Shown piece by piece: positions 1 to 64,000 of a DNA stretch of 64,000 bases. The stretch's first letter is position 1; each line of letters opens with the position of its first letter. Below the pieces are notes generated by a model. The model did not search any database. It saw only the letters and a program-made list of their open reading frames with translations, and had not been told where the DNA came from. The position numbers and the translations under genes were made by a program. This DNA is from Mayamaea pseudoterrestris (Eukaryota; Bacillariophyta; Bacillariophyceae; Sellaphorales; Sellaphoraceae), in contig BROI01000005.1 of NCBI GenBank assembly GCA_027923505.1, positions 62,001-126,000 on the forward strand, written 5' to 3'.

Positions 1-1168
1 CCAAATCGTGCGCCTCCTCCAAGGTTGACTCCTTGTCGCGCTGCTGGCGGCGGCGGCGAAAGCCGGCACCTCCAACGAGCAGGCCGAGAACGAAAAGGGA
101 TCCAACCACGGCGGCAATGGCAATGGTGGATGGTGAGGCGAGACTGTTGTCACTGTTGCTATCGCTACTACTGTTGCTATTGCCTTCCGAGGATGCCGTA
201 ATGGATGACGTGCTGTTGCCATTGACGTCTCTGTCTCCGCCAATGTTTGCGCCGTCGTCGTCACGAGCATTCGCAGGTGGAGCAACTGGAATAAAAATAT
301 CATCGTCGTCGTCAGCCTGCTGACTCGGTGCCTTTGTAGCTGCGTCTGCAGTTGCGTCACTACTCGGCTTATTGGTCGGTCGCAATGGAGCTCGCGTTGG
401 TTTGCGGCTAGGTTTGCGAGTGGGATTGCGAGTAGGTTTGCGCGAAGGCTTGCTAGTCGGTTTCCTTGCTGGAGCCTTGGTAGGCTTAATCGTAGGAGCA
501 TTGGTCTCTGCCTTTGTCGGTTCATCTGTATCTAGTACAATCTGAAAAGTTGGTTCCTCCGTCTTTACATCAGTTGGTTTTGGCGTAGTTGGTGTTCGCG
601 GGGTTGGAGATGGCGTAACTGGAGCAATCGTACTTGGCGCCAGTGTTGGAAAGCGCGTCGCCGGAGCCGGAGTCACTGGCATGCCTGTCGGCGCCTCGGT
701 CGGATCCAGCGTCGCCGTTCCAAACGAAAGGCTAGCCGCATTGGGTAGTACCGCTTGCAGTTTACTCACGCATTCGGGCGTTTTAATGGTTTCATGCACG
801 CAGTTATTTGCAACGTAACTAGTTGGAACTTGGGACTGCGAAAATTCCATGGAGCCGCTGACAATGACAATGCCTTGATTGTTGTAGCAGCTTGCGTCGC
901 CCAAATGAATAGTGTTGGCATATAGATTGCACTTGTAGGGAACCGTGGCCACGAGGCACTGGAGAATGGCGGATCGAACGTTATTCGCAACATCTTCCGA
1001 GCACCAGCTGGAGGAACCATATTGATCCACAACGCCCAAGTACATTTGCGATAGTGATACTGAGCCGGCATTTTGCGCTCTTGTTCCTTGCAATCGAGTA
1101 AAAAGTAGGAGCGATAGAAGCGCTGGGAAGAAGAAGCACCTCGAGAGGAGCAGTGCGCCTTGTCTCAT
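1..1168 (-). CDS. Secreted single-pass membrane protein with Pro-Thr-Lys/Arg repeat stem (3' end outside window)
   Basis: This ORF starts at ATG 1168 and stays open to the left edge (389 residues visible), so the C-terminus is missing. Residues 1-31 look like a signal peptide (basic start, Leu/Phe-rich core). A Cys-containing ectodomain of about 100 residues follows. Next comes a long Pro/Thr stem with a tight KPT/KPS/RPT repeat, then an Asp-rich and Ser/Asn-rich linker. One membrane segment (about residues 345-367, ending in an Arg cluster) precedes a cytosolic tail that begins at the edge. PT-rich stems of this kind are common in diatom secreted and cell-wall-associated proteins; that is family knowledge, and no function is claimed. 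It is divergent from TFIIE-alpha, sharing a 393-bp upstream region. I am fairly sure of the reading frame and topology and do not recognise a named family. Confidence 0.7.
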   Translation of the reverse strand, partial: MRQGALLLSRCFFFPALLSLLLFTRLQGTRAQNAGSVSLSQMYLGVVDQYGSSSWCSEDVANNVRSAILQCLVATVPYKCNLYANTIHLGDASCYNNQGIVIVSGSMEFSQSQVPTSYVANNCVHETIKTPECVSKLQAVLPNAASLSFGTATLDPTEAPTGMPVTPAPATRFPTLAPSTIAPVTPSPTPRTPTTPKPTDVKTEEPTFQIVLDTDEPTKAETNAPTIKPTKAPARKPTSKPSRKPTRNPTRKPSRKPTRAPLRPTNKPSSDATADAATKAPSQQADDDDDIFIPVAPPANARDDDGANIGGDRDVNGNSTSSITASSEGNSNSSSDSNSDNSLASPSTIAIAAVVGSLFVLGLLVGGAGFRRRRQQRDKESTLEEAHDL

Positions 1169-1561
1169 TATTGTTCGTGTAAAATGAAAAACGAATCTTT
1201 CACAAGTTCAATAGCTTTTTCCGACAGTCTATTGTATAGTTCCTCGATCTCTTCAATATATAATGGATTGGAATATACTGGCCTCTGCTGCTGGAGCTCC
1301 GAGTGCGATATGAAGGAACGAATGCAATCGAGTGGAGCGTGTGCTTGCCATTGTCTGTTGCGCGCCGGCGCGGCGACCGCGACAAGACTCACCGGCAATC
1401 GTGAGCGACAAAGTTAGTCAGTCAAAACGTAGAGTGTGGCGAGCCAAAAGTCGCACTCGAGGACTGACAGTGAGGCGCAGCGGTACTCACAACACGAAGG
1501 TCGACGACATCCGCAGCAATTACAATCAAAATGAGACGCTTGCAGCGCTCTTGCAATCGAA
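1169..1561. promoter_or_regulatory. Shared upstream region of two divergent genes
   Basis: These 393 bp lie between the start of the PT-repeat membrane protein (minus) and TFIIE-alpha (plus). Open frames on both strands here overlap each other and show no recognisable protein. I see no clear TATA box or repeat. The divergent layout makes it the likely promoter region for both genes. Confidence 0.4.
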
Positions 1562-2995
1562 ATGGCCGACCTGACTGTTTACGCCGAAACCCTCATTTCA
1601 ACGGTTGCGAGGGCATTTTATACGGATGATGAAGTTGTACTGATTGACGTATTGATCCGTGACAAGTTCCTCCGCGACGATGACATGGCCCTGCGCTTGT
1701 CGTTGCCAGCCAAACGATTGCGAGCAACGCTACAGTTCCTACAAGATGAACATTTAGTGTATTCAGAAACAGTTGATGATCTTGCGCAAGGAGGGAGCCA
1801 GGCCACGAAATTCTATTACTTGGATTATTGTCGCGCCGTTCATTCCATTCGACTGCGCATTCATTTGCTGCGGAAGAAACTCGAGCAAGATGAACTGCGC
1901 GCTCGATCGAGCTCGTTTTACCTTTGTCCAGGTTATGACATTAAAAGATGTAACGGACGATACACGGAAGCAGAAGCGCTGCAAGTTTGTCTGGATCCAG
2001 CCACTGGTTTGTTCCTGTGTCGGGAATGCAGCATGCTCTTTCGTAACGACCCCAACGCACCACCCGTCGAGGCATACAAATTGCAGCAAGTCGACAATGC
2101 AAAGGATTTGAAGCAAGCAGTTGACAGTTTACGTCGTGTCAACGTGCAACTATCGGCCAAGTCTATTGGAAACGATCAGCTACGAGCGGGTATCTACGAT
2201 TTATTGAAAAAGGTTCGAGTCAAGGGCAAGACCATTTCCAGCAACTTGCCATCCGAAAATTTTGCATTGGGGATTGGTTCCAAGCGAATCGCTGGCACTG
2301 GGCGCACCGCCAACAACAAGGCCAAAAAGATGGAGCAGATTGGGGTAGCGGAGAGCGCCGACCAAGCGCTCAATTTTCTAGTGGGAGGCGGTGGTGGTGG
2401 TCGCAACGCGGATGACTCTGATCTCATGTTTCTGAAGAACGCCATGGGCCATGAGGTTCGATTCATGGTGGAACGGGGTGGTGGCGCGCGGGCGCAGATC
2501 CTTGCCACGCGCAAACACAAACGACGCAAGCTCATGGATGCAGCGGCTAGCCGCATTGGTATTAGTTTGCCACTACATTTAAGAATTCGCGAGGAGGAAG
2601 ATCGAAAGAGGAGAAATGAAGAAGAGAAGAGACTAGCTGACGAGAAGGAAGGACGAAAGACAGCAAACGGTGCTGCGCTAACGTTTCTCGAGGACAATAT
2701 TGGGCGCAGTATAACTGCTGATGGTGGCGCAGTAGACCACGCCTCTGTCGTCCTTGTTGACACTGGAGAATCGTTTGATGACCCTGAAGATGAACTTGAG
2801 TTTGTCTTGCTGGATGACAATGATGATCTTCGCTTGTTGACCGAGGAGAATCGTCGAAGCTCGTTTCAGACCCAATACAAGCTAGAGATGGATCGACAGG
2901 CGAGCATGCTAGACTTGAACGTCACAGGGAGCCCAAAGCGAAGCACCAGCGACGACGAAGACCTTGTTTCAGTGGTTTGGATTGACGGTGATTAG
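1562..2995 (+). CDS. GTF2E1: Transcription initiation factor TFIIE subunit alpha
   Basis: This single-exon gene encodes 477 residues (human TFIIE-alpha is about 440). TFIIE-alpha recruits TFIIH to the RNA polymerase II pre-initiation complex in the nucleus. Residues 5-75 read as the N-terminal winged helix, including a conserved stretch around the motif LPAKRLRATLQFLQDE. Residues 118-163 are the zinc-ribbon region, with Cys122, Cys130, Cys153 and Cys156 around the typical LDPATGLFLC core. The first Cys pair is spaced C-x7-C rather than the usual C-x2-C, which is odd. A charged coiled stretch and an acidic C-terminal tail follow, as in other TFIIE-alpha proteins. The ATG at 1562 is used because the winged helix begins directly after it. 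Confidence 0.85.
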   Translation: MADLTVYAETLISTVARAFYTDDEVVLIDVLIRDKFLRDDDMALRLSLPAKRLRATLQFLQDEHLVYSETVDDLAQGGSQATKFYYLDYCRAVHSIRLRIHLLRKKLEQDELRARSSSFYLCPGYDIKRCNGRYTEAEALQVCLDPATGLFLCRECSMLFRNDPNAPPVEAYKLQQVDNAKDLKQAVDSLRRVNVQLSAKSIGNDQLRAGIYDLLKKVRVKGKTISSNLPSENFALGIGSKRIAGTGRTANNKAKKMEQIGVAESADQALNFLVGGGGGGRNADDSDLMFLKNAMGHEVRFMVERGGGARAQILATRKHKRRKLMDAAASRIGISLPLHLRIREEEDRKRRNEEEKRLADEKEGRKTANGAALTFLEDNIGRSITADGGAVDHASVVLVDTGESFDDPEDELEFVLLDDNDDLRLLTEENRRSSFQTQYKLEMDRQASMLDLNVTGSPKRSTSDDEDLVSVVWIDGD

Positions 2996-3269
2996 TAATA
3001 AATGCACGTGTACATAAATTGATTGATCTCGTTGAATAGGCAAACATCAAATTTTATTAGTGCATTTTTAAGCTCACCTCGCAACTTTTGTTTTGGGCGA
3101 TTGGTACCGGTATGCTACACAAAAAAATAATGACATCGTCGGCCTCCTTTGCTACGTAGACGTAGCAATCCATGTGAGTACGCTGGGCTCAACCGTCATT
3201 GTAGATATTGCCGCCGTCATAGAATGATGCGCGTCGCTTCTGCACGAAGAACTATATATGGGTGCCTTG

Positions 3270-4391
3270 TCAGGATCTGTCATCACACTTGACCGGACTG
3301 TCGATACTCCAGCCATGCGGCAAGTAGTCGGGTGTCATGGTTTCTACAAAGTGAAGTCGCCAATCCTTGATAAAAGCCGACAAAACTTCGTCAGTGTTTG
3401 GCTGCGCCAGCAATGATTCCATGATTCGCTGCGCCCCTGTCTTGCAGTCGCGGTTTAGTGCGTGGTCATTTAACTGACTAATCTCTTGCAACTGCGCGTC
3501 TGTCATTGTAGAGCTCCATGTAATCCTGTCGTCCAACTTTTTAGCATAGTCTAGCATTATTCGTTCCAGTTCCTGCACTCGCTCGTCTGGCAGCTTATCG
3601 CGTCGCTGCAGTAGCGTTTTGGCGGCAGTCTTGACGCGGCGCAGGTCAGAGTCCACTATGAACTTTTTCGGTGGCGACACGGTACCAAGTAGTTCCTGGT
3701 CCAGCATTCGTACGCGTTCATTTGCCCTTTGCGCCGCTGGAACATGACAAGTCTCGGCGCAAACGACGACAATGTCGTGCGGAAGATGAGTTTTGTATTG
3801 GGCGGGAAGGAGCGATCGCAAGCAGTAAGGAACAATGGAGTGACGCATATAGTAGGCGCTGGGGTCGTTTCTTCCGCAAATGACACATCGATTCTGTTTC
3901 AAGTGAATCTGGGTTTCGTCGTTTTTTGGTTTATTTACATTTAATGCCGCACCAGCAGCAGAGGAAGATGACCCACGCGGTGCAAACAGCAGACGCAAGG
4001 AGGCAGGCTCGACGGAAGATTCATCAGGAACATTCTCCCAAGTAGCAAGGTTCCTAGCAATGTACCAATTGGCCTTTTTCATAGAAACTGAGCATAATAC
4101 GGTTCCATTTGGTTCCTTCATGAGTATATTGTCGTACAAGGGTTTCTTCATCGCTAGTTTTGGCATCATTTTTTGCCATCGCCTTTCCTTGTATAGGTCT
4201 CGTTCCAAATGCGTTGGAAGAAGTGTCTTGTCAATGATCTTTTTTTGCGATTCAGAGACTCGATTTGTTTGTCGTGAATTCTCCTTGTTGCGCCTCTTCC
4301 TGTAGGCATCAAGAACAATGGCAGCAAAAAGAATGCCGGCGGAAATGGCAGCAAGACCGTAAATTCTCGATTGCGACGCTGCTAGAGCCAT
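3270..4391 (-). CDS. EXD2 C-terminal-domain protein with membrane anchor, lacking the exonuclease domain
   Basis: The protein has 373 residues from ATG 4391; the frame is open further upstream but has no earlier ATG. An N-terminal hydrophobic anchor (about residues 8-28) is followed by a basic linker. From about residue 75 onward it follows the C-terminal part of human EXD2: the PLYDN block, an HNH-like metal-binding block with CVICGRNDP, HSIVPYCLR, HDIVVVCAETCH, and the end block WRLHFVETMTPDYLPHGWS. The catalytic 3'-5' exonuclease (DEDDy) domain that precedes this region in EXD2 is absent. EXD2 is anchored in the mitochondrial outer membrane in animals, and the N-terminal anchor here suggests a similar location. 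That inference and the role are uncertain. It is divergent from the gene at 4883. Confidence 0.7.
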   Translation of the reverse strand: MALAASQSRIYGLAAISAGILFAAIVLDAYRKRRNKENSRQTNRVSESQKKIIDKTLLPTHLERDLYKERRWQKMMPKLAMKKPLYDNILMKEPNGTVLCSVSMKKANWYIARNLATWENVPDESSVEPASLRLLFAPRGSSSSAAGAALNVNKPKNDETQIHLKQNRCVICGRNDPSAYYMRHSIVPYCLRSLLPAQYKTHLPHDIVVVCAETCHVPAAQRANERVRMLDQELLGTVSPPKKFIVDSDLRRVKTAAKTLLQRRDKLPDERVQELERIMLDYAKKLDDRITWSSTMTDAQLQEISQLNDHALNRDCKTGAQRIMESLLAQPNTDEVLSAFIKDWRLHFVETMTPDYLPHGWSIDSPVKCDDRS

Positions 4392-4882
4392 TTTTAGCCC
4401 AGTTTCCTTCCAAAATTCCAGTGTACAGACTCGATTAGACACATATGAATGCGTATAACATGTCAGACTTTCGACCTATCGTAGCATAGCGTAAATCCTG
4501 CGAACCGGCGCCATCATCATGATGTCGTGCTGTAGCTTTGAACTGAAATGGAAGGTCCGCGTTGATGGTCGACAAATTTGTGAGCAGTCCGCCCGGCTTG
4601 ATCATGGACGGGACCCACGTCACGGAGCATGTCTTCACTCTGTGATAGTGTGTACAAATATGAAATTCAGACGCGTGCCGGGCATCGTGAACCGTTCAAC
4701 GAATGTGTCGGTTGAAATTTGAAACACCACATTCGGATTTTCTTCCATGGCCTTACTGCATGATCCCACGAGCGCTATTGCACCTCTTTCGTCCTTAAAG
4801 TCAAGTCTCATCAAGTTTAACGCTAATTATCATCCAGGTGTTGTGTGTGTGAATCCATTCTAGTTTGAGAATCAGGGGAAGA
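4392..4882. promoter_or_regulatory. Shared upstream region of two divergent genes
   Basis: These 491 bp lie between the EXD2-like gene (minus) and the type I membrane protein gene (plus). Short frames on both strands have no recognisable content. I see no repeats or RNA gene here. Confidence 0.35.
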
Positions 4883-6274
4883 ATGATCAAACGAAGGACA
4901 GTGCACATGCATCTGCTGATAATTGTTCTGTTGAAGCTGATAGCATCATGCCGCGCCGATTCCAGCTCGATAAGGAAGGGTGCGACGCTCCAAAGGCGCC
5001 TGGACGGTGATACTTACGAAGGTGGTGCTACTCGCATTTTGATACAACCATTTTCAGTCGTATTAGCTGGGGCGTCAAAAGCTTTTACATCATCCGATTT
5101 GAATGCGCTTTACAAGACCATGGACCAAGTGGTATATGACTACGTGCTCCAGACGAAAACAGTCGACAATGTCTCGTATCTGCTATTGGGAGACATTAGT
5201 TCATCCAAGCCTAAGGAGGGATCAATTGACTTGCATTTAAACACTGGAGTGCTCAAAATGGACGCGTCATCTAGTAACACGCCAGATGAAGCGACACTCA
5301 ATGCCTGGATTGCCGAAGCAATAAACAAAAACTTTGTTAAAGCACTCCAAGATACACCGTACCCGTACTTGACGGAAGCAAAATATGCGGTTGTTGATCC
5401 CCCGGTGAGCGACGAAGAAGGAGCATCGACTGACGATAAAGTTGGCACGGATGACCGGGAGGCAAGCGGCATTATCGACGAACCTGCTTCCACAGTCACT
5501 ACGAAGAGCCCGTCTGGTGTCATTGTTGGAGCCTGCGTTGGTGCAGCAACAGTTGTTGGCTTACTTGCCATGCTACTGGTAAAGCGCGACAAGCGGTCCA
5601 CTGGCTACATTGAGCAGCAAAACAGCAAGGACGAAACTGCCTTTCCTGATGCGGCACCGCGGGATATGCAGGATATTTTCGTGGCAACAGGTAGAAATGA
5701 CGATAAGCGGTCTCCGTCGGGTCTGACCCTAGCGCTGTCGCAGATACATCAGAGCCTTGTATCAAATTCATCAGGGCTTTCCTCATCGACTTCCTCCACA
5801 GATCATTCTGACCCCACTCCGGCCATACAGATCGTAAGTGGTAAGCCAGGTATTCTTGGCGCTGCTCCCATGATACTCGATGACGGCAGGAGCTTGGATG
5901 GGAACGAGAGTGACTTTACCGTCAACACGGAAGCGGGTGACTCGACCGCGGTCAAGAGCTTGCCGACGCAGAAGTTGCATCGTCCGACCGACATCGTCGC
6001 ATCTGTTGAAAGAGAGTCGTTTGAGCGAGATCGGCAAGTATGCATTCGAAAGGACATGATGACGTCTACATGGTCTGGCAATACGCAACATCCTCCACCA
6101 CCACAGAATGAAAGCGTGCTTGAGCCATCACATCTCACGGCATCGCAGGCGCGCCAGGAACAAAGGCCAAGGGATGAAATGCTAGTCATTGAGCATGGGG
6201 GTCATGACGGTAGTAGCAAGCCAAATCCTGCGTCTCAAGTGTCTCGAATGGCGAGGTTCGGCGACGCCGTGTAA
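4883..6274 (+). CDS. Type I membrane protein with signal peptide, unrecognised
   Basis: The protein has 463 residues. The frame is open from 4865, but the first ATG is at 4883. Residues 1-25 form a signal peptide (basic start, LLIIVLLKLIA core). An extracellular domain of about 180 residues follows, which contains regular beta-like hydrophobic stretches and an acidic Thr/Ser linker. One membrane segment lies at about residues 212-233 (GVIVGACVGAATVVGLLAML) and stops at a Lys/Arg cluster. The remaining 230 residues are a low-complexity, Ser/Asp/Pro-rich cytosolic tail. The architecture resembles the protein at the left edge of the window, but I see no sequence match between them. No function is proposed. 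Confidence 0.7.
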   Translation: MIKRRTVHMHLLIIVLLKLIASCRADSSSIRKGATLQRRLDGDTYEGGATRILIQPFSVVLAGASKAFTSSDLNALYKTMDQVVYDYVLQTKTVDNVSYLLLGDISSSKPKEGSIDLHLNTGVLKMDASSSNTPDEATLNAWIAEAINKNFVKALQDTPYPYLTEAKYAVVDPPVSDEEGASTDDKVGTDDREASGIIDEPASTVTTKSPSGVIVGACVGAATVVGLLAMLLVKRDKRSTGYIEQQNSKDETAFPDAAPRDMQDIFVATGRNDDKRSPSGLTLALSQIHQSLVSNSSGLSSSTSSTDHSDPTPAIQIVSGKPGILGAAPMILDDGRSLDGNESDFTVNTEAGDSTAVKSLPTQKLHRPTDIVASVERESFERDRQVCIRKDMMTSTWSGNTQHPPPPQNESVLEPSHLTASQARQEQRPRDEMLVIEHGGHDGSSKPNPASQVSRMARFGDAV

Positions 6275-6337
6275 TACTATATTCATAAATTTGTTGGAAA
6301 ATTATTTTGCATGGTGTGCAGCAAACTAGAAGGATTA

Positions 6338-8485
6338 TTAGCTTCGGTCAGTTTCCATTTGCAAAGTCCAGTCATCGTCACCGTCATCTGCATTTGGAAA
6401 TTCGGGAGGAATGCGCGTACCTGTTCGGTTGTTGTCGTTATCCACAAACGTGCTTGACAGGTTTTCGGTGCGAGGAGTCTCGTGAATGTCGCGGGTGTTG
6501 ATATTGTTACTACTGATATTGCTATTATCGTCATCCACATGCATGCTCACTTCCATAATGGCTTGCAAGGCGCTTGTCTCGACTGCATCATTGAGACTGT
6601 TGCTCGATTCTAACGAACCAAGGTCTTCGCCAAAACCAGCGGCGTCCGTGGGCCGGTTCAATTGCTGTTCACTAAAATTGAAATTATCTTCATTGTGTAT
6701 TGAGCTTACTGTGGATCGCAGCGATGTGGAAGATAGAGGTCGTCGGTGCATCACCACTTCACCGTTCATGAAGAAGAGATATGATTCGTCGCGATCGTCC
6801 TCGTCCGTGCTTCCGTGATGAAACACCACAGACGAGCCGGCTTGACGGCTTCCAGACGACGTCTGACTGCCTTGCCGCACAATCGTGTACTGGTGCTGCT
6901 GAACGACGCGAGGAGATAGGGAAATCTGCGGGCCTGGCAACCTCGTCAAACCTGCCGATTGTTGCGGCCCATGTTGATGCAGGTGATGTCCATTTCCATT
7001 CTCGTTGCTGTTATTCCCCATGCGAGGGTTGCTGAGTGAGACTTGTCCATGCGCGACAGCCGGCAATTCATAGCGACAAAAGAAGAATAGCATGGAATGA
7101 GCCATGAACAAGACGGTCGATGTCAAGGCCGTGTATGAAAATCCGAACGGAAAGGAAAAGAGGTAGTAATGAAAGAGCGAAAAGAGGAGGAAGAATATGC
7201 GAGGAAAGTAATGCATGCCTTGGGCAGAGCGTAGACTGAAGAGGTGAATGCGAGTATGAGGCAATGATGATTCACGAGCAAAACAAAACAACCCATTCTA
7301 TGCGTACCTAATGACAGAAAAAACTTCACAAAGCCACACCAAACTCAGCACCATAAAGGCCAAGAACTTGTCCCCGTGATAAAATTCGGTCAGGAAAAAG
7401 CAGAGGCCAATCATTTGCGGAACAAACACCAAGTTTTGCAGCAAATGCGTCGTCACCAATGTCCACACCGATTGTCGCAGTCGAACCTGCGCCTGCAGCG
7501 AGTGGGTAAAGTCAAGCATGCGCTCCTGCGTTTCGCGGAGCGTAAAGGAAATGAGCGTTGTAGTTGTAAAAAAGAGAAAGCTCGTTTTGATGACAACGGC
7601 AAGTTTGGATAAAAAGGGTTGGTGCCATAAGAATGGCGGTGATGCGAATGGATACGTCTGATGTGATCGGCGGCTCGAGTAAAGTGATCTTTTTGTATTG
7701 TAGAAGTTGTAGTCCGAGTAGTAGTGATAGTATTGACCCGTCGTGGCGAATTGAAACTGCTGCTCCAAATCAGTAATTGTGTCGGTGCGTGGATTGTAAA
7801 CAAAGAATGGTTGCTGATTTTGATCGCTATTCATTAGCCCAATGATCCAGTTCATTGCGACTGTCTCTGGACTTGTAAGCCTGTGAACAATTTTTTGCAG
7901 AAAGGGCTCTCCAAAGCACCGAACGTCGCGTTTTGCAACAACTACATGCTGGACTGTCAAATTTCGGTCACGACAAACGTCTGGAGTCAGCAACAGGTAG
8001 CCTTTGGTAAATGAATAAGAAAAGATGCTTCGCGTCATATTTTGTGCAAATTGCTTTGGAATATTGCAAGTTTCGTTCATTGCAGTAACATTATCCTCTT
8101 GCTTTTGTTGCTTGGAAACAAAGGATGCTTGCTGCGTTGCTGTGTCATCGTCGTCGTCCAGAACGCTGATATGCGTCACATCCACGCCATTTCTTGCAAA
8201 TTCAGGTATAGAAGTCAGACAAGTAGACGGTATTTTGTATTTCATATACGATTTGACAGAGTTTATATGACTTCGTGATCCATTTTCGCCTCGATGGACA
8301 AAGGATAGATGCGCCAGAAGCAGCATGCCAAAGCAGCAGACGGCCAAGACGAGCAAAACATGCTCCAAAATGCTTCGAGTCCGAGCACTTAATTTTCGGA
8401 GTGTCTGTGTACATAGCTGATGATGCAAGTTGAACAAGACTCGCTCCATGGCGGATGGGTGCGCTAAACTCGGCGACGACACCAT
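6338..8485 (-). CDS. TMEM259: Membralin (TMEM259-like), two exons
   Basis: Exon 1 is 8485-7308 and exon 2 is 7235-6338. The 72-bp intron has a GTACGC donor and a CTTCAG acceptor, and the joined product is 691 residues. An N-terminal membrane segment (LLVLAVCCFGMLLLAHLSFV) precedes a lumenal domain with several Asn-X-Ser/Thr sites. A block of membrane helices follows. The junction reads EVFSVISLRSAQGMHYFPRI, followed by FHYYLFSFPFGFSYTAL and HSMLFFFCRYELPAV, which matches the membralin signature ending in HHYELPA. Membralin is an ER membrane protein linked to ER-associated degradation in animals. The last 220 residues are a low-complexity cytosolic tail rich in Asn, Asp and Ser. The start is 136 bp from the divergent uS9m gene. 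Confidence 0.85.
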
Positions 8486-8621
8486 GGTGATTTTGTGTTG
8501 CGTTTTGCGTTTGCGCGAAATTTTTTAGCGTCGGACTGGTATTGAATGGGTACCGGTGCGATTTTAGTCTTACCGCGAATGGCTGAACACGACAACCTGC
8601 GCCTCACAAATTTCCGTCACC

Positions 8622-9467
8622 ATGGCGTCCTCCTTGATGTCTCGACGGCTGGTTGCGAAAGCACCATTCGCCCAACCGATTGCGAGAAAATGCCTGCAAT
8701 CTGAAGTTGTAAACTATCAATTAAATCATTCACCATTAGCTCGTTCATTTTCGAGTCGACCGCCTCCGCCTCGCCTCCGATTTCCTCCCGGCTTTGACTC
8801 GATCGCGCAGCGCGCCGTCCGGGGCGACCAGGATAACGTTCGACCACACGTTGTGACGCTATTTCCCGGCGACTTTTCGGATGATTCTGATTCCATCTTT
8901 GACACGGAGGAAGCCTATGGCGGTGAACGAAAGAATGCTGCTTCTGCAGCTGACGACGACGACAAGACTGCCAAAATTATGGAGGAACTAAAATTTTTGG
9001 AGCAGCAAGCCGCTGCCAAAAAGCAACGATGGCTCGACAACAATGAGCCTCCCGTTCGCGTTTCGGAGATTGACGAGCGAGGTCGCGCCTACGGACGCGG
9101 CGGTCGCAAGACGGCGTCGGCGCGTGTTTGGATCCAACCGGGATTCGGACAAGTCTTGGTGAACAAACGACCGTTCGTCGAGTACTTTGCAAGACAATCG
9201 GACCGTGACTTGATATTGGAACCCTTAGTGGTGACGGAGACCTGCGGCAAGTTTGATGTGACCATCATGGTGCAGAGTGGCGGCCTCACTGGACAGGCTG
9301 GTGCGGCCCGACACGGAGTGGCGAACGCCTTGAACCACTACAATCCCGATTTGTATCGGTATCCGCTCAAGCGCATGGGCTTTTTGACGCGCGATGCGCG
9401 CATGGTGGAGCGAAAAGTTGTGGGACGCGTCAAGGCGAGAAAGTCGCCGCAGTGGGTGCGTCGTTGA
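8622..9467 (+). CDS. MRPS9: Mitochondrial small-subunit ribosomal protein uS9m
   Basis: This single-exon gene encodes 281 residues. The C-terminal 130 residues are a textbook uS9 domain: YGRGGRKTASARVWIQPG, then the GLTGQAGAARHGVANAL block, and the basic end VGRVKARKSPQWVRR whose Arg tail reaches the P-site tRNA in ribosomes. The first 55 residues are basic and Ser/Ala-rich with LARSFSS, which fits a mitochondrial targeting peptide; bacterial and plastid uS9 are much shorter. A 100-residue acidic linker lies between. It shares a 136-bp upstream region with membralin. COQ3 lies convergently 58 bp downstream. Confidence 0.88.
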   Translation: MASSLMSRRLVAKAPFAQPIARKCLQSEVVNYQLNHSPLARSFSSRPPPPRLRFPPGFDSIAQRAVRGDQDNVRPHVVTLFPGDFSDDSDSIFDTEEAYGGERKNAASAADDDDKTAKIMEELKFLEQQAAAKKQRWLDNNEPPVRVSEIDERGRAYGRGGRKTASARVWIQPGFGQVLVNKRPFVEYFARQSDRDLILEPLVVTETCGKFDVTIMVQSGGLTGQAGAARHGVANALNHYNPDLYRYPLKRMGFLTRDARMVERKVVGRVKARKSPQWVRR

Positions 9468-9525
9468 GTGCAACGAGGTTTGGCTACTGTTTACGTAAAC
9501 ATGGATCATTACGCATATAATATAT

Positions 9526-10420
9526 CTATGTTCTACGCTTTACATATGTCCCAATCCAGTTCACATCTGTATCGTTGGCATCCAGCTTCCAGTCCCAGTT
9601 ACCAAAGAGTGGCGGCTTGTTGAGAACCATTCCAGTGACATTGACCTGTTGGAGCGATGTATTTGCAGCAGCCATTAGGCTTTCCACTTCACTTGGCGCA
9701 CAATACTTGTTCCAGTCATGCGTTCCAACTGGAATATACTTCATAATGTATTCGGCGCCAAGGATTGTCAATAGATATGATTTCATGGTGCGATTAATGG
9801 TGGAAATAAAGAGTAATCCATTTGGCTTTAACAGTTTCGACGACGTTTGCAAGAGTGACGAAACGTCCGTCACATGCTCAATCACTTCGAGTAGACATAT
9901 GACGTCAAAGCCTTCCGCGTGCTGCGCCGCCAATTCCTCCGCAGTGGTGCACTGGTAGCTAATGGATTGCATTCGCGTCGAGCAGCAAGCTGTGGGCTTG
10001 GGCAGCCTCGACTAGCTTGGCGGAAGGATCAATGCCTGTCACGGTGGCACCAAGGCGGGCCAGTGACTCGCAGGCAAGGCCTCCGCCACATCCAATGTCC
10101 AGTGCGTGTAATCCAGACAGTGGTAGTGTTGTTTGGTTGGGATCGTTTGTCACCGTGTCTGGGCCGTGATGCTTGAGTATCATGTCTCGAATGTACTGAA
10201 TACGAATGGCGTTCATATGTATCAGCGGATTCTTCTTGGCATCCCACCAGCTATCATCGAGGGCACTGAATTTTTCAACTTCCTTGCTGGAAACGGAAGA
10301 GTTGTTTCGCATTATGATGTCGAGTCGACGACCAACAAAGGTCACTTTTGATGGCGCAGCCGTGACTTTAGCGATGCGTGATAGCGGCTGCAGCGCGTAT
10401 CTCGACATTAGTGAGCTCAT
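9526..10420 (-). CDS. COQ3: Ubiquinone biosynthesis O-methyltransferase COQ3 (UbiG family), with an apparent frameshift
   Basis: COQ3 methylates the ring hydroxyls of ubiquinone precursors with S-adenosylmethionine at the mitochondrial inner membrane. The N-terminal part (10420-9959) carries a targeting-like start, the block WWDAKKNPLIHMNAIRIQYI, SAM motif I (LDIGCGGG) and GIDPSAKLVEAAQAHS. The C-terminal part (9972-9526) carries EELAAQHAEGFDVICLLEVI, LLFISTINRTMKSYL and the GTHDWNKY block. The two parts are in different frames and overlap at about 9959-9972. Family spacing across the break is normal, so one reading-frame shift is present and there is no room for an intron. Either the gene is broken or the assembly has a 1-2 base error. 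The family call is firm; the state of the gene is not. Confidence 0.8.
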
Positions 10421-11277
10421 TCTTGTTGATGCAATAGTAAAAAGATGATTGTATTAACTGTAAGTGAGCATTTTAACTATTCATGGGACCTCCAATCGAC
10501 GGAAGAAAATAATGGCGAAAGCGTTTCGAAATCTCATAAGGCTGGTTAACGCTACGACAGAAATCCGAGGTTTATCCTCGCTAGTACTGAGGTATGGAGT
10601 TTTTTTGGGTCACATCCGGGTCTTTTCCGGGTTGTGATAAAAAAAATCCTTAAATAAATGCCGTCGGGGCTTAAGTAAAAAAAATATCCCTGCTCAAACT
10701 CTACAGCAAGGTTTAAATCGTCATACAGAAAAGTACTATCGTGCACGGAAAAGACATAAATCTATGTTAGTACTTATTAGGGTTAATTTTAATTAAGCTT
10801 ACACAATGTTACACACTGTTTTTATTTATGGCCTGTTTTATAGATACCTTTTTTACTTATGTATTATGACCCTTAACTCGCATTGGTTATAAAGCATGAC
10901 GCTCCTTTGGCAATTGCAAACAGTTCGTATGCAACTTGGATGGCCCAATAACAGCATTCAACACTTATTCCATCCTTTAATATACAAGCGGCAACGGTTC
11001 CTGATGTCTATAATGGTTATATGGTTGGCGCTGGCTTTTGAAACGAATTTGCTGAAGCATTACAGTGGGGAACTGCTATGACGTTACGTCATACGGTACT
11101 TAAAGTCACACCGGTACTTATCGCCGTCAGTCAAAAATCATCAAAGCCGGCGCTGTCGATGGAATCGATGGAAAAAGCGGTGGACCTGTCGTTTGTGTCA
11201 TTATAACTCTACCATCAAGTTGATTCGCCCCATATCATTCACTCATCCTGTACAAGATAATATCAACACCACCAGCT
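10421..11277. other. AT-rich intergenic region upstream of the island genes
   Basis: These 857 bp mark the left edge of the AT-rich island. The stretch holds poly-A/T runs and two short related pieces around 10605-10640 (ACATCCGGGTC and TTTTCCGGGTTGTG). A near-perfect palindrome, ATGACGTTACGTCAT, lies at 11078-11092, about 190 bp before the next ATG, and looks like a bZIP-type (ACGT-core) site. No convincing coding sequence is seen. Confidence 0.35.
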
Positions 11278-13223
11278 ATGAGTGATCAATATAACTTCAG
11301 TCACTTGAAGCCGGCTCACCGAGTCATCAATGTTGATTCTGAGTCTGATGATGACGATTTCGACCCTTTTGACAGCCATAGTGACCATGACACACCATCA
11401 ACTACCATTCGACCAGCTTCCTTGGCAAAAATTGACAGTGAAGACACAACTCTTGGCTTGATTCGTTTACCTGCAAATTTACCTGCAAATACACTTCAAC
11501 ATGAGGAAATTCTGGATCAATCAGATCAGGATTATCGCACGGGCACCATTGCTGAGTTAGTTGCGAGTAACAAGGATATTCCAGAACTATTGAAACTCAA
11601 AACAACAGACGAGTTGCAAGCACACCTTGGACAAATCTTTCATGGATTTTGTTCCATGAGGGATTTGTGTAACAAAAAGCGGTCATCATCTGCCTTTGAT
11701 GGTCTTGATACGAAATGGCAGGAAATACTGAAACAAAACAAGAGTTACTACACTGGCATTGTCGATCTCTTCATGACTTACATCTATGTTGCGCATGTGC
11801 TTGGAATCGAACTGTTTACTATACCCAAAGGATCCAAGGAGTTGCCAGTTTTGATTCGTAAAATTTTCGGTAAGAACTATTTTGCTGTTGTAATTGAGGC
11901 AGGCGTCGCTAGATTTCACACAAGCTTCAGTTCTTTTCGATGACAGCAATGACAGGTTCCAGCTTCAAGATCAAACATACAATGGCAAATGCAAAATCAT
12001 GCACCGTTGGGTGACGCAGCTAATTAAGAACGAGGAGATTCAATTGCCCTACATGTCTGCACTTGTTCCGGGGGCTTTTCAGATAAGCAACAATGCTCTA
12101 TGCAAAAAAACTTCACCAAATTCCTACGATAATGTAATGGGATTTCTTTTGACAATTGTTAACGCCATGTTGCTGTCCAAGGATGTAATTGGCTATAGAG
12201 GCAACCAGATATGCATGGCCTTGCCACGTTTAATTACATGTCAACGCTCCATGGGGCATGCAATACTTGGCTGTTTCTTTGATAAGGTAATTATTTGAGC
12301 TGAATACCTTTTGCCTTATCCTGTCTTCTAATCCCTTTATACAATTTTAGAGTCTTTTTGATGCACCATACTTTCAATCATTACTTGTTCGTGGTTCAGC
12401 TTTTGCTAAATTGATCTCGACAACCAATGGATGCATTCTACCTGCCTTGTGTTTGAACTTTGTTTTATACTGGCTTGCAGCTTCTTTTGATTCCACTCGG
12501 GACACTTTTGTTAAAAATCGTAACCTGGGGACAGGATTACTCCAGGTGCAGTCTCTGAATTCGGCTGGCAAAGAAAAATTTGGATTTGCATTCGAACGAA
12601 ACTACAAAACTGTTGTCTTGGAGGTATTCAACAAACTGTTTGGTGCTTCATTGTCTGAGGACCCATTGGAATATCGACGCAAGGAAATTCAAGTGAACTT
12701 TGGGACAGATCTTTTGGTCTTCTGTCTATTGCAGAAAAAGTTACCTTCCTTTGAAATCCATTTTGCAAAGTATACAAGGAATGGAAACGCCCGGACGCCT
12801 CCGTCTTCGAAACATAAGAAGCTCAAGAAGGAATTAACTCATACTCCACCAGCAAACATTTGTCTGCAAGGGAAAATGTCGCCAAACGAATACGAACACC
12901 CTCATAGGAAGACGTTGGAGGTTTTGGTACAGTCAACCTTACAATCGCTGGAAGCATTGGTCCATATATTGGAAGAGGATGCTGATTTGTACTGCTCCTT
13001 GAAGCAAAATTTGAATCAGGCCATTTTAGATTGTTTTTCGCAAGATAAAACTTCCGATGCAAAGATCGGGAATGTTCAAAAAGTGCTTGATGACATGGAG
13101 GACCAAATGGCCACCTTTCGTCCCATTCCTGGTGATACAACCTTTCGTGTATTCAAAGAAACAGTAATCAACTGTGTTACTTCATGCTGTGACCAAGCAA
13201 CTGCTACGTTCAAAGCACTCTAA
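11278..13223 (+). CDS. Unrecognised 606-residue protein, three exons (family A, full-length member)
   Basis: Exons are 11278-11869, 11931-12286 and 12351-13223. Introns are 61 and 64 bp with GTAAGA/TTCAG and GTAATT/TTTTAG sites, and all phases agree, giving 606 residues. The N-terminus is acidic (residues about 18-40, Ser/Asp runs). The middle is helical and hydrophobic, including YYTGIVDLFMTYIYVAHVLG just before intron 1. A basic Lys-rich stretch (about residues 455-470) precedes a C-terminal domain with LVQSTLQSLEALVHILEE and FRPIPGDTTFR. I do not recognise the family. Two partial relatives lie downstream (13664-14385 plus strand, 14770-15210 minus strand), so it is a locally expanded family. 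Codons lean to A/T endings, unlike the flanking housekeeping genes. Confidence 0.65.
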
Positions 13224-13663
13224 CTTTTTATATAGAAGCCTAAATTTATACAGGAGCCTAAATTGAAACACCATCTTTTAACCGTGTGCTGTGCAATGCA
13301 CTGCCTTTTCACCTGTTATTTTCATTGAACTAAACAGTTCAAATAGAGATTCCAATGTTTTGGAAGGAAAAGAAAGGGCTTTTCAATCCATATGTGGACC
13401 GTGATTGAACAATCGCTGTAATGATAATTACTTTCATTGCGTGATTAAACGCATAAAGATACTGGTTGAAATAGACTTCCGGGTTATTATTGTAATATTC
13501 GAATGGTTTAATTCTTATGCGAGTGACAAAACATCCGGGTTAATAATATTTCTTGTGCGTTGGATGCAATCGCTTATGTTTATGTATCATTATATGTCAT
13601 CGCTGGAAACAAGTTTGCAATATAAAAACATCGCCAATTTGATCCAAGTGAACCGTTTGTCAG
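13224..13663. other. AT-rich intergenic stretch
   Basis: These 440 bp lie between the full-length family A gene and its partial copy. An open frame runs through 13405-13749 but matches nothing, and it is in a different frame from the recognisable paralogue downstream. I see no RNA gene or clear regulatory motif. Confidence 0.3.
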
Positions 13664-14385
13664 CATGTATTTTTGGAGGAACAGGATGTTCCTGTCCTTT
13701 TGAATTCCAAAAAAGAGTTAGCTTTTGCCACTCACGTGAAACTAATTGAGTCTGGTCTTACTCTCATGAAGAATGACATGAAGAAGCTACGTGACGCCGG
13801 ACATGAAGCCATTCGAAAGAAGGAATCGCTAATCTTCATGAATGATCAACAAGACTACTTTTCGGCTGTGGTGGATTTACTGAGGACCTACATCTTCCTA
13901 GGCAATCGCTTTGCTGACCAACTCTTCCAACTTACCAGGGGGAGTGAAGAAATGGTCACATTGTTTCGCAAGTTGTTTGGTAAGTGAAACATCTTGTATC
14001 CCAAGCATAACAATATATTCAGATTATCTAATAAGCGACAACAATCCTAGTTTTATTTGACAGCCCAGTCACTGGTTCCTTTACAATAGAGGCCACTAAT
14101 CAAATGAATTTCCTAGTGTATCAGCCTTTCAATGCATATAAGTGTCAAGGTTTTTCATTTTTTTACGACAGCATGATGCCGCTACTTCAATGGCTATGCA
14201 ATCAAGTCCGGAGGAGGCTGCCAGTTCCTTTGAGTGTGATGCAGGGTGATATTGTGGTGGACTGGCAGTCAAGCGATGAGCATGAGCGACCCAACATTCA
14301 CAATCATTCCATGATTTACACCGAAAATATGGCAGGAAATGGTAGGAAGGACTTGTTTGTTGATACTTTCCCATTGGCACAATAA
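13664..14385 (+). pseudogene. Partial paralogue of the family A gene (possible pseudogene)
   Basis: Coding-like blocks lie at 13664-13979 and 14051-14385, separated by a 71-bp GTAAGT/TCCTAG intron. The first block reads QDVPVLLNSKKELA, DYFSAVVDLLRTYIFL and MVTLFRKLFG, which aligns with DIPELLKLKTTDEL, SYYTGIVDLFMTYIYV and LPVLIRKIFG of the 606-residue gene. The intron sits at the same codon and phase, and the next exon begins VLFDSPVTGSF versus VLFDDSNDRF. Similarity is lost after about 30 residues of the second block. I find no ATG or first exon, and an in-frame stop lies just upstream of the 13664 acceptor, so this is either missing an exon or a decayed copy. Confidence 0.45.
14205..14380. 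repeat. Local tandem repeat, copy 1
   Basis: This stretch of about 175 bp recurs in diverged form at 14581-14738, some 375 bp further on. Shared landmarks are GAGGAGGC(T/C)GCCAG, the run TGATATTGTGGTGGACTGGC, ATGGCAGGAAATGGTAGG and TTGTTGATACT, in the same order. It overlaps the 3' part of the partial family A copy. Confidence 0.6.
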
Positions 14386-14580
14386 AAATATGATCTTTTA
14401 ACTACTATAATTAATTGACCTGTGTATTGAACTGGTCATCTGCCTTTAGAATGGTTTGGCAAAAAATGTCAATCGCCAATTCACACTCTGTTCTCGCTAA
14501 ACAACAACACTTTTCAGTTGACGCGTCTGAAGCCATAGTTACACCCCTGTTACTCGCTGGTCCACCTTGATTACATGAGT

Positions 14581-14738
14581 GAGAGGAGGCCGCCAGCTTC
14601 TTTGACTTTTGCAGTGTGATATTGTGGTGGACTGGCAGTGAAGGGGGTAGCATGAGCAACCTTCGTTAATATGTACTGAAAAGATGGCAGGAAATGGTAG
14701 GCAAGAGTTGTCTGTTGATACTGTATCCTTATCACTAG
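14581..14738. repeat. Local tandem repeat, copy 2
   Basis: This is the diverged second copy of the 14205-14380 block in the same orientation. It carries several small insertions and substitutions, so the duplication is not recent. It lies in the otherwise empty stretch 14386-14769. Confidence 0.6.
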
Positions 14739-14769
14739 AAATATGGTTTCTCTATTATGTTTAGATAAG

Positions 14770-15210
14770 CTAACACTTGTCAAGTGCGTTCATAATGGTT
14801 TGGCGGCAAAATGTGAAGGATTTCTTCATATGCAATGCAGCCATGTGTTGTTCCATACCTGCAAATTCCATTTGATACAATCTCTTCAACAAGCGTGTAT
14901 CACCGTGAATCGGTTCCACCTCTATCTTGTGCGAGTCGGAGTAAGTTCTGTACGTGCTTGACAGATACACCAGTTGTGTTTTGAACTTGCTGTAAATAGG
15001 AACGTCTACAAGGCCGTTTCCGACTGTTTCCAGAGCCTGGAGACATGATCGAACAATCAATTCCATTGGCATTATTTTTGTTGCCCATTTTTGTGTATCG
15101 TGGTGCCTACGTTTTGTTGTTGTTCCTTTGCTTTTGCTTGCGCTCGACCTTTTCTTGGTGTTTGCTTTCTGCTTGGAATTGTGTTTCATATCTTCTGGAT
15201 TAAAGTTCAT
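14770..15210 (-). CDS. Short family A paralogue, C-terminal domain only
   Basis: This open frame of 146 residues starts at ATG 15210 on the strand opposite to the full-length family A gene. A Lys/Ser-rich start resembles the basic stretch of the 606-residue protein. It then follows that protein's C-terminal domain: IVRSCLQALETV against LVQSTLQSLEAL, and VEPIHGDTRLLKRL against FRPIPGDTTFRVFK. It could be a truncated gene, a last exon whose upstream exons I cannot identify, or a young small protein. No function is proposed. Confidence 0.45.
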   Translation of the reverse strand: MNFNPEDMKHNSKQKANTKKRSSASKSKGTTTKRRHHDTQKWATKIMPMELIVRSCLQALETVGNGLVDVPIYSKFKTQLVYLSSTYRTYSDSHKIEVEPIHGDTRLLKRLYQMEFAGMEQHMAALHMKKSFTFCRQTIMNALDKC

Positions 15211-15683
15211 TCTAAAATTTCTTCCTATCTTCCTATCTTGCTTATATATTGTCTGATCTTACAGAGAATATATCTTTTTCCTCCTTGTAAGGTGCTCAAC
15301 CTTTCGCTTGGCTTCTGTCGTGACCTCTCGTTCCGAGTCGAAAAATGTCAATCGTCAGTGGGCATCTTTTCTCACATGCATCATGAAAGCACATGTCACA
15401 TTGGTGTTTTTTGTGAAAACACTAACTTTTGACGATGTAACTCAACGGCTTCTTCTTTAACTTTAAGTCTCGTATTCAATTTGATGCGTTGTGAAACAGT
15501 GCGGTTTGATGCGTTGTGAAACACTGTAAGATGTGACATAACTTGTGCCCATTCAGTTTCACATAACTTGTGCTCATTCAGTTTCAATATTATTGTCAAG
15601 TAAGCTGTTTCAAGTGTATATTTTCAACACAGGAACGAAAATACATCGTATTCTTACATTTTGAGCGGGAGATATTGTTTATT
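15211..15683. other. AT-rich intergenic stretch with short direct repeats
   Basis: These 473 bp lie between two divergently read genes. At about 15480-15525 a GATGCGTTGTGAAACA-type unit occurs twice, and at about 15536-15587 an ACATAACTTGTGC(C/T)CATTCAGTTTC unit occurs twice. I see no recognisable coding content. Confidence 0.4.
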
Positions 15684-16370
15684 ATGTATGTCATTGTATG
15701 TTCTCGACCGTTCCCCACAGATTGCAAACCTTTCCCTACTTGGAAGTCGTTGTATCTGTATCACTGTGCATTCGCACGAGTACATCAATTAGATCTGATT
15801 CAGCATCTTAGGGCAAGTGGCTCCATTGAAATTAAACAGTTTTTACAAAAGTACGGACAAAGTTATACAGTACATGAATTGGATGATATTGTTTTTGGTG
15901 CAAAATCTCCTTGGGACGCCAAGCTTCGTTTTGCAATAATCAAACAATATCGATACATGTACGTACATGTGATGATGGGGTTTGAGACGAGACCAAGGAA
16001 ATACGGAAGATACAAGCTAGTTCGAAGATATATTGAGCCAACAATAAGCACCTACCAACCTCGTATTGTTTTGGATTGCACCAATTTAAAGAAAGCAACC
16101 ATGGCAAAAGATGCTACTGGTGCATGGGCATCAAATTGGAATTTAGGTTGGATGCAACTAAATGTGCCTGGGAGTGTACAAGAAACAGGACATAACTATT
16201 ACTACACTCCTGAGATTGGTTTCAGGTTGGTGTCTTTGGCGGAAGTCACTCAGTTTCGATTAAACTTGAGTCTTGTACAGGGCAATGGTTGGGAAGCGGA
16301 AGATCTTGCCATGTTCATGCTTCTCGAGCAACATCACAAGTTCGCTTCTGATCCTGTTAAAGACACATGA
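15684..16370 (+). CDS. Small protein with C-terminal MBD-like domain (member 1 of 3)
   Basis: The protein has 228 residues. The frame is open further upstream, but ATG 15684 aligns with the starts of the two sister genes (MYVIV, MSVVL, MKVVI). Residues 151-196 read NLGWMQLNVPG, then HNYYYTPEIGFRLVS and AEVTQFRL. This is the layout of a methyl-CpG-binding domain: Gly-Trp start, a loop, YYxxP, a Gly, then an aromatic/Ser and a helix with EV. A preceding motif, YMYVHVMMGFETRP, is also shared with the sisters. The N-terminal half has no recognised domain. Its stop is 15 bp from the stop of the convergent sister gene. MBD domains bind DNA, sometimes methylated, and the role here is inferred only from the fold pattern. 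Confidence 0.6.
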   Translation: MYVIVCSRPFPTDCKPFPTWKSLYLYHCAFARVHQLDLIQHLRASGSIEIKQFLQKYGQSYTVHELDDIVFGAKSPWDAKLRFAIIKQYRYMYVHVMMGFETRPRKYGRYKLVRRYIEPTISTYQPRIVLDCTNLKKATMAKDATGAWASNWNLGWMQLNVPGSVQETGHNYYYTPEIGFRLVSLAEVTQFRLNLSLVQGNGWEAEDLAMFMLLEQHHKFASDPVKDT

Positions 16371-16385
16371 CTTGTCCAGTTTCGA

Positions 16386-17042
16386 CTATTTTTTTCCATA
16401 TGTATATAGTATTAGCTTCATGGCATATTCTTCTGAGTCAAGTTGAGAATAGCAACCTTCTTGGTCGTCTTGGTCAGGTTGTGACTTTTCCAAGAATTGA
16501 ATTGTGTACCACATGAATAGTGACACTTTTTTCAAGGAGTCCAACTCAAAAGCATACAGCGGGGTGTAGTAATACCACTTTTTTCTGGTAGAGGATTGTT
16601 CAACAATGCAAGACCACCCAATATTTTTTGGAAGCATCACTTTATTCCATTGTATCCTCCTTTCTGAATATGGGCTCATTGGTATACCTTGTCTATCACA
16701 CATGGTGCGGTGGTTTATGTGCATAGAAATGCTGTATGTGTGTTCGCATTCACACAAAATATTTTGCGTGGTTCCTCTTATGTTATTTGGGAGATGGATA
16801 TTGAAACCCATCATGTGCAGATCCATAAAGCGCATGGCTGATATCCTTTGTTCTGATGTTAAACTTTTCATGAGAGCAGTCATATTACTTTGAATTTCAA
16901 TTTTGGATAGTTTGTCTGATGGGTCTGGTTCCACAATTAAATCGACATAATCTGTTTGCGACAATAAAATATAGTTCCTTATAATGTCAATCTGTTTCAC
17001 GGCAAGCAGAAGTACATATTTTGTTGTCAGTACAACAGACAT
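16386..17042 (-). CDS. Small protein with C-terminal MBD-like domain (member 2 of 3)
   Basis: This single exon of 218 residues starts at ATG 17042. Residues 139-182 hold the MBD-like module: NIGWSCIVEQS, then KKWYYYTPLYAFELDSLKKV. It is the most diverged of the three, lacking the Gly after YYYTP and the Arg-Ser pair. The upstream shared motif is FMDLHMMGFNIH (residues 72-83). The central region contains a CECEH and HRTMC cluster of Cys and His that the sisters lack. It is convergent with member 1 and divergent from member 3, with a 317-bp shared upstream region. Membership in the group is fairly safe; DNA binding is inference. Confidence 0.55.
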   Translation of the reverse strand: MSVVLTTKYVLLLAVKQIDIIRNYILLSQTDYVDLIVEPDPSDKLSKIEIQSNMTALMKSLTSEQRISAMRFMDLHMMGFNIHLPNNIRGTTQNILCECEHTYSISMHINHRTMCDRQGIPMSPYSERRIQWNKVMLPKNIGWSCIVEQSSTRKKWYYYTPLYAFELDSLKKVSLFMWYTIQFLEKSQPDQDDQEGCYSQLDSEEYAMKLILYTYGKK

Positions 17043-17359
17043 ACCAAGCTATTTCGTTTAGATTGTTTCTTTGTTGATATTTGACCAATATTGTGTTGTG
17101 CGTCTTGCAACTGACTGCTAAGGTGCAACACTCGCTCATTCATCGCCAAAAAAGTCAACTGTAATGAAACGTAGACATTAAAGGATATATATCCGGGTGA
17201 CTCGCAGATTTTCTAAGTAGTCATGATTGGTGCGCCATGGTGTGTCATTTGGAACAAAATGTTTGTTTGGTGGAATCGACGACCGTTGAAGCTTGACACC
17301 AAACAACAACATCAAGGTTCATAAATTTGCTACGAGACAATAATTCCAACAATTGCATT
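17043..17359. promoter_or_regulatory. Shared upstream region of MBD-like members 2 and 3
   Basis: These 317 bp lie between the starts of two divergent MBD-like genes. I see AT-rich runs and ATGGTGTG-type pieces, but no clear repeat array or palindrome. It is the likely promoter of both genes because of the layout. Confidence 0.35.
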
Positions 17360-18016
17360 ATGAAGGTGGTTATTGAAACCAAATTCAATCCCAAAGGAGA
17401 ACGTTTTTCTGCTCATGTTTATAATTATATGTTCTGCTCCGCTTACTCAATTGTTTTTGGTGTAAATAGATACGAAACTATTGGAAAATTCGGAATACAT
17501 GATCTAGTTCTTAAAATAATGGGCATTCCACTTCCACTTGGATGTGAGCGTCTAACAAGAGTTGTGCTGGGGCCTGAACAGAAATATTACAAAGATTATC
17601 TTTTGCAGTTTAAGGAAGTAACATCATTCGTTCGTATGGGATTTTGGATGATATTGAATGGAAGCAATATCACTTTTGTTCGAACATACTCAGATTTGCA
17701 TATGGGACTGAACAAGAGACCAAAAAAAACATTACAACAACTTTCAACTTATCATATTGAACCCCCATTTTCATTGTCAAGAGATCTATGTCGGTTATGG
17801 GGACACAATTGGATTCAAATGTCAGTTCCTAGAATGAAAGATCCTGGCGGAAAACATGACAAGTACTATTTTTCACCTCGTTGCGGATTCAAATTTCGGT
17901 CTGTTCCGGAAGTAAACAGATTTCTTTCAGCATTGGAAAGGGTGAACGAACCAGACCCTAGTATTGCAGAAGAAATTGCCCTCAGTTATGTGAAGTTATT
18001 CAAACACGCCGCTTAG
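17360..18016 (+). CDS. Small protein with C-terminal MBD-like domain (member 3 of 3)
   Basis: The protein has 218 residues from ATG 17360; an in-frame ATG-less extension reaches 17327. Residues 148-193 are the clearest MBD match of the three: NWIQMSVPRMKDPGG, then DKYYFSPRCGFKFRS and PEVNRFLSAL. This compares well with the family pattern of Gly/Asn-Trp, basic loop, DxYYxxPxG, FRS and EVxxFL. The shared motif before it is YSDLHMGLNKRP. The N-terminal part has no recognised domain. The Arg of the FRS element is retained, which in classical MBDs contacts methyl-CpG; whether methyl-CpG is the ligand here is unknown. It is followed by the GTTGAAACG repeat array. Confidence 0.65.
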   Translation: MKVVIETKFNPKGERFSAHVYNYMFCSAYSIVFGVNRYETIGKFGIHDLVLKIMGIPLPLGCERLTRVVLGPEQKYYKDYLLQFKEVTSFVRMGFWMILNGSNITFVRTYSDLHMGLNKRPKKTLQQLSTYHIEPPFSLSRDLCRLWGHNWIQMSVPRMKDPGGKHDKYYFSPRCGFKFRSVPEVNRFLSALERVNEPDPSIAEEIALSYVKLFKHAA

Positions 18017-18189
18017 TTGCTTATCCATATAAGGTTAAGACACATCTTTACTAGGAAATGTGTTTTGTATCTCGACAAAGTAGCATTCTTGAAGCGTAAT
18101 TTAGTAATCGAAATAAAAGTAACACAAACTTTGCTTCATCCAAAGCTCCTAAAGTAGGTGCTCCGGGGAATACAATCCTTTTGTTTGTA

Positions 18190-18775
18190 GTCCTATTTTA
18201 TCAACAGTTGAAACGCATGTTATAATTAAAAGGTCCGTTGGAAAATATGGTGATGCCTTCTAACTATTCCATGTTGGCGATAAATACCAGTTTAACAAGT
18301 GAAACCTATTTATTGGTATGAGGTTTATCAACTGACACCTAACAAGTCATTCTTTATCAACAGTTGAAACGCATGTAATACTTTTTCAATTAGGAATCCT
18401 GGATCTACAAACCGTTGAAATAACTATTCATTTATTTTGCTTAATAATTTGCGACTATATATTGATATGCACGTTGAAAAATGGTGACGCCTTCTAACTA
18501 TCTTGTTTTGGCGATAAATGCCGGTTTATCAACTGAATTCATTCTGTATCAACAGTTGAAACGCATGTTCCTTCTTTCTTGACAGTTGAAACGCAAAACA
18601 TAATTTAGAAAACCCGGATCTTGAAGCCGTTGAAATATCTATTTAGGCGCTTTGCGAAGTGAATTACAATTAAACATTGTTATATTGAACCGTTGAAACG
18701 TTTTGGTGATGTCTTTTTCTGTCAGTTTTGCAAAATCATTTATTCCAACGCTTCATTTGGCAGTTGAAATGTGTT
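18190..18775. repeat. Array of GTTGAAA(C/T)G motifs upstream of the 18,845 gene
   Basis: Within about 590 bp the core (A/C)GTTGAAA occurs at least eight times. Three copies sit in the longer unit TATCAACAGTTGAAACGCATG (starting near 18199, 18355 and 18546). Others are CAGTTGAAACGC (about 18582), CCGTTGAAA (about 18410, 18627 and 18690) and CAGTTGAAATG (about 18761). A companion element, GGTGA(T/C)GCCTTCTAACTAT, followed by GGCGATAAAT, appears at about 18249 and 18483. CAGTTG and CCGTTG are the reverse complements of the Myb core sites CAACTG and CAACGG, so this may be a Myb-type regulatory array. The unit layout suggests degenerate tandem duplication. Confidence 0.6.
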
Positions 18776-18844
18776 CCCCTTGACGGTAACATTTGTTGAT
18801 TAACAAAATGCTCATAAAATAGCAGGATCATTGATTTCAAAATC

Positions 18845-19656
18845 ATGGGGAAGGCTGCAACTTCGAAAGGAAAGGAGGATCCAAAGGGTCCCTCCAACAT
18901 TGTGGCAAAGCATGCCTTGTCACCACCTAGAAGCAGTAAGCAAGGGAGAGGAATTGAGACAAGACTTATCTCGCATCCAATTCATGCTGAACTTTCCCTG
19001 CAGCTTGTTACTTACGAGGACAACTTGGAGCGTCGAGATGCCTACAATTTCCCACTGAAAGATGGAATCAAGAATCCTCACACTTTGACCGAAAGAGCCA
19101 AAAATGCTGCCATTACTTACGTGAACAGGAGAATTCCAGGAACAGATGAAAACATGATGCAGTTGAATTCAACGTCTGGTGAAGCTTACCCCAGAGCTGT
19201 TTTTATTCGTAAGTTTCCAGCTCCTCCAACTCCTTTGGAACGTAAAGAAACCATGGATATCATGGAAGAAATCATGCGAGCTAGTGAGACGGGAAAGTTC
19301 CCTCCGCCCAATATTCGAAAAGTCGATTACACACCTAGAGATCGTGTCCGCCCTTTGGATGACTGTAAGTTTGTTGCAATGCTATTTACAAGTTTGATAC
19401 AATCTATTATGGTCCCCTGTATCACAGTTCGGGTCAAATGTTGCTGTTGTAACACAATTTACTAACCATATTTCATTTTTATTAAGTTCTCCATGATGCT
19501 ACCATTGAAACTTTGATTAAATCATTGTACGACTTTGAACATCTTAATGAAGAGTTTGCTGAAAGCTATGGCGATTTATTGGACAGCATTTTTGGTCATC
19601 CCACCAGCCATCGGTTTGCCAGAGACTTAGGAAGAGCCAGTAACGAGAGTGAATAG
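18845..19656 (+). CDS. Unrecognised 229-residue protein, two exons
   Basis: Exons are 18845-19364 and 19487-19656. The 122-bp intron has GTAAGT/ATTAAG ends and a good branch-point sequence (TACTAAC, about 25 bp before the acceptor). The product starts MGKAATSKGKED and is Lys-rich for 35 residues. A region with repeated Pro (FPAPPTPLERKET, then KFPPPNIRKVDYTPRDR) follows, and it ends in an acidic helical segment (DFEHLNEEFAESYGDLLDSI). I do not recognise a family. It is the gene immediately downstream of the GTTGAAACG array and the last gene of the AT-rich island. Confidence 0.6.
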
Positions 19657-20090
19657 CTAGGAGAATAAAACCTGCCTCACTTAATGATCTAGTAGTACCT
19701 GTTATAAATCCAACTGCATCAGTTACAATTTCAAACCATTATACCATTTGTTGATATTGAACAAGGCTTTACAGAGGCTTGTACTTTAGAGCGTACGGTA
19801 CTGATATGCATATTTCATAGATACACTGTGCGAAAGAGTACAATATTTCCTACGTTTTCATCGTACAGTAAACCTATAAACCGAGCCCCCTGAACTGAAT
19901 AAGGTTTTCATAACCGCATCGAAAAGTTGCTTCCGTGGTGTGAGCCATCCGTTTGGCAAAGAAAAAACCATCGCGCCTCGTTCGATCTCACTCGAACCTA
20001 TCCTCCTTGCATATAGGATCCCTTCTTAACGCACTCTCATCAACTACTACCTCTTCATTATCATATTCATAAGTAACACTTTAACTAACA
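19657..20090. other. Intergenic stretch, right edge of the AT-rich island
   Basis: These 434 bp go from AT-rich island sequence to the normal composition before NSA2. The stretch contains the NSA2 5' region, with pyrimidine-rich sequence just before the ATG, as is common for translation-related genes. I see no other feature. Confidence 0.35.
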
Positions 20091-20873
20091 ATGCCGCAAC
20101 ACGAGCACATGGAGCGTCACGCCAAGCTGCACGGCCGTCGGTTCGACGCGGAGGAGCGCGAGCGCAAGCAGGAGGCCCGCCTCGTGCACAAGCGCTCCGC
20201 CTTTACGCAAAAGGTGCACGGCATTCGCGCCAAGCTCTTTCACGCGCGTCGCTATCAGGAGAAAGCGACGCTGCGCAAAACGATCAACATGCACAATCAG
20301 CGGGACAATAAGCATGCGAACGATGATGCCATTGCGGAAGGAGCAGTGCCAGCGTACTTGCTGGATCGACAGGGAGTGTCGCGGGCCAAGGTACTGAGTA
20401 ACACCATTAAGCAAAAGCGAAAGGAAAAGGCTGGCAAGTGGGAAGTTCCCATTCCAAAGGTCAAGCCAGTGGCGGACGATGAAATGTTCAAAGTGCTACG
20501 CACCGGAAAGAAGCAAGCCAAGTCGTGGAAGCGCATGGTGACCAAGTGCACCTTTGTCGGCGATACGTTTACGCGCAAGAATCCAAAGTACGAGCGATTC
20601 ATTCGGCCGACGGGTTTGCGCATGAAGAAGGCCAATGTGACGCATCCGGAACTTAAGACAACCTTTCAACTGGATATACTTTCGGTCAAGAAGAATCCAT
20701 CGTCGCAGCTATACTCGAGTTTGGGAGTCTTGACCAAGGGAACTGTGATTGAAGTCAATGTATCTGAGCTTGGGTTAGTGACAACGTCTGGAAAGGTGGT
20801 TTGGGGCAAAATGGCTCAAGTAACGAACAATCCGGAGCTTGACGGCTGCGTGAATGCGGTTCTATTAGTGTAA
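20091..20873 (+). CDS. NSA2: Ribosome biogenesis protein NSA2
   Basis: This single exon encodes 260 residues, the same length as human NSA2. NSA2 is needed for maturation of the pre-60S subunit in the nucleolus. Almost the whole protein follows the family: MPQHEH start, [93 protein letters not shown] and the end [14 protein letters not shown]. The C-terminal half is an eS8-like fold. G/C-rich codons contrast with the island genes immediately upstream. Confidence 0.95.
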
Positions 20874-20954
20874 CGAAATAAGTTCAACATGCATATTTAC
20901 CATCCTTTTCAACTATATCAGTAAGTAACATAGCTTCTACATTCGTAAGTTGTT

Positions 20955-21739
20955 TTACAGTTCACTTGCCGTTTGCAAATCGCTCCATCGCTGGCCTCCG
21001 TAATCTACCAGTAGCTCTCGCATTTGCATGTAGTTTTGCGTCGTCGGATTCGGTTTGTCGGGCAAATTGGATGGGAGAATCATGGCCATGATATCCATGA
21101 CTGTCACGGTATGGAGGCCTCCCATCATGCCTGTGTACAGTATATGGAAGAGGAGGAATGCGTGAGAATGTAATACTCTCAGTCAAGCAGCATTGTTGAC
21201 TGCATCAACACACTCATGATGCATTCATTCCTTCATTTATACTCTTGTCACTCACTATCAAAGTCCACATTCACGTCCGCACCCGCCTCCAGCAACAGCC
21301 GCGCCGCCTGCAAATGACCATTCTTGACGCACATGCTCAGTGGCGTCTCTCGCATGGTGCGATCGCCCACGGTGCGCTCGTCAATGGTGGTTAATGACGA
21401 TGTTGATGATGACGCATTCAGTTTCAATTGCGCGAGTAGCCACTCGATCACGTCCACTTGTCCGGAAATGCTGGCCAAGTGTAGACACGTTTCGCCCGTG
21501 GCAGTTCGTCGCGTATGAATCCAGTCGGAATGGTCCTGCAGAATGGATTGTAGTGTTTGCAGTGGTCCGTTTTGGCAGGCGCGAAAGAATTGCATGACTT
21601 GGTTGGCTTGTAATTCTTTATCGGTTATATCATCTTTATCATTATTGGCTACAGATACATATGATGTCGAGCCGTAGCATAGTAAAAGTAGTATAGCAGT
21701 TATGCTACGTAATTGGCTGCGTCGTCGATGATTCGCCAT
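20955..21739 (-). CDS. Ankyrin-repeat protein with N-terminal hydrophobic segment, two exons
   Basis: Exon 1 is 21739-21256 and exon 2 is 21130-20955. The 125-bp intron has GTGAGT/CACAG ends, and the joined product is 219 residues. ATG 21739 is the first real ATG of the frame. A hydrophobic stretch near residues 15-30 (ITAILLLLCYG) may be a signal or anchor. Ankyrin repeats follow: GETCLHLASISGQVDVIEWL and ETPLSMCVKNGHLQAARLLL with EAGADVNVD. Exon 2 continues with GGLHTVTVMDIMAMIL and a short acidic end. It is probably an interaction protein; its partner is unknown. Its ATG is only 36 bp beyond the stop of the same-strand Gag-like ORF. Confidence 0.7.
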
Positions 21740-21775
21740 GGTGATGTTGTGATGGATCAAGTGGCAATCAGAAGT

Positions 21776-24700
21776 CTATGACTGCTGATTGCCCTCGGTC
21801 GCTCGAATGCTACTTTTCCGCACAATGGCTACTTTAGCTAGATGGACAACAAGTCCTAGATGGTCTTGGTTTGTGGTTTGGATGTCGAGGAACGCCTGTG
21901 TCTTCCGAAGCTTCGTGGCCACCCGCTCGTCGCTGATGAAGTCACTTAGTTGACGCAATGAGGCACGAGTGATGGACGGACTTGGCGTATCGATATGTTC
22001 ACGACGACATCCGGAGCAACCAGCATGGTCTCGAATGATATAAGGCATACAGATGTGTCTGCCATCAACCTTTGGAATAACAATGCCTTGTCGACTCCAA
22101 TCGTTCATCAAATGGTTTATATTTAATTCTGCGCCGCGAACATCGTCCTGCCACACTAACAATGCACGCGCAGCAACTCGCCGATACGTACCCTGATTTG
22201 TTTCCTGTCGAGCCTGTCCTCCATTTTGTCGAGATGTTGATGCGATGCGATCGGCTGGGCGCGCTGGTGGGCGGTCATGTGTTTGACGGCGATCCGCCAC
22301 CGGAATCAGGCGTGTGTCGGATTGAAATTGGACACCACTGAAGCGGCCATCACGGCGTAGGGAACTGTTACTTGAGGTTTCGCGTGAATGGCGTTGCGCT
22401 GGGAGAATATCTGGTGGTACCAGCTTGTTAAATGGTCCTTTTGTTGGGAGTGAGACCGCTCGCAAAGAGTCGGTGGTGAAGACTTCGTCGATGGTAGTGC
22501 GCCATTCCTGCAATTTGGATTTGAGGTGTGCGCTGCCAAGGGCATGAACAATTGGACGGAGAATAAGAATGTCTGAACGTTCGGGCGAATCATGTAGATG
22601 TGCCTCAATGCAGTGTGCACTCCCGTTGTCAGTGTCGGCAAAATCGGACATTATTTCAATCAAATCACCGACGTGTATAATGACGGCACCGGTTGCTTGG
22701 AGGCGCTGAGGGCCACTGAGGGCATCCCAAGCGGTCGAAAATTCGTGAACGTTAAAGCGTTTGAAAAGATACAGCATGTTTCCTGCGAAAGGCGATGCTA
22801 CCACCCATGGTGAGGCGCCTCGATGGAGTAACTCGAGCATGTCATATCGATCCGGCATATGGAACATCTCGTGAAGGAACCAGAGAAAGTTTTTCCCATA
22901 TTTGAACATGTTTAAGCTTGTCAAACCTGCGGCCGGGAGTTGCATGCCGGACTCTTGGATGGTGGAAATGAAGTGCCAGGGTGTGAGCGCGCTGGTAAGT
23001 TGGTGTGTCTTGTAACGCAAACCCGACGCAAATGCCGCCGACTGGACGGCTTGAATATACTCCGGTCGCTCGAACATGTCAAAACAGTCAATGGCCGGGC
23101 AACAATAAAGACTGAATTTATTCTGATTGACCGCAGCTTTGTAGGCGCTCTGGAAAAAGGCAGAAACGTTTGCCGGCTTGGCCGTTGTGATGGTGGTCAA
23201 CTTTTCCTTGTCAGAGGATTTTATGCCATACACCTGGCAAGCAAATTTTAGACTCAGATATCCTGGCATGAGCCGATGACTGGCTGGATAGACTTCAGCG
23301 GATGAGGGGCCAATGTCCAAGCTTAGCGTGCTTGAATGGCAACCAAGGAAAGCCAAGCGAGTCTGGTGAATACCCAGTGTTCCATTAATGTAACCCTCGC
23401 GAGTAAACACGTGCGGATGCGACTGATATTTCTTTGGTGAGGGCAAGAGGAAATCAGGGTGCGAGTAGGAATTGGTGGTATACAAATCGACGAGCCGGCT
23501 CTCTGGTTGTTCGCAAGGCAGCATGTACTCCGAAGCTGACAGAACGGATGCGACTGTGACGCCAAAATCGGGTAGCTGGTAAACTTGTCGTGGTCTAGTA
23601 ACTCGGAGTACCTCAATGCTATGAATTGTATGTTCGTCCGAATGTGAGCGCTTGGTTGCACCGCTTCTACGCTCTAACACGCGAGCTGGCGGTTTCCTCT
23701 CGTCGTCTGACTCAGCAGAGTTTTGCGTGCGAATGTGTGCTGGGGATGAAACTGTTTTAAAATTGGCACCGAACATCGATGCGAGGAGATCACCGGCGTT
23801 GGGCGGTGCCGTGTTCTTGTCCGCCTTGTCGGGAGTCTGTGCCGCCGCGAAAGCATTTTTCGAAATAATGCAAAAGGGAGCAGGCACTGGTTCTTTCTGT
23901 CCTGGGAGCTGTAAGACTTTGAACTCCGCTAGGAACTTTGGCATATTCGTCTTGAGGAAAGGAATATGAAATTTTGCGCGCCATGTGGAAATCTTTGGGT
24001 CGCACAAGGCGAATACGAACGGTGCATCCAAAATGTTGGCGCGGTGGAACGCGGCAAGCTGAGGCGTGTTGTTGATAGCTTGGATCGACAGTTGTAGATA
24101 GTGCGAAAGCTTTTCTGTCCATCCCTTCTTTTCCAAAACCATACTTTTCCAAACGTTGTCAATGACCATTTTGGCACGAAGCGAAAGTTCCGGAAAGAGG
24201 AAGAGGTGCTCGTGCGCCTCGGAGGGATTGTCTGTGAACGAGTCCCATGAATCTTGCGCATCAAACATGAACAGCGAATCAATAGTCATCTTGTTTGGTT
24301 CCATTGTGCAAGCGCGAAGCCAAACTGGCAAAGTGGGAATGTCATCGAGCCACTTGTAACAGTCGTCCGAATATCCGGTGAAATCCATCAAGTGTATCTT
24401 GAGGTCAGCGACTGTGCCACACTTTCCAAGATCAAAGGGAACACCCAAAGGAAAACAATGGCCAGTCGGTAAAAGGAACGCGACGGACTGGACGCACATG
24501 GCGTGGCCGGCTGTGGCGGTTGATGCGAGCGCACAGATGGGTGGATCATGTTCTTGGTCTTCGAATCGCGGATACTCAGTGTGAGTGCCCTCGCCGACGA
24601 AAAAGTGAATGAAGGGGGAATCCAGAGGGGGAATATCCGTTCCATCGCAAATGAGAGAAACTGGGTGTGTCAACTTGTTGCCCCGCGGAATTACAATCAT

Positions 24701-25354
24701 CGAATTCTTGGAGGACGTCCACCACTCCTCGATGGGAGTCAACAAAGGTGCCAGACCGTCACGTCGAATGGAGAGCAGGATGGGCTTGATGCTTGCTGGC
24801 GCCTCAATGTTTCCAGGCTGCCAGAGGAAAGGGTTTTCATCGTCGACGCGATTTCCCGAAAGGAGCGAATGGTGGCTCGTCGAATGAGTCCTGTTGGCAC
24901 TACTTGAACGCTTGGGAATGTCGTCACCAAAAACGAAAGGGTCGTCGCATGATGGTCCAGATGGGAAAGCCGCCGCCATGAGGAAAGGTCCAACTTTGCC
25001 GACGCCTGGAACCTTAAAGGTGGAAAGATAGAATACTCCTCGAAGGGCCGCATGGCCCATGGCCTTGAAACTATGGTGGCCACTGCGGAAATCGAACGTC
25101 GAATTGTCCTTGGTATAATCCGCGTCGAACAGAGTAATCTTGGACATGGCTTGGTTCACCTCCATCGTCTTCTCCTTGCTGGTCAAGCCGCTGTCTCCAT
25201 CCGTTTGGAGCTCCATGCTGTCCGTTCGGTCCTGTTTTGACGGAACCTGAGTTCCCAACCACGTATCATCAAGAGGCGACTCCTCCGGAAGCAACAAGGC
25301 GACCGTAGGAGACCCCGAGAACGAGGCGAGAGCAGGAGGACTGACGACAGGCAT
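21776..25354 (-). CDS. Large single-exon Gag-like protein, family uncertain
   Basis: This uninterrupted frame of 1,192 residues starts at ATG 25354. No enzyme domain is recognised. The C-terminal part has a basic, low-complexity stretch (RPPARPADR region) followed by a Cys/His cluster (ICMPYIIRDHAGCSGCRREH, spacing C-x10-C-x2-C-x3-H). That layout recalls the Gag-type ORF of stramenopile retroelements. I see no reverse transcriptase, integrase, protease or long terminal repeats around it, so it looks like a whole stand-alone ORF, either a relic of such an element or a lineage-specific host gene. Its composition matches the neighbouring host genes. The call is tentative. Confidence 0.4.
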   Translation of the reverse strand: MPVVSPPALASFSGSPTVALLLPEESPLDDTWLGTQVPSKQDRTDSMELQTDGDSGLTSKEKTMEVNQAMSKITLFDADYTKDNSTFDFRSGHHSFKAMGHAALRGVFYLSTFKVPGVGKVGPFLMAAAFPSGPSCDDPFVFGDDIPKRSSSANRTHSTSHHSLLSGNRVDDENPFLWQPGNIEAPASIKPILLSIRRDGLAPLLTPIEEWWTSSKNSMIVIPRGNKLTHPVSLICDGTDIPPLDSPFIHFFVGEGTHTEYPRFEDQEHDPPICALASTATAGHAMCVQSVAFLLPTGHCFPLGVPFDLGKCGTVADLKIHLMDFTGYSDDCYKWLDDIPTLPVWLRACTMEPNKMTIDSLFMFDAQDSWDSFTDNPSEAHEHLFLFPELSLRAKMVIDNVWKSMVLEKKGWTEKLSHYLQLSIQAINNTPQLAAFHRANILDAPFVFALCDPKISTWRAKFHIPFLKTNMPKFLAEFKVLQLPGQKEPVPAPFCIISKNAFAAAQTPDKADKNTAPPNAGDLLASMFGANFKTVSSPAHIRTQNSAESDDERKPPARVLERRSGATKRSHSDEHTIHSIEVLRVTRPRQVYQLPDFGVTVASVLSASEYMLPCEQPESRLVDLYTTNSYSHPDFLLPSPKKYQSHPHVFTREGYINGTLGIHQTRLAFLGCHSSTLSLDIGPSSAEVYPASHRLMPGYLSLKFACQVYGIKSSDKEKLTTITTAKPANVSAFFQSAYKAAVNQNKFSLYCCPAIDCFDMFERPEYIQAVQSAAFASGLRYKTHQLTSALTPWHFISTIQESGMQLPAAGLTSLNMFKYGKNFLWFLHEMFHMPDRYDMLELLHRGASPWVVASPFAGNMLYLFKRFNVHEFSTAWDALSGPQRLQATGAVIIHVGDLIEIMSDFADTDNGSAHCIEAHLHDSPERSDILILRPIVHALGSAHLKSKLQEWRTTIDEVFTTDSLRAVSLPTKGPFNKLVPPDILPAQRHSRETSSNSSLRRDGRFSGVQFQSDTRLIPVADRRQTHDRPPARPADRIASTSRQNGGQARQETNQGTYRRVAARALLVWQDDVRGAELNINHLMNDWSRQGIVIPKVDGRHICMPYIIRDHAGCSGCRREHIDTPSPSITRASLRQLSDFISDERVATKLRKTQAFLDIQTTNQDHLGLVVHLAKVAIVRKSSIRATEGNQQS

Positions 25355-25793
25355 GATGCGAGCAAGAGCAGAAAGAGTGAGAGTAGAGAGCGAAAGGAAA
25401 CGCGGTTCGAAGCAACGCTAGAACAACAAAAGTCTTTGGGCGTCTAGGTACTAGGCGAACAAAAGACAAAAGAGTGGTCGTCGGCTCATGGTCAATGCCG
25501 GCCGACGGACCTCTGATCCCCAACCCTAACTGACTGCCAACTACTCTGGCGGTGCCGCCGCCTGATGGGCTTTGGCATGTTCTCAGAACGGGCTCCTCTT
25601 GCGCATCCGTTCTAAGCCAGAAAATGCGCGCGCCGTCGCGGGTGTCACGTTCGTCCATTTGATTGGCTTCTCAGCACCGCGACGACGTGTTAAGAAACGC
25701 AGGATCCGTCTTCGACCATGACGAGCGAGCATCACAGCGTCACACATTGCGCACATCTCTATCCTACCTAGACTTGGAAATTTTTGATCAATC
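25355..25793. promoter_or_regulatory. Shared upstream region of the Gag-like ORF and INTS2-like gene
   Basis: These 439 bp lie between two divergent starts. Antisense open frames cover part of it, but they extend out of the INTS2-like gene and are shadows. No repeat or clear motif was seen. Confidence 0.35.
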
Positions 25794-28700
25794 ATGTCAG
25801 AAGAGCCAATTGAGATGGAGATAGATTCGTCGCCACAGTCGGCTTTTGCTACACCCCCCAAATCACCTACCAAGCTCCATCGTCGCCACCGCCTCGCCTT
25901 GCACGACGCCATTGCCTTGGGCGAGTTTGAGTCGGGCATTTGGTTGGAGGATGAGCCTTCTGCTCCGGAACTGGATCGATTGCCAGTCATAATGAGAATC
26001 TTGGAAGCGTCGAGACCGTTGGCGAGTTTATCATCAAGAATGACGTTTTTGTGGGGAGAGCAAGAGAAAGGAGCTGCCGCTGACAATGAAGACAAGTCCA
26101 TGGATCTTAATGTGAATCAAGACGCAGCAGCAGATCCAGATATTCAACGTTTGGTCGAACGACTCGAGGAGCGAGCCGCCATTTACGCCGCATCGGAAGG
26201 CATTGACATTGTCACGAATCACTTGGTGCCAATGTGCTGCGTCAAGCGCACCAAGATTGCAAAAATGAAGCACTTGGAGCAGCTGCGGGAAATCGTCGAC
26301 TACAAGACGTTGGGGCAACAAGCAAGGAAGAGTAAAATGAAGAAGAAAAGCGGACATTTTGCTAAAAAGACTGCTGCAGCTAACGACGAATCGGACCAGG
26401 AAATGGACGAGGACGATCTCTCCGATGTAGTAGTCATGCAGGACGCCACACGCCAAACACGAGAAGCGACCACGCACGATGAAATTTCGACACTACCGCT
26501 GCAACTCCACAAGGAAGACTCCATGGAAGAGGCAGTGTTGAAAACTATTTGCGGGCTGGCGCAGCTCATGGTGGAGGCTGCCGATACGGCGGCCAGTGCA
26601 GCAGCGACAGCATTAACCAACAGCAAGGACGACACATCCGACAATGTGAGCTTGCAGCAAAAACTATCGGACAGCATTCTCGCTCAGCCACGATCCAAGG
26701 ATATCATGGGAAACGACTTGGGCTCCATGGTAGTGGCAATCATGCATCATGCGCCAGTGATCAAGCACAAGGATTTGGCGGTGAGTGCAACGCGTGATTC
26801 GAGTCGAAAAAGATAAATATCAAAAATGAAGTTTTTTCTCAATCACTTTTCTCCTCTATGCACAGACGGCACTCTGCAGAGCTGCCTTTCCGCAGTCGTC
26901 ACTTTTGATTGGACGCATGGGAGCCAACTGTCCAGCAGCCGTGTCGTGTTTGCTGCGAGGGTGCATTGACGCCTACCAAGTCTATGGTGCCAAAAATCAT
27001 GCGATTGCCGATACGGAAAGAAATGGAGTCGAAGCGCTTGCAACGCTGTCCGATAGGGAAGCAAGTCGAGTCCGAACCGTCTTGCATGTGAGCGACTGCA
27101 TGCTGGATCTGCAGCTTCAGTTGGCACTTGGTCAATCACCATTGGAGGCCGCCTTAATGATCATCAACGAACTCTCAAGGCCGGAAACAGCAACGAATGG
27201 ATCAGACAATACTGCTGCTACGACATTTGAACGTCAGGAAACGGCGGCAGAAGCGCCCGATGGTGACGAAGTGCATAACTCGAGGCATTCACTCCAACGA
27301 CTGCTCACGGAACGGACTGCGCTTCTAGTGGAATGTATCACTGTCTTGACCAAATTTCTTGCGCAGCGCCGCATGGACTCGGCCATGATCTACCATGGGG
27401 ACGTTGTCATCACTCTTCGAGCGCTGTGTTTGCTCTTTTATCGTATCACAACAGGGGCTCCTGTAACGCCTCGCGACACTGGCCCTTCAGCATCCGAGAA
27501 CTCAAGCATGGAACTGGCAGTTGAAAGCTGTTTATCGGAAGTACAAGCTTGGATAGCTTCAATCAAAATTCTAGTCAATGGTCGCGAAGGAGCTGTGGAG
27601 GAGACAAGTCATTTTGATTTGTCTTTCAGCTTGCTTGTGCTTTTGAGCCTTTGCCAATTATGCAATACCAAAAGCATGATCGGCACCGAATCCTTCTTGT
27701 TTGAAAAGAGCTTGACGAACTTGCGGGAAGCGTTAATCGGCAATGTCTCGCATTATTCAAATGGGTTCTTGGCGAGGCTGGCTTTTGCGATTCGGCAGCG
27801 TTCATGCGACATCTTCCAAGAAATCTTGCTCGATGGTGCGCCAAATAGCATGGACATGAGTCACCGAGAAAGTTTAGACGAAGCTTATCGATATGTGGCT
27901 ATAACATGTGAGTCTGAATTGAATTTCATCATTGAGCAAGGCACAGACGAGAGCTCGTTCATTGCAGATCCGCAGGTCGCTTTAGGACTCCTTGACGATA
28001 TTCAGTCCAATCCGGAAAGCTGCACTCTGTCCTTCGATAGGGCTATTTGTCTCCTGAGGGTCGTCGTTGACAATGCCGAGCATGCGTTGTCTTTTCTCAA
28101 GTCGTCATTTGTGCCGGCGTTTATTGAACGAGCGACTGCCATGTCATTGGCAACGAACCATCGCCTGCCCCTGGTTTCGCCGTTACAAATAGAGGCGTTG
28201 GCGAAACAGCTAGTGCATCCTGATGTCGTGCTGAATGACGATGTGGCGCACTTTTTGCTGTGTCTGCTGTACTGCATCGCGTTTACAGACGCAGTGGGTA
28301 ATAGGAACGCCCCGTTTGTGTTTGACCCTCGGAATCTGCCCTTACGACAGATACGCTTGTTTTGCGAGAAAATTGCAAAGGAAGACATCAGTGACCAAGC
28401 TCGAAATATGATCATTAACAAGATCGATATCATGTGTCCCGAAGTTGAAAAACAACAAGCAGGCCTAGCTGTCACCAGCAGATCGAAGTTTTGTCTACAG
28501 CCAGCTTCGAGTACGGATATTAGCAGTACCAAGAGAAATCTACTTTCCGTGTTGAGAGACTCACTGCAGGATTCTGAGAGCGATGCTTGTGGCAGAGCAT
28601 CTGAACGAGCGTTCATTGCCGCAAGGCCGCTCCTCAGCGAGGCTGATCTTTGCACTTGCGTGGTGAGTGCGTTTTTAGCGGAACCACATTTACCGCTGCG

Positions 28701-29565
28701 CTTTGTTACGTATGCCGCATGCTGCCGCGATCAGCTTGCGCTTTTGAAATGTACAATGAAGGTGTGGGAACGTGACGGATTGCGGAGAATCGCGCTTTGG
28801 ACCTTGACATCGCTCACTGAAGCGAACAACTACATTGTACGAGATATGGCGCCCACTGAAACCAGCGCGAAAGAATTTTTGAGCGCCAGGGATGTTATTC
28901 TGTTGAGGACTTTAATTGTGGTGTCTGCGAATTACAGCGGATATTGTTCCATGTCGCAAAGTCTGATTCGGAAAAATATCGCCAAGAACCGCGGACTCTT
29001 GACCATGCTCCTCCGACAAGGCTTATCAGAGTCAGCTATTGATTGGATCGTCGAGTGGGTACCTGAAGCTTTTGAAGATGCAGACTGTCTGGCTACTCTA
29101 TTGACTGATCGTTGCACGATTACTCCATCGGAACGTCTCGTCGTTGCTGATGCGATTCTACGCATTTGCGTTGCGCACGGTCACAGACGGCCACTCGAAA
29201 CCAAGTCCCTGGCATATGCGGCACTGTCGCATCTCATTGCTTCATTCTTTATCATCATGGGACCGGTGGGTGTTCCTGTGAATGTGATTCGCGGACCAGG
29301 AGGTAATGGCGCGAATGCCACTACCGTATCCCGCCGCGCAGCGTTTCGAATGCTGGAGGCAATGCAAAAGGTGTCGGCCTATCGCTCGTCGTTGAAGAAT
29401 GAGTGCATGCTGGCGCTGCAGAAACTGAGTGGTCTCTGCAAGGGAGAGTCAATGGTCAGCGGTCTACCCATATCTGTTGCCAACCGACAAAAAGTCTTTT
29501 TAAAACAATTGGCGCAGGAAATTAATAAAACGTCCATTGCTCTTGGAGGCGGGCCTTTCTATTAA
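25794..29565 (+). CDS. Probable Integrator complex subunit 2-like protein, two exons
   Basis: Exons are 25794-26780 and 26866-29565. The 85-bp intron has GTGAGT/GCACAG ends and the product is 1,228 residues (human INTS2 is about 1,200). Apart from a charged, low-complexity insert near residues 175-240, it is helical and reads like a HEAT/ARM-type scaffold. The C-terminal region contains LLTMLLRQGLSESAIDWIVE, followed by WVPEAF and later FRMLEAMQKVSAYRSSLKNE. This resembles the INTS2 C-terminus (a LPLTVAGIPS...IPELI block, then FCRAFPPLYEDI). INTS2 is part of the Integrator complex, which attenuates RNA polymerase II and processes small nuclear RNAs. The match is weak and by memory; another large helical scaffold is possible. 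Confidence 0.5.
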
Positions 29566-30112
29566 ACGACAGAAAGTGAACAGGTGCCGATTAAATCTAC
29601 CATGCTCACGTCAGTGTACCTGGAAGTACAGATATAACTGGATGCGGCGGCCGGCTTCATGGTTGACCAGTCCGTGTGAGCAATAAATCACGGTAATACA
29701 CGTGGGGATAGCCGGCCCGTGCCAAGCATGTGGCGCTCCTGCTGCTGCCGACTCACCAACCGATTCAAGATTCTTGAAACACATATCATCCGCATTTGAA
29801 ACACCATCCACGTCGACTGTGAGACTCTCGCGACATTGACAGCTGCTGACGAGGCGCAAAAGTCACTAGGAAAGATACCGTAGACTAGTGACTGCTCGAT
29901 TGGACAATATATCTAGCATAGCTAAGGTATGCATAGATACCGGTAGCCTTGGCTCATGTCTATTATGACTTCCAATGCAGTACGGTAATTAACAGCCGCA
30001 CCGAGCGTCGCAGAAACAAATGTCGCACAGGTACAGCATGACAAATCCGGGTCATCTCCATGAACGAGATGGATCGGCAATTTGCACATCCATCCCTCAT
30101 TCACCTTACAAA
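29566..30112. other. Intergenic stretch with no recognised feature
   Basis: These 547 bp lie between the INTS2-like stop and the CPBP protease start. The protease frame is open back to 30020, but that extension has no targeting-like content. I looked for tRNA-like clover leaves and repeats and saw none. Confidence 0.35.
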
Positions 30113-31958
30113 ATGTCGCGTCGCAGTCTACTGTTGATGCTTGTCGTGGCATGTCACCCATCTGGATCAAGAAGAGTGGAAGCGTTTGCCTACACATGGC
30201 GGGAAAATGCTAGAGGTTCACACTCGCGTCGACTGCAATGCAACGCTCGGCAGCAATCATCATCACCTCAACTCGAGCCGACGCGCCACATGCGACAATT
30301 TTCAACTATTACAAGGCTTGGATTTGACAGTCAATGCGTGATACGAAATATTGATAGAACGTTTCAGTCATTTGCCGGACCGCTGCAAGCCTCGTCCTTT
30401 GCGGCAGCCGACGACTCGTTCCAAGATTGGCAGCCGCCAATATCCGTCGCGAGAAGATGGAATCCACTTAAGACGCTTCTTCGACTAACCATCGTCTTGG
30501 CCTGCTACACGTTTCACTTGACGATACTTTCGCAGCGTCAGTTTGTCTTTCCGGTGCAACTGTTTCCGAACGATCGAGGACACTTCACAGGCATTGGCTA
30601 CGATTCCGTGGCTGGCATTGCGTCCCTGCTAATCTACATGATGACTAGTCAGTTCAAGAGAAACAGTAGCAATAGCAAGAAACAAGTCATATATAATCGT
30701 AGTGACGAGAGAAAACGCGACAAGACAGTCATGAAGCAATCTTCATTCCCATGGCACCTTCCGCGCCACAATCTTCGATTCCGCCTCACCACCACACTCA
30801 CCTTTTTGTTGCTCATTCAAGCCTACTTTTTGACGGGTCGCATGAGCATTTTCTGGGAAGATTTGCTGTACGAACTGTCGGCGCGCGATTTTGAAATTAC
30901 AGTGCCACTCTTTCGCGCCCTCACCGTGCTCTTGGGGCATGTGAGTTGGGTGGTGGTGGGTGTTTCGTTGCTCACATGGCTGCCGCGGCCGCCGCGATTC
31001 TTTCAAGCGGCGGCGGATGCGAATTTAATTACAAATGGCATTGGAAACATTCCGGCGTCACCAAATAACAACAAGGCTGGTGATGATGACTCCATTGTTG
31101 ATGACGTGCCAACACCACGCTTGCCGCCGCCGCCAACGAGTGGCACACGAGTCGTCAAGAAGCTGTTTCGCACCGACATTTCGACGCTCTACTCGCAGGC
31201 TGGGCTGCCGCCAACCAAGGCGACGACGCAACGCTTGGATGTAACAACCACAAACGAAAAGAAGAATGATGGCTCCCAGCAGCCACCGTCAGTATATGAA
31301 AAAGGCAATGGCTCGAATGAATCTGGTTCGCGGCGCGAGCAAATGGCGGCACCAGCATCATTAGACAGCAATAATCCGTACTATTGGTTCTCCAGTGGCT
31401 CCAATCACTGGATGTGGTGGACCATTGGCGGTTACGTAAGTAGTTGGTGTGCGGTATTCTAGTAGAAATTGTGTAGCAGCAGGATTTAATTTAGACTGAT
31501 TCGTGCGCTAACGTTACCAGTTTCCTCTACAGTTTGTGAGCAGCTGGCTGTTCAACCTTGCCGATCTCGCCAACCAATACATTCTTCCATCAACCATTCT
31601 GCAAGATGCGCAAGAGTCTACTGTGTCGCAACTCGTCAATCCGGAGAACAATGACTTTCTCGCAAGTGCTGTTGGATACATTGCTCCCTGCATTACGGCG
31701 CCATGGTGGGAGGAGGTGTTGTATCGCGGCTTTTGCCTTCCCGCATTGACGCAGTTGATTGGCTACCAGTGGGCCGTGCTGTGGCAGGGCATCGTCTTTT
31801 CGGCGCACCACATGTCCTTGACCGGCGCCCTGCCGCTCGCGGTCCTCGGTTGGACGTGGGCCGTTGTTTACACCAAGTCGCGCAACATTTTCACCGTCAT
31901 GATGATACATATGCTTTGGAACAGTCGCGTCTTTCTTGGAAGCTGGTTGGGATTATAA
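30113..31958 (+). CDS. CPBP-family intramembrane metalloprotease, probably plastid-targeted, two exons
   Basis: Exons are 30113-31435 and 31533-31958. The 97-bp intron has GTAAGT/CTACAG ends and the product is 582 residues. The catalytic CPBP (Abi/CAAX) motifs are complete: EExxxR at Glu501, Glu502 and Arg506 (WWEEVLYRG), His533/His534 in FSAHHM, and HxxxN at His567 and Asn571 (IHMLWN). Several membrane helices precede them. ATG 30113 is chosen because it gives a signal peptide (RRSLLLMLVVACHP) followed by VEA-FAY, the Ala-Phe cleavage context used for import into diatom secondary plastids, and then an Arg/Ser-rich transit-like region. The loop at residues 300-420 is a lineage-specific low-complexity insert. 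The substrate is unknown. Confidence 0.82.
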
Positions 31959-32139
31959 TATAAATAGTAGCAAGCTTGAGTGAGACGCTTCACAAACGCA
32001 ATTTGATAACCGCACACTGCCCAACGAGCCTTGTGATCTGAACCCTTAATACTTGGACCTAGCCGGAATACTGGTGCATTGTAATGATGCGCAGAGCGTT
32101 CCGCTTACAGGTCTGGTGGCTGAAGCGCATGGCTTGCGC

Positions 32140-32231
32140 GAGAGCCCTTAAACAGCGCAACGATTTCTGTCCGTCGTTCGTAACGGTCAGTGACGTCATC
32201 AGTAATGACGTCATGTAGTTGCTGTGCGACA
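32140..32231 (+). repeat. MULE left terminal inverted repeat (92 bp)
   Basis: Every base from 32140 to 32231 is the reverse complement of 35466 to 35375. The sequence outside diverges at once on both sides. It contains two TGACGTCA palindromes (32191-32198 and 32206-32213), which are classic CRE/bZIP sites. Confidence 0.95.
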
Positions 32232-33251
32232 TAAAGAGAGGTTCGCCTCGTTACCGCGTTACTACGACTCGAATTTGCCGCCGCCGATGCCGATCGTCTC
32301 ACAGTTGCTTAGCCACTGCACCAATTCACTACAAAAGACCTTTAGACAGCTTATTGCTGTTGATGATAAGGTTGCTTTGAGTCCTGAGTTCTTCGGGCTT
32401 GGAGTCGGGGACAGTCCATGGGGGAACAGTCCATTGGGGAACAGTCCATTGGGTACAGTCCAGTCGCAACGTCGCAACTTTATGTGTCGATTGCTGGTGC
32501 ACACTTGTTCGAATGATTCTGGTGGTTGGGTCTGCTTGCTAGGATTAATCCTTTCCAGCTTTCTTAGATCATTAGTCTGAATGGAGTCTACTTTGGCCTC
32601 GGCTGGACGATTCACCTATTCGAGCAAGCACTTATAAATTTGGCGGCTCTGATCACGGATCGAGCGGAACTGGGTGTGGCAAGAGTGCATGTTGGCAGGT
32701 GTCTTACAGCTGGGAGGCGTCCGGACGGTTTTGCGTGCAGTTACATAATAGCTACGCAAGTGGCTCCCGGACCTGTCGCCTCCAACTCAAGGCTGCGAGA
32801 CTAGCGCTCATCATGGCACTCCTCGCTGAACCCACGTTTCCACCCTGGCGAAGATAGACCACCTTGACGCGGTGCCGGGGCTTTCTCACTAAGAGTCTAT
32901 CACAAAACAAACTTTGGACATGGAACTTTCGTTGATCACGGATGTGGTGCCGGGCTTTCTCACTAAGTGTCTATCACAAAACAAATGGAACTTTCGTTGA
33001 TCACGGCGGAGCGTCGCAAGTCGGTGGGAGCGTCGCAAGTCGGTGGGAGCGTCGCAAGTCGGTGGGAGTGTCGCAAGTCGGTGTCACTTGAGTTAGTGGC
33101 GGCCGACATGGTATTCCATGGCAGAGCATCGCAAGGGGCTGCACTGGAGCTGCTGGTGTTGAACACGTTTGCCCACTTAGCAACGCCAGGTGGTCGCGGT
33201 GGAACTAGAGGCACACTAAGAAACTACTTGACTGAATTGTGACTATAACAG
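32232..33251. other. Non-coding interior of the MULE with short tandem repeats
   Basis: This 1,020-bp segment holds three kinds of direct repeat. The first is a GGGAACAGTCCATT-type unit repeated about three times near 32410-32460. The second is a block of about 65 bp with CTTTCTCACTAAG and CTATCACAAAACAAA, present at about 32875-32940 and again at about 32943-33005. The third is a 19-bp unit (GTCGCAAGTCGGTGGGAGC) repeated about four times at 33012-33082. No convincing ORF is present. Confidence 0.6.
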
Positions 33252-35327
33252 TTATCGTTTACGTTTGTAACTTTTTCGTGCTGGTGCCTTACTTTTCCTC
33301 TCAGTCCTTCGTCGGTTTAGCTCAACAACCGCTTTTGCCATCTTGTTAATTGCATCATGTGGACGAGGTCCCATTGGGTTGTTTTTAATTGCTGCTCCTT
33401 CCGATTCTGTGTTGCTAGTTGTTCGCAGATCAAACGACCGCACCAATCGCCGCTCATAAAAAGCAAATTTCTGCTGGTGCTCCAAAACTGCTTTTGTTAA
33501 AAAGGATAACAGATCGTCACACCCTTGAACTCCAAGTCGGTCATTATGGCGGGGTGAAAGAGGCACATCAGGTGTGCTTTTTAACCACCGCATGATGCAT
33601 TGCACCATTATGTTGTACTCAGTCCGAGTCTCTGGCACTGACGAGAGGGACATAAGCAGCTGCCGGAAAATCTCATGGTAGATTGACTGGAGACGGGTGA
33701 ACTTGCGCGGATTAATGTTAGGTTCATCCTTCGAGCGATAAGCGAGATGCCAAATGCAAAGGAAATGTTTACAATTTGGGAGAACCCCACCCTCAACCAT
33801 TTGCTCCACAAATGGACCGTATAGCTTCTGCTCACCGTCCGTTGCTATAGCCTGTAGCCTCTCACAGAAGCATCGTCCAAGAAGACTGGGTAGAGCTTTG
33901 GTAGCTACAAAGTTGTTTGACCAGCGTGCACCGGAGGGCATTAAGTACTGAAGTATGCAGTTGATATGGTTTTCAGATGTCTTGACAGTCATTATTAACA
34001 GATTGCGCTTTTCTTGGTTGGTGCCAAATTGTACGTCCATTCCAACTGCCTCAGGGAAGCAATTTGCCATCCGCCGCTGTTCGTCAGTCACCCAAACGAC
34101 ACCAATAAGGACACGAGGCGACCCATTCATTTCAAACGTCAACGCCCGCATTACAGACTTGGACCAGGATTCAGCTGAATCCACATCCTCTGTGGGATGC
34201 TCAAGCATCCCAGGCGGTATCTCTTCAGTGAATTGCTTGCGGGTCTGGGATTCCACTTTTGTTCGAGTGACTCGTAGTTTTCGGATGCTTACGTACCGCC
34301 CTGCATCCCTTTCATCAGCTGTCAAGTAGTCAAATGTGATATCTTTCTGGCTTTCCAAGTAATTGATAATGCGCTGAGCACTGGAAAGATTATTTGATGC
34401 ATCAACTGATGGAGGTATTGTGGCCTGCCGACACCAGTAGCGAATCTGTCCAGCATCCATGACCTCATTGTTGTTTTGCCTAATGACAGCATTGACAATA
34501 CTTGAGTCCAAGTGCACATTGTGTATTGCAACTGCCAAATTTTTGGCTTCATTGGAGACATGACTCAACAGACGCCTTGTTTCAAGCGTCTCCTTCTGCA
34601 TGTGTCCATTATGGCACAGCTGCCCAGCTCCATTCCTGGCAAAGAACCAAGTGCCTTGGCCAACATTCACATCATCGTCGCTCCCTTCCCAGTACAAAGG
34701 AAACAAACACTTGCAAGTCTCTTCTGGTGTCAAAGGCCGAAATGTCTTCTTCTGTCGCTTGTGAAATTCTTTTTGAAATTGATTGTTGATTGAGTGCATC
34801 TTGTCAGTGGATAGACCTGCAATTGCATCAACTTCATCATCGGTTAGACAATCAAGTGCAAAGCCAGCACAAAGCTTTCGAGATCCACTGACTTGGTTCC
34901 TGGCTATAGATTGCTGGCCTGAGAAACATACGCCATAGCTGCATGTGAAGTATATGCATTGCAATTTTTTGTTCCATCCTCGCATCCTTAGTGAAAATCC
35001 AGCTTGGTAACAGGCATTGGACACATAGGGAGCGACTAACTTGTGCCGGGCTTCCTGCGTATTTTCATTGTAAATGTCCCGAGGAAGATAGAAGCGATGA
35101 ATGTCATCGTTCTTTTGGGTCTGTCGGCCGATGCCAATGATGTCGACAAGATTGATCGACTGCTTGCAGTGTCTTGCTTCGCTTTCATCAAATGCCTCGA
35201 GGTCAATTTTGATGCTCTGAGGCTTCCAGCTATAAAGAGGGTTGAGAGAATCCCTGATAGCCTCTAAACTTGCATTGTTCATTGTAATTAGGAGGTAAAT
35301 AATGTTGTTTACGCTGATCGTCGGCAT
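33252..35327 (-). CDS. MULE transposase
   Basis: The protein has 691 residues from ATG 35327; the open frame reaches into the right TIR but without an ATG. The catalytic core reads FPEAVGMDVQFGTNQEKR (Asp431), then LQAIATDGEQKLYG (Asp497) and CKHFLCIWHLAYR, whose CxxH (Cys524, His527) is the MULE hallmark between the second Asp and the last acidic residue. The third acidic residue is not assigned. The end is strongly basic (RKSKAPARKSYKRKR), a likely nuclear localisation signal. An N-terminal Cys/His region may be a DNA-binding zinc finger for TIR recognition. The frame is intact. Confidence 0.85.
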   Translation of the reverse strand: MPTISVNNIIYLLITMNNASLEAIRDSLNPLYSWKPQSIKIDLEAFDESEARHCKQSINLVDIIGIGRQTQKNDDIHRFYLPRDIYNENTQEARHKLVAPYVSNACYQAGFSLRMRGWNKKLQCIYFTCSYGVCFSGQQSIARNQVSGSRKLCAGFALDCLTDDEVDAIAGLSTDKMHSINNQFQKEFHKRQKKTFRPLTPEETCKCLFPLYWEGSDDDVNVGQGTWFFARNGAGQLCHNGHMQKETLETRRLLSHVSNEAKNLAVAIHNVHLDSSIVNAVIRQNNNEVMDAGQIRYWCRQATIPPSVDASNNLSSAQRIINYLESQKDITFDYLTADERDAGRYVSIRKLRVTRTKVESQTRKQFTEEIPPGMLEHPTEDVDSAESWSKSVMRALTFEMNGSPRVLIGVVWVTDEQRRMANCFPEAVGMDVQFGTNQEKRNLLIMTVKTSENHINCILQYLMPSGARWSNNFVATKALPSLLGRCFCERLQAIATDGEQKLYGPFVEQMVEGGVLPNCKHFLCIWHLAYRSKDEPNINPRKFTRLQSIYHEIFRQLLMSLSSVPETRTEYNIMVQCIMRWLKSTPDVPLSPRHNDRLGVQGCDDLLSFLTKAVLEHQQKFAFYERRLVRSFDLRTTSNTESEGAAIKNNPMGPRPHDAINKMAKAVVELNRRRTERKSKAPARKSYKRKR

Positions 35328-35374
35328 GTGGTACGGCACGCTTGGCACTTGGCGCGTCTGCGAGTTTCTTCTTG

Positions 35375-35466
35375 TGTCGCACAGCAACTACATGACGTCA
35401 TTACTGATGACGTCACTGACCGTTACGAACGACGGACAGAAATCGTTGCGCTGTTTAAGGGCTCTC
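35375..35466 (-). repeat. MULE right terminal inverted repeat (92 bp)
   Basis: Perfect inverted copy of 32140-32231. Its two TGACGTCA palindromes lie at 35393-35400 and 35408-35415, 65-90 bp upstream of the transposase ATG, so they could act in its promoter. Confidence 0.95.
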
Positions 35467-35721
35467 TACACTTATTGTGTACAACATGGTATCCAATCGA
35501 GCAAGTACTCTCATGTAGCTTAATTACTTGGTTTACAGTTAATTTGTAATAGGATTTATAGACAATTAACAAGAGCATGTACAGTTAGTGATACAATGGG
35601 TGGCGACGTTATTCTCACTGTTAAGGCAAACTACGCTACGCGCCAGCGAGCGATGTTTGCGCGCCATGGGGGGTGTTGTCGTTTTGCGTTATTCTATGCC
35701 ATCAGGTAATGAATAAGCTGT

Positions 35722-38700
35722 TTACTTCTTCTTCCGTGATCTGAAGCGTCGTCGATCGATATTGCCGTACATTATCGATCGATCCAAAAGAATTATGCGC
35801 ATTGCTAATGACGATGGGGTCGCCTCGCCTATAGCCTTCCATCGCGCCGGGAGAGTCGAACGCAGATGCCCAATATCCTCCTTTATCCACTCAGGAGAGA
35901 TCGTATCCTCGAGTAGAATAACGCAAGCCATGAGCTTTGCTGGGCCTTCAGAGACTTGCACCAGCTCGCGCCATTTGTTTGAATACTCCGGGCGCCATGC
36001 CCCCGTCTCGGTGACGTCAATGGATCCGACGGGCAATGCAGCTTCCACTGCAAGTACAGCCGCTTTAACTGCAGCAAATGTTGATGCATTCACAGTGTGC
36101 GCACTCTCGGCTTGGGCGACACGAGAAAAATCAGGCAAAGAACCAGAACCGCGTGCTCGATCCTTAGACCCGAGATAACTCTTTGCGACAAGTCCATTTA
36201 ATAGTGTTGGTAGTCCATAAGTCCACGATGCGCGTTCCTCGTATAATTCGTTTTGTCTTGAAATACTTGTTCCATTTTTAACGAATATGCTGCTTGGATC
36301 CACCCATTCGGTGTAATGGCTACCCCAGCCATCGAATTGTACACGATACGCATCAATCATACCCTTGCCCGCACCATTAGCAACCTGACGGATACTGACG
36401 TCAACCACTGTTGCATCCCATAAAATAGAGCCCGCCCGAGTTTCAACAACCACCTGTTCACCAACGGCGAAGGACTGTAGAGTGCAGCAAAAGGAGGATG
36501 AGGGGAGGGGCTCTGCCAAATAATTGCAGAAAAAATATGACACTTACCAACGCATCAAAATTTCCATCTGCTTGCGCAGTCTTTGCTTTTCTATCAGTAT
36601 CTTTCTCGTATAAGAAGTTGATTGCATCAGGATATCGACGATATAGTAAGTTGTCGACCCATTTCCCGGTCTTGAACAGCGAATATGCATTGGGATATAA
36701 TTTTCTAAGCTCGCTAAGCAGCTTGTCTTTTCGAAGGGCAGCCATAACACTTGCGACACTCTCAGGGTCACCAAACCGATGCCATGTGTACAAGCCCGCA
36801 TCATTCATGCCCGTGCACACAAACAGCGCGCTCGCGTCACCTTTGAACTGCCAGTACGTCCGCCCAGCCCCGTCCCTTCCGACTTCTAAAGTTCGACCAC
36901 ATTGTAACGCAGCTTGTTTCTCGACTAGCTCTGCTTGTTTTTCCTTGTAACGCTGAATCATCAGGTCCTTTCGTCCATGATGGGCGGCATTAGCGCAACA
37001 TTCATGCGCCGACAGAGATCCTTTGATAAAGGGAAGGCCACTCTCGTCGCGGAAAAACATTTCGTGATGAAAAGCAGTGTCTGCCCTGGGAACAAACTCC
37101 AACATGCCTCCATCTTCAATGAACGTTAAACTAGGATCCGGTACAGAAAAAAGGTCGCCATCGACACGAATTGTTACAGCGCAAATTGAGCTCCTCTGCA
37201 TATCGGATCTTGCATCTGTTGTCTCCGGAACCACAGCGATAAGTGCTACACGGCGACTTCGAGCCAAATGAGGAATCATCTCGTTCCATTCATGCTCGTC
37301 TGGAACGCGCACAAGCGGCATTCCGAGGGCAACATCTGTCAGACCGCAAAATGTACACTGAAGCCTCCGACACCTCACGCTTGCTAATTCCAACCCTGCA
37401 ATTGATGTAGACAAGGCAGCATCGACGACCTGTGATACATGGTCTTCTTGAAAAGAGGCGATGGCAGGCTTTAGCTGCGCCTTAATACTGTAAGCAGCCA
37501 GGCTGTCTTCCATAGCTTTACTCCGTTTCTTCTTCAAGGCCATCGCCTCAAAGAAACCATGCCTTTTTTCATTGTCTACCAAAGCAGCCTTTAATGGTTC
37601 ACTAGTGTCTCCTAACTCTGTGAATTGGTCGACGTCCATGTCGTCGATGACTTCTACCGCGCTAGCCATGGCCACCGCGGATGGCTTCCCGTTGTTCGTG
37701 CTTTCAGTAGCTACAAGACTCCTTTCTCCAAACAAATTGGAAACCGGTGCTTCGTCAGACCCGCCTAAGGGTACTATAGTATTGTCCACGTCGGGCTGAT
37801 CGTTCGATTCGAAAATTTCCGGCAGAATCTGCCGGATGTTATTGACCTTCCCAGATTGTTCTAAAGGCTTCGTCATTGATTCTGCGGCTTCCGACTCCAT
37901 CTTGGCAATCACACCTTGTACCAACTCGCTCGAAGAACATTTCATTGTCAATAGCACAAGAATGCGCATCCATTCGGTTGCGGTCATCTCATTAGGATCC
38001 ACAACGAGCAGTGTGCCCGAGGCCGCCAGTGTATCGGTAAAAACTGAACTCGACAATGCGACTTGAGCGGCTGAATCGGATAAATTTGGATTCAAAGGAA
38101 TGGGAACCAGATTTCGGTACAAACCATTGTCAACGCCATCGCCGTATCCGGCGCTTTCCGCCAAAGCCTGCAGGCATTCAACTGGTGGGACGTCGACACG
38201 AGCGCGCTTCAAAGCTGCGTCGATTTCTTCACGCGACCACGTCTCTGTCACGCCGCTTTCTAACTTGACCGCGTACACCAATGATGGAAGCGAGTGATTC
38301 TCGTGATAAACAAAACAACTACTCTCCACCATTCCACGCGAACCAGACGCGTCTAATTTAGTAACGGTTTTTCCTATTCGTGGGTCAAGCATTCCATAAC
38401 AGCGACCGCTGACGCATCTTGGACAATACCAGTCACCTTTCGGAACCTTTGCTAACGGCGGATCAAGCCGTGTAATATTATATTTTCCTTCGCAGCCATC
38501 GCAGACGAGAACGGTAGCTTCGTCATCGGAAGTGTGAGGCTGGACACACTTGTCATCATCGAGCTCTATCAGCGCCGGTCGCACATGTTGAGGTGCCAGG
38601 ACCCAGTCGAAAAACAACCTCTCGAAAAGCCGAATAAATTCTGAAGCCATGGCAACAACCGTCGGTCCGGCATTCGCGTACGCCAATGTATTTTGCTCCA

Positions 38701-41700
38701 AAAGCCGCATATTTCTGCCAAAGTCGCGCACTACAGTCTCGACGAACGATACTGCTGATGAGTGGTCTAAGCTTTGAGCTTTTGATGCGGCTTCCTGCAG
38801 CTGTGTTCCAATCGTGCGTAAACAAATGGGACGCAAGACAGCGTCATAGTAGCCTGGATTCGATTGGGGATCGACTGGGAATAGGAATGAAGAGGCTTGA
38901 CTGGTCACACACAACGTGCGAAGCACAGCGAGACACCGGCGGATTAGCTCAGGCGCCGAAACAATGTCGCCGCAGAAGTCATCATAGTCGGTGGGCTTCC
39001 CAATTTTGTTTTCTCCAAGTGTTACTTTATCCGTCGAGTCATTTGTTTGCACTTGTCCATTGCCTACCTCACTTATACCTGCTCCATGAGCTACTGAAAC
39101 ATCGGTCTGAGTCTGCAAAGATTTTACATCTTTTCGTGGTCCTTCCTCGTCTTCCTCGTCGTCATCATCATCTGCGTCATCACCTTCTCCGTTTGACTCA
39201 TGACGGATAAGCTCTTTCTTCAATGTCAACGCCTCCTCCATATATCCCTGGCGCTCCTGAACTAGTTTCTTGAATGTCGTCTTGGTCAAAGGCAAGGAGT
39301 TAAGCAGGCCTGCTAGTCGTCGGTATTTGCCATCAGATGAAACGGAGCAGCTGTATGTGTCACTCGCTGATGCCGACTCGAAGTCATATATATCGAATCC
39401 AGGTCTACCAATCATATCAAAAATCTTCAAAACTTCGCCTTTTGCACGCTTCACAACAAGTTTGGGGTTTTCCTTAGCGTCCGCCGCGTCAAGTATGCGA
39501 ATGATGGCCTCTAAGCCTTGCTCAACCCGAGCTGCAACCACACCATCCTTTCGAATCGCGCTCAGTGATTTTGTAATGTTTAGTTTACAAAAGGCTACCG
39601 AAGGTTCCTCTGATGCTTTTATGTTATGCAGAAACGAGTGGAAGCTGCCAGGTGGACATATAGGCGCACAAGGTATTTCGGTTCGGATGGGGACGCTGAC
39701 GCGGTGCACGCGGTCCAAACCTGTTTCTACTTCCTGCCGCGCGATTGCGATCCAAATGTCCTCAATTTTGCGCAACCTTCGAGCCTCCTTCGAATTCGGA
39801 TGTCCGGAACTTCTGTAACCGCGAAGAATATGAGCCGCTTCGTGCCTTTGTAGTCCCAATTCACCAAGAGCATCTGAGAGCAACGAAGCACGTGCAATTT
39901 CTTGCCATGTCATAACATTTACTGGAAAAAGGATATCCGTTTTGACAGATACATCATGGTGATTCCTTCGATCTGCTGACTTGGTCGGCGTGGCAGCTGA
40001 TACCTCGTTAAAGAAACCTGCACCGAAGTCTTTCTGAAGATTCGGATTTAATGCAATGAGACTTGCAAACATCGTTCTCGTCAAATTGGCAGCTAAAGGT
40101 TGGCATAACGCCATGGCAATATTCGTGAGTAGCGCGACAGCCGACGCGCGCTTCATTCCGGCACGAGAATTACGAAGCGCCTCGACAGCTGATTGGAGGG
40201 CATCCAAGGTGGGCAAGTGCTTTATGAAACCCCTTTCCAGAAAAAAATTGCCAAATGATGCCATAAAATCCCATACACGCAACGTATCTTCGTCATACGA
40301 AGTTGAAAGCAGCAGAGGGAGCGTGCAATCGACAACATCATACTTTGAATAGCTGGCGTTTGGGCCACCGTGGGTATTCTTGGCGTGATCAATAATTGAT
40401 TGTCCTGCGACTAATTCGGCCGCTCGGCGCCTGCGAGCAAATTCTCTGAGCATGTTCCTGAGCATCGTAGCCACTACTTTCTCGCGCTGAAATGTAGCTT
40501 CATTGAACAATCGCTCTTCCACCTGCACGCGTAAGCGAGATAGGCGCTCTTCCGCGCGAGCGCGTTTCTTTACATCCTCCTCTTCCAACTTTTGTCGCTT
40601 TCGTGAATCTCTCACATCATCTCGATGCTTGCGCTTTTTTAGTCTTTCGATTTCTTGCTGGACTTTCTCTTGTGCTTCCTGCGACTTTTTCAATCTCTGA
40701 ATTTCTTCTTTCTCTCGCTTGAGCTGCGCATCATGAACCCATGACTTGTTCATACTCCCGAAGCCGGCGGCTCGGAACGCTTGGAAGACGTACGAGTCGC
40801 AGTATTCGCTACCAGGCAAACCTTCAATCAAAGCTTCAATGTCGGAGTTGTAAAACGTGTCGTTGCGTTCCAAAAGATCCAAGGGCGACACCACCTTTTT
40901 CTTATTTCCTGATAAAAATATTATTAAATCTTAGTCAAGGAAACATACGTAATTGTAAAATTGATGCTGTCGACGTACCAGTGCTACCCATCCTCAACTT
41001 CTCCTTTTTGATTGCCGTAGCCATCCAAGACACCTGTTGAGCTTTCGAAATCTCGTCCAATCTGAACGGATTGCACAGAAAAGGACCAAGCAAACTGATG
41101 CGGGCATCCGCAAGTGCCAAAGCCGCCTCTTGACTCTCATCCATCACTTCATCCAAATCTTCCTTTAGATCATCGACTCGCTGCTTCAAGTGTATCTCTC
41201 GTTCCGAAAGAGGCTCGGCAACTTCTTCGTTCTCAGCAATATCTATATCTACTCGCGCCTCGCCATTTCTTCGATGCTCATCTGGGGAATCATCGCCGTT
41301 CAAACGCAGCGACGGTGCCGGCGATGATGCCCTACTACTAAAGGCTGTCACACTGCCGTCATTGTCGCAGCTCGACGCTCGGTCACGCCTAGACAATTTG
41401 GTGTGTGATCCGGGACCTTGCTGCATCCTATCTCGAGCCTTTTGGAGAGCCTCTTCTCGCAGCTTCTTAACGGCTTCCAATCCAGCATCGTTCATGAGCT
41501 CATCAATCAGCCCCAACTCAACTAGTGCCTTGCCCCAGGCTTCAAGCGGCGATGCGTCCACGACGCATGTAACAGGCTTGCCGCGAATTCCACTCAATAT
41601 CGGACTTCCGCTAGCATCGACCGCATCGTCACCTACATAATGACAAGCGAAAATAAAGAGTCAGAAAAGATACAACCCGCGCGTGTCAATATACGCAAAG

Positions 41701-42813
41701 AAAAACCACACACGTACTAGTAAGTAGCAGCTCAATATCCGGATCTGGGTACACTGCCTCCTCCGTAAAGCCCTCATCATAGCGAATCGTCATTTTGACT
41801 TCCGTCCGACGCTTCTTCTTTGCCTTGGCGTCCACAGTCGCTGCACCATCATCGGCAGCCACAATGGTCCCATTAATATAGACACTGCGCTCTAGTCGAA
41901 CCTTGACTCGCATGCCAACTTGAGGAAGCAGCTTGCGCGACGAGGAGGACTTTGTAGCATTACCGCCATTGTGGGCACTATAGTCGGCAAGCTCGAGCGG
42001 CGTGGCGCTGAGCGGCGGGGCGTGTACGTGCGGATCAAAGGCATGGTCATCGTCGTGCCCATTCTCATCGTCAATGCCAGGTCCCCATACAATGCGAAAG
42101 AGCGGTCCGTCAACTTTGGGTTCAAACTTGCGACCATCCAGTATCGAGCATCGCAGCTTGAGCGAACGACCATGCGCGGGGCTAAACTCGTATCGGTCAC
42201 AGGAAAAGCCAATGGGATAGAGTGCTGCCGTTGTGCAAAAGTTGTTGTCAGCACTCGAGTCAATCAGCAAGCGCCCAAAGCTTCGAACGGTAATGTCGGC
42301 AATCGGCATGGGAAGGGATGGAACCGTTTCCTGCAACATGGCGCGGGCATCGCTTGCCGCTTCCAAGTAGAGTGGAGAAATTTGATGATGCGACAAAGAT
42401 GCAGCAGCTACCCCAGTTAAAGGTTTCTTCTTCTTGGTCTTTGTTGTTGAAGAATTACCCTTGCTTGTAGCGATTGACGACGCCTTGCTTGCTCCGCTCT
42501 TTGGGGTCGCTGGCGTTGCCTTTTTCTTCTTCTTCTTTGGCGTCGGCGCGACAATGGCAACAACGGGAACGGCTTGTATTTCTTCGTCGTCAATGTCGTC
42601 CTCATCATTGTCTGCAACCACTTCTGCGGCCGCCATGACTTCCGCATCGTCGTCATAGTCATCGCCGTCCTCGGCGGCAACGGCAATCGCGGGCGCTTCC
42701 TCGTCGTCCATCTCATCGTCGTTCAATGTTTCATGATCGTCTTCCTCCTCGTCCTCCATCACGTGATCGTCGGCCAGAGCCGCGTCTGGAGCGTCCAACA
42801 CTTCCGAAGGCAT
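35722..42813 (-). CDS. 2,287-residue chromatin protein: FYRN, Tudor-like, DDT/WHIM, bromodomain, PHD-like, Tudor
   Basis: Exons are 42813-41718, 41632-40979, 40908-36548 and 36474-35722. Introns of 85, 70 and 73 bp have GT-AG ends and consistent phases. Residues 1-130 are acidic then Lys-rich. Residues 176-250 are an FYRN domain (FSCDRYEFSPAHG, PLFRIVWGPG), followed by a Tudor-like barrel (about 298-360) and a possible FYRC remnant. A coiled coil (about 640-735) leads to a DDT domain (LRVWDFMASFGNFF, about 789-853). Residues 1236-1353 look like a bromodomain. Residues 1383-1418 resemble a PHD finger, but the usual HxxC reads NxxR. A WHIM-type motif (GRDGAGRTYWQFKG) and a C-terminal Tudor/MBT-like fold (about 2040-2100) follow. 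The DDT-WHIM-bromo-PHD set is typical of ISWI-remodeller partner subunits (BAZ/ACF1 type). The FYRN addition is unusual. Confidence 0.75.
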
Positions 42814-43588
42814 GCTTGGTCGCTACTATTGTATCAAGTCTTCAAGAAACTATGGGACTCGCCGCCAATTCGATGTTTGTAGAGTCAATGGCCGATTATA
42901 AGGTAGAAGGACAATTTTCGGCCGCGGAAGCGTGACAAGATCGAGAGCAAGTTTTATGTGGAGAATCGCCGTAGAACTCCTACCGAATCGGTCGTAGGAT
43001 CTAAAACGGCAAGCTCTTCAACACCCGAGACCTTCTCGTCGCCAATTACCAGTATTTATATGATAGTAGGATCAAGTATAGCAACAGTAATGCGCTCAAT
43101 ATGGAGTCTCGAACAAATAGGTGAATACAGTGTCACACCAACAGATGGACACACACGACAGATACGATCGACAAGCTTCGCTCCGGCAAAATGCATGATG
43201 CGTGACAAGAGCAAGCAAAAGGAGAGGCCGAGAGGAAAGCACTCGGTCGAACGAAACCTCGGAAGCCAAGATGGATTCAACCACCACGCGATTCGCCCGA
43301 TCAAGGCAGTCAAGCGCGCCGTCCGCGCTTTTTAGTGTCGCAGTGATATTGAAACGTCACGGCGTGACGTTCATGTTCTTTGAAACGGCTGGCGTGCTAA
43401 CGACACAATGTTAGCTAACAGTAAGGAACGTTTGACAATGTTGTCAAAGTACAAGATCATGCTAATTCACCACTGCTATCCAATGGCAATACCCTGCCAT
43501 ACCTTACTAGTGAGATTTGTAAATATACAGCACTATTGATAATCCTTCATGCTCAACTATAAAGTCGTGTAAAAATGTAGACTTGCGA
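42814..43588. other. Intergenic region between chromatin gene and Argonaute (copy 1)
   Basis: These 775 bp contain the promoter side of the chromatin gene and the 3' flank of the Argonaute. Several short open frames occur on both strands and none is recognisable. The same stretch recurs at 53556-54330. Confidence 0.35.
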
Positions 43589-46500
43589 CTACAAGAAAAA
43601 GGGCCGTCCAGCGTACTTTTCGTCATTCACCATCTCTCCCGAATCCGAAAACATGCCCGCCAGCTCCGCAAGCTTGTGCGCCATTTGGACCGTTGCAGGG
43701 ACCTTGATGGGACCAGTCCAATTCGGGTAGTCGTAACACTGACCGTGCGAGAGCCGCTTCAAGTCCAAGCGAACAAGGTCCTCGTCCTTTTGAATGACAG
43801 TAAAGCGGGTTGGCTTGGGAGTGCTAAATGGAGGAGCCGTGCCATTGAGATAAAAGGTTGGGTAGTTCAGCTCCTCAATGCTGTCAACCAGTGTTCCTAC
43901 GGGTGCTCCATACGTATTGCCTCCTTGCTCCACCAGAAACTTGGTTGAAATGCGCTTTTGGCAAACAATATAAGATAATGGAATCGGCTTGCTCTTGGCC
44001 TTGCCGACCACGTCACCTGCAAGGCCTTGGCGAATGCCTTCAATTTCCTCTCCCGCGTGTTGATCAAAGGCAGATTCGCCAATGCCATCGCGCCAGACAA
44101 TGACAGACTTTGGCTCCACCTTTAGCAGCCTAATGGCCTTGGAGATGGTTTCCTTCAAAGCGTCCGCGAGCTGATATTCTTGTCCGGCAATTCGTTTAAA
44201 AGGCTTTGAGTAAATGTTAGCCTTTTTCTTGTCCTTTTCATCAATGATTTCGACAATAACAGCCGCGCAAGAGGCTTTCCGTTCGCGCCTCCTAGTGGTG
44301 GCATTGTAAGCCATCGGAGCGTGAAAGACATCAACACCCAAGAATAGACACGGAAGAGGCAATTCTTTTGGAATATTCGTCCACCAAAGTCGCACTCCGC
44401 ACTTTTGGAGAATCTGGCGAGCCACTCCCTGCAAAATCTGACCGCTCTTTTTGGCGTCTGCATTTGGGCTTCCATGGGCCATCTTTTTAAAGTTGACAAA
44501 TTGAGACAAATGTCCGCCTTTTGCCAACAGCCACTTGACAATTGGATATGCTGGGTCCAAAGTTGATCTTGCCGGCCGTACAAAGTCCAAAAAGAACGTG
44601 TTGGGAGGAAGTTTTTGAGATAATTCCTGCGTCATGGCTTGCTGATGACTACCTTCGTTAACGCCAGCATCCACTATCTTCTTCGGTCTATCGCCCATGC
44701 GATAAGTGGTGCTAAATCCATTAACAAGGTTGCGAATTTGCCCGTACACTGTAATGAAGTGAAGAAGAGTTTGAGTAGGGCAAAACATCGCAAGTCAAGA
44801 CTTGATGAATTTAAAACTCACCCGCCATCGACGTCCTTTCATCAAGGCTTCTGTTGCGAAAAATGATTACATTGAGCTCATTTTCCTTCTTCGGCTGTAC
44901 CTTGAACTGAGCCTTGATGACCGTATTTCCAAAGTTACTGCCCGATACTTCAATGCCAGCGACAATCAGTTGAGGAGCAGGAACGACAGTCGCGCTCACT
45001 ACAAGCCGTCTGTCCGCAAGATTAATCCCAATCGCCGGCAGTAAGCCACTTCGGTTCCTCGTGGATTGAGCGCCGGGGATCAAAAATCTGGAAATCGCGT
45101 CAATTTCTTCGCGTCGTCGCTCAGGCTTAAAACTGGCAATCTGAGGCAAGCGCTCCTTGACTGTCGCATCGAGTTCATTTCCTGTAATTAGTTCCGGAGG
45201 TAGAAAAATGTTCTCGTTGCGTCTCCCCGGGACAGTCACCATGGGGATTGCATTTGGGTGTACGAGCTGAACACCCTTTGAGCGAAAGTACGCCGCGTGC
45301 GTAGTTCTTGTGCCAGGAATAAGAAGCGTATTAGCACTGTTACCGAAGTCGAGATCAGCAACCGTGTAGCCTGTATGTGAGCAAGATTTTGTTAGTCAAT
45401 AGCTGATCAAGAAACTATCAAGCTGAAATCGCTTTTCGTCTGTCATCATGTACGTACATCGCTTTTCCCGTGTGTAGATCACCACCTGCCCAACCCACTT
45501 GCGCCTTTCAGCGTTTTGCTCTTGCATGGTAAACTGGGTATTCCGGCCATCCGGGTTGATCTCATCTAGTAAGGATAGATTGCGTATCACCTTGGCACGG
45601 AGGTCCAGCGTGAGAACCAATGCCACCTTGCCGCCGATCCGTTGCAAGCCAAAATAGGCATCGTACGCCGGATAAATTGTGCAACCTCGCTCATCCTTTC
45701 CCTTTTCTGGATCATAATGGCGGCCGCCCCAGCGATCCAAACGCTCATCCAATGCTCGGTTCAGGAAAATGTTCACGTACGCTGTGAAAAGCTCTGGCGT
45801 CGCTGGCTCTGCGCCCACAATGCTCTGTTGAGTAACCGGTTGATGATTTGAATTACGACAGTGCTGCAAAAGTGCTTGGTTGGTTTGATAAGTAGCAGTG
45901 CAGCTTCCGCATCGATGCGAATCCAAAGCGACATCCCCAGCAGGAGTCGGGGATACTACTTGTTGAAGTAAATCAGGTGCCTTCCAGTGCTTGACTTCAA
46001 TGCACCGAATAACATCACCATTCTCGTCAATTGCCAAATCCTTTGGAAGGTCAGTTTCCTCCAACCGTGGTATTTTTCGCGCCGAGAAAAAGTAGGCTCC
46101 CTGGAACGCAACGACGCGTTTCCAATCATCCTTCTCAGCGTCGGGCATGCCACTAAAGTGATTGTCCCACAAGCCAATGCGAAACAATTGAGCGCGGCGA
46201 AAGCGGCCATCAATCGGCTTGCCACTCTTGTCCGTGCATGAAACCATGTACTGATAAAAGGAGAAGAATGGAGTCACCGTGGCTTTAATGAGATTGGTCG
46301 AAACATTGCGGATGCCGCTCAAATCAGGTCCGCGGCCGCCACTGCCACGAAAACCGCCGCCGCGTCCACCTCCGCGATCCCCTCGATCGCCGCCACCTCG
46401 TCGCTCGTAGCCGGTGCTGCTTGCTCGATCGCCTCCGCGTCCCTGATAACCTCCGCCTCCACCGCGTCCCTGATAGCCTCCTCCACCGCCACGCCCCTGA

Positions 46501-46773
46501 TAGCCACCTCCTCGATCGCCACCGCCACTGCGATATCCTCCTTGCTGCCGGCCTCCTCCTCCATCACCTCTTGCTCCTCCACGACGTCCTCCGCCGCCGC
46601 TTCCTCGATCTGCAGTCGTAATAATGTAAATTGAGAACGTGTAAAAAGATGAGAATCTGCTGCTGCTAAACCGATCACTCAATCTTGCAATTTTGCCGCC
46701 TCCAGCAAAGCAACTCACCACCACCACCTCCTCCTCGTCCATAGTCACGTCTTCCTCCTCCTCGTCCCGACAT
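43589..46773 (-). CDS. Piwi-clade Argonaute with RGG N-terminus and inserted C2H2 zinc finger (copy 1)
   Basis: Exons are 46773-46719, 46609-45458, 45370-44822 and 44748-43589. Introns of 109, 87 and 73 bp have GTGAGT or GTACGT donors. The product is 971 residues. Residues 1-112 are RGG-rich with three GYQGRGGGG-type repeats. N and L1 regions follow, interrupted at residues 252-274 by a C2H2 finger (Cys252, Cys255, His268, His274; CGSCTATYQT, then LLQHCRNSNH). PAZ spans roughly 370-490 (CYTVADLDFGNSAN marks its end). The PIWI domain has Asp725 (GVDVFHAP), Glu776 (GQEYQL), Asp806 (WRDGIGES) and His943 (MAHKLAEL), spaced as in human AGO2, so slicing looks possible. NWTGPIKVPATVQMAHKLAE is Piwi-type. 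Argonautes use small RNAs for gene or transposon silencing. It is divergent from PRPF6. Confidence 0.9.
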
Positions 46774-47191
46774 GATATCAACTGTCTCGCTTCAATTTAC
46801 TGTAATTCGCCGAAAGGAATCCTTGGCTCGGAGATTTTAGGTCGTGAGGCATCGCAAGAAACGCGTTTACGTGAAAACCGAACGTGAACGTCGCCATGCG
46901 GGAGTGAAAACTCTTTTGGAAGGAACCATTTAGTACTGAAGCGACAGTCGACGAAACTTGCGTCGCGCGATGAACCATCACCATGAACGTTTCATTCGAC
47001 GGCGGCTGCAGTCTGCTCTAGCTGTAATTGCATATATTGAGCAGAAGGGATCTACTATTGCGAGTTGTTGAACAGGCCTCATAACTACCAAGAAGCAGCA
47101 ATTTCGAATCAAGTTCCTGCAGCAGCAATCAGCAATCATTAATCCATCAACTCACTACTCACTACATAACAATTAACAGCATACATACATC
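46774..47191. promoter_or_regulatory. Bidirectional upstream region of Argonaute and PRPF6 (copy 1)
   Basis: These 418 bp separate the divergent ATGs of the Argonaute (46773) and PRPF6 (47192). No repeat array or clear TATA box was seen. The PRPF6-proximal 100 bp is rich in CA and CT, like a 5' untranslated region. Repeated at 57516-57933. Confidence 0.4.
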
Positions 47192-50056
47192 ATGGCAACT
47201 CGTCCCGTGCCATCCATATTTCGCGCCAGCAATCCCCCCAAGGGCTACGTGCCAGGCCTTGGTCGCGGCGCCACTGGCTTTTCGACGCGGGGTGACGTGG
47301 GAGCCGCCGTTCCCGAGTCGGCCGTCGAAGTGAGTGGCACGGCGAGTCGATCGGCCGAAGCCAGAGCCATATTGCGCGGCGTCAATGCGCGCAACAATAA
47401 TCACGACGCTTCCGACGGCGTTACTCAAACTGGCGCCTACGATCAATTCGAAGGCTACGTGGAGAAACCAGTCGACAACGGCCAGTTTGCGGACAACGAC
47501 GAGGACGACAACCAGGCGGACCAAATCTGGGCCGCCATTGACGAGCGCATGAAGCACAAGCGCAAGCGCAAAAACGAAACGGCCAATGAGAATGGTCAAG
47601 TATCGGCGCGAACGCGAATCAGCAGCAATTTTCGCGACGCCAAGGAGGCGCTCGGTGACATGACGCAGGACATGTGGGCAGCCATTCCAGATGTGCAAGG
47701 GGATGTTAGTTTGAAGCTAAAGCAGCGGCGGCGACAGGAAGCCTTTACGCCGATATCGGATTCACTGTTGGAGCAGCGGCATGAGCGAAACGCGGATGCC
47801 ACGGCGGGAAATGCGCGCATGGCTGGAACTGTTGTGGTGGACGGCACCCACACGAGCATGACCAACATGTCGGGCTTGAGCGCGGCGCGTGGAACGGTAC
47901 TGGGCATGAGTCTTGACAAGCAGCAGCAGGCGAGTGCGGCCTCGGGCTTGGCCACGACTGTTGTGGATGCGGCTGGATACTTGACAAGCTTGGCGGAAAC
48001 GTCGACTGTGGCACTGTCGGGTAACAGTGTTCAGGACATTCACAAGGCGCGACTACTGTTAAAAAGTGTTCGCGATACAAACCCAAAGCATGGACCGGGA
48101 TGGATTGCGTCGGCGCGTGTCGAGGAGGTGGCTGGAAAGTTGCTGCAAGCGCGCAAAATTATACAGGAAGCTTGTCAAGTGTGTCCGGATAATGAAGATG
48201 TTTGGCTCGAGGCGGCGCGCCTGCATCCACAAGGCAATGTGGCCAAGAGTATTTTGGCGACGGCTGTGCGGCGTATACCAGCGTCAGTCAAGTTGTTTCT
48301 GCGAGCGGTTGATATGGAACAGACTGATGCGGCGAAAAAGGCTGTGCTGCGCAAGGGGTTGGAGACGAATCCAACATCTGTCACCTTGTGGAAGGCTGCT
48401 ATTGAACTGGAAGACGCTGACAATGCACGTATCTTGCTGAGCATTGCGGTCGAAAAGGTACCACATGCCGTCGAGTTTTGGCTAGCGTTGGCTCGACTCG
48501 AGTCCTACGAGAATGCGCAAAAGATCTTGAACAAGGCGCGAAAAGCACTTGCCACGGAGCGAACCATTTGGATCGCTGCAGCTAAGCTTGAAGAATCTCA
48601 ATCTCATGATGATATTGTTGACAAGATTATAGAGCGTGCTGTGAAATCATTGCAAAAGAACGAAGCCGTGGTGACGAGAGTGCAATGGTTGCAGGAAGCA
48701 GAAAACGCCGAAGCCTCTGACGCGCCAATCACGAGTGCTGCCATTGTCAAGTACACGATTGGTATCGACGTTGATGACGAAGATCGTCAACGCACTTGGG
48801 CGGATGACGCAAAATCTTGTTTGGCGCGTGGATCTGTGGCAACTGCTAGAGCCATCCTTTCGCATGCACTGTCAGTCTTTCCTACGAAGCGCAGCTTTTG
48901 GATGCAGGCCGTAGAACTCGAGCGGAAACATGGGACGGCTACTACGTTGGACGAGGTACTCGCAGCAGCGAGCGAGCGTCAACCGAATGTGGAAATCTTT
49001 TGGCTACTGCGGGCGAAGGAACAGTGGCTAGCCGGAAATGTCGACAAGGCTCGGGAGGTGCTTACGGAAGCATTTAAAGCAAACCCAGAATCTGAAGCTG
49101 TTTGGCTTGCAGCTGCAAAATTGGAGTGGGAGACTGGCGAACTAGAGCGCGCACGCGTCTTGCTGCAGAGGGCAAGGGAGCGAGCGCCGACAGATCGAGT
49201 GTTTATGAAGTCAGCACTCTTTGAACGACAGCATCACAACTACGAGGCTGCCCTACACTTGATTGACGAAGGCATTACAAAGTACCCTCAATTCGCGAAG
49301 CTTTATTGTATGGGTGGCCAAATATGCTCTGATGATCTTGCTAAGAATAAGAAAAGTCTTGACCGAGCAAGAAGATTTTACCAGCGTGGGTTGGAAGAAT
49401 GTCCGACCTCGACGGTGCTTTGGATCTTGGCGAGTAGACTTGAAGAGCGTTCAGCAACATTCACACCCGACGATAATGCAAATCCAGGTGTGGGCCCAAC
49501 AAAAGCCAGAAGTCTACTGGAACTTGCCCGTTTGAAGATCCCGAAGAGTCCGGAGCTTTGGATCGAAGCGATTCGTTTGGAACGTCGGAATGGCAACGCA
49601 AAGCTCGCTGAGACACTCATGGCTCGTGCACTTCAAGATTGTCCACAGTCAGGGCTGCTGCTCGCTGAGAATATATACACTGCACCCCGCGTTGAACAGA
49701 AATCCAAGTCATCTGACGCAGTCAAGCGTTGCCCGGAGGACCCGCTCGTCATTGTTGCTGTTGCTTCGTTGTTTGCGTCAGAGCGCAAGACGGACAAGGC
49801 AAGAAAATGGTTCGATCGAGCCGTCATTTTGAATCCGGACCTGGGAGACTCCTGGGCTCGATTCTACGCGTTTGAACTCACTTCAGGAAGTTTGGAGGAG
49901 CAGCAAAAAGTGAAGGAACGATGCGTCGCCGCTGAACCAAAGCACGGCGAGATTTGGACTAGCCTCTCTAAAGCAATGGAGAATTTGTCAAAAAACACTG
50001 GAGAAATACTCGAGCTAGCATCCAAAGCGGTAACATCGTATAATAGGCTTCACTGA
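47192..50056 (+). CDS. PRPF6: Pre-mRNA splicing factor PRPF6/Prp6 (copy 1)
   Basis: This single exon encodes 954 residues (human PRPF6 is 941). PRPF6 bridges U5 and U4/U6 in the tri-snRNP of the spliceosome. Residues 1-150 form the PRP1 N-terminal domain, opening with NPPKGYVPGLGRGATGFSTR and including DDNQADQIWAAIDERMKHKR. From about residue 265 the protein consists of HAT/TPR-type helical repeats (for example GPGWIASARVEEVAGKLLQA, VWLEAARL, IWIAAAKLEE, VWLAAAKLEWETGELERARV) through to the end. The ATG at 47192 gives the conserved start. The copy at 57934 encodes the same protein. Confidence 0.93.
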   Translation: MATRPVPSIFRASNPPKGYVPGLGRGATGFSTRGDVGAAVPESAVEVSGTASRSAEARAILRGVNARNNNHDASDGVTQTGAYDQFEGYVEKPVDNGQFADNDEDDNQADQIWAAIDERMKHKRKRKNETANENGQVSARTRISSNFRDAKEALGDMTQDMWAAIPDVQGDVSLKLKQRRRQEAFTPISDSLLEQRHERNADATAGNARMAGTVVVDGTHTSMTNMSGLSAARGTVLGMSLDKQQQASAASGLATTVVDAAGYLTSLAETSTVALSGNSVQDIHKARLLLKSVRDTNPKHGPGWIASARVEEVAGKLLQARKIIQEACQVCPDNEDVWLEAARLHPQGNVAKSILATAVRRIPASVKLFLRAVDMEQTDAAKKAVLRKGLETNPTSVTLWKAAIELEDADNARILLSIAVEKVPHAVEFWLALARLESYENAQKILNKARKALATERTIWIAAAKLEESQSHDDIVDKIIERAVKSLQKNEAVVTRVQWLQEAENAEASDAPITSAAIVKYTIGIDVDDEDRQRTWADDAKSCLARGSVATARAILSHALSVFPTKRSFWMQAVELERKHGTATTLDEVLAAASERQPNVEIFWLLRAKEQWLAGNVDKAREVLTEAFKANPESEAVWLAAAKLEWETGELERARVLLQRARERAPTDRVFMKSALFERQHHNYEAALHLIDEGITKYPQFAKLYCMGGQICSDDLAKNKKSLDRARRFYQRGLEECPTSTVLWILASRLEERSATFTPDDNANPGVGPTKARSLLELARLKIPKSPELWIEAIRLERRNGNAKLAETLMARALQDCPQSGLLLAENIYTAPRVEQKSKSSDAVKRCPEDPLVIVAVASLFASERKTDKARKWFDRAVILNPDLGDSWARFYAFELTSGSLEEQQKVKERCVAAEPKHGEIWTSLSKAMENLSKNTGEILELASKAVTSYNRLH

Positions 50057-50232
50057 CAGTAGTTAAGGGCTTGTTATTGTACATTCTGTAAGTCTATCTA
50101 TTGCAGATTGTATTCAGCCTCATCGACGTGATGAGGTCCGAGAAAGCAGCCAGTATCGAACAGTAGCGACAATCAGGCCTTTGTCGTACATGTTAAGACA
50201 GCAAAATTTTGACACGCTATCGCAAACCCTCA

Positions 50233-51823
50233 TCATGCAGTCGATTGCTTTCCTTGCGGCAAAATGTTCCTCATTTGCACTGACGGCTGTGGCAAAAAGC
50301 TGGACTTTTCATCTTCATTCGCACTATTATTGCTATATTGATTCGATGACTGCCGCATATTACCTTGCTTAAAATTCTCCCATTCGATTCGAAGCAGATT
50401 CCAAATCGCTCGTCGAAACACTTCTAGAAACTGCGTACACAATACAAAGGAATCGGCGCTTGGAAATATTCGATGGTAGAACCGCAGCATCCACGAGAAT
50501 CTCAACACCGAGTCCGCAATGAGAATAATGGCGCTCATTGCCACGCCGTATCGTAACCTTGGCCGGAGCCAAATGTGCCAACACTTTCGTTGTGGCGCCT
50601 TGGAGGGAGCGCACAGTGTACTTATTGGACTCTTTTGCATCATGCCCCAATCATGGACAATGTCCCTGGTGGTGGTAAAGCAGTTTTGTCGTCAGATGTC
50701 GCATGTCCTCGACTTGGTGAACCGTTTCAAACAACCACCGGCACACACGAGCATTATGAATTACTCACCAGTACAATGCATATAGTGTATTAATCACCAG
50801 CAGCAGTATCAGATACTTTTCCAATTTTTCGGCTCGCTTTGGATCAATCGTCTTTTGGTAGGCACTCAAACTGAGCGGAAAGACGGAAGTGGCATACTTG
50901 AGCGCGTTGGCCAAGTGCGTGAGTCGCTTGTGAAAGTCGTGCGAAACCTTTGGCTGAAGCTTGCAGTAGCTCCACATGACCAAACACTGGCGGGCGCGAA
51001 TCAAAAACGGAACCGCGGCGCATGCCGTTGGAATGAGAATGTTGTAGGGCGATGGAGGCACCGGGTGTGGATAGTGACTCAGTAAATGAAAGAGCATGCC
51101 CCAGTCAAAGAAAACCTTGGAGAGCGAGCACATGGCATCGGCAAAAAACACGTCAACGAATGGTACTGGTCGAAGGGCATCCGTAATGACGCAGGAGCAA
51201 CGAGGATTGACTAGTTCAAAGCATCGTTGCAGTACAATGACCGAAGCCTTTCGCAGCCACCGCGTTGACGGCAGTGGAAATACAACGGCAAAGGTGACAA
51301 CACCATAAAACGCCAAGACGGCCCCAAGCTGATTGCCTCCAAGTACATCAATCCAGACAAAATAGGTGGAATGCAAGAGAAACAGCAGCGACATGGAGAA
51401 CCAAACGAGTTTATCCCACGTAACGGCAGCATTGGCGACTTCCGGCGACTCTAACTCCTCATCCTCGTAGTAGTACTCCTCATCGTCGGATGCATACTCC
51501 AAGGCCTTTCCAATTTCGCCGTTCGAGTTGCTCCTCAGTATGGAATCATTCTGTATGATACTTGATTCCGTCCCTCGATGCCTCTTGCCGCTATTATGAT
51601 CCGACTGTGACTGTGACGATGAAAGCTCATTCTCCTTGGCTTCCAGCAGCAACACATCATGCTTGAGCACCTTGGCGTAATTAATGCCAAACATGCGATA
51701 GTAAAAAATGTTCATGCCCCATAGTGCCACGGAAGCAATGAGAACGGTCGGGCTCCGCATCATGGCGTGGGCAGGCCCCGAGCCATTGCCAAAAATTTCT
51801 CCCACCTCCTGCGTGGCGGACAT
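50233..51823 (-). CDS. EXS-domain membrane protein, ERD1-like (copy 1), two exons
   Basis: Exon 1 is 51823-50769 and exon 2 is 50665-50233. The 103-bp intron has GTGAGT/CACCAG ends, giving 495 residues. The EXS domain shared by XPR1, SYG1 and ERD1 is clear: MNIFYYRMFGINYAKVL near the start, ITDALRPVPFVDVFFADAMC, then HLANALKYATSVFPL. The splice junction restores YALYWDIVHDWGMM, and SVLRFSWMLRF and EVFRRAIWNLLRIEWENF follow. There is no SPX domain, so it resembles ERD1, a Golgi protein implicated in phosphate recycling and retention of glycosyltransferases, more than XPR1. About six to eight membrane helices are visible, with an acidic cytosolic loop (residues 65-130). Divergent from the MYND gene. 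Confidence 0.8.
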
Positions 51824-52373
51824 GGTTGTTACTGAGGTTGTGAAACTGAGACACTACTAAAGACTTGGCGATCTGGACTTTTCTCTTATTAGCTTCGTTC
51901 AATAACGGATTAAAAGTATCTCCCTGTGAATTTTTAATGGCTCTTGAAGTTGATTGATGGTTGATGGTTTGCGTTTACTGTGCTGATATTGATCGCTCGT
52001 TCAGCAGCAAGAAGCGGAGTGACGAACACGACTATGCTCCGTCACCAAGGTAAGCGAGGAGCTCAATTAAAAAACTTGTAGTAAGCTTAGTCGCGAGCCA
52101 ATTGTAGTTGGAGGGGGAAGGGCAGATTCCCATGGTCGTCGAGGCGCGCGAGGTGGAAAGCCGTTTTCGTCGCGAGAGCGTTTTCATCCCACGCCAGCAA
52201 TCGTGTACCGGTACGATAATCGGCGTCGTACCGTTACAAAATCGTCTTACGGTAGTCAAAATAGAATTCGAATCGTGATCGAGATCTTTGCTGCGACAGC
52301 TTGCTTCGAATAGAAGCAACTTGGATCATTATCTGCCCCAAAACAAAGTTTGCTCTCTCTCTGCAATTGAACA
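51824..52373. promoter_or_regulatory. Shared upstream region of EXS gene and MYND gene (copy 1)
   Basis: These 550 bp lie between the divergent ATGs of the EXS gene (51823) and the MYND gene (52374). A short inverted repeat, GTACCGGTAC, lies at about 52204-52213. No coding content was recognised. The region recurs at 62566-63115. Confidence 0.35.
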
Positions 52374-52637
52374 ATGGCTTCACGCGAGTACTACGATATC
52401 TTGAAACAGGCAAAAATCCACATGGATAAGCACGAGCACCGCCAGGCAGCCGACGTGTTTTGGAACTCCTTTTGCGCCTGCCCCTCACATTGGTCGCTTG
52501 GTCGGTACGATATCTTTACCTACTATACGGAGATTTTGATTGACGGCCGCGTCCAGCCTACTCACAATGATGTTGAGAACCTGCGCACCATCATCGGCAG
52601 CCACAATGGTCCCATTAATATAGACACTGCGCTCTAG
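52374..52637 (+). pseudogene. Truncated 5' fragment of the MYND-finger gene at the duplication junction
   Basis: The first 71 codons are those of the complete gene at 63116. At 52585/52586 the sequence switches to reverse-strand exon 1 of the chromatin gene, adding 16 unrelated residues (TIIGSHNGPINIDTAL) before a stop. The MYND finger and the rest of the protein are absent. It retains the promoter, so a short chimeric transcript is possible. It converges with the truncated chromatin gene, and the two overlap. Confidence 0.85.
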
Positions 52638-53555
52638 TCGAACCTTGACTCGCATGCCAACTTGAGGAAGCAGCTTGCGCGACGAGGAGGACTTTGTAGC
52701 ATTACCGCCATTGTGGGCACTATAGTCGGCAAGCTCGAGCGGCGTGGCGCTGAGCGGCGGGGCGTGTACGTGCGGATCAAAGGCATGGTCATCGTCGTGC
52801 CCATTCTCATCGTCAATGCCAGGTCCCCATACAATGCGAAAGAGCGGTCCGTCAACTTTGGGTTCAAACTTGCGACCATCCAGTATCGAGCATCGCAGCT
52901 TGAGCGAACGACCATGCGCGGGGCTAAACTCGTATCGGTCACAGGAAAAGCCAATGGGATAGAGTGCTGCCGTTGTGCAAAAGTTGTTGTCAGCACTCGA
53001 GTCAATCAGCAAGCGCCCAAAGCTTCGAACGGTAATGTCGGCAATCGGCATGGGAAGGGATGGAACCGTTTCCTGCAACATGGCGCGGGCATCGCTTGCC
53101 GCTTCCAAGTAGAGTGGAGAAATTTGATGATGCGACAAAGATGCAGCAGCTACCCCAGTTAAAGGTTTCTTCTTCTTGGTCTTTGTTGTTGAAGAATTAC
53201 CCTTGCTTGTAGCGATTGACGACGCCTTGCTTGCTCCGCTCTTTGGGGTCGCTGGCGTTGCCTTTTTCTTCTTCTTCTTTGGCGTCGGCGCGACAATGGC
53301 AACAACGGGAACGGCTTGTATTTCTTCGTCGTCAATGTCGTCCTCATCATTGTCTGCAACCACTTCTGCGGCCGCCATGACTTCCGCATCGTCGTCATAG
53401 TCATCGCCGTCCTCGGCGGCAACGGCAATCGCGGGCGCTTCCTCGTCGTCCATCTCATCGTCGTTCAATGTTTCATGATCGTCTTCCTCCTCGTCCTCCA
53501 TCACGTGATCGTCGGCCAGAGCCGCGTCTGGAGCGTCCAACACTTCCGAAGGCAT
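52485..53555 (-). pseudogene. Truncated copy of the chromatin gene, 5' exon only
   Basis: From ATG 53555 this repeats the acidic region and FYRN domain (residues 1 to about 324) of the 2,287-residue protein. At the junction it runs into antisense MYND-gene sequence, adding about 32 novel residues (starting QVLNIIVSRLD) before a stop. The DDT, bromodomain, PHD-like and C-terminal parts are missing. If transcribed, it could give a free FYRN fragment. It shares its final 150 bp with the opposite-strand MYND fragment. Confidence 0.85.
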
Positions 53556-54330
53556 GCTTGGTCGCTACTATTGTATCAAGTCTTCAAGAAACTATGGGAC
53601 TCGCCGCCAATTCGATGTTTGTAGAGTCAATGGCCGATTATAAGGTAGAAGGACAATTTTCGGCCGCGGAAGCGTGACAAGATCGAGAGCAAGTTTTATG
53701 TGGAGAATCGCCGTAGAACTCCTACCGAATCGGTCGTAGGATCTAAAACGGCAAGCTCTTCAACACCCGAGACCTTCTCGTCGCCAATTACCAGTATTTA
53801 TATGATAGTAGGATCAAGTATAGCAACAGTAATGCGCTCAATATGGAGTCTCGAACAAATAGGTGAATACAGTGTCACACCAACAGATGGACACACACGA
53901 CAGATACGATCGACAAGCTTCGCTCCGGCAAAATGCATGATGCGTGACAAGAGCAAGCAAAAGGAGAGGCCGAGAGGAAAGCACTCGGTCGAACGAAACC
54001 TCGGAAGCCAAGATGGATTCAACCACCACGCGATTCGCCCGATCAAGGCAGTCAAGCGCGCCGTCCGCGCTTTTTAGTGTCGCAGTGATATTGAAACGTC
54101 ACGGCGTGACGTTCATGTTCTTTGAAACGGCTGGCGTGCTAACGACACAATGTTAGCTAACAGTAAGGAACGTTTGACAATGTTGTCAAAGTACAAGATC
54201 ATGCTAATTCACCACTGCTATCCAATGGCAATACCCTGCCATACCTTACTAGTGAGATTTGTAAATATACAGCACTATTGATAATCCTTCATGCTCAACT
54301 ATAAAGTCGTGTAAAAATGTAGACTTGCGA
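53556..54330. other. Intergenic region, copy 2
   Basis: Duplicate of 42814-43588, with the same content and no recognised feature. Confidence 0.35.
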
Positions 54331-57300
54331 CTACAAGAAAAAGGGCCGTCCAGCGTACTTTTCGTCATTCACCATCTCTCCCGAATCCGAAAACATGCCC
54401 GCCAGCTCCGCAAGCTTGTGCGCCATTTGGACCGTTGCAGGGACCTTGATGGGACCAGTCCAATTCGGGTAGTCGTAACACTGACCGTGCGAGAGCCGCT
54501 TCAAGTCCAAGCGAACAAGGTCCTCGTCCTTTTGAATGACAGTAAAGCGGGTTGGCTTGGGAGTGCTAAATGGAGGAGCCGTGCCATTGAGATAAAAGGT
54601 TGGGTAGTTCAGCTCCTCAATGCTGTCAACCAGTGTTCCTACGGGTGCTCCATACGTATTGCCTCCTTGCTCCACCAGAAACTTGGTTGAAATGCGCTTT
54701 TGGCAAACAATGTAAGATAATGGAATCGGCTTGCTCTTGGCCTTGCCGACCACGTCACCTGCAAGGCCTTGGCGAATGCCTTCAATTTCCTCTCCCGCGT
54801 GTTGATCAAAGGCAGATTCGCCAATGCCATCGCGCCAGACAATGACAGACTTTGGCTCCACCTTTAGCAGCCTAATGGCCTTGGAGATGGTTTCCTTCAA
54901 AGCGTCCGCGAGCTGATATTCTTGTCCGGCAATTCGTTTAAAAGGCTTTGAGTAAATGTTAGCCTTTTTCTTGTCCTTTTCATCAATGATTTCGACAATA
55001 ACAGCCGCGCAAGAGGCTTTCCGTTCGCGCCTCCTAGTGGTGGCATTGTAAGCCATCGGAGCGTGAAAGACATCAACACCCAAGAATAGACACGGAAGAG
55101 GCAATTCTTTTGGAATATTCGTCCACCAAAGTCGCACTCCGCACTTTTGGAGAATCTGGCGAGCCACTCCCTGCAAAATCTGACCGCTCTTTTTGGCGTC
55201 TGCATTTGGGCTTCCATGGGCCATCTTTTTAAAGTTGACAAATTGAGACAAATGTCCGCCTTTTGCCAACAGCCACTTGACAATTGGATATGCTGGGTCC
55301 AAAGTTGATCTTGCCGGCCGTACAAAGTCCAAAAAGAACGTGTTGGGAGGAAGTTTTTGAGATAATTCCTGCGTCATGGCTTGCTGATGACTACCTTCGT
55401 TAACGCCAGCATCCACTATCTTCTTCGGTCTATCGCCCATGCGATAAGTGGTGCTAAATCCATTAACAAGGTTGCGAATTTGCCCGTACACTGTAATGAA
55501 GTGAAGAAGAGTTTGAGTAGGGCAAAACATCGCAAGTCAAGACTTGATGAATTTAAAACTCACCCGCCATCGACGTCCTTTCATCAAGGCTTCTGTTGCG
55601 AAAAATGATTACATTGAGCTCATTTTCCTTCTTCGGCTGTACCTTGAACTGAGCCTTGATGACCGTATTTCCAAAGTTACTGCCCGATACTTCAATGCCA
55701 GCGACAATCAGTTGAGGAGCAGGAACGACAGTCGCGCTCACTACAAGCCGTCTGTCCGCAAGATTAATCCCAATCGCCGGCAGTAAGCCACTTCGGTTCC
55801 TCGTGGATTGAGCGCCGGGGATCAAAAATCTGGAAATCGCGTCAATTTCTTCGCGTCGTCGCTCAGGCTTAAAACTGGCAATCTGAGGCAAGCGCTCCTT
55901 GACTGTCGCATCGAGTTCATTTCCTGTAATTAGTTCCGGAGGTAGAAAAATGTTCTCGTTGCGTCTCCCCGGGACAGTCACCATGGGGATTGCATTTGGG
56001 TGTACGAGCTGAACACCCTTTGAGCGAAAGTACGCCGCGTGCGTAGTTCTTGTGCCAGGAATAAGAAGCGTATTAGCACTGTTACCGAAGTCGAGATCAG
56101 CAACCGTGTAGCCTGTATGTGAGCAAGATTTTGTTAGTCAATAGCTGATCAAGAAACTATCAAGCTGAAATCGCTTTTCGTCTGTCATCATGTACGTACA
56201 TCGCTTTTCCCGTGTGTAGATCACCACCTGCCCAACCCACTTGCGCCTTTCAGCGTTTTGCTCTTGCATGGTAAACTGGGTATTCCGGCCATCCGGGTTG
56301 ATCTCATCTAGTAAGGATAGATTGCGTATCACCTTGGCACGGAGGTCCAGCGTGAGAACCAATGCCACCTTGCCGCCGATCCGTTGCAAGCCAAAATAGG
56401 CATCGTACGCCGGATAAATTGTGCAACCTCGCTCATCCTTTCCCTTTTCTGGATCATAATGGCGGCCGCCCCAGCGATCCAAACGCTCATCCAATGCTCG
56501 GTTCAGGAAAATGTTCACGTACGCTGTGAAAAGCTCTGGCGTCGCTGGCTCTGCGCCCACAATGCTCTGTTGAGTAACCGGTTGATGATTTGAATTACGA
56601 CAGTGCTGCAAAAGTGCTTGGTTGGTTTGATAAGTAGCAGTGCAGCTTCCGCATCGATGCGAATCCAAAGCGACATCCCCAGCAGGAGTCGGGGATACTA
56701 CTTGTTGAAGTAAATCAGGTGCCTTCCAGTGCTTGACTTCAATGCACCGAATAACATCACCATTCTCGTCAATTGCCAAATCCTTTGGAAGGTCAGTTTC
56801 CTCCAACCGTGGTATTTTTCGCGCCGAGAAAAAGTAGGCTCCCTGGAACGCAACGACGCGTTTCCAATCATCCTTCTCAGCGTCGGGCATGCCACTAAAG
56901 TGATTGTCCCACAAGCCAATGCGAAACAATTGAGCGCGGCGAAAGCGGCCATCAATCGGCTTGCCACTCTTGTCCGTGCATGAAACCATGTACTGATAAA
57001 AGGAGAAGAATGGAGTCACCGTGGCTTTAATGAGATTGGTCGAAACATTGCGGATGCCGCTCAAATCAGGTCCGCGGCCGCCACTGCCACGAAAACCGCC
57101 GCCGCGTCCACCTCCGCGATCCCCTCGATCGCCGCCACCTCGTCGCTCGTAGCCGGTGCTGCTTGCTCGATCGCCTCCGCGTCCCTGATAACCTCCGCCT
57201 CCACCGCGTCCCTGATAGCCTCCTCCACCGCCACGCCCCTGATAGCCACCTCCTCGATCGCCACCGCCACTGCGATATCCTCCTTGCTGCCGGCCTCCTC

Positions 57301-57515
57301 CTCCATCACCTCTTGCTCCTCCACGACGTCCTCCGCCGCCGCTTCCTCGATCTGCAGTCGTAATAATGTAAATTGAGAACGTGTAAAAAGATGAGAATCT
57401 GCTGCTGCTAAACCGATCACTCAATCTTGCAATTTTGCCGCCTCCAGCAAAGCAACTCACCACCACCACCTCCTCCTCGTCCATAGTCACGTCTTCCTCC
57501 TCCTCGTCCCGACAT
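54331..57515 (-). CDS. Piwi-clade Argonaute with inserted C2H2 zinc finger (copy 2)
   Basis: Second copy, with exons 57515-57461, 57351-56200, 56112-55564 and 55490-54331. It encodes the same 971 residues as the gene at 43589-46773, including the RGG stretch, zinc finger, PAZ and DEDH residues. The only difference noted is a silent Tyr codon (TAT to TAC, plus-strand base 54712). Both promoter and 3' flank are included in the duplicated block, so both copies should be expressed if the duplication is real. Confidence 0.88.
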
Positions 57516-57933
57516 GATATCAACTGTCTCGCTTCAATTTACTGTAATTCGCCGAAAGGAATCCTTGGCTCGGAGATTTTAGGTCGTGAGGCATCGCAAG
57601 AAACGCGTTTACGTGAAAACCGAACGTGAACGTCGCCATGCGGGAGTGAAAACTCTTTTGGAAGGAACCATTTAGTACTGAAGCGACAGTCGACGAAACT
57701 TGCGTCGCGCGATGAACCATCACCATGAACGTTTCATTCGACGGCGGCTGCAGTCTGCTCTAGCTGTAATTGCATATATTGAGCAGAAGGGATCTACTAT
57801 TGCGAGTTGTTGAACAGGCCTCATAACTACCAAGAAGCAGCAATTTCGAATCAAGTTCCTGCAGCAGCAATCAGCAATCATTAATCCATCAACTCACTAC
57901 TCACTACATAACAATTAACAGCATACATACATC
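57516..57933. promoter_or_regulatory. Bidirectional upstream region of Argonaute and PRPF6 (copy 2)
   Basis: Duplicate of 46774-47191. Confidence 0.4.
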
Positions 57934-60798
57934 ATGGCAACTCGTCCCGTGCCATCCATATTTCGCGCCAGCAATCCCCCCAAGGGCTACGTGCCAGGCC
58001 TTGGTCGCGGCGCCACTGGCTTTTCGACGCGGGGTGACGTGGGAGCCGCCGTTCCCGAGTCGGCCGTCGAAGTGAGTGGCACGGCGAGTCGATCGGCCGA
58101 AGCCAGAGCCATATTGCGCGGCGTCAATGCGCGCAACAATAATCACGACGCTTCCGACGGCGTTACTCAAACTGGCGCCTACGATCAATTCGAAGGCTAC
58201 GTGGAGAAACCAGTCGACAACGGCCAGTTTGCGGACAACGACGAGGACGACAACCAGGCGGACCAAATCTGGGCCGCCATTGACGAGCGCATGAAGCACA
58301 AGCGCAAGCGCAAAAACGAAACGGCCAATGAGAATGGTCAAGTATCGGCGCGAACGCGAATCAGCAGCAATTTTCGCGACGCCAAGGAGGCGCTCGGTGA
58401 CATGACGCAGGACATGTGGGCAGCCATTCCAGATGTGCAAGGGGATGTTAGTTTGAAGCTAAAGCAGCGGCGGCGACAGGAAGCCTTTACGCCGATATCG
58501 GATTCACTGTTGGAGCAGCGGCATGAGCGAAACGCGGATGCCACGGCGGGAAATGCGCGCATGGCTGGAACTGTTGTGGTGGACGGCACCCACACGAGCA
58601 TGACCAACATGTCGGGCTTGAGCGCGGCGCGTGGAACGGTACTGGGCATGAGTCTTGACAAGCAGCAGCAGGCGAGTGCGGCCTCGGGCTTGGCCACGAC
58701 TGTTGTGGATGCGGCTGGATACTTGACAAGCTTGGCGGAAACGTCGACTGTGGCACTGTCGGGTAACAGTGTTCAGGACATTCACAAGGCGCGACTACTG
58801 TTAAAAAGTGTTCGCGATACAAACCCAAAGCATGGACCGGGATGGATTGCGTCGGCGCGTGTCGAGGAGGTGGCTGGAAAGTTGCTGCAAGCGCGCAAAA
58901 TTATACAGGAAGCTTGTCAAGTGTGTCCGGATAATGAAGATGTTTGGCTCGAGGCGGCGCGCCTGCATCCACAAGGCAATGTGGCCAAGAGTATTTTGGC
59001 GACGGCTGTGCGGCGTATACCAGCGTCAGTCAAGTTGTTTCTGCGAGCGGTTGATATGGAACAGACTGATGCGGCGAAAAAGGCTGTGCTGCGCAAGGGG
59101 TTGGAGACGAATCCAACATCTGTCACCTTGTGGAAGGCTGCTATTGAACTGGAAGACGCTGACAATGCACGTATCTTGCTGAGCATTGCGGTCGAAAAGG
59201 TACCACATGCCGTCGAGTTTTGGCTAGCGTTGGCTCGACTCGAGTCCTACGAGAATGCGCAAAAGATCTTGAACAAGGCGCGAAAAGCACTTGCCACGGA
59301 GCGAACCATTTGGATCGCTGCAGCTAAGCTTGAAGAATCTCAATCTCATGATGATATTGTTGACAAGATTATAGAGCGTGCTGTGAAATCATTGCAAAAG
59401 AACGAAGCCGTGGTGACGAGAGTGCAATGGTTGCAGGAAGCAGAAAACGCCGAAGCCTCTGACGCGCCAATCACGAGTGCTGCCATTGTCAAGTACACGA
59501 TTGGTATCGACGTTGATGACGAAGATCGTCAACGCACTTGGGCGGATGACGCAAAATCTTGTTTGGCGCGTGGATCTGTGGCAACTGCTAGAGCCATCCT
59601 TTCGCATGCACTGTCAGTCTTTCCTACGAAGCGCAGCTTTTGGATGCAGGCCGTAGAACTCGAGCGGAAACATGGGACGGCTACTACGTTGGACGAGGTA
59701 CTCGCAGCAGCGAGCGAGCGTCAACCGAATGTGGAAATCTTTTGGCTACTGCGGGCGAAGGAACAGTGGCTAGCCGGAAATGTCGACAAGGCTCGGGAGG
59801 TGCTTACGGAAGCATTTAAAGCAAACCCAGAATCTGAAGCTGTTTGGCTTGCAGCTGCAAAATTGGAGTGGGAGACTGGCGAACTAGAGCGCGCACGCGT
59901 CTTGCTGCAGAGGGCAAGGGAGCGAGCGCCGACAGATCGAGTGTTTATGAAGTCAGCACTCTTTGAACGACAGCATCACAACTACGAGGCTGCCCTACAC
60001 TTGATTGACGAAGGCATTACAAAGTACCCTCAATTCGCGAAGCTTTATTGTATGGGTGGCCAAATATGCTCTGATGATCTTGCTAAGAATAAGAAAAGTC
60101 TTGACCGAGCAAGAAGATTTTACCAGCGTGGGTTGGAAGAATGTCCGACCTCGACGGTGCTTTGGATCTTGGCGAGTAGACTTGAAGAGCGTTCAGCAAC
60201 ATTCACACCCGACGATAATGCAAATCCAGGTGTGGGCCCAACAAAAGCCAGAAGTCTACTGGAACTTGCCCGTTTGAAGATCCCGAAGAGTCCGGAGCTT
60301 TGGATCGAAGCGATTCGTTTGGAACGTCGGAATGGCAACGCAAAGCTCGCTGAGACACTCATGGCTCGTGCACTTCAAGATTGTCCACAGTCAGGGCTGC
60401 TGCTCGCTGAGAATATATACACTGCACCCCGCGTTGAACAGAAATCCAAGTCATCTGACGCAGTCAAGCGTTGCCCGGAGGACCCGCTCGTCATTGTTGC
60501 TGTTGCTTCGTTGTTTGCGTCAGAGCGCAAGACGGACAAGGCAAGAAAATGGTTCGATCGAGCCGTCATTTTGAATCCGGACCTGGGAGACTCCTGGGCT
60601 CGATTCTACGCGTTTGAACTCACTTCAGGAAGTTTGGAGGAGCAGCAAAAAGTGAAGGAACGATGCGTCGCCGCTGAACCAAAGCACGGCGAGATTTGGA
60701 CTAGCCTCTCTAAAGCAATGGAGAATTTGTCAAAAAACACTGGAGAAATACTCGAGCTAGCATCCAAAGCGGTAACATCGTATAATAGGCTTCACTGA
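57934..60798 (+). CDS. PRPF6: Pre-mRNA splicing factor PRPF6/Prp6 (copy 2)
   Basis: Second copy, with the same 954-residue translation as the gene at 47192-50056 and the same flanks. A second gene for an essential tri-snRNP scaffold is unusual, because complex subunits are normally kept at single dosage. This makes both a very recent duplication and an assembly artefact plausible. Confidence 0.92.
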   Translation: MATRPVPSIFRASNPPKGYVPGLGRGATGFSTRGDVGAAVPESAVEVSGTASRSAEARAILRGVNARNNNHDASDGVTQTGAYDQFEGYVEKPVDNGQFADNDEDDNQADQIWAAIDERMKHKRKRKNETANENGQVSARTRISSNFRDAKEALGDMTQDMWAAIPDVQGDVSLKLKQRRRQEAFTPISDSLLEQRHERNADATAGNARMAGTVVVDGTHTSMTNMSGLSAARGTVLGMSLDKQQQASAASGLATTVVDAAGYLTSLAETSTVALSGNSVQDIHKARLLLKSVRDTNPKHGPGWIASARVEEVAGKLLQARKIIQEACQVCPDNEDVWLEAARLHPQGNVAKSILATAVRRIPASVKLFLRAVDMEQTDAAKKAVLRKGLETNPTSVTLWKAAIELEDADNARILLSIAVEKVPHAVEFWLALARLESYENAQKILNKARKALATERTIWIAAAKLEESQSHDDIVDKIIERAVKSLQKNEAVVTRVQWLQEAENAEASDAPITSAAIVKYTIGIDVDDEDRQRTWADDAKSCLARGSVATARAILSHALSVFPTKRSFWMQAVELERKHGTATTLDEVLAAASERQPNVEIFWLLRAKEQWLAGNVDKAREVLTEAFKANPESEAVWLAAAKLEWETGELERARVLLQRARERAPTDRVFMKSALFERQHHNYEAALHLIDEGITKYPQFAKLYCMGGQICSDDLAKNKKSLDRARRFYQRGLEECPTSTVLWILASRLEERSATFTPDDNANPGVGPTKARSLLELARLKIPKSPELWIEAIRLERRNGNAKLAETLMARALQDCPQSGLLLAENIYTAPRVEQKSKSSDAVKRCPEDPLVIVAVASLFASERKTDKARKWFDRAVILNPDLGDSWARFYAFELTSGSLEEQQKVKERCVAAEPKHGEIWTSLSKAMENLSKNTGEILELASKAVTSYNRLH

Positions 60799-60974
60799 CA
60801 GTAGTTAAGGGCTTGTTATTGTACATTCTGTAAGTCTATCTATTGCAGATTGTATTCAGCCTCATCGACGTGATGAGGTCCGAGAAAGCAGCCAGTATCG
60901 AACAGTAGCGACAATCAGGCCTTTGTCGTACATGTTAAGACAGCAAAATTTTGACACGCTATCGCAAACCCTCA

Positions 60975-62565
60975 TCATGCAGTCGATTGCTTTCCTTGCG
61001 GCAAAATGTTCCTCATTTGCACTGACGGCTGTGGCAAAAAGCTGGACTTTTCATCTTCATTCGCACTATTATTGCTATATTGATTCGATGACTGCCGCAT
61101 ATTACCTTGCTTAAAATTCTCCCATTCGATTCGAAGCAGATTCCAAATCGCTCGTCGAAACACTTCTAGAAACTGCGTACACAATACAAAGGAATCGGCG
61201 CTTGGAAATATTCGATGGTAGAACCGCAGCATCCACGAGAATCTCAACACCGAGTCCGCAATGAGAATAATGGCGCTCATTGCCACGCCGTATCGTAACC
61301 TTGGCCGGAGCCAAATGTGCCAACACTTTCGTTGTGGCGCCTTGGAGGGAGCGCACAGTGTACTTATTGGACTCTTTTGCATCATGCCCCAATCATGGAC
61401 AATGTCCCTGGTGGTGGTAAAGCAGTTTTGTCGTCAGATGTCGCATGTCCTCGACTTGGTGAACCGTTTCAAACAACCACCGGCACACACGAGCATTATG
61501 AATTACTCACCAGTACAATGCATATAGTGTATTAATCACCAGCAGCAGTATCAGATACTTTTCCAATTTTTCGGCTCGCTTTGGATCAATCGTCTTTTGG
61601 TAGGCACTCAAACTGAGCGGAAAGACGGAAGTGGCATACTTGAGCGCGTTGGCCAAGTGCGTGAGTCGCTTGTGAAAGTCGTGCGAAACCTTTGGCTGAA
61701 GCTTGCAGTAGCTCCACATGACCAAACACTGGCGGGCGCGAATCAAAAACGGAACCGCGGCGCATGCCGTTGGAATGAGAATGTTGTAGGGCGATGGAGG
61801 CACCGGGTGTGGATAGTGACTCAGTAAATGAAAGAGCATGCCCCAGTCAAAGAAAACCTTGGAGAGCGAGCACATGGCATCGGCAAAAAACACGTCAACG
61901 AATGGTACTGGTCGAAGGGCATCCGTAATGACGCAGGAGCAACGAGGATTGACTAGTTCAAAGCATCGTTGCAGTACAATGACCGAAGCCTTTCGCAGCC
62001 ACCGCGTTGACGGCAGTGGAAATACAACGGCAAAGGTGACAACACCATAAAACGCCAAGACGGCCCCAAGCTGATTGCCTCCAAGTACATCAATCCAGAC
62101 AAAATAGGTGGAATGCAAGAGAAACAGCAGCGACATGGAGAACCAAACGAGTTTATCCCACGTAACGGCAGCATTGGCGACTTCCGGCGACTCTAACTCC
62201 TCATCCTCGTAGTAGTACTCCTCATCGTCGGATGCATACTCCAAGGCCTTTCCAATTTCGCCGTTCGAGTTGCTCCTCAGTATGGAATCATTCTGTATGA
62301 TACTTGATTCCGTCCCTCGATGCCTCTTGCCGCTATTATGATCCGACTGTGACTGTGACGATGAAAGCTCATTCTCCTTGGCTTCCAGCAGCAACACATC
62401 ATGCTTGAGCACCTTGGCGTAATTAATGCCAAACATGCGATAGTAAAAAATGTTCATGCCCCATAGTGCCACGGAAGCAATGAGAACGGTCGGGCTCCGC
62501 ATCATGGCGTGGGCAGGCCCCGAGCCATTGCCAAAAATTTCTCCCACCTCCTGCGTGGCGGACAT
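60975..62565 (-). CDS. EXS-domain membrane protein, ERD1-like (copy 2), two exons
   Basis: Second copy, with exons 62565-61511 and 61407-60975, encoding the same 495 residues as the gene at 50233-51823. In this copy the divergent neighbour is the complete MYND gene, so this is the ancestral arrangement on the right side. Confidence 0.8.
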
Positions 62566-63115
62566 GGTTGTTACTGAGGTTGTGAAACTGAGACACTACT
62601 AAAGACTTGGCGATCTGGACTTTTCTCTTATTAGCTTCGTTCAATAACGGATTAAAAGTATCTCCCTGTGAATTTTTAATGGCTCTTGAAGTTGATTGAT
62701 GGTTGATGGTTTGCGTTTACTGTGCTGATATTGATCGCTCGTTCAGCAGCAAGAAGCGGAGTGACGAACACGACTATGCTCCGTCACCAAGGTAAGCGAG
62801 GAGCTCAATTAAAAAACTTGTAGTAAGCTTAGTCGCGAGCCAATTGTAGTTGGAGGGGGAAGGGCAGATTCCCATGGTCGTCGAGGCGCGCGAGGTGGAA
62901 AGCCGTTTTCGTCGCGAGAGCGTTTTCATCCCACGCCAGCAATCGTGTACCGGTACGATAATCGGCGTCGTACCGTTACAAAATCGTCTTACGGTAGTCA
63001 AAATAGAATTCGAATCGTGATCGAGATCTTTGCTGCGACAGCTTGCTTCGAATAGAAGCAACTTGGATCATTATCTGCCCCAAAACAAAGTTTGCTCTCT
63101 CTCTGCAATTGAACA
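62566..63115. promoter_or_regulatory. Shared upstream region of EXS gene and MYND gene (copy 2)
   Basis: Duplicate of 51824-52373; here it serves the complete MYND gene. Confidence 0.35.
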
Positions 63116-64000
63116 ATGGCTTCACGCGAGTACTACGATATCTTGAAACAGGCAAAAATCCACATGGATAAGCACGAGCACCGCCAGGCAGCCGACGTGT
63201 TTTGGAACTCCTTTTGCGCCTGCCCCTCACATTGGTCGCTTGGTCGGTACGATATCTTTACCTACTATACGGAGATTTTGATTGACGGCCGCGTCCAGCC
63301 TACTCACAATGATGTTGAGAACCTGCGAAGCGTACTGGACGACGAAACGGAAGTTGGCATCTTTCGAATCAACGCTGGAACGATTTTGGCGAGTGTTTCC
63401 GGCAACGCGTTCAACGAGTTTGAGGATGCGGCTGACTACTTTCGACAGGCAATCAGTCTAGCTGATGCCGTGTCCAAGAAGGAGCTGCGGAAATGCAAAG
63501 GAATTTTCATCAACCCTGCCCATGACGCTCAATCAATCGTGCAGGACATGCGAGACAACTGTGCGACGAATCTAAAGGGCATGGAGAATCCCATAACTGT
63601 GCCAGTTATGCGCGGCGATGCGACGGAACGACCTCCACCATTAAAGATGCAAACGTCTGACGGAATTTCGTTTGAAGTCCAGCCGGATTATGTGGTGTTT
63701 CCAAACGTGGCTGACATGGAAGGACGACTCGCTACGGGCGGCAAGGAGTGTGATTTTTGCAAAAAGACGCTTGCCCAACTTGGCATTCCTAGGCTCAGCA
63801 CGTGCACACGATGCAAAATGACATACTATTGCTCCAAAGAGTGTCAGAAAGCTGCATGGAAGGCAGGCCACAAGACTGCTTGCCGCGAGCCGAATCAACG
63901 TGTACGAGGCGACGTTATGCAATTAAAGGAGCATGGCAATGAACTTTCGCAAGTTGTCACCTTGGTGGAGGAGCAGCCGAATAAGCAGTGGAAAGTCACG
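63116..64000 (+). CDS. MYND zinc-finger protein, complete 5' part (3' end outside window)
   Basis: The frame starts at ATG 63116 and stays open to the right edge (295 residues visible). Residues 1-200 are helical and TPR-like (YYDILKQAKIHMDKHEHRQA, then AADYFRQAISLADAVSKKEL). Residues 212-256 are a MYND finger: CDFCKKTL, STCTRCKMTYYCSKECQ, then WKAGHKTAC. All expected Cys and His ligands are present. MYND fingers bind proline-rich partner peptides, and such proteins often act in transcription or protein quality control. No SET domain is seen in the visible part, which may lie beyond the edge. The first 71 codons are also present as the fragment at 52374. Confidence 0.75.
   Translation, partial: MASREYYDILKQAKIHMDKHEHRQAADVFWNSFCACPSHWSLGRYDIFTYYTEILIDGRVQPTHNDVENLRSVLDDETEVGIFRINAGTILASVSGNAFNEFEDAADYFRQAISLADAVSKKELRKCKGIFINPAHDAQSIVQDMRDNCATNLKGMENPITVPVMRGDATERPPPLKMQTSDGISFEVQPDYVVFPNVADMEGRLATGGKECDFCKKTLAQLGIPRLSTCTRCKMTYYCSKECQKAAWKAGHKTACREPNQRVRGDVMQLKEHGNELSQVVTLVEEQPNKQWKVT

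Follow-up and report, generated by a model that had tools for sequence, protein, structure and literature searches.

A 10,742-bp unit stands twice, head to tail, in the window, the whole 64,000-nucleotide stretch of DNA analyzed here (C5:62,001-126,000, on contig 5 of a 30.6-Mb, 41-contig diatom assembly; other contigs are numbered likewise). The assembly is assigned to a diatom through its light-harvesting proteins: the best matches of one from C19 are fucoxanthin chlorophyll a/c proteins, with Fcpb7 (7vd6) first and none identical, and one from C10 gave a less distinct list led by 9vfj chains. A search for rbcL found none. Judging from the sequence, we consider it slightly likelier that this doubling was made by the assembly (probability roughly 0.52) than that it is a real young duplication.

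Exact comparison of copy 1 (41,843-52,585) with copy 2 (52,585-63,327) found one mismatch and no indel in 10,743 columns, in agreement with the initial annotation, which described a near-identical head-to-tail duplication at an offset of 10,742 bp. That annotation placed the repeat at 41,844-63,327; its right end was correct, and its left start was 1 bp late. An ungapped comparison at the same lag, in 200-bp windows, gave 17-34% identity outside the doubling and 99.5-100% inside it, edge windows excepted. Base 52,585 is common to both copy ends, giving a 1-bp overlap at the seam (52,585-52,586), which carries no inserted bases and no N, and whose 26-base spanning sequence is unique in the window. 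The sole difference, A at 43,970 against G at 54,712, is a synonymous transition (Tyr TAT/TAC) in the Piwi exon, bearing out the earlier remark that almost no mutations had accrued. The first 2.1 kb and last 8.6 kb of the unit are free of mismatches, and the tips and seam are likewise clean. The doubling is the single direct match when the window is compared with itself by BLAST, and a search of the whole window with 20-base seeds listed no further direct repeat of at least 100 bp. A 1.5-kb probe from the unit and the Piwi search each place it at two sites in the assembly. The copies are direct and adjacent with one exact seam, as in a tandem segmental duplication. As for the signs of a false duplication, a gap between the copies, which PMC9516828 treats as a primary characteristic and we do not regard as strictly defining, is absent, the window having no N. 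Two further signs, unpolished sequence at the join and a repeat border at a breakpoint, would support a false duplication without defining it; the joined tip here bears no raw or error-rich sequence. Among the sampled loci, which make up a minor part of the genome, the 201 bp around each breakpoint match the window alone, and no repeat border was found there. The window also holds an inverted repeat with 107-nt arms (32,140-32,246 and 35,360-35,466), 94% complementary and 3.1 kb apart.

Three complete genes are doubled, as the initial annotation had held, and their predicted long frames translate identically in both copies. The Argonaute gene (minus strand; 43,589-46,796 and 54,331-57,538) has three long frames encoding a Gly/Arg-rich N-terminus, a PAZ and a Piwi part. 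Its PAZ match, at 27.2 bits, lies slightly below the Pfam cut-off of 28.8. When the Piwi part is compared with Piwi-like protein 1 (9s0z), the presumed catalytic Asp, Asp and His residues are aligned. Both Piwi-domain matches listed for the whole assembly are the window's two Argonaute copies. A 959-aa frame encodes the PRPF6/Prp1 splicing factor (plus strand; 47,177-50,056 and 57,919-60,798), and two frames encode an EXS-family membrane protein (minus strand; 50,233-51,853 and 60,975-62,595). Searches that reach only close relatives, and from which near records were possibly excluded, found no PRPF6 relative in the genome-contig or viral-contig collections and no match to the seam sequence in the viral-contig collection.

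Two further genes, which the initial annotation does not bring up, are present in part at the ends of the unit and cut at the seam: a FYRN-domain gene on the left and a MYND-finger gene on the right. The outer FYRN frame is unbroken over the left breakpoint (41,686-42,822, minus strand, 378 aa). In copy 2 the seam cuts this frame (52,485-53,564, minus strand), leaving its first 327 residues followed by 32 foreign ones read antisense from the MYND gene. Likewise, the outer MYND frame is unbroken over the right breakpoint and runs out of the window (63,113-64,000, plus strand), and its seam-cut counterpart in copy 1 (52,371-52,637, plus strand) has 72 residues of its own and 16 foreign ones before a stop. 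Unbroken outer frames are expected alike from a real tandem duplication and from two overlapping contig ends. Because the outer copies keep both cut frames intact, a real duplication would cost the cell little, which speaks in its favor.

To sample the rest of the assembly, we used the opening 10 kb of each of 21 contigs (C1-C21), another two 10-kb stretches from C5, and the matches of eight families across the genome: light-harvesting (at least 53), Piwi (at least 2), Helicase_C (at least 101), Pkinase (at least 156), RRM (at least 83), WD40 (at least 149), AAA (at least 20) and Mito_carr (at least 147). Pairs in the family lists were spotted by eye, the scored candidates being 119 of 229 for Pkinase, 150 of 312 for WD40 and 19 of 106 for AAA. 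Near-identical pairs on one contig were confirmed among the family matches for C5, C24, C2, C1 and C7; the AAA matches met the C24 pair again, and the listed Helicase_C and Mito_carr matches contain no same-contig pair of equal score. Pairs of at least 500 bp at 99.5% identity were found in three of 24 contiguous stretches (294 kb), namely in the window and on C20 and C14; the other 21 stretches have none, which tells against an artefact. The pair at the start of C14 (984-4,367 and 4,372-7,755; 3,384 bp each, no mismatch, four bases between the copies) was not counted, its end being a dispersed repeat also present on C1, C2, C7 and C15. A light-harvesting pair of equal score on C3 (224,808 and 263,782) was also set aside, as the 1-kb stretches are alike over only about 350 bases and form no doubling.

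Several other observations came from the same lists. Near-equal scores on one contig mark candidate recent or false duplications on C2 (347,688 and 368,433), C6 (75,880 and 115,588) and C1 (1,875,063 and 1,892,111). Two pairs of light-harvesting genes, each made up of almost identical members from separate contigs (C7:278224 with C9:440723, and C10:293194 with C11:103612), may be segmental duplications or leftover haplotype pieces. A pair of helicases with equal or nearly equal scores is split between C8 and C10. Mitochondrial carriers at C1:2603532 and C25:4080 score equally, the latter lying 4 kb from its contig start and possibly representing a leftover haplotype end. Of the 21 contig starts, that of C11 is the only one whose initial 300 bases show telomere repeats (CCCTAA).

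This sparse sampling yielded four further adjacent head-to-tail doublings, on C1, C2, C20 and C24, with 0-2 shared bases at the seam. On C20, positions 247-5,233 equal 5,234-10,220 (4,987 bp, no mismatch, blunt seam), and the doubling starts 247 bp from the contig end. The 181-bp satellite there has a unit spacing of 180-181 bp on either side and of 284 bp at the seam, so its phase is broken. Since unequal exchange between satellite units is expected to preserve phase, the C20 seam would reflect end joining or a false join. An array on C4 (1-10,000) is about 95% identical to this satellite, and part of the C17 start is also related to it. The C2 doubling (484,834-504,673 and 504,673-524,512; offset 19,839, 1-bp overlap) shows no mismatch in about 1.55 kb compared. 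The 423 bp left of its left breakpoint are identical to a dispersed repeat on C14, which ends exactly there; borders of dispersed repeats are common break sites of assemblies. The C1 doubling has an offset of 820 bp and a 2-bp overlap, with no mismatch in 822 columns. The C24 doubling was predicted from one edge and then found, with 410,559-423,054 equal to 423,055-435,550 and a blunt seam. In about 1.45 kb compared of its 12.5 kb there are three mismatches, every one of them within the final 40 bp ahead of the seam. They comprise one G/C swap and two A/T swaps, the latter being in P. tricornutum the rarest class at 4 of 146 base substitutions (PMC6604790). We count this cluster toward an artefact because polishing reads could not have crossed a false join. 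The C2 and C24 doublings were probed inside rather than compared over their full length.

With the window, there are five exactly adjacent doublings, of 0.8, 5.0, 10.7, 12.5 and 19.8 kb with overlaps of 2, 0, 1, 0 and 1 bp, respectively. Their seams are all blunt or almost so, the parts compared are close to perfectly identical, and no length is favored. Random joins at equal base frequencies would give shares of 0.56, 0.28 and 0.11 for overlaps of 0, 1 and 2 bases, and the five overlaps (0, 0, 1, 1, 2) are as given by random joins. A habit of the assembly and a process of duplication are the two causes that would each account for all five together.

A sixth case, on C7, is of another kind. 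Here a direct duplicate lies about 12.2 kb away from its partner, with copy 2 starting at 596,289. The match of copy 1 ends between 590.1 and 594.0 kb, so that the copies are not adjacent; the spacer between them is unrelated and measures at least 2.3 kb. The opening 1.25 kb of copy 2 differ from copy 1 by 9-16% (about 13%; 24-44 difference letters per 250 bp), the next 250 bp by 7% (19 letters), and the following sequence by 0-6 letters per 250 bp. The density of differences peaks at 1.0-1.25 kb and not at the tip. Over 3,513 columns the differences comprise 132 deletions, 18 insertions and 59 substitutions, and about 1.5 kb (C7:596289-597790) stand out as deletion-rich, differing by 7-16% in each 250 bp, and probably mark a join within the contig that was left unpolished. 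Copy 1 has an open WD40 frame, which 1-2-base indels disrupt in copy 2. There is no N at the join, and a reverse-transcriptase (RVT_2) frame, which we take to be copia-type, ends 75 bp ahead of copy 2. The locus looks like a contig that ended in a repeat and was joined without N to the raw, unpolished tip of the contig that follows. A real duplicate that has decayed, or a haplotype that has diverged, is conceivable and is disfavored by the drop in difference from 16% to below 1% within 0.75 kb. The C7 duplicate is very probably false, and gapless false joins are thus probably present in this assembly.

If the doubling in the window was made by the assembly, two assembled pieces, each with the 10.7-kb stretch, would have been placed end to end without N rather than overlapped; contig 5 would then read flank-unit-unit-flank where the chromosome has one unit. 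Joined haplotypes fit less well than an overlap of two contig ends that was left uncollapsed, or than an error in the graph. We infer that the window's doubling may share its cause with the other doublings in the assembly, which, like the repeat, its seam and the C7 duplicate, are directly observed. The artefact gains weight because other gapless doublings exist in the same assembly, one of them (C7) very probably false. On balance the evidence from C7, C20, C24 and the repeat border at C2 leans toward assembly, and the clean tips of the C5 and C1 doublings and the in-gene breakpoints on C5 lean away from it. Against an artefact, neither the tips of the window's copies nor the seam show errors, and the breakpoints, unlike the repeat border at C2, match no other sampled stretch. 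The C7 pattern, noisy and with its spacer, differs from that of the window and shows no more than that gapless false joins are probable. Overlap assemblers seldom produce blunt doublings without a spanning read, and the seams would also fit tandem duplication by end joining or by a replication-based route. Furthermore, published false duplications within a single scaffold are usually accompanied by a gap (PMC9516828), and the window has none. The initial annotation had offered a choice between a recent duplication and an assembler artefact. This choice stands, with the other gapless doublings, C7 among them, adding weight to the artefact and the joined haplotypes given as its first example disfavored.

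A real, very young tandem duplication, its probability somewhat short of even on sequence grounds, would probably be heterozygous in a diploid, clonal diatom and would have arisen by end joining or replication restart with a 1-bp overlap. It would have doubled the only detected Argonaute, PRPF6 and the EXS gene and left two broken gene ends at the seam. The clean tips and seam, the breakpoints, both inside genes and away from known repeats, and the intact doubled genes in both copies are all in its favor. If mutation proceeds as in P. tricornutum (4.77e-10 per site and generation; PMC6604790), a figure borrowed here from another diatom, one difference is expected at about 98,000 generations (95% range 2,500-544,000). 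PMC9849192 cites gene-duplication rates between about 1e-8 (Dictyostelium) and about 1e-6 or higher, per gene and generation; therefore several young duplications per genome would be ordinary. Against a real duplication stand the company of the very probable false join on C7 and the out-of-phase satellite doubling on C20, the clustered mismatches at the C24 seam and the start of the C2 doubling at a repeat border.

Two haplotypes of one locus laid side by side would also give a false duplication, and diatoms are diploid. Heterotype duplication is named the main source of false duplications in the vertebrate assemblies of PMC9516828, where a table has one older assembly (hummingbird) with more homotype. 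Two joined haplotypes should diverge by roughly the genome's heterozygosity. A P. tricornutum strain has 239,478 SNPs in 25,613,219 positions, a heterozygosity of 0.93% (PMC6604790). By that value, which is not this genome's own, about 100 differences are expected where 10,743 columns show one, and the copies fall short of heterotype divergence. Only a stretch that had lost its heterozygosity would fit. The single difference led us to reject joined haplotypes as the main reading, and the initial annotation's example is disfavored unless the stretch is homozygous; we regard it as very improbable. An extrachromosomal circle of the 10.7-kb unit, whose reads gave the seam and led the assembler to insert a second copy, would have exactly such a seam and no flanks, and is still less credible; it would need to be invoked at several loci.

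If the doubling is an artefact, the assembly miscounts its genes (two Argonautes, two PRPF6), and the remaining exact head-to-tail doublings in it should be checked before recent gene gains are claimed. If it is real, a duplication has been caught almost at birth in which the one Argonaute detected in this diatom was doubled, and duplication would, to judge by the other doublings, be an active process. The BRCA1/Pol-theta tandem-duplicator pattern of BRCA1-deficient cells consists of numerous non-recurrent duplications, scattered and about 10 kb long, whose homology is short or absent. Our sparse sampling met five doublings with exactly adjacent copies, of 0.8-19.8 kb, which would invite comparison with this pattern if they are real. 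It is unlikely that all five are real and recent and reflect such a genome-wide process; were it so, the doubled Argonaute could alter small-RNA dosage.

The survey of false duplications that we take to be Ko et al. 2022 (PMC9516828) describes side-by-side duplicated genes in one contig with almost no divergence and other doubtful duplicates in the same assembly, all of which recur here. The window differs in that its seam has no N gap and its copies lack haplotype-like divergence. Young tandem segmental duplications, as in gene copy-number mutations (PMC9849192), share with the window their direct orientation, kilobase size, exact breakpoints inside genes and near identity, and no difference from them is visible in the sequence. 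Likewise, the BRCA1/polymerase-theta duplications of C. elegans and tumors (PMC7368036) are scattered, non-recurrent and head to tail, as are the doublings here with their 0-2-bp overlaps at five seams. That paper reports hardly any mutations beside the breaks, whereas at C24 the 40 bp next to the seam contain three mismatches.
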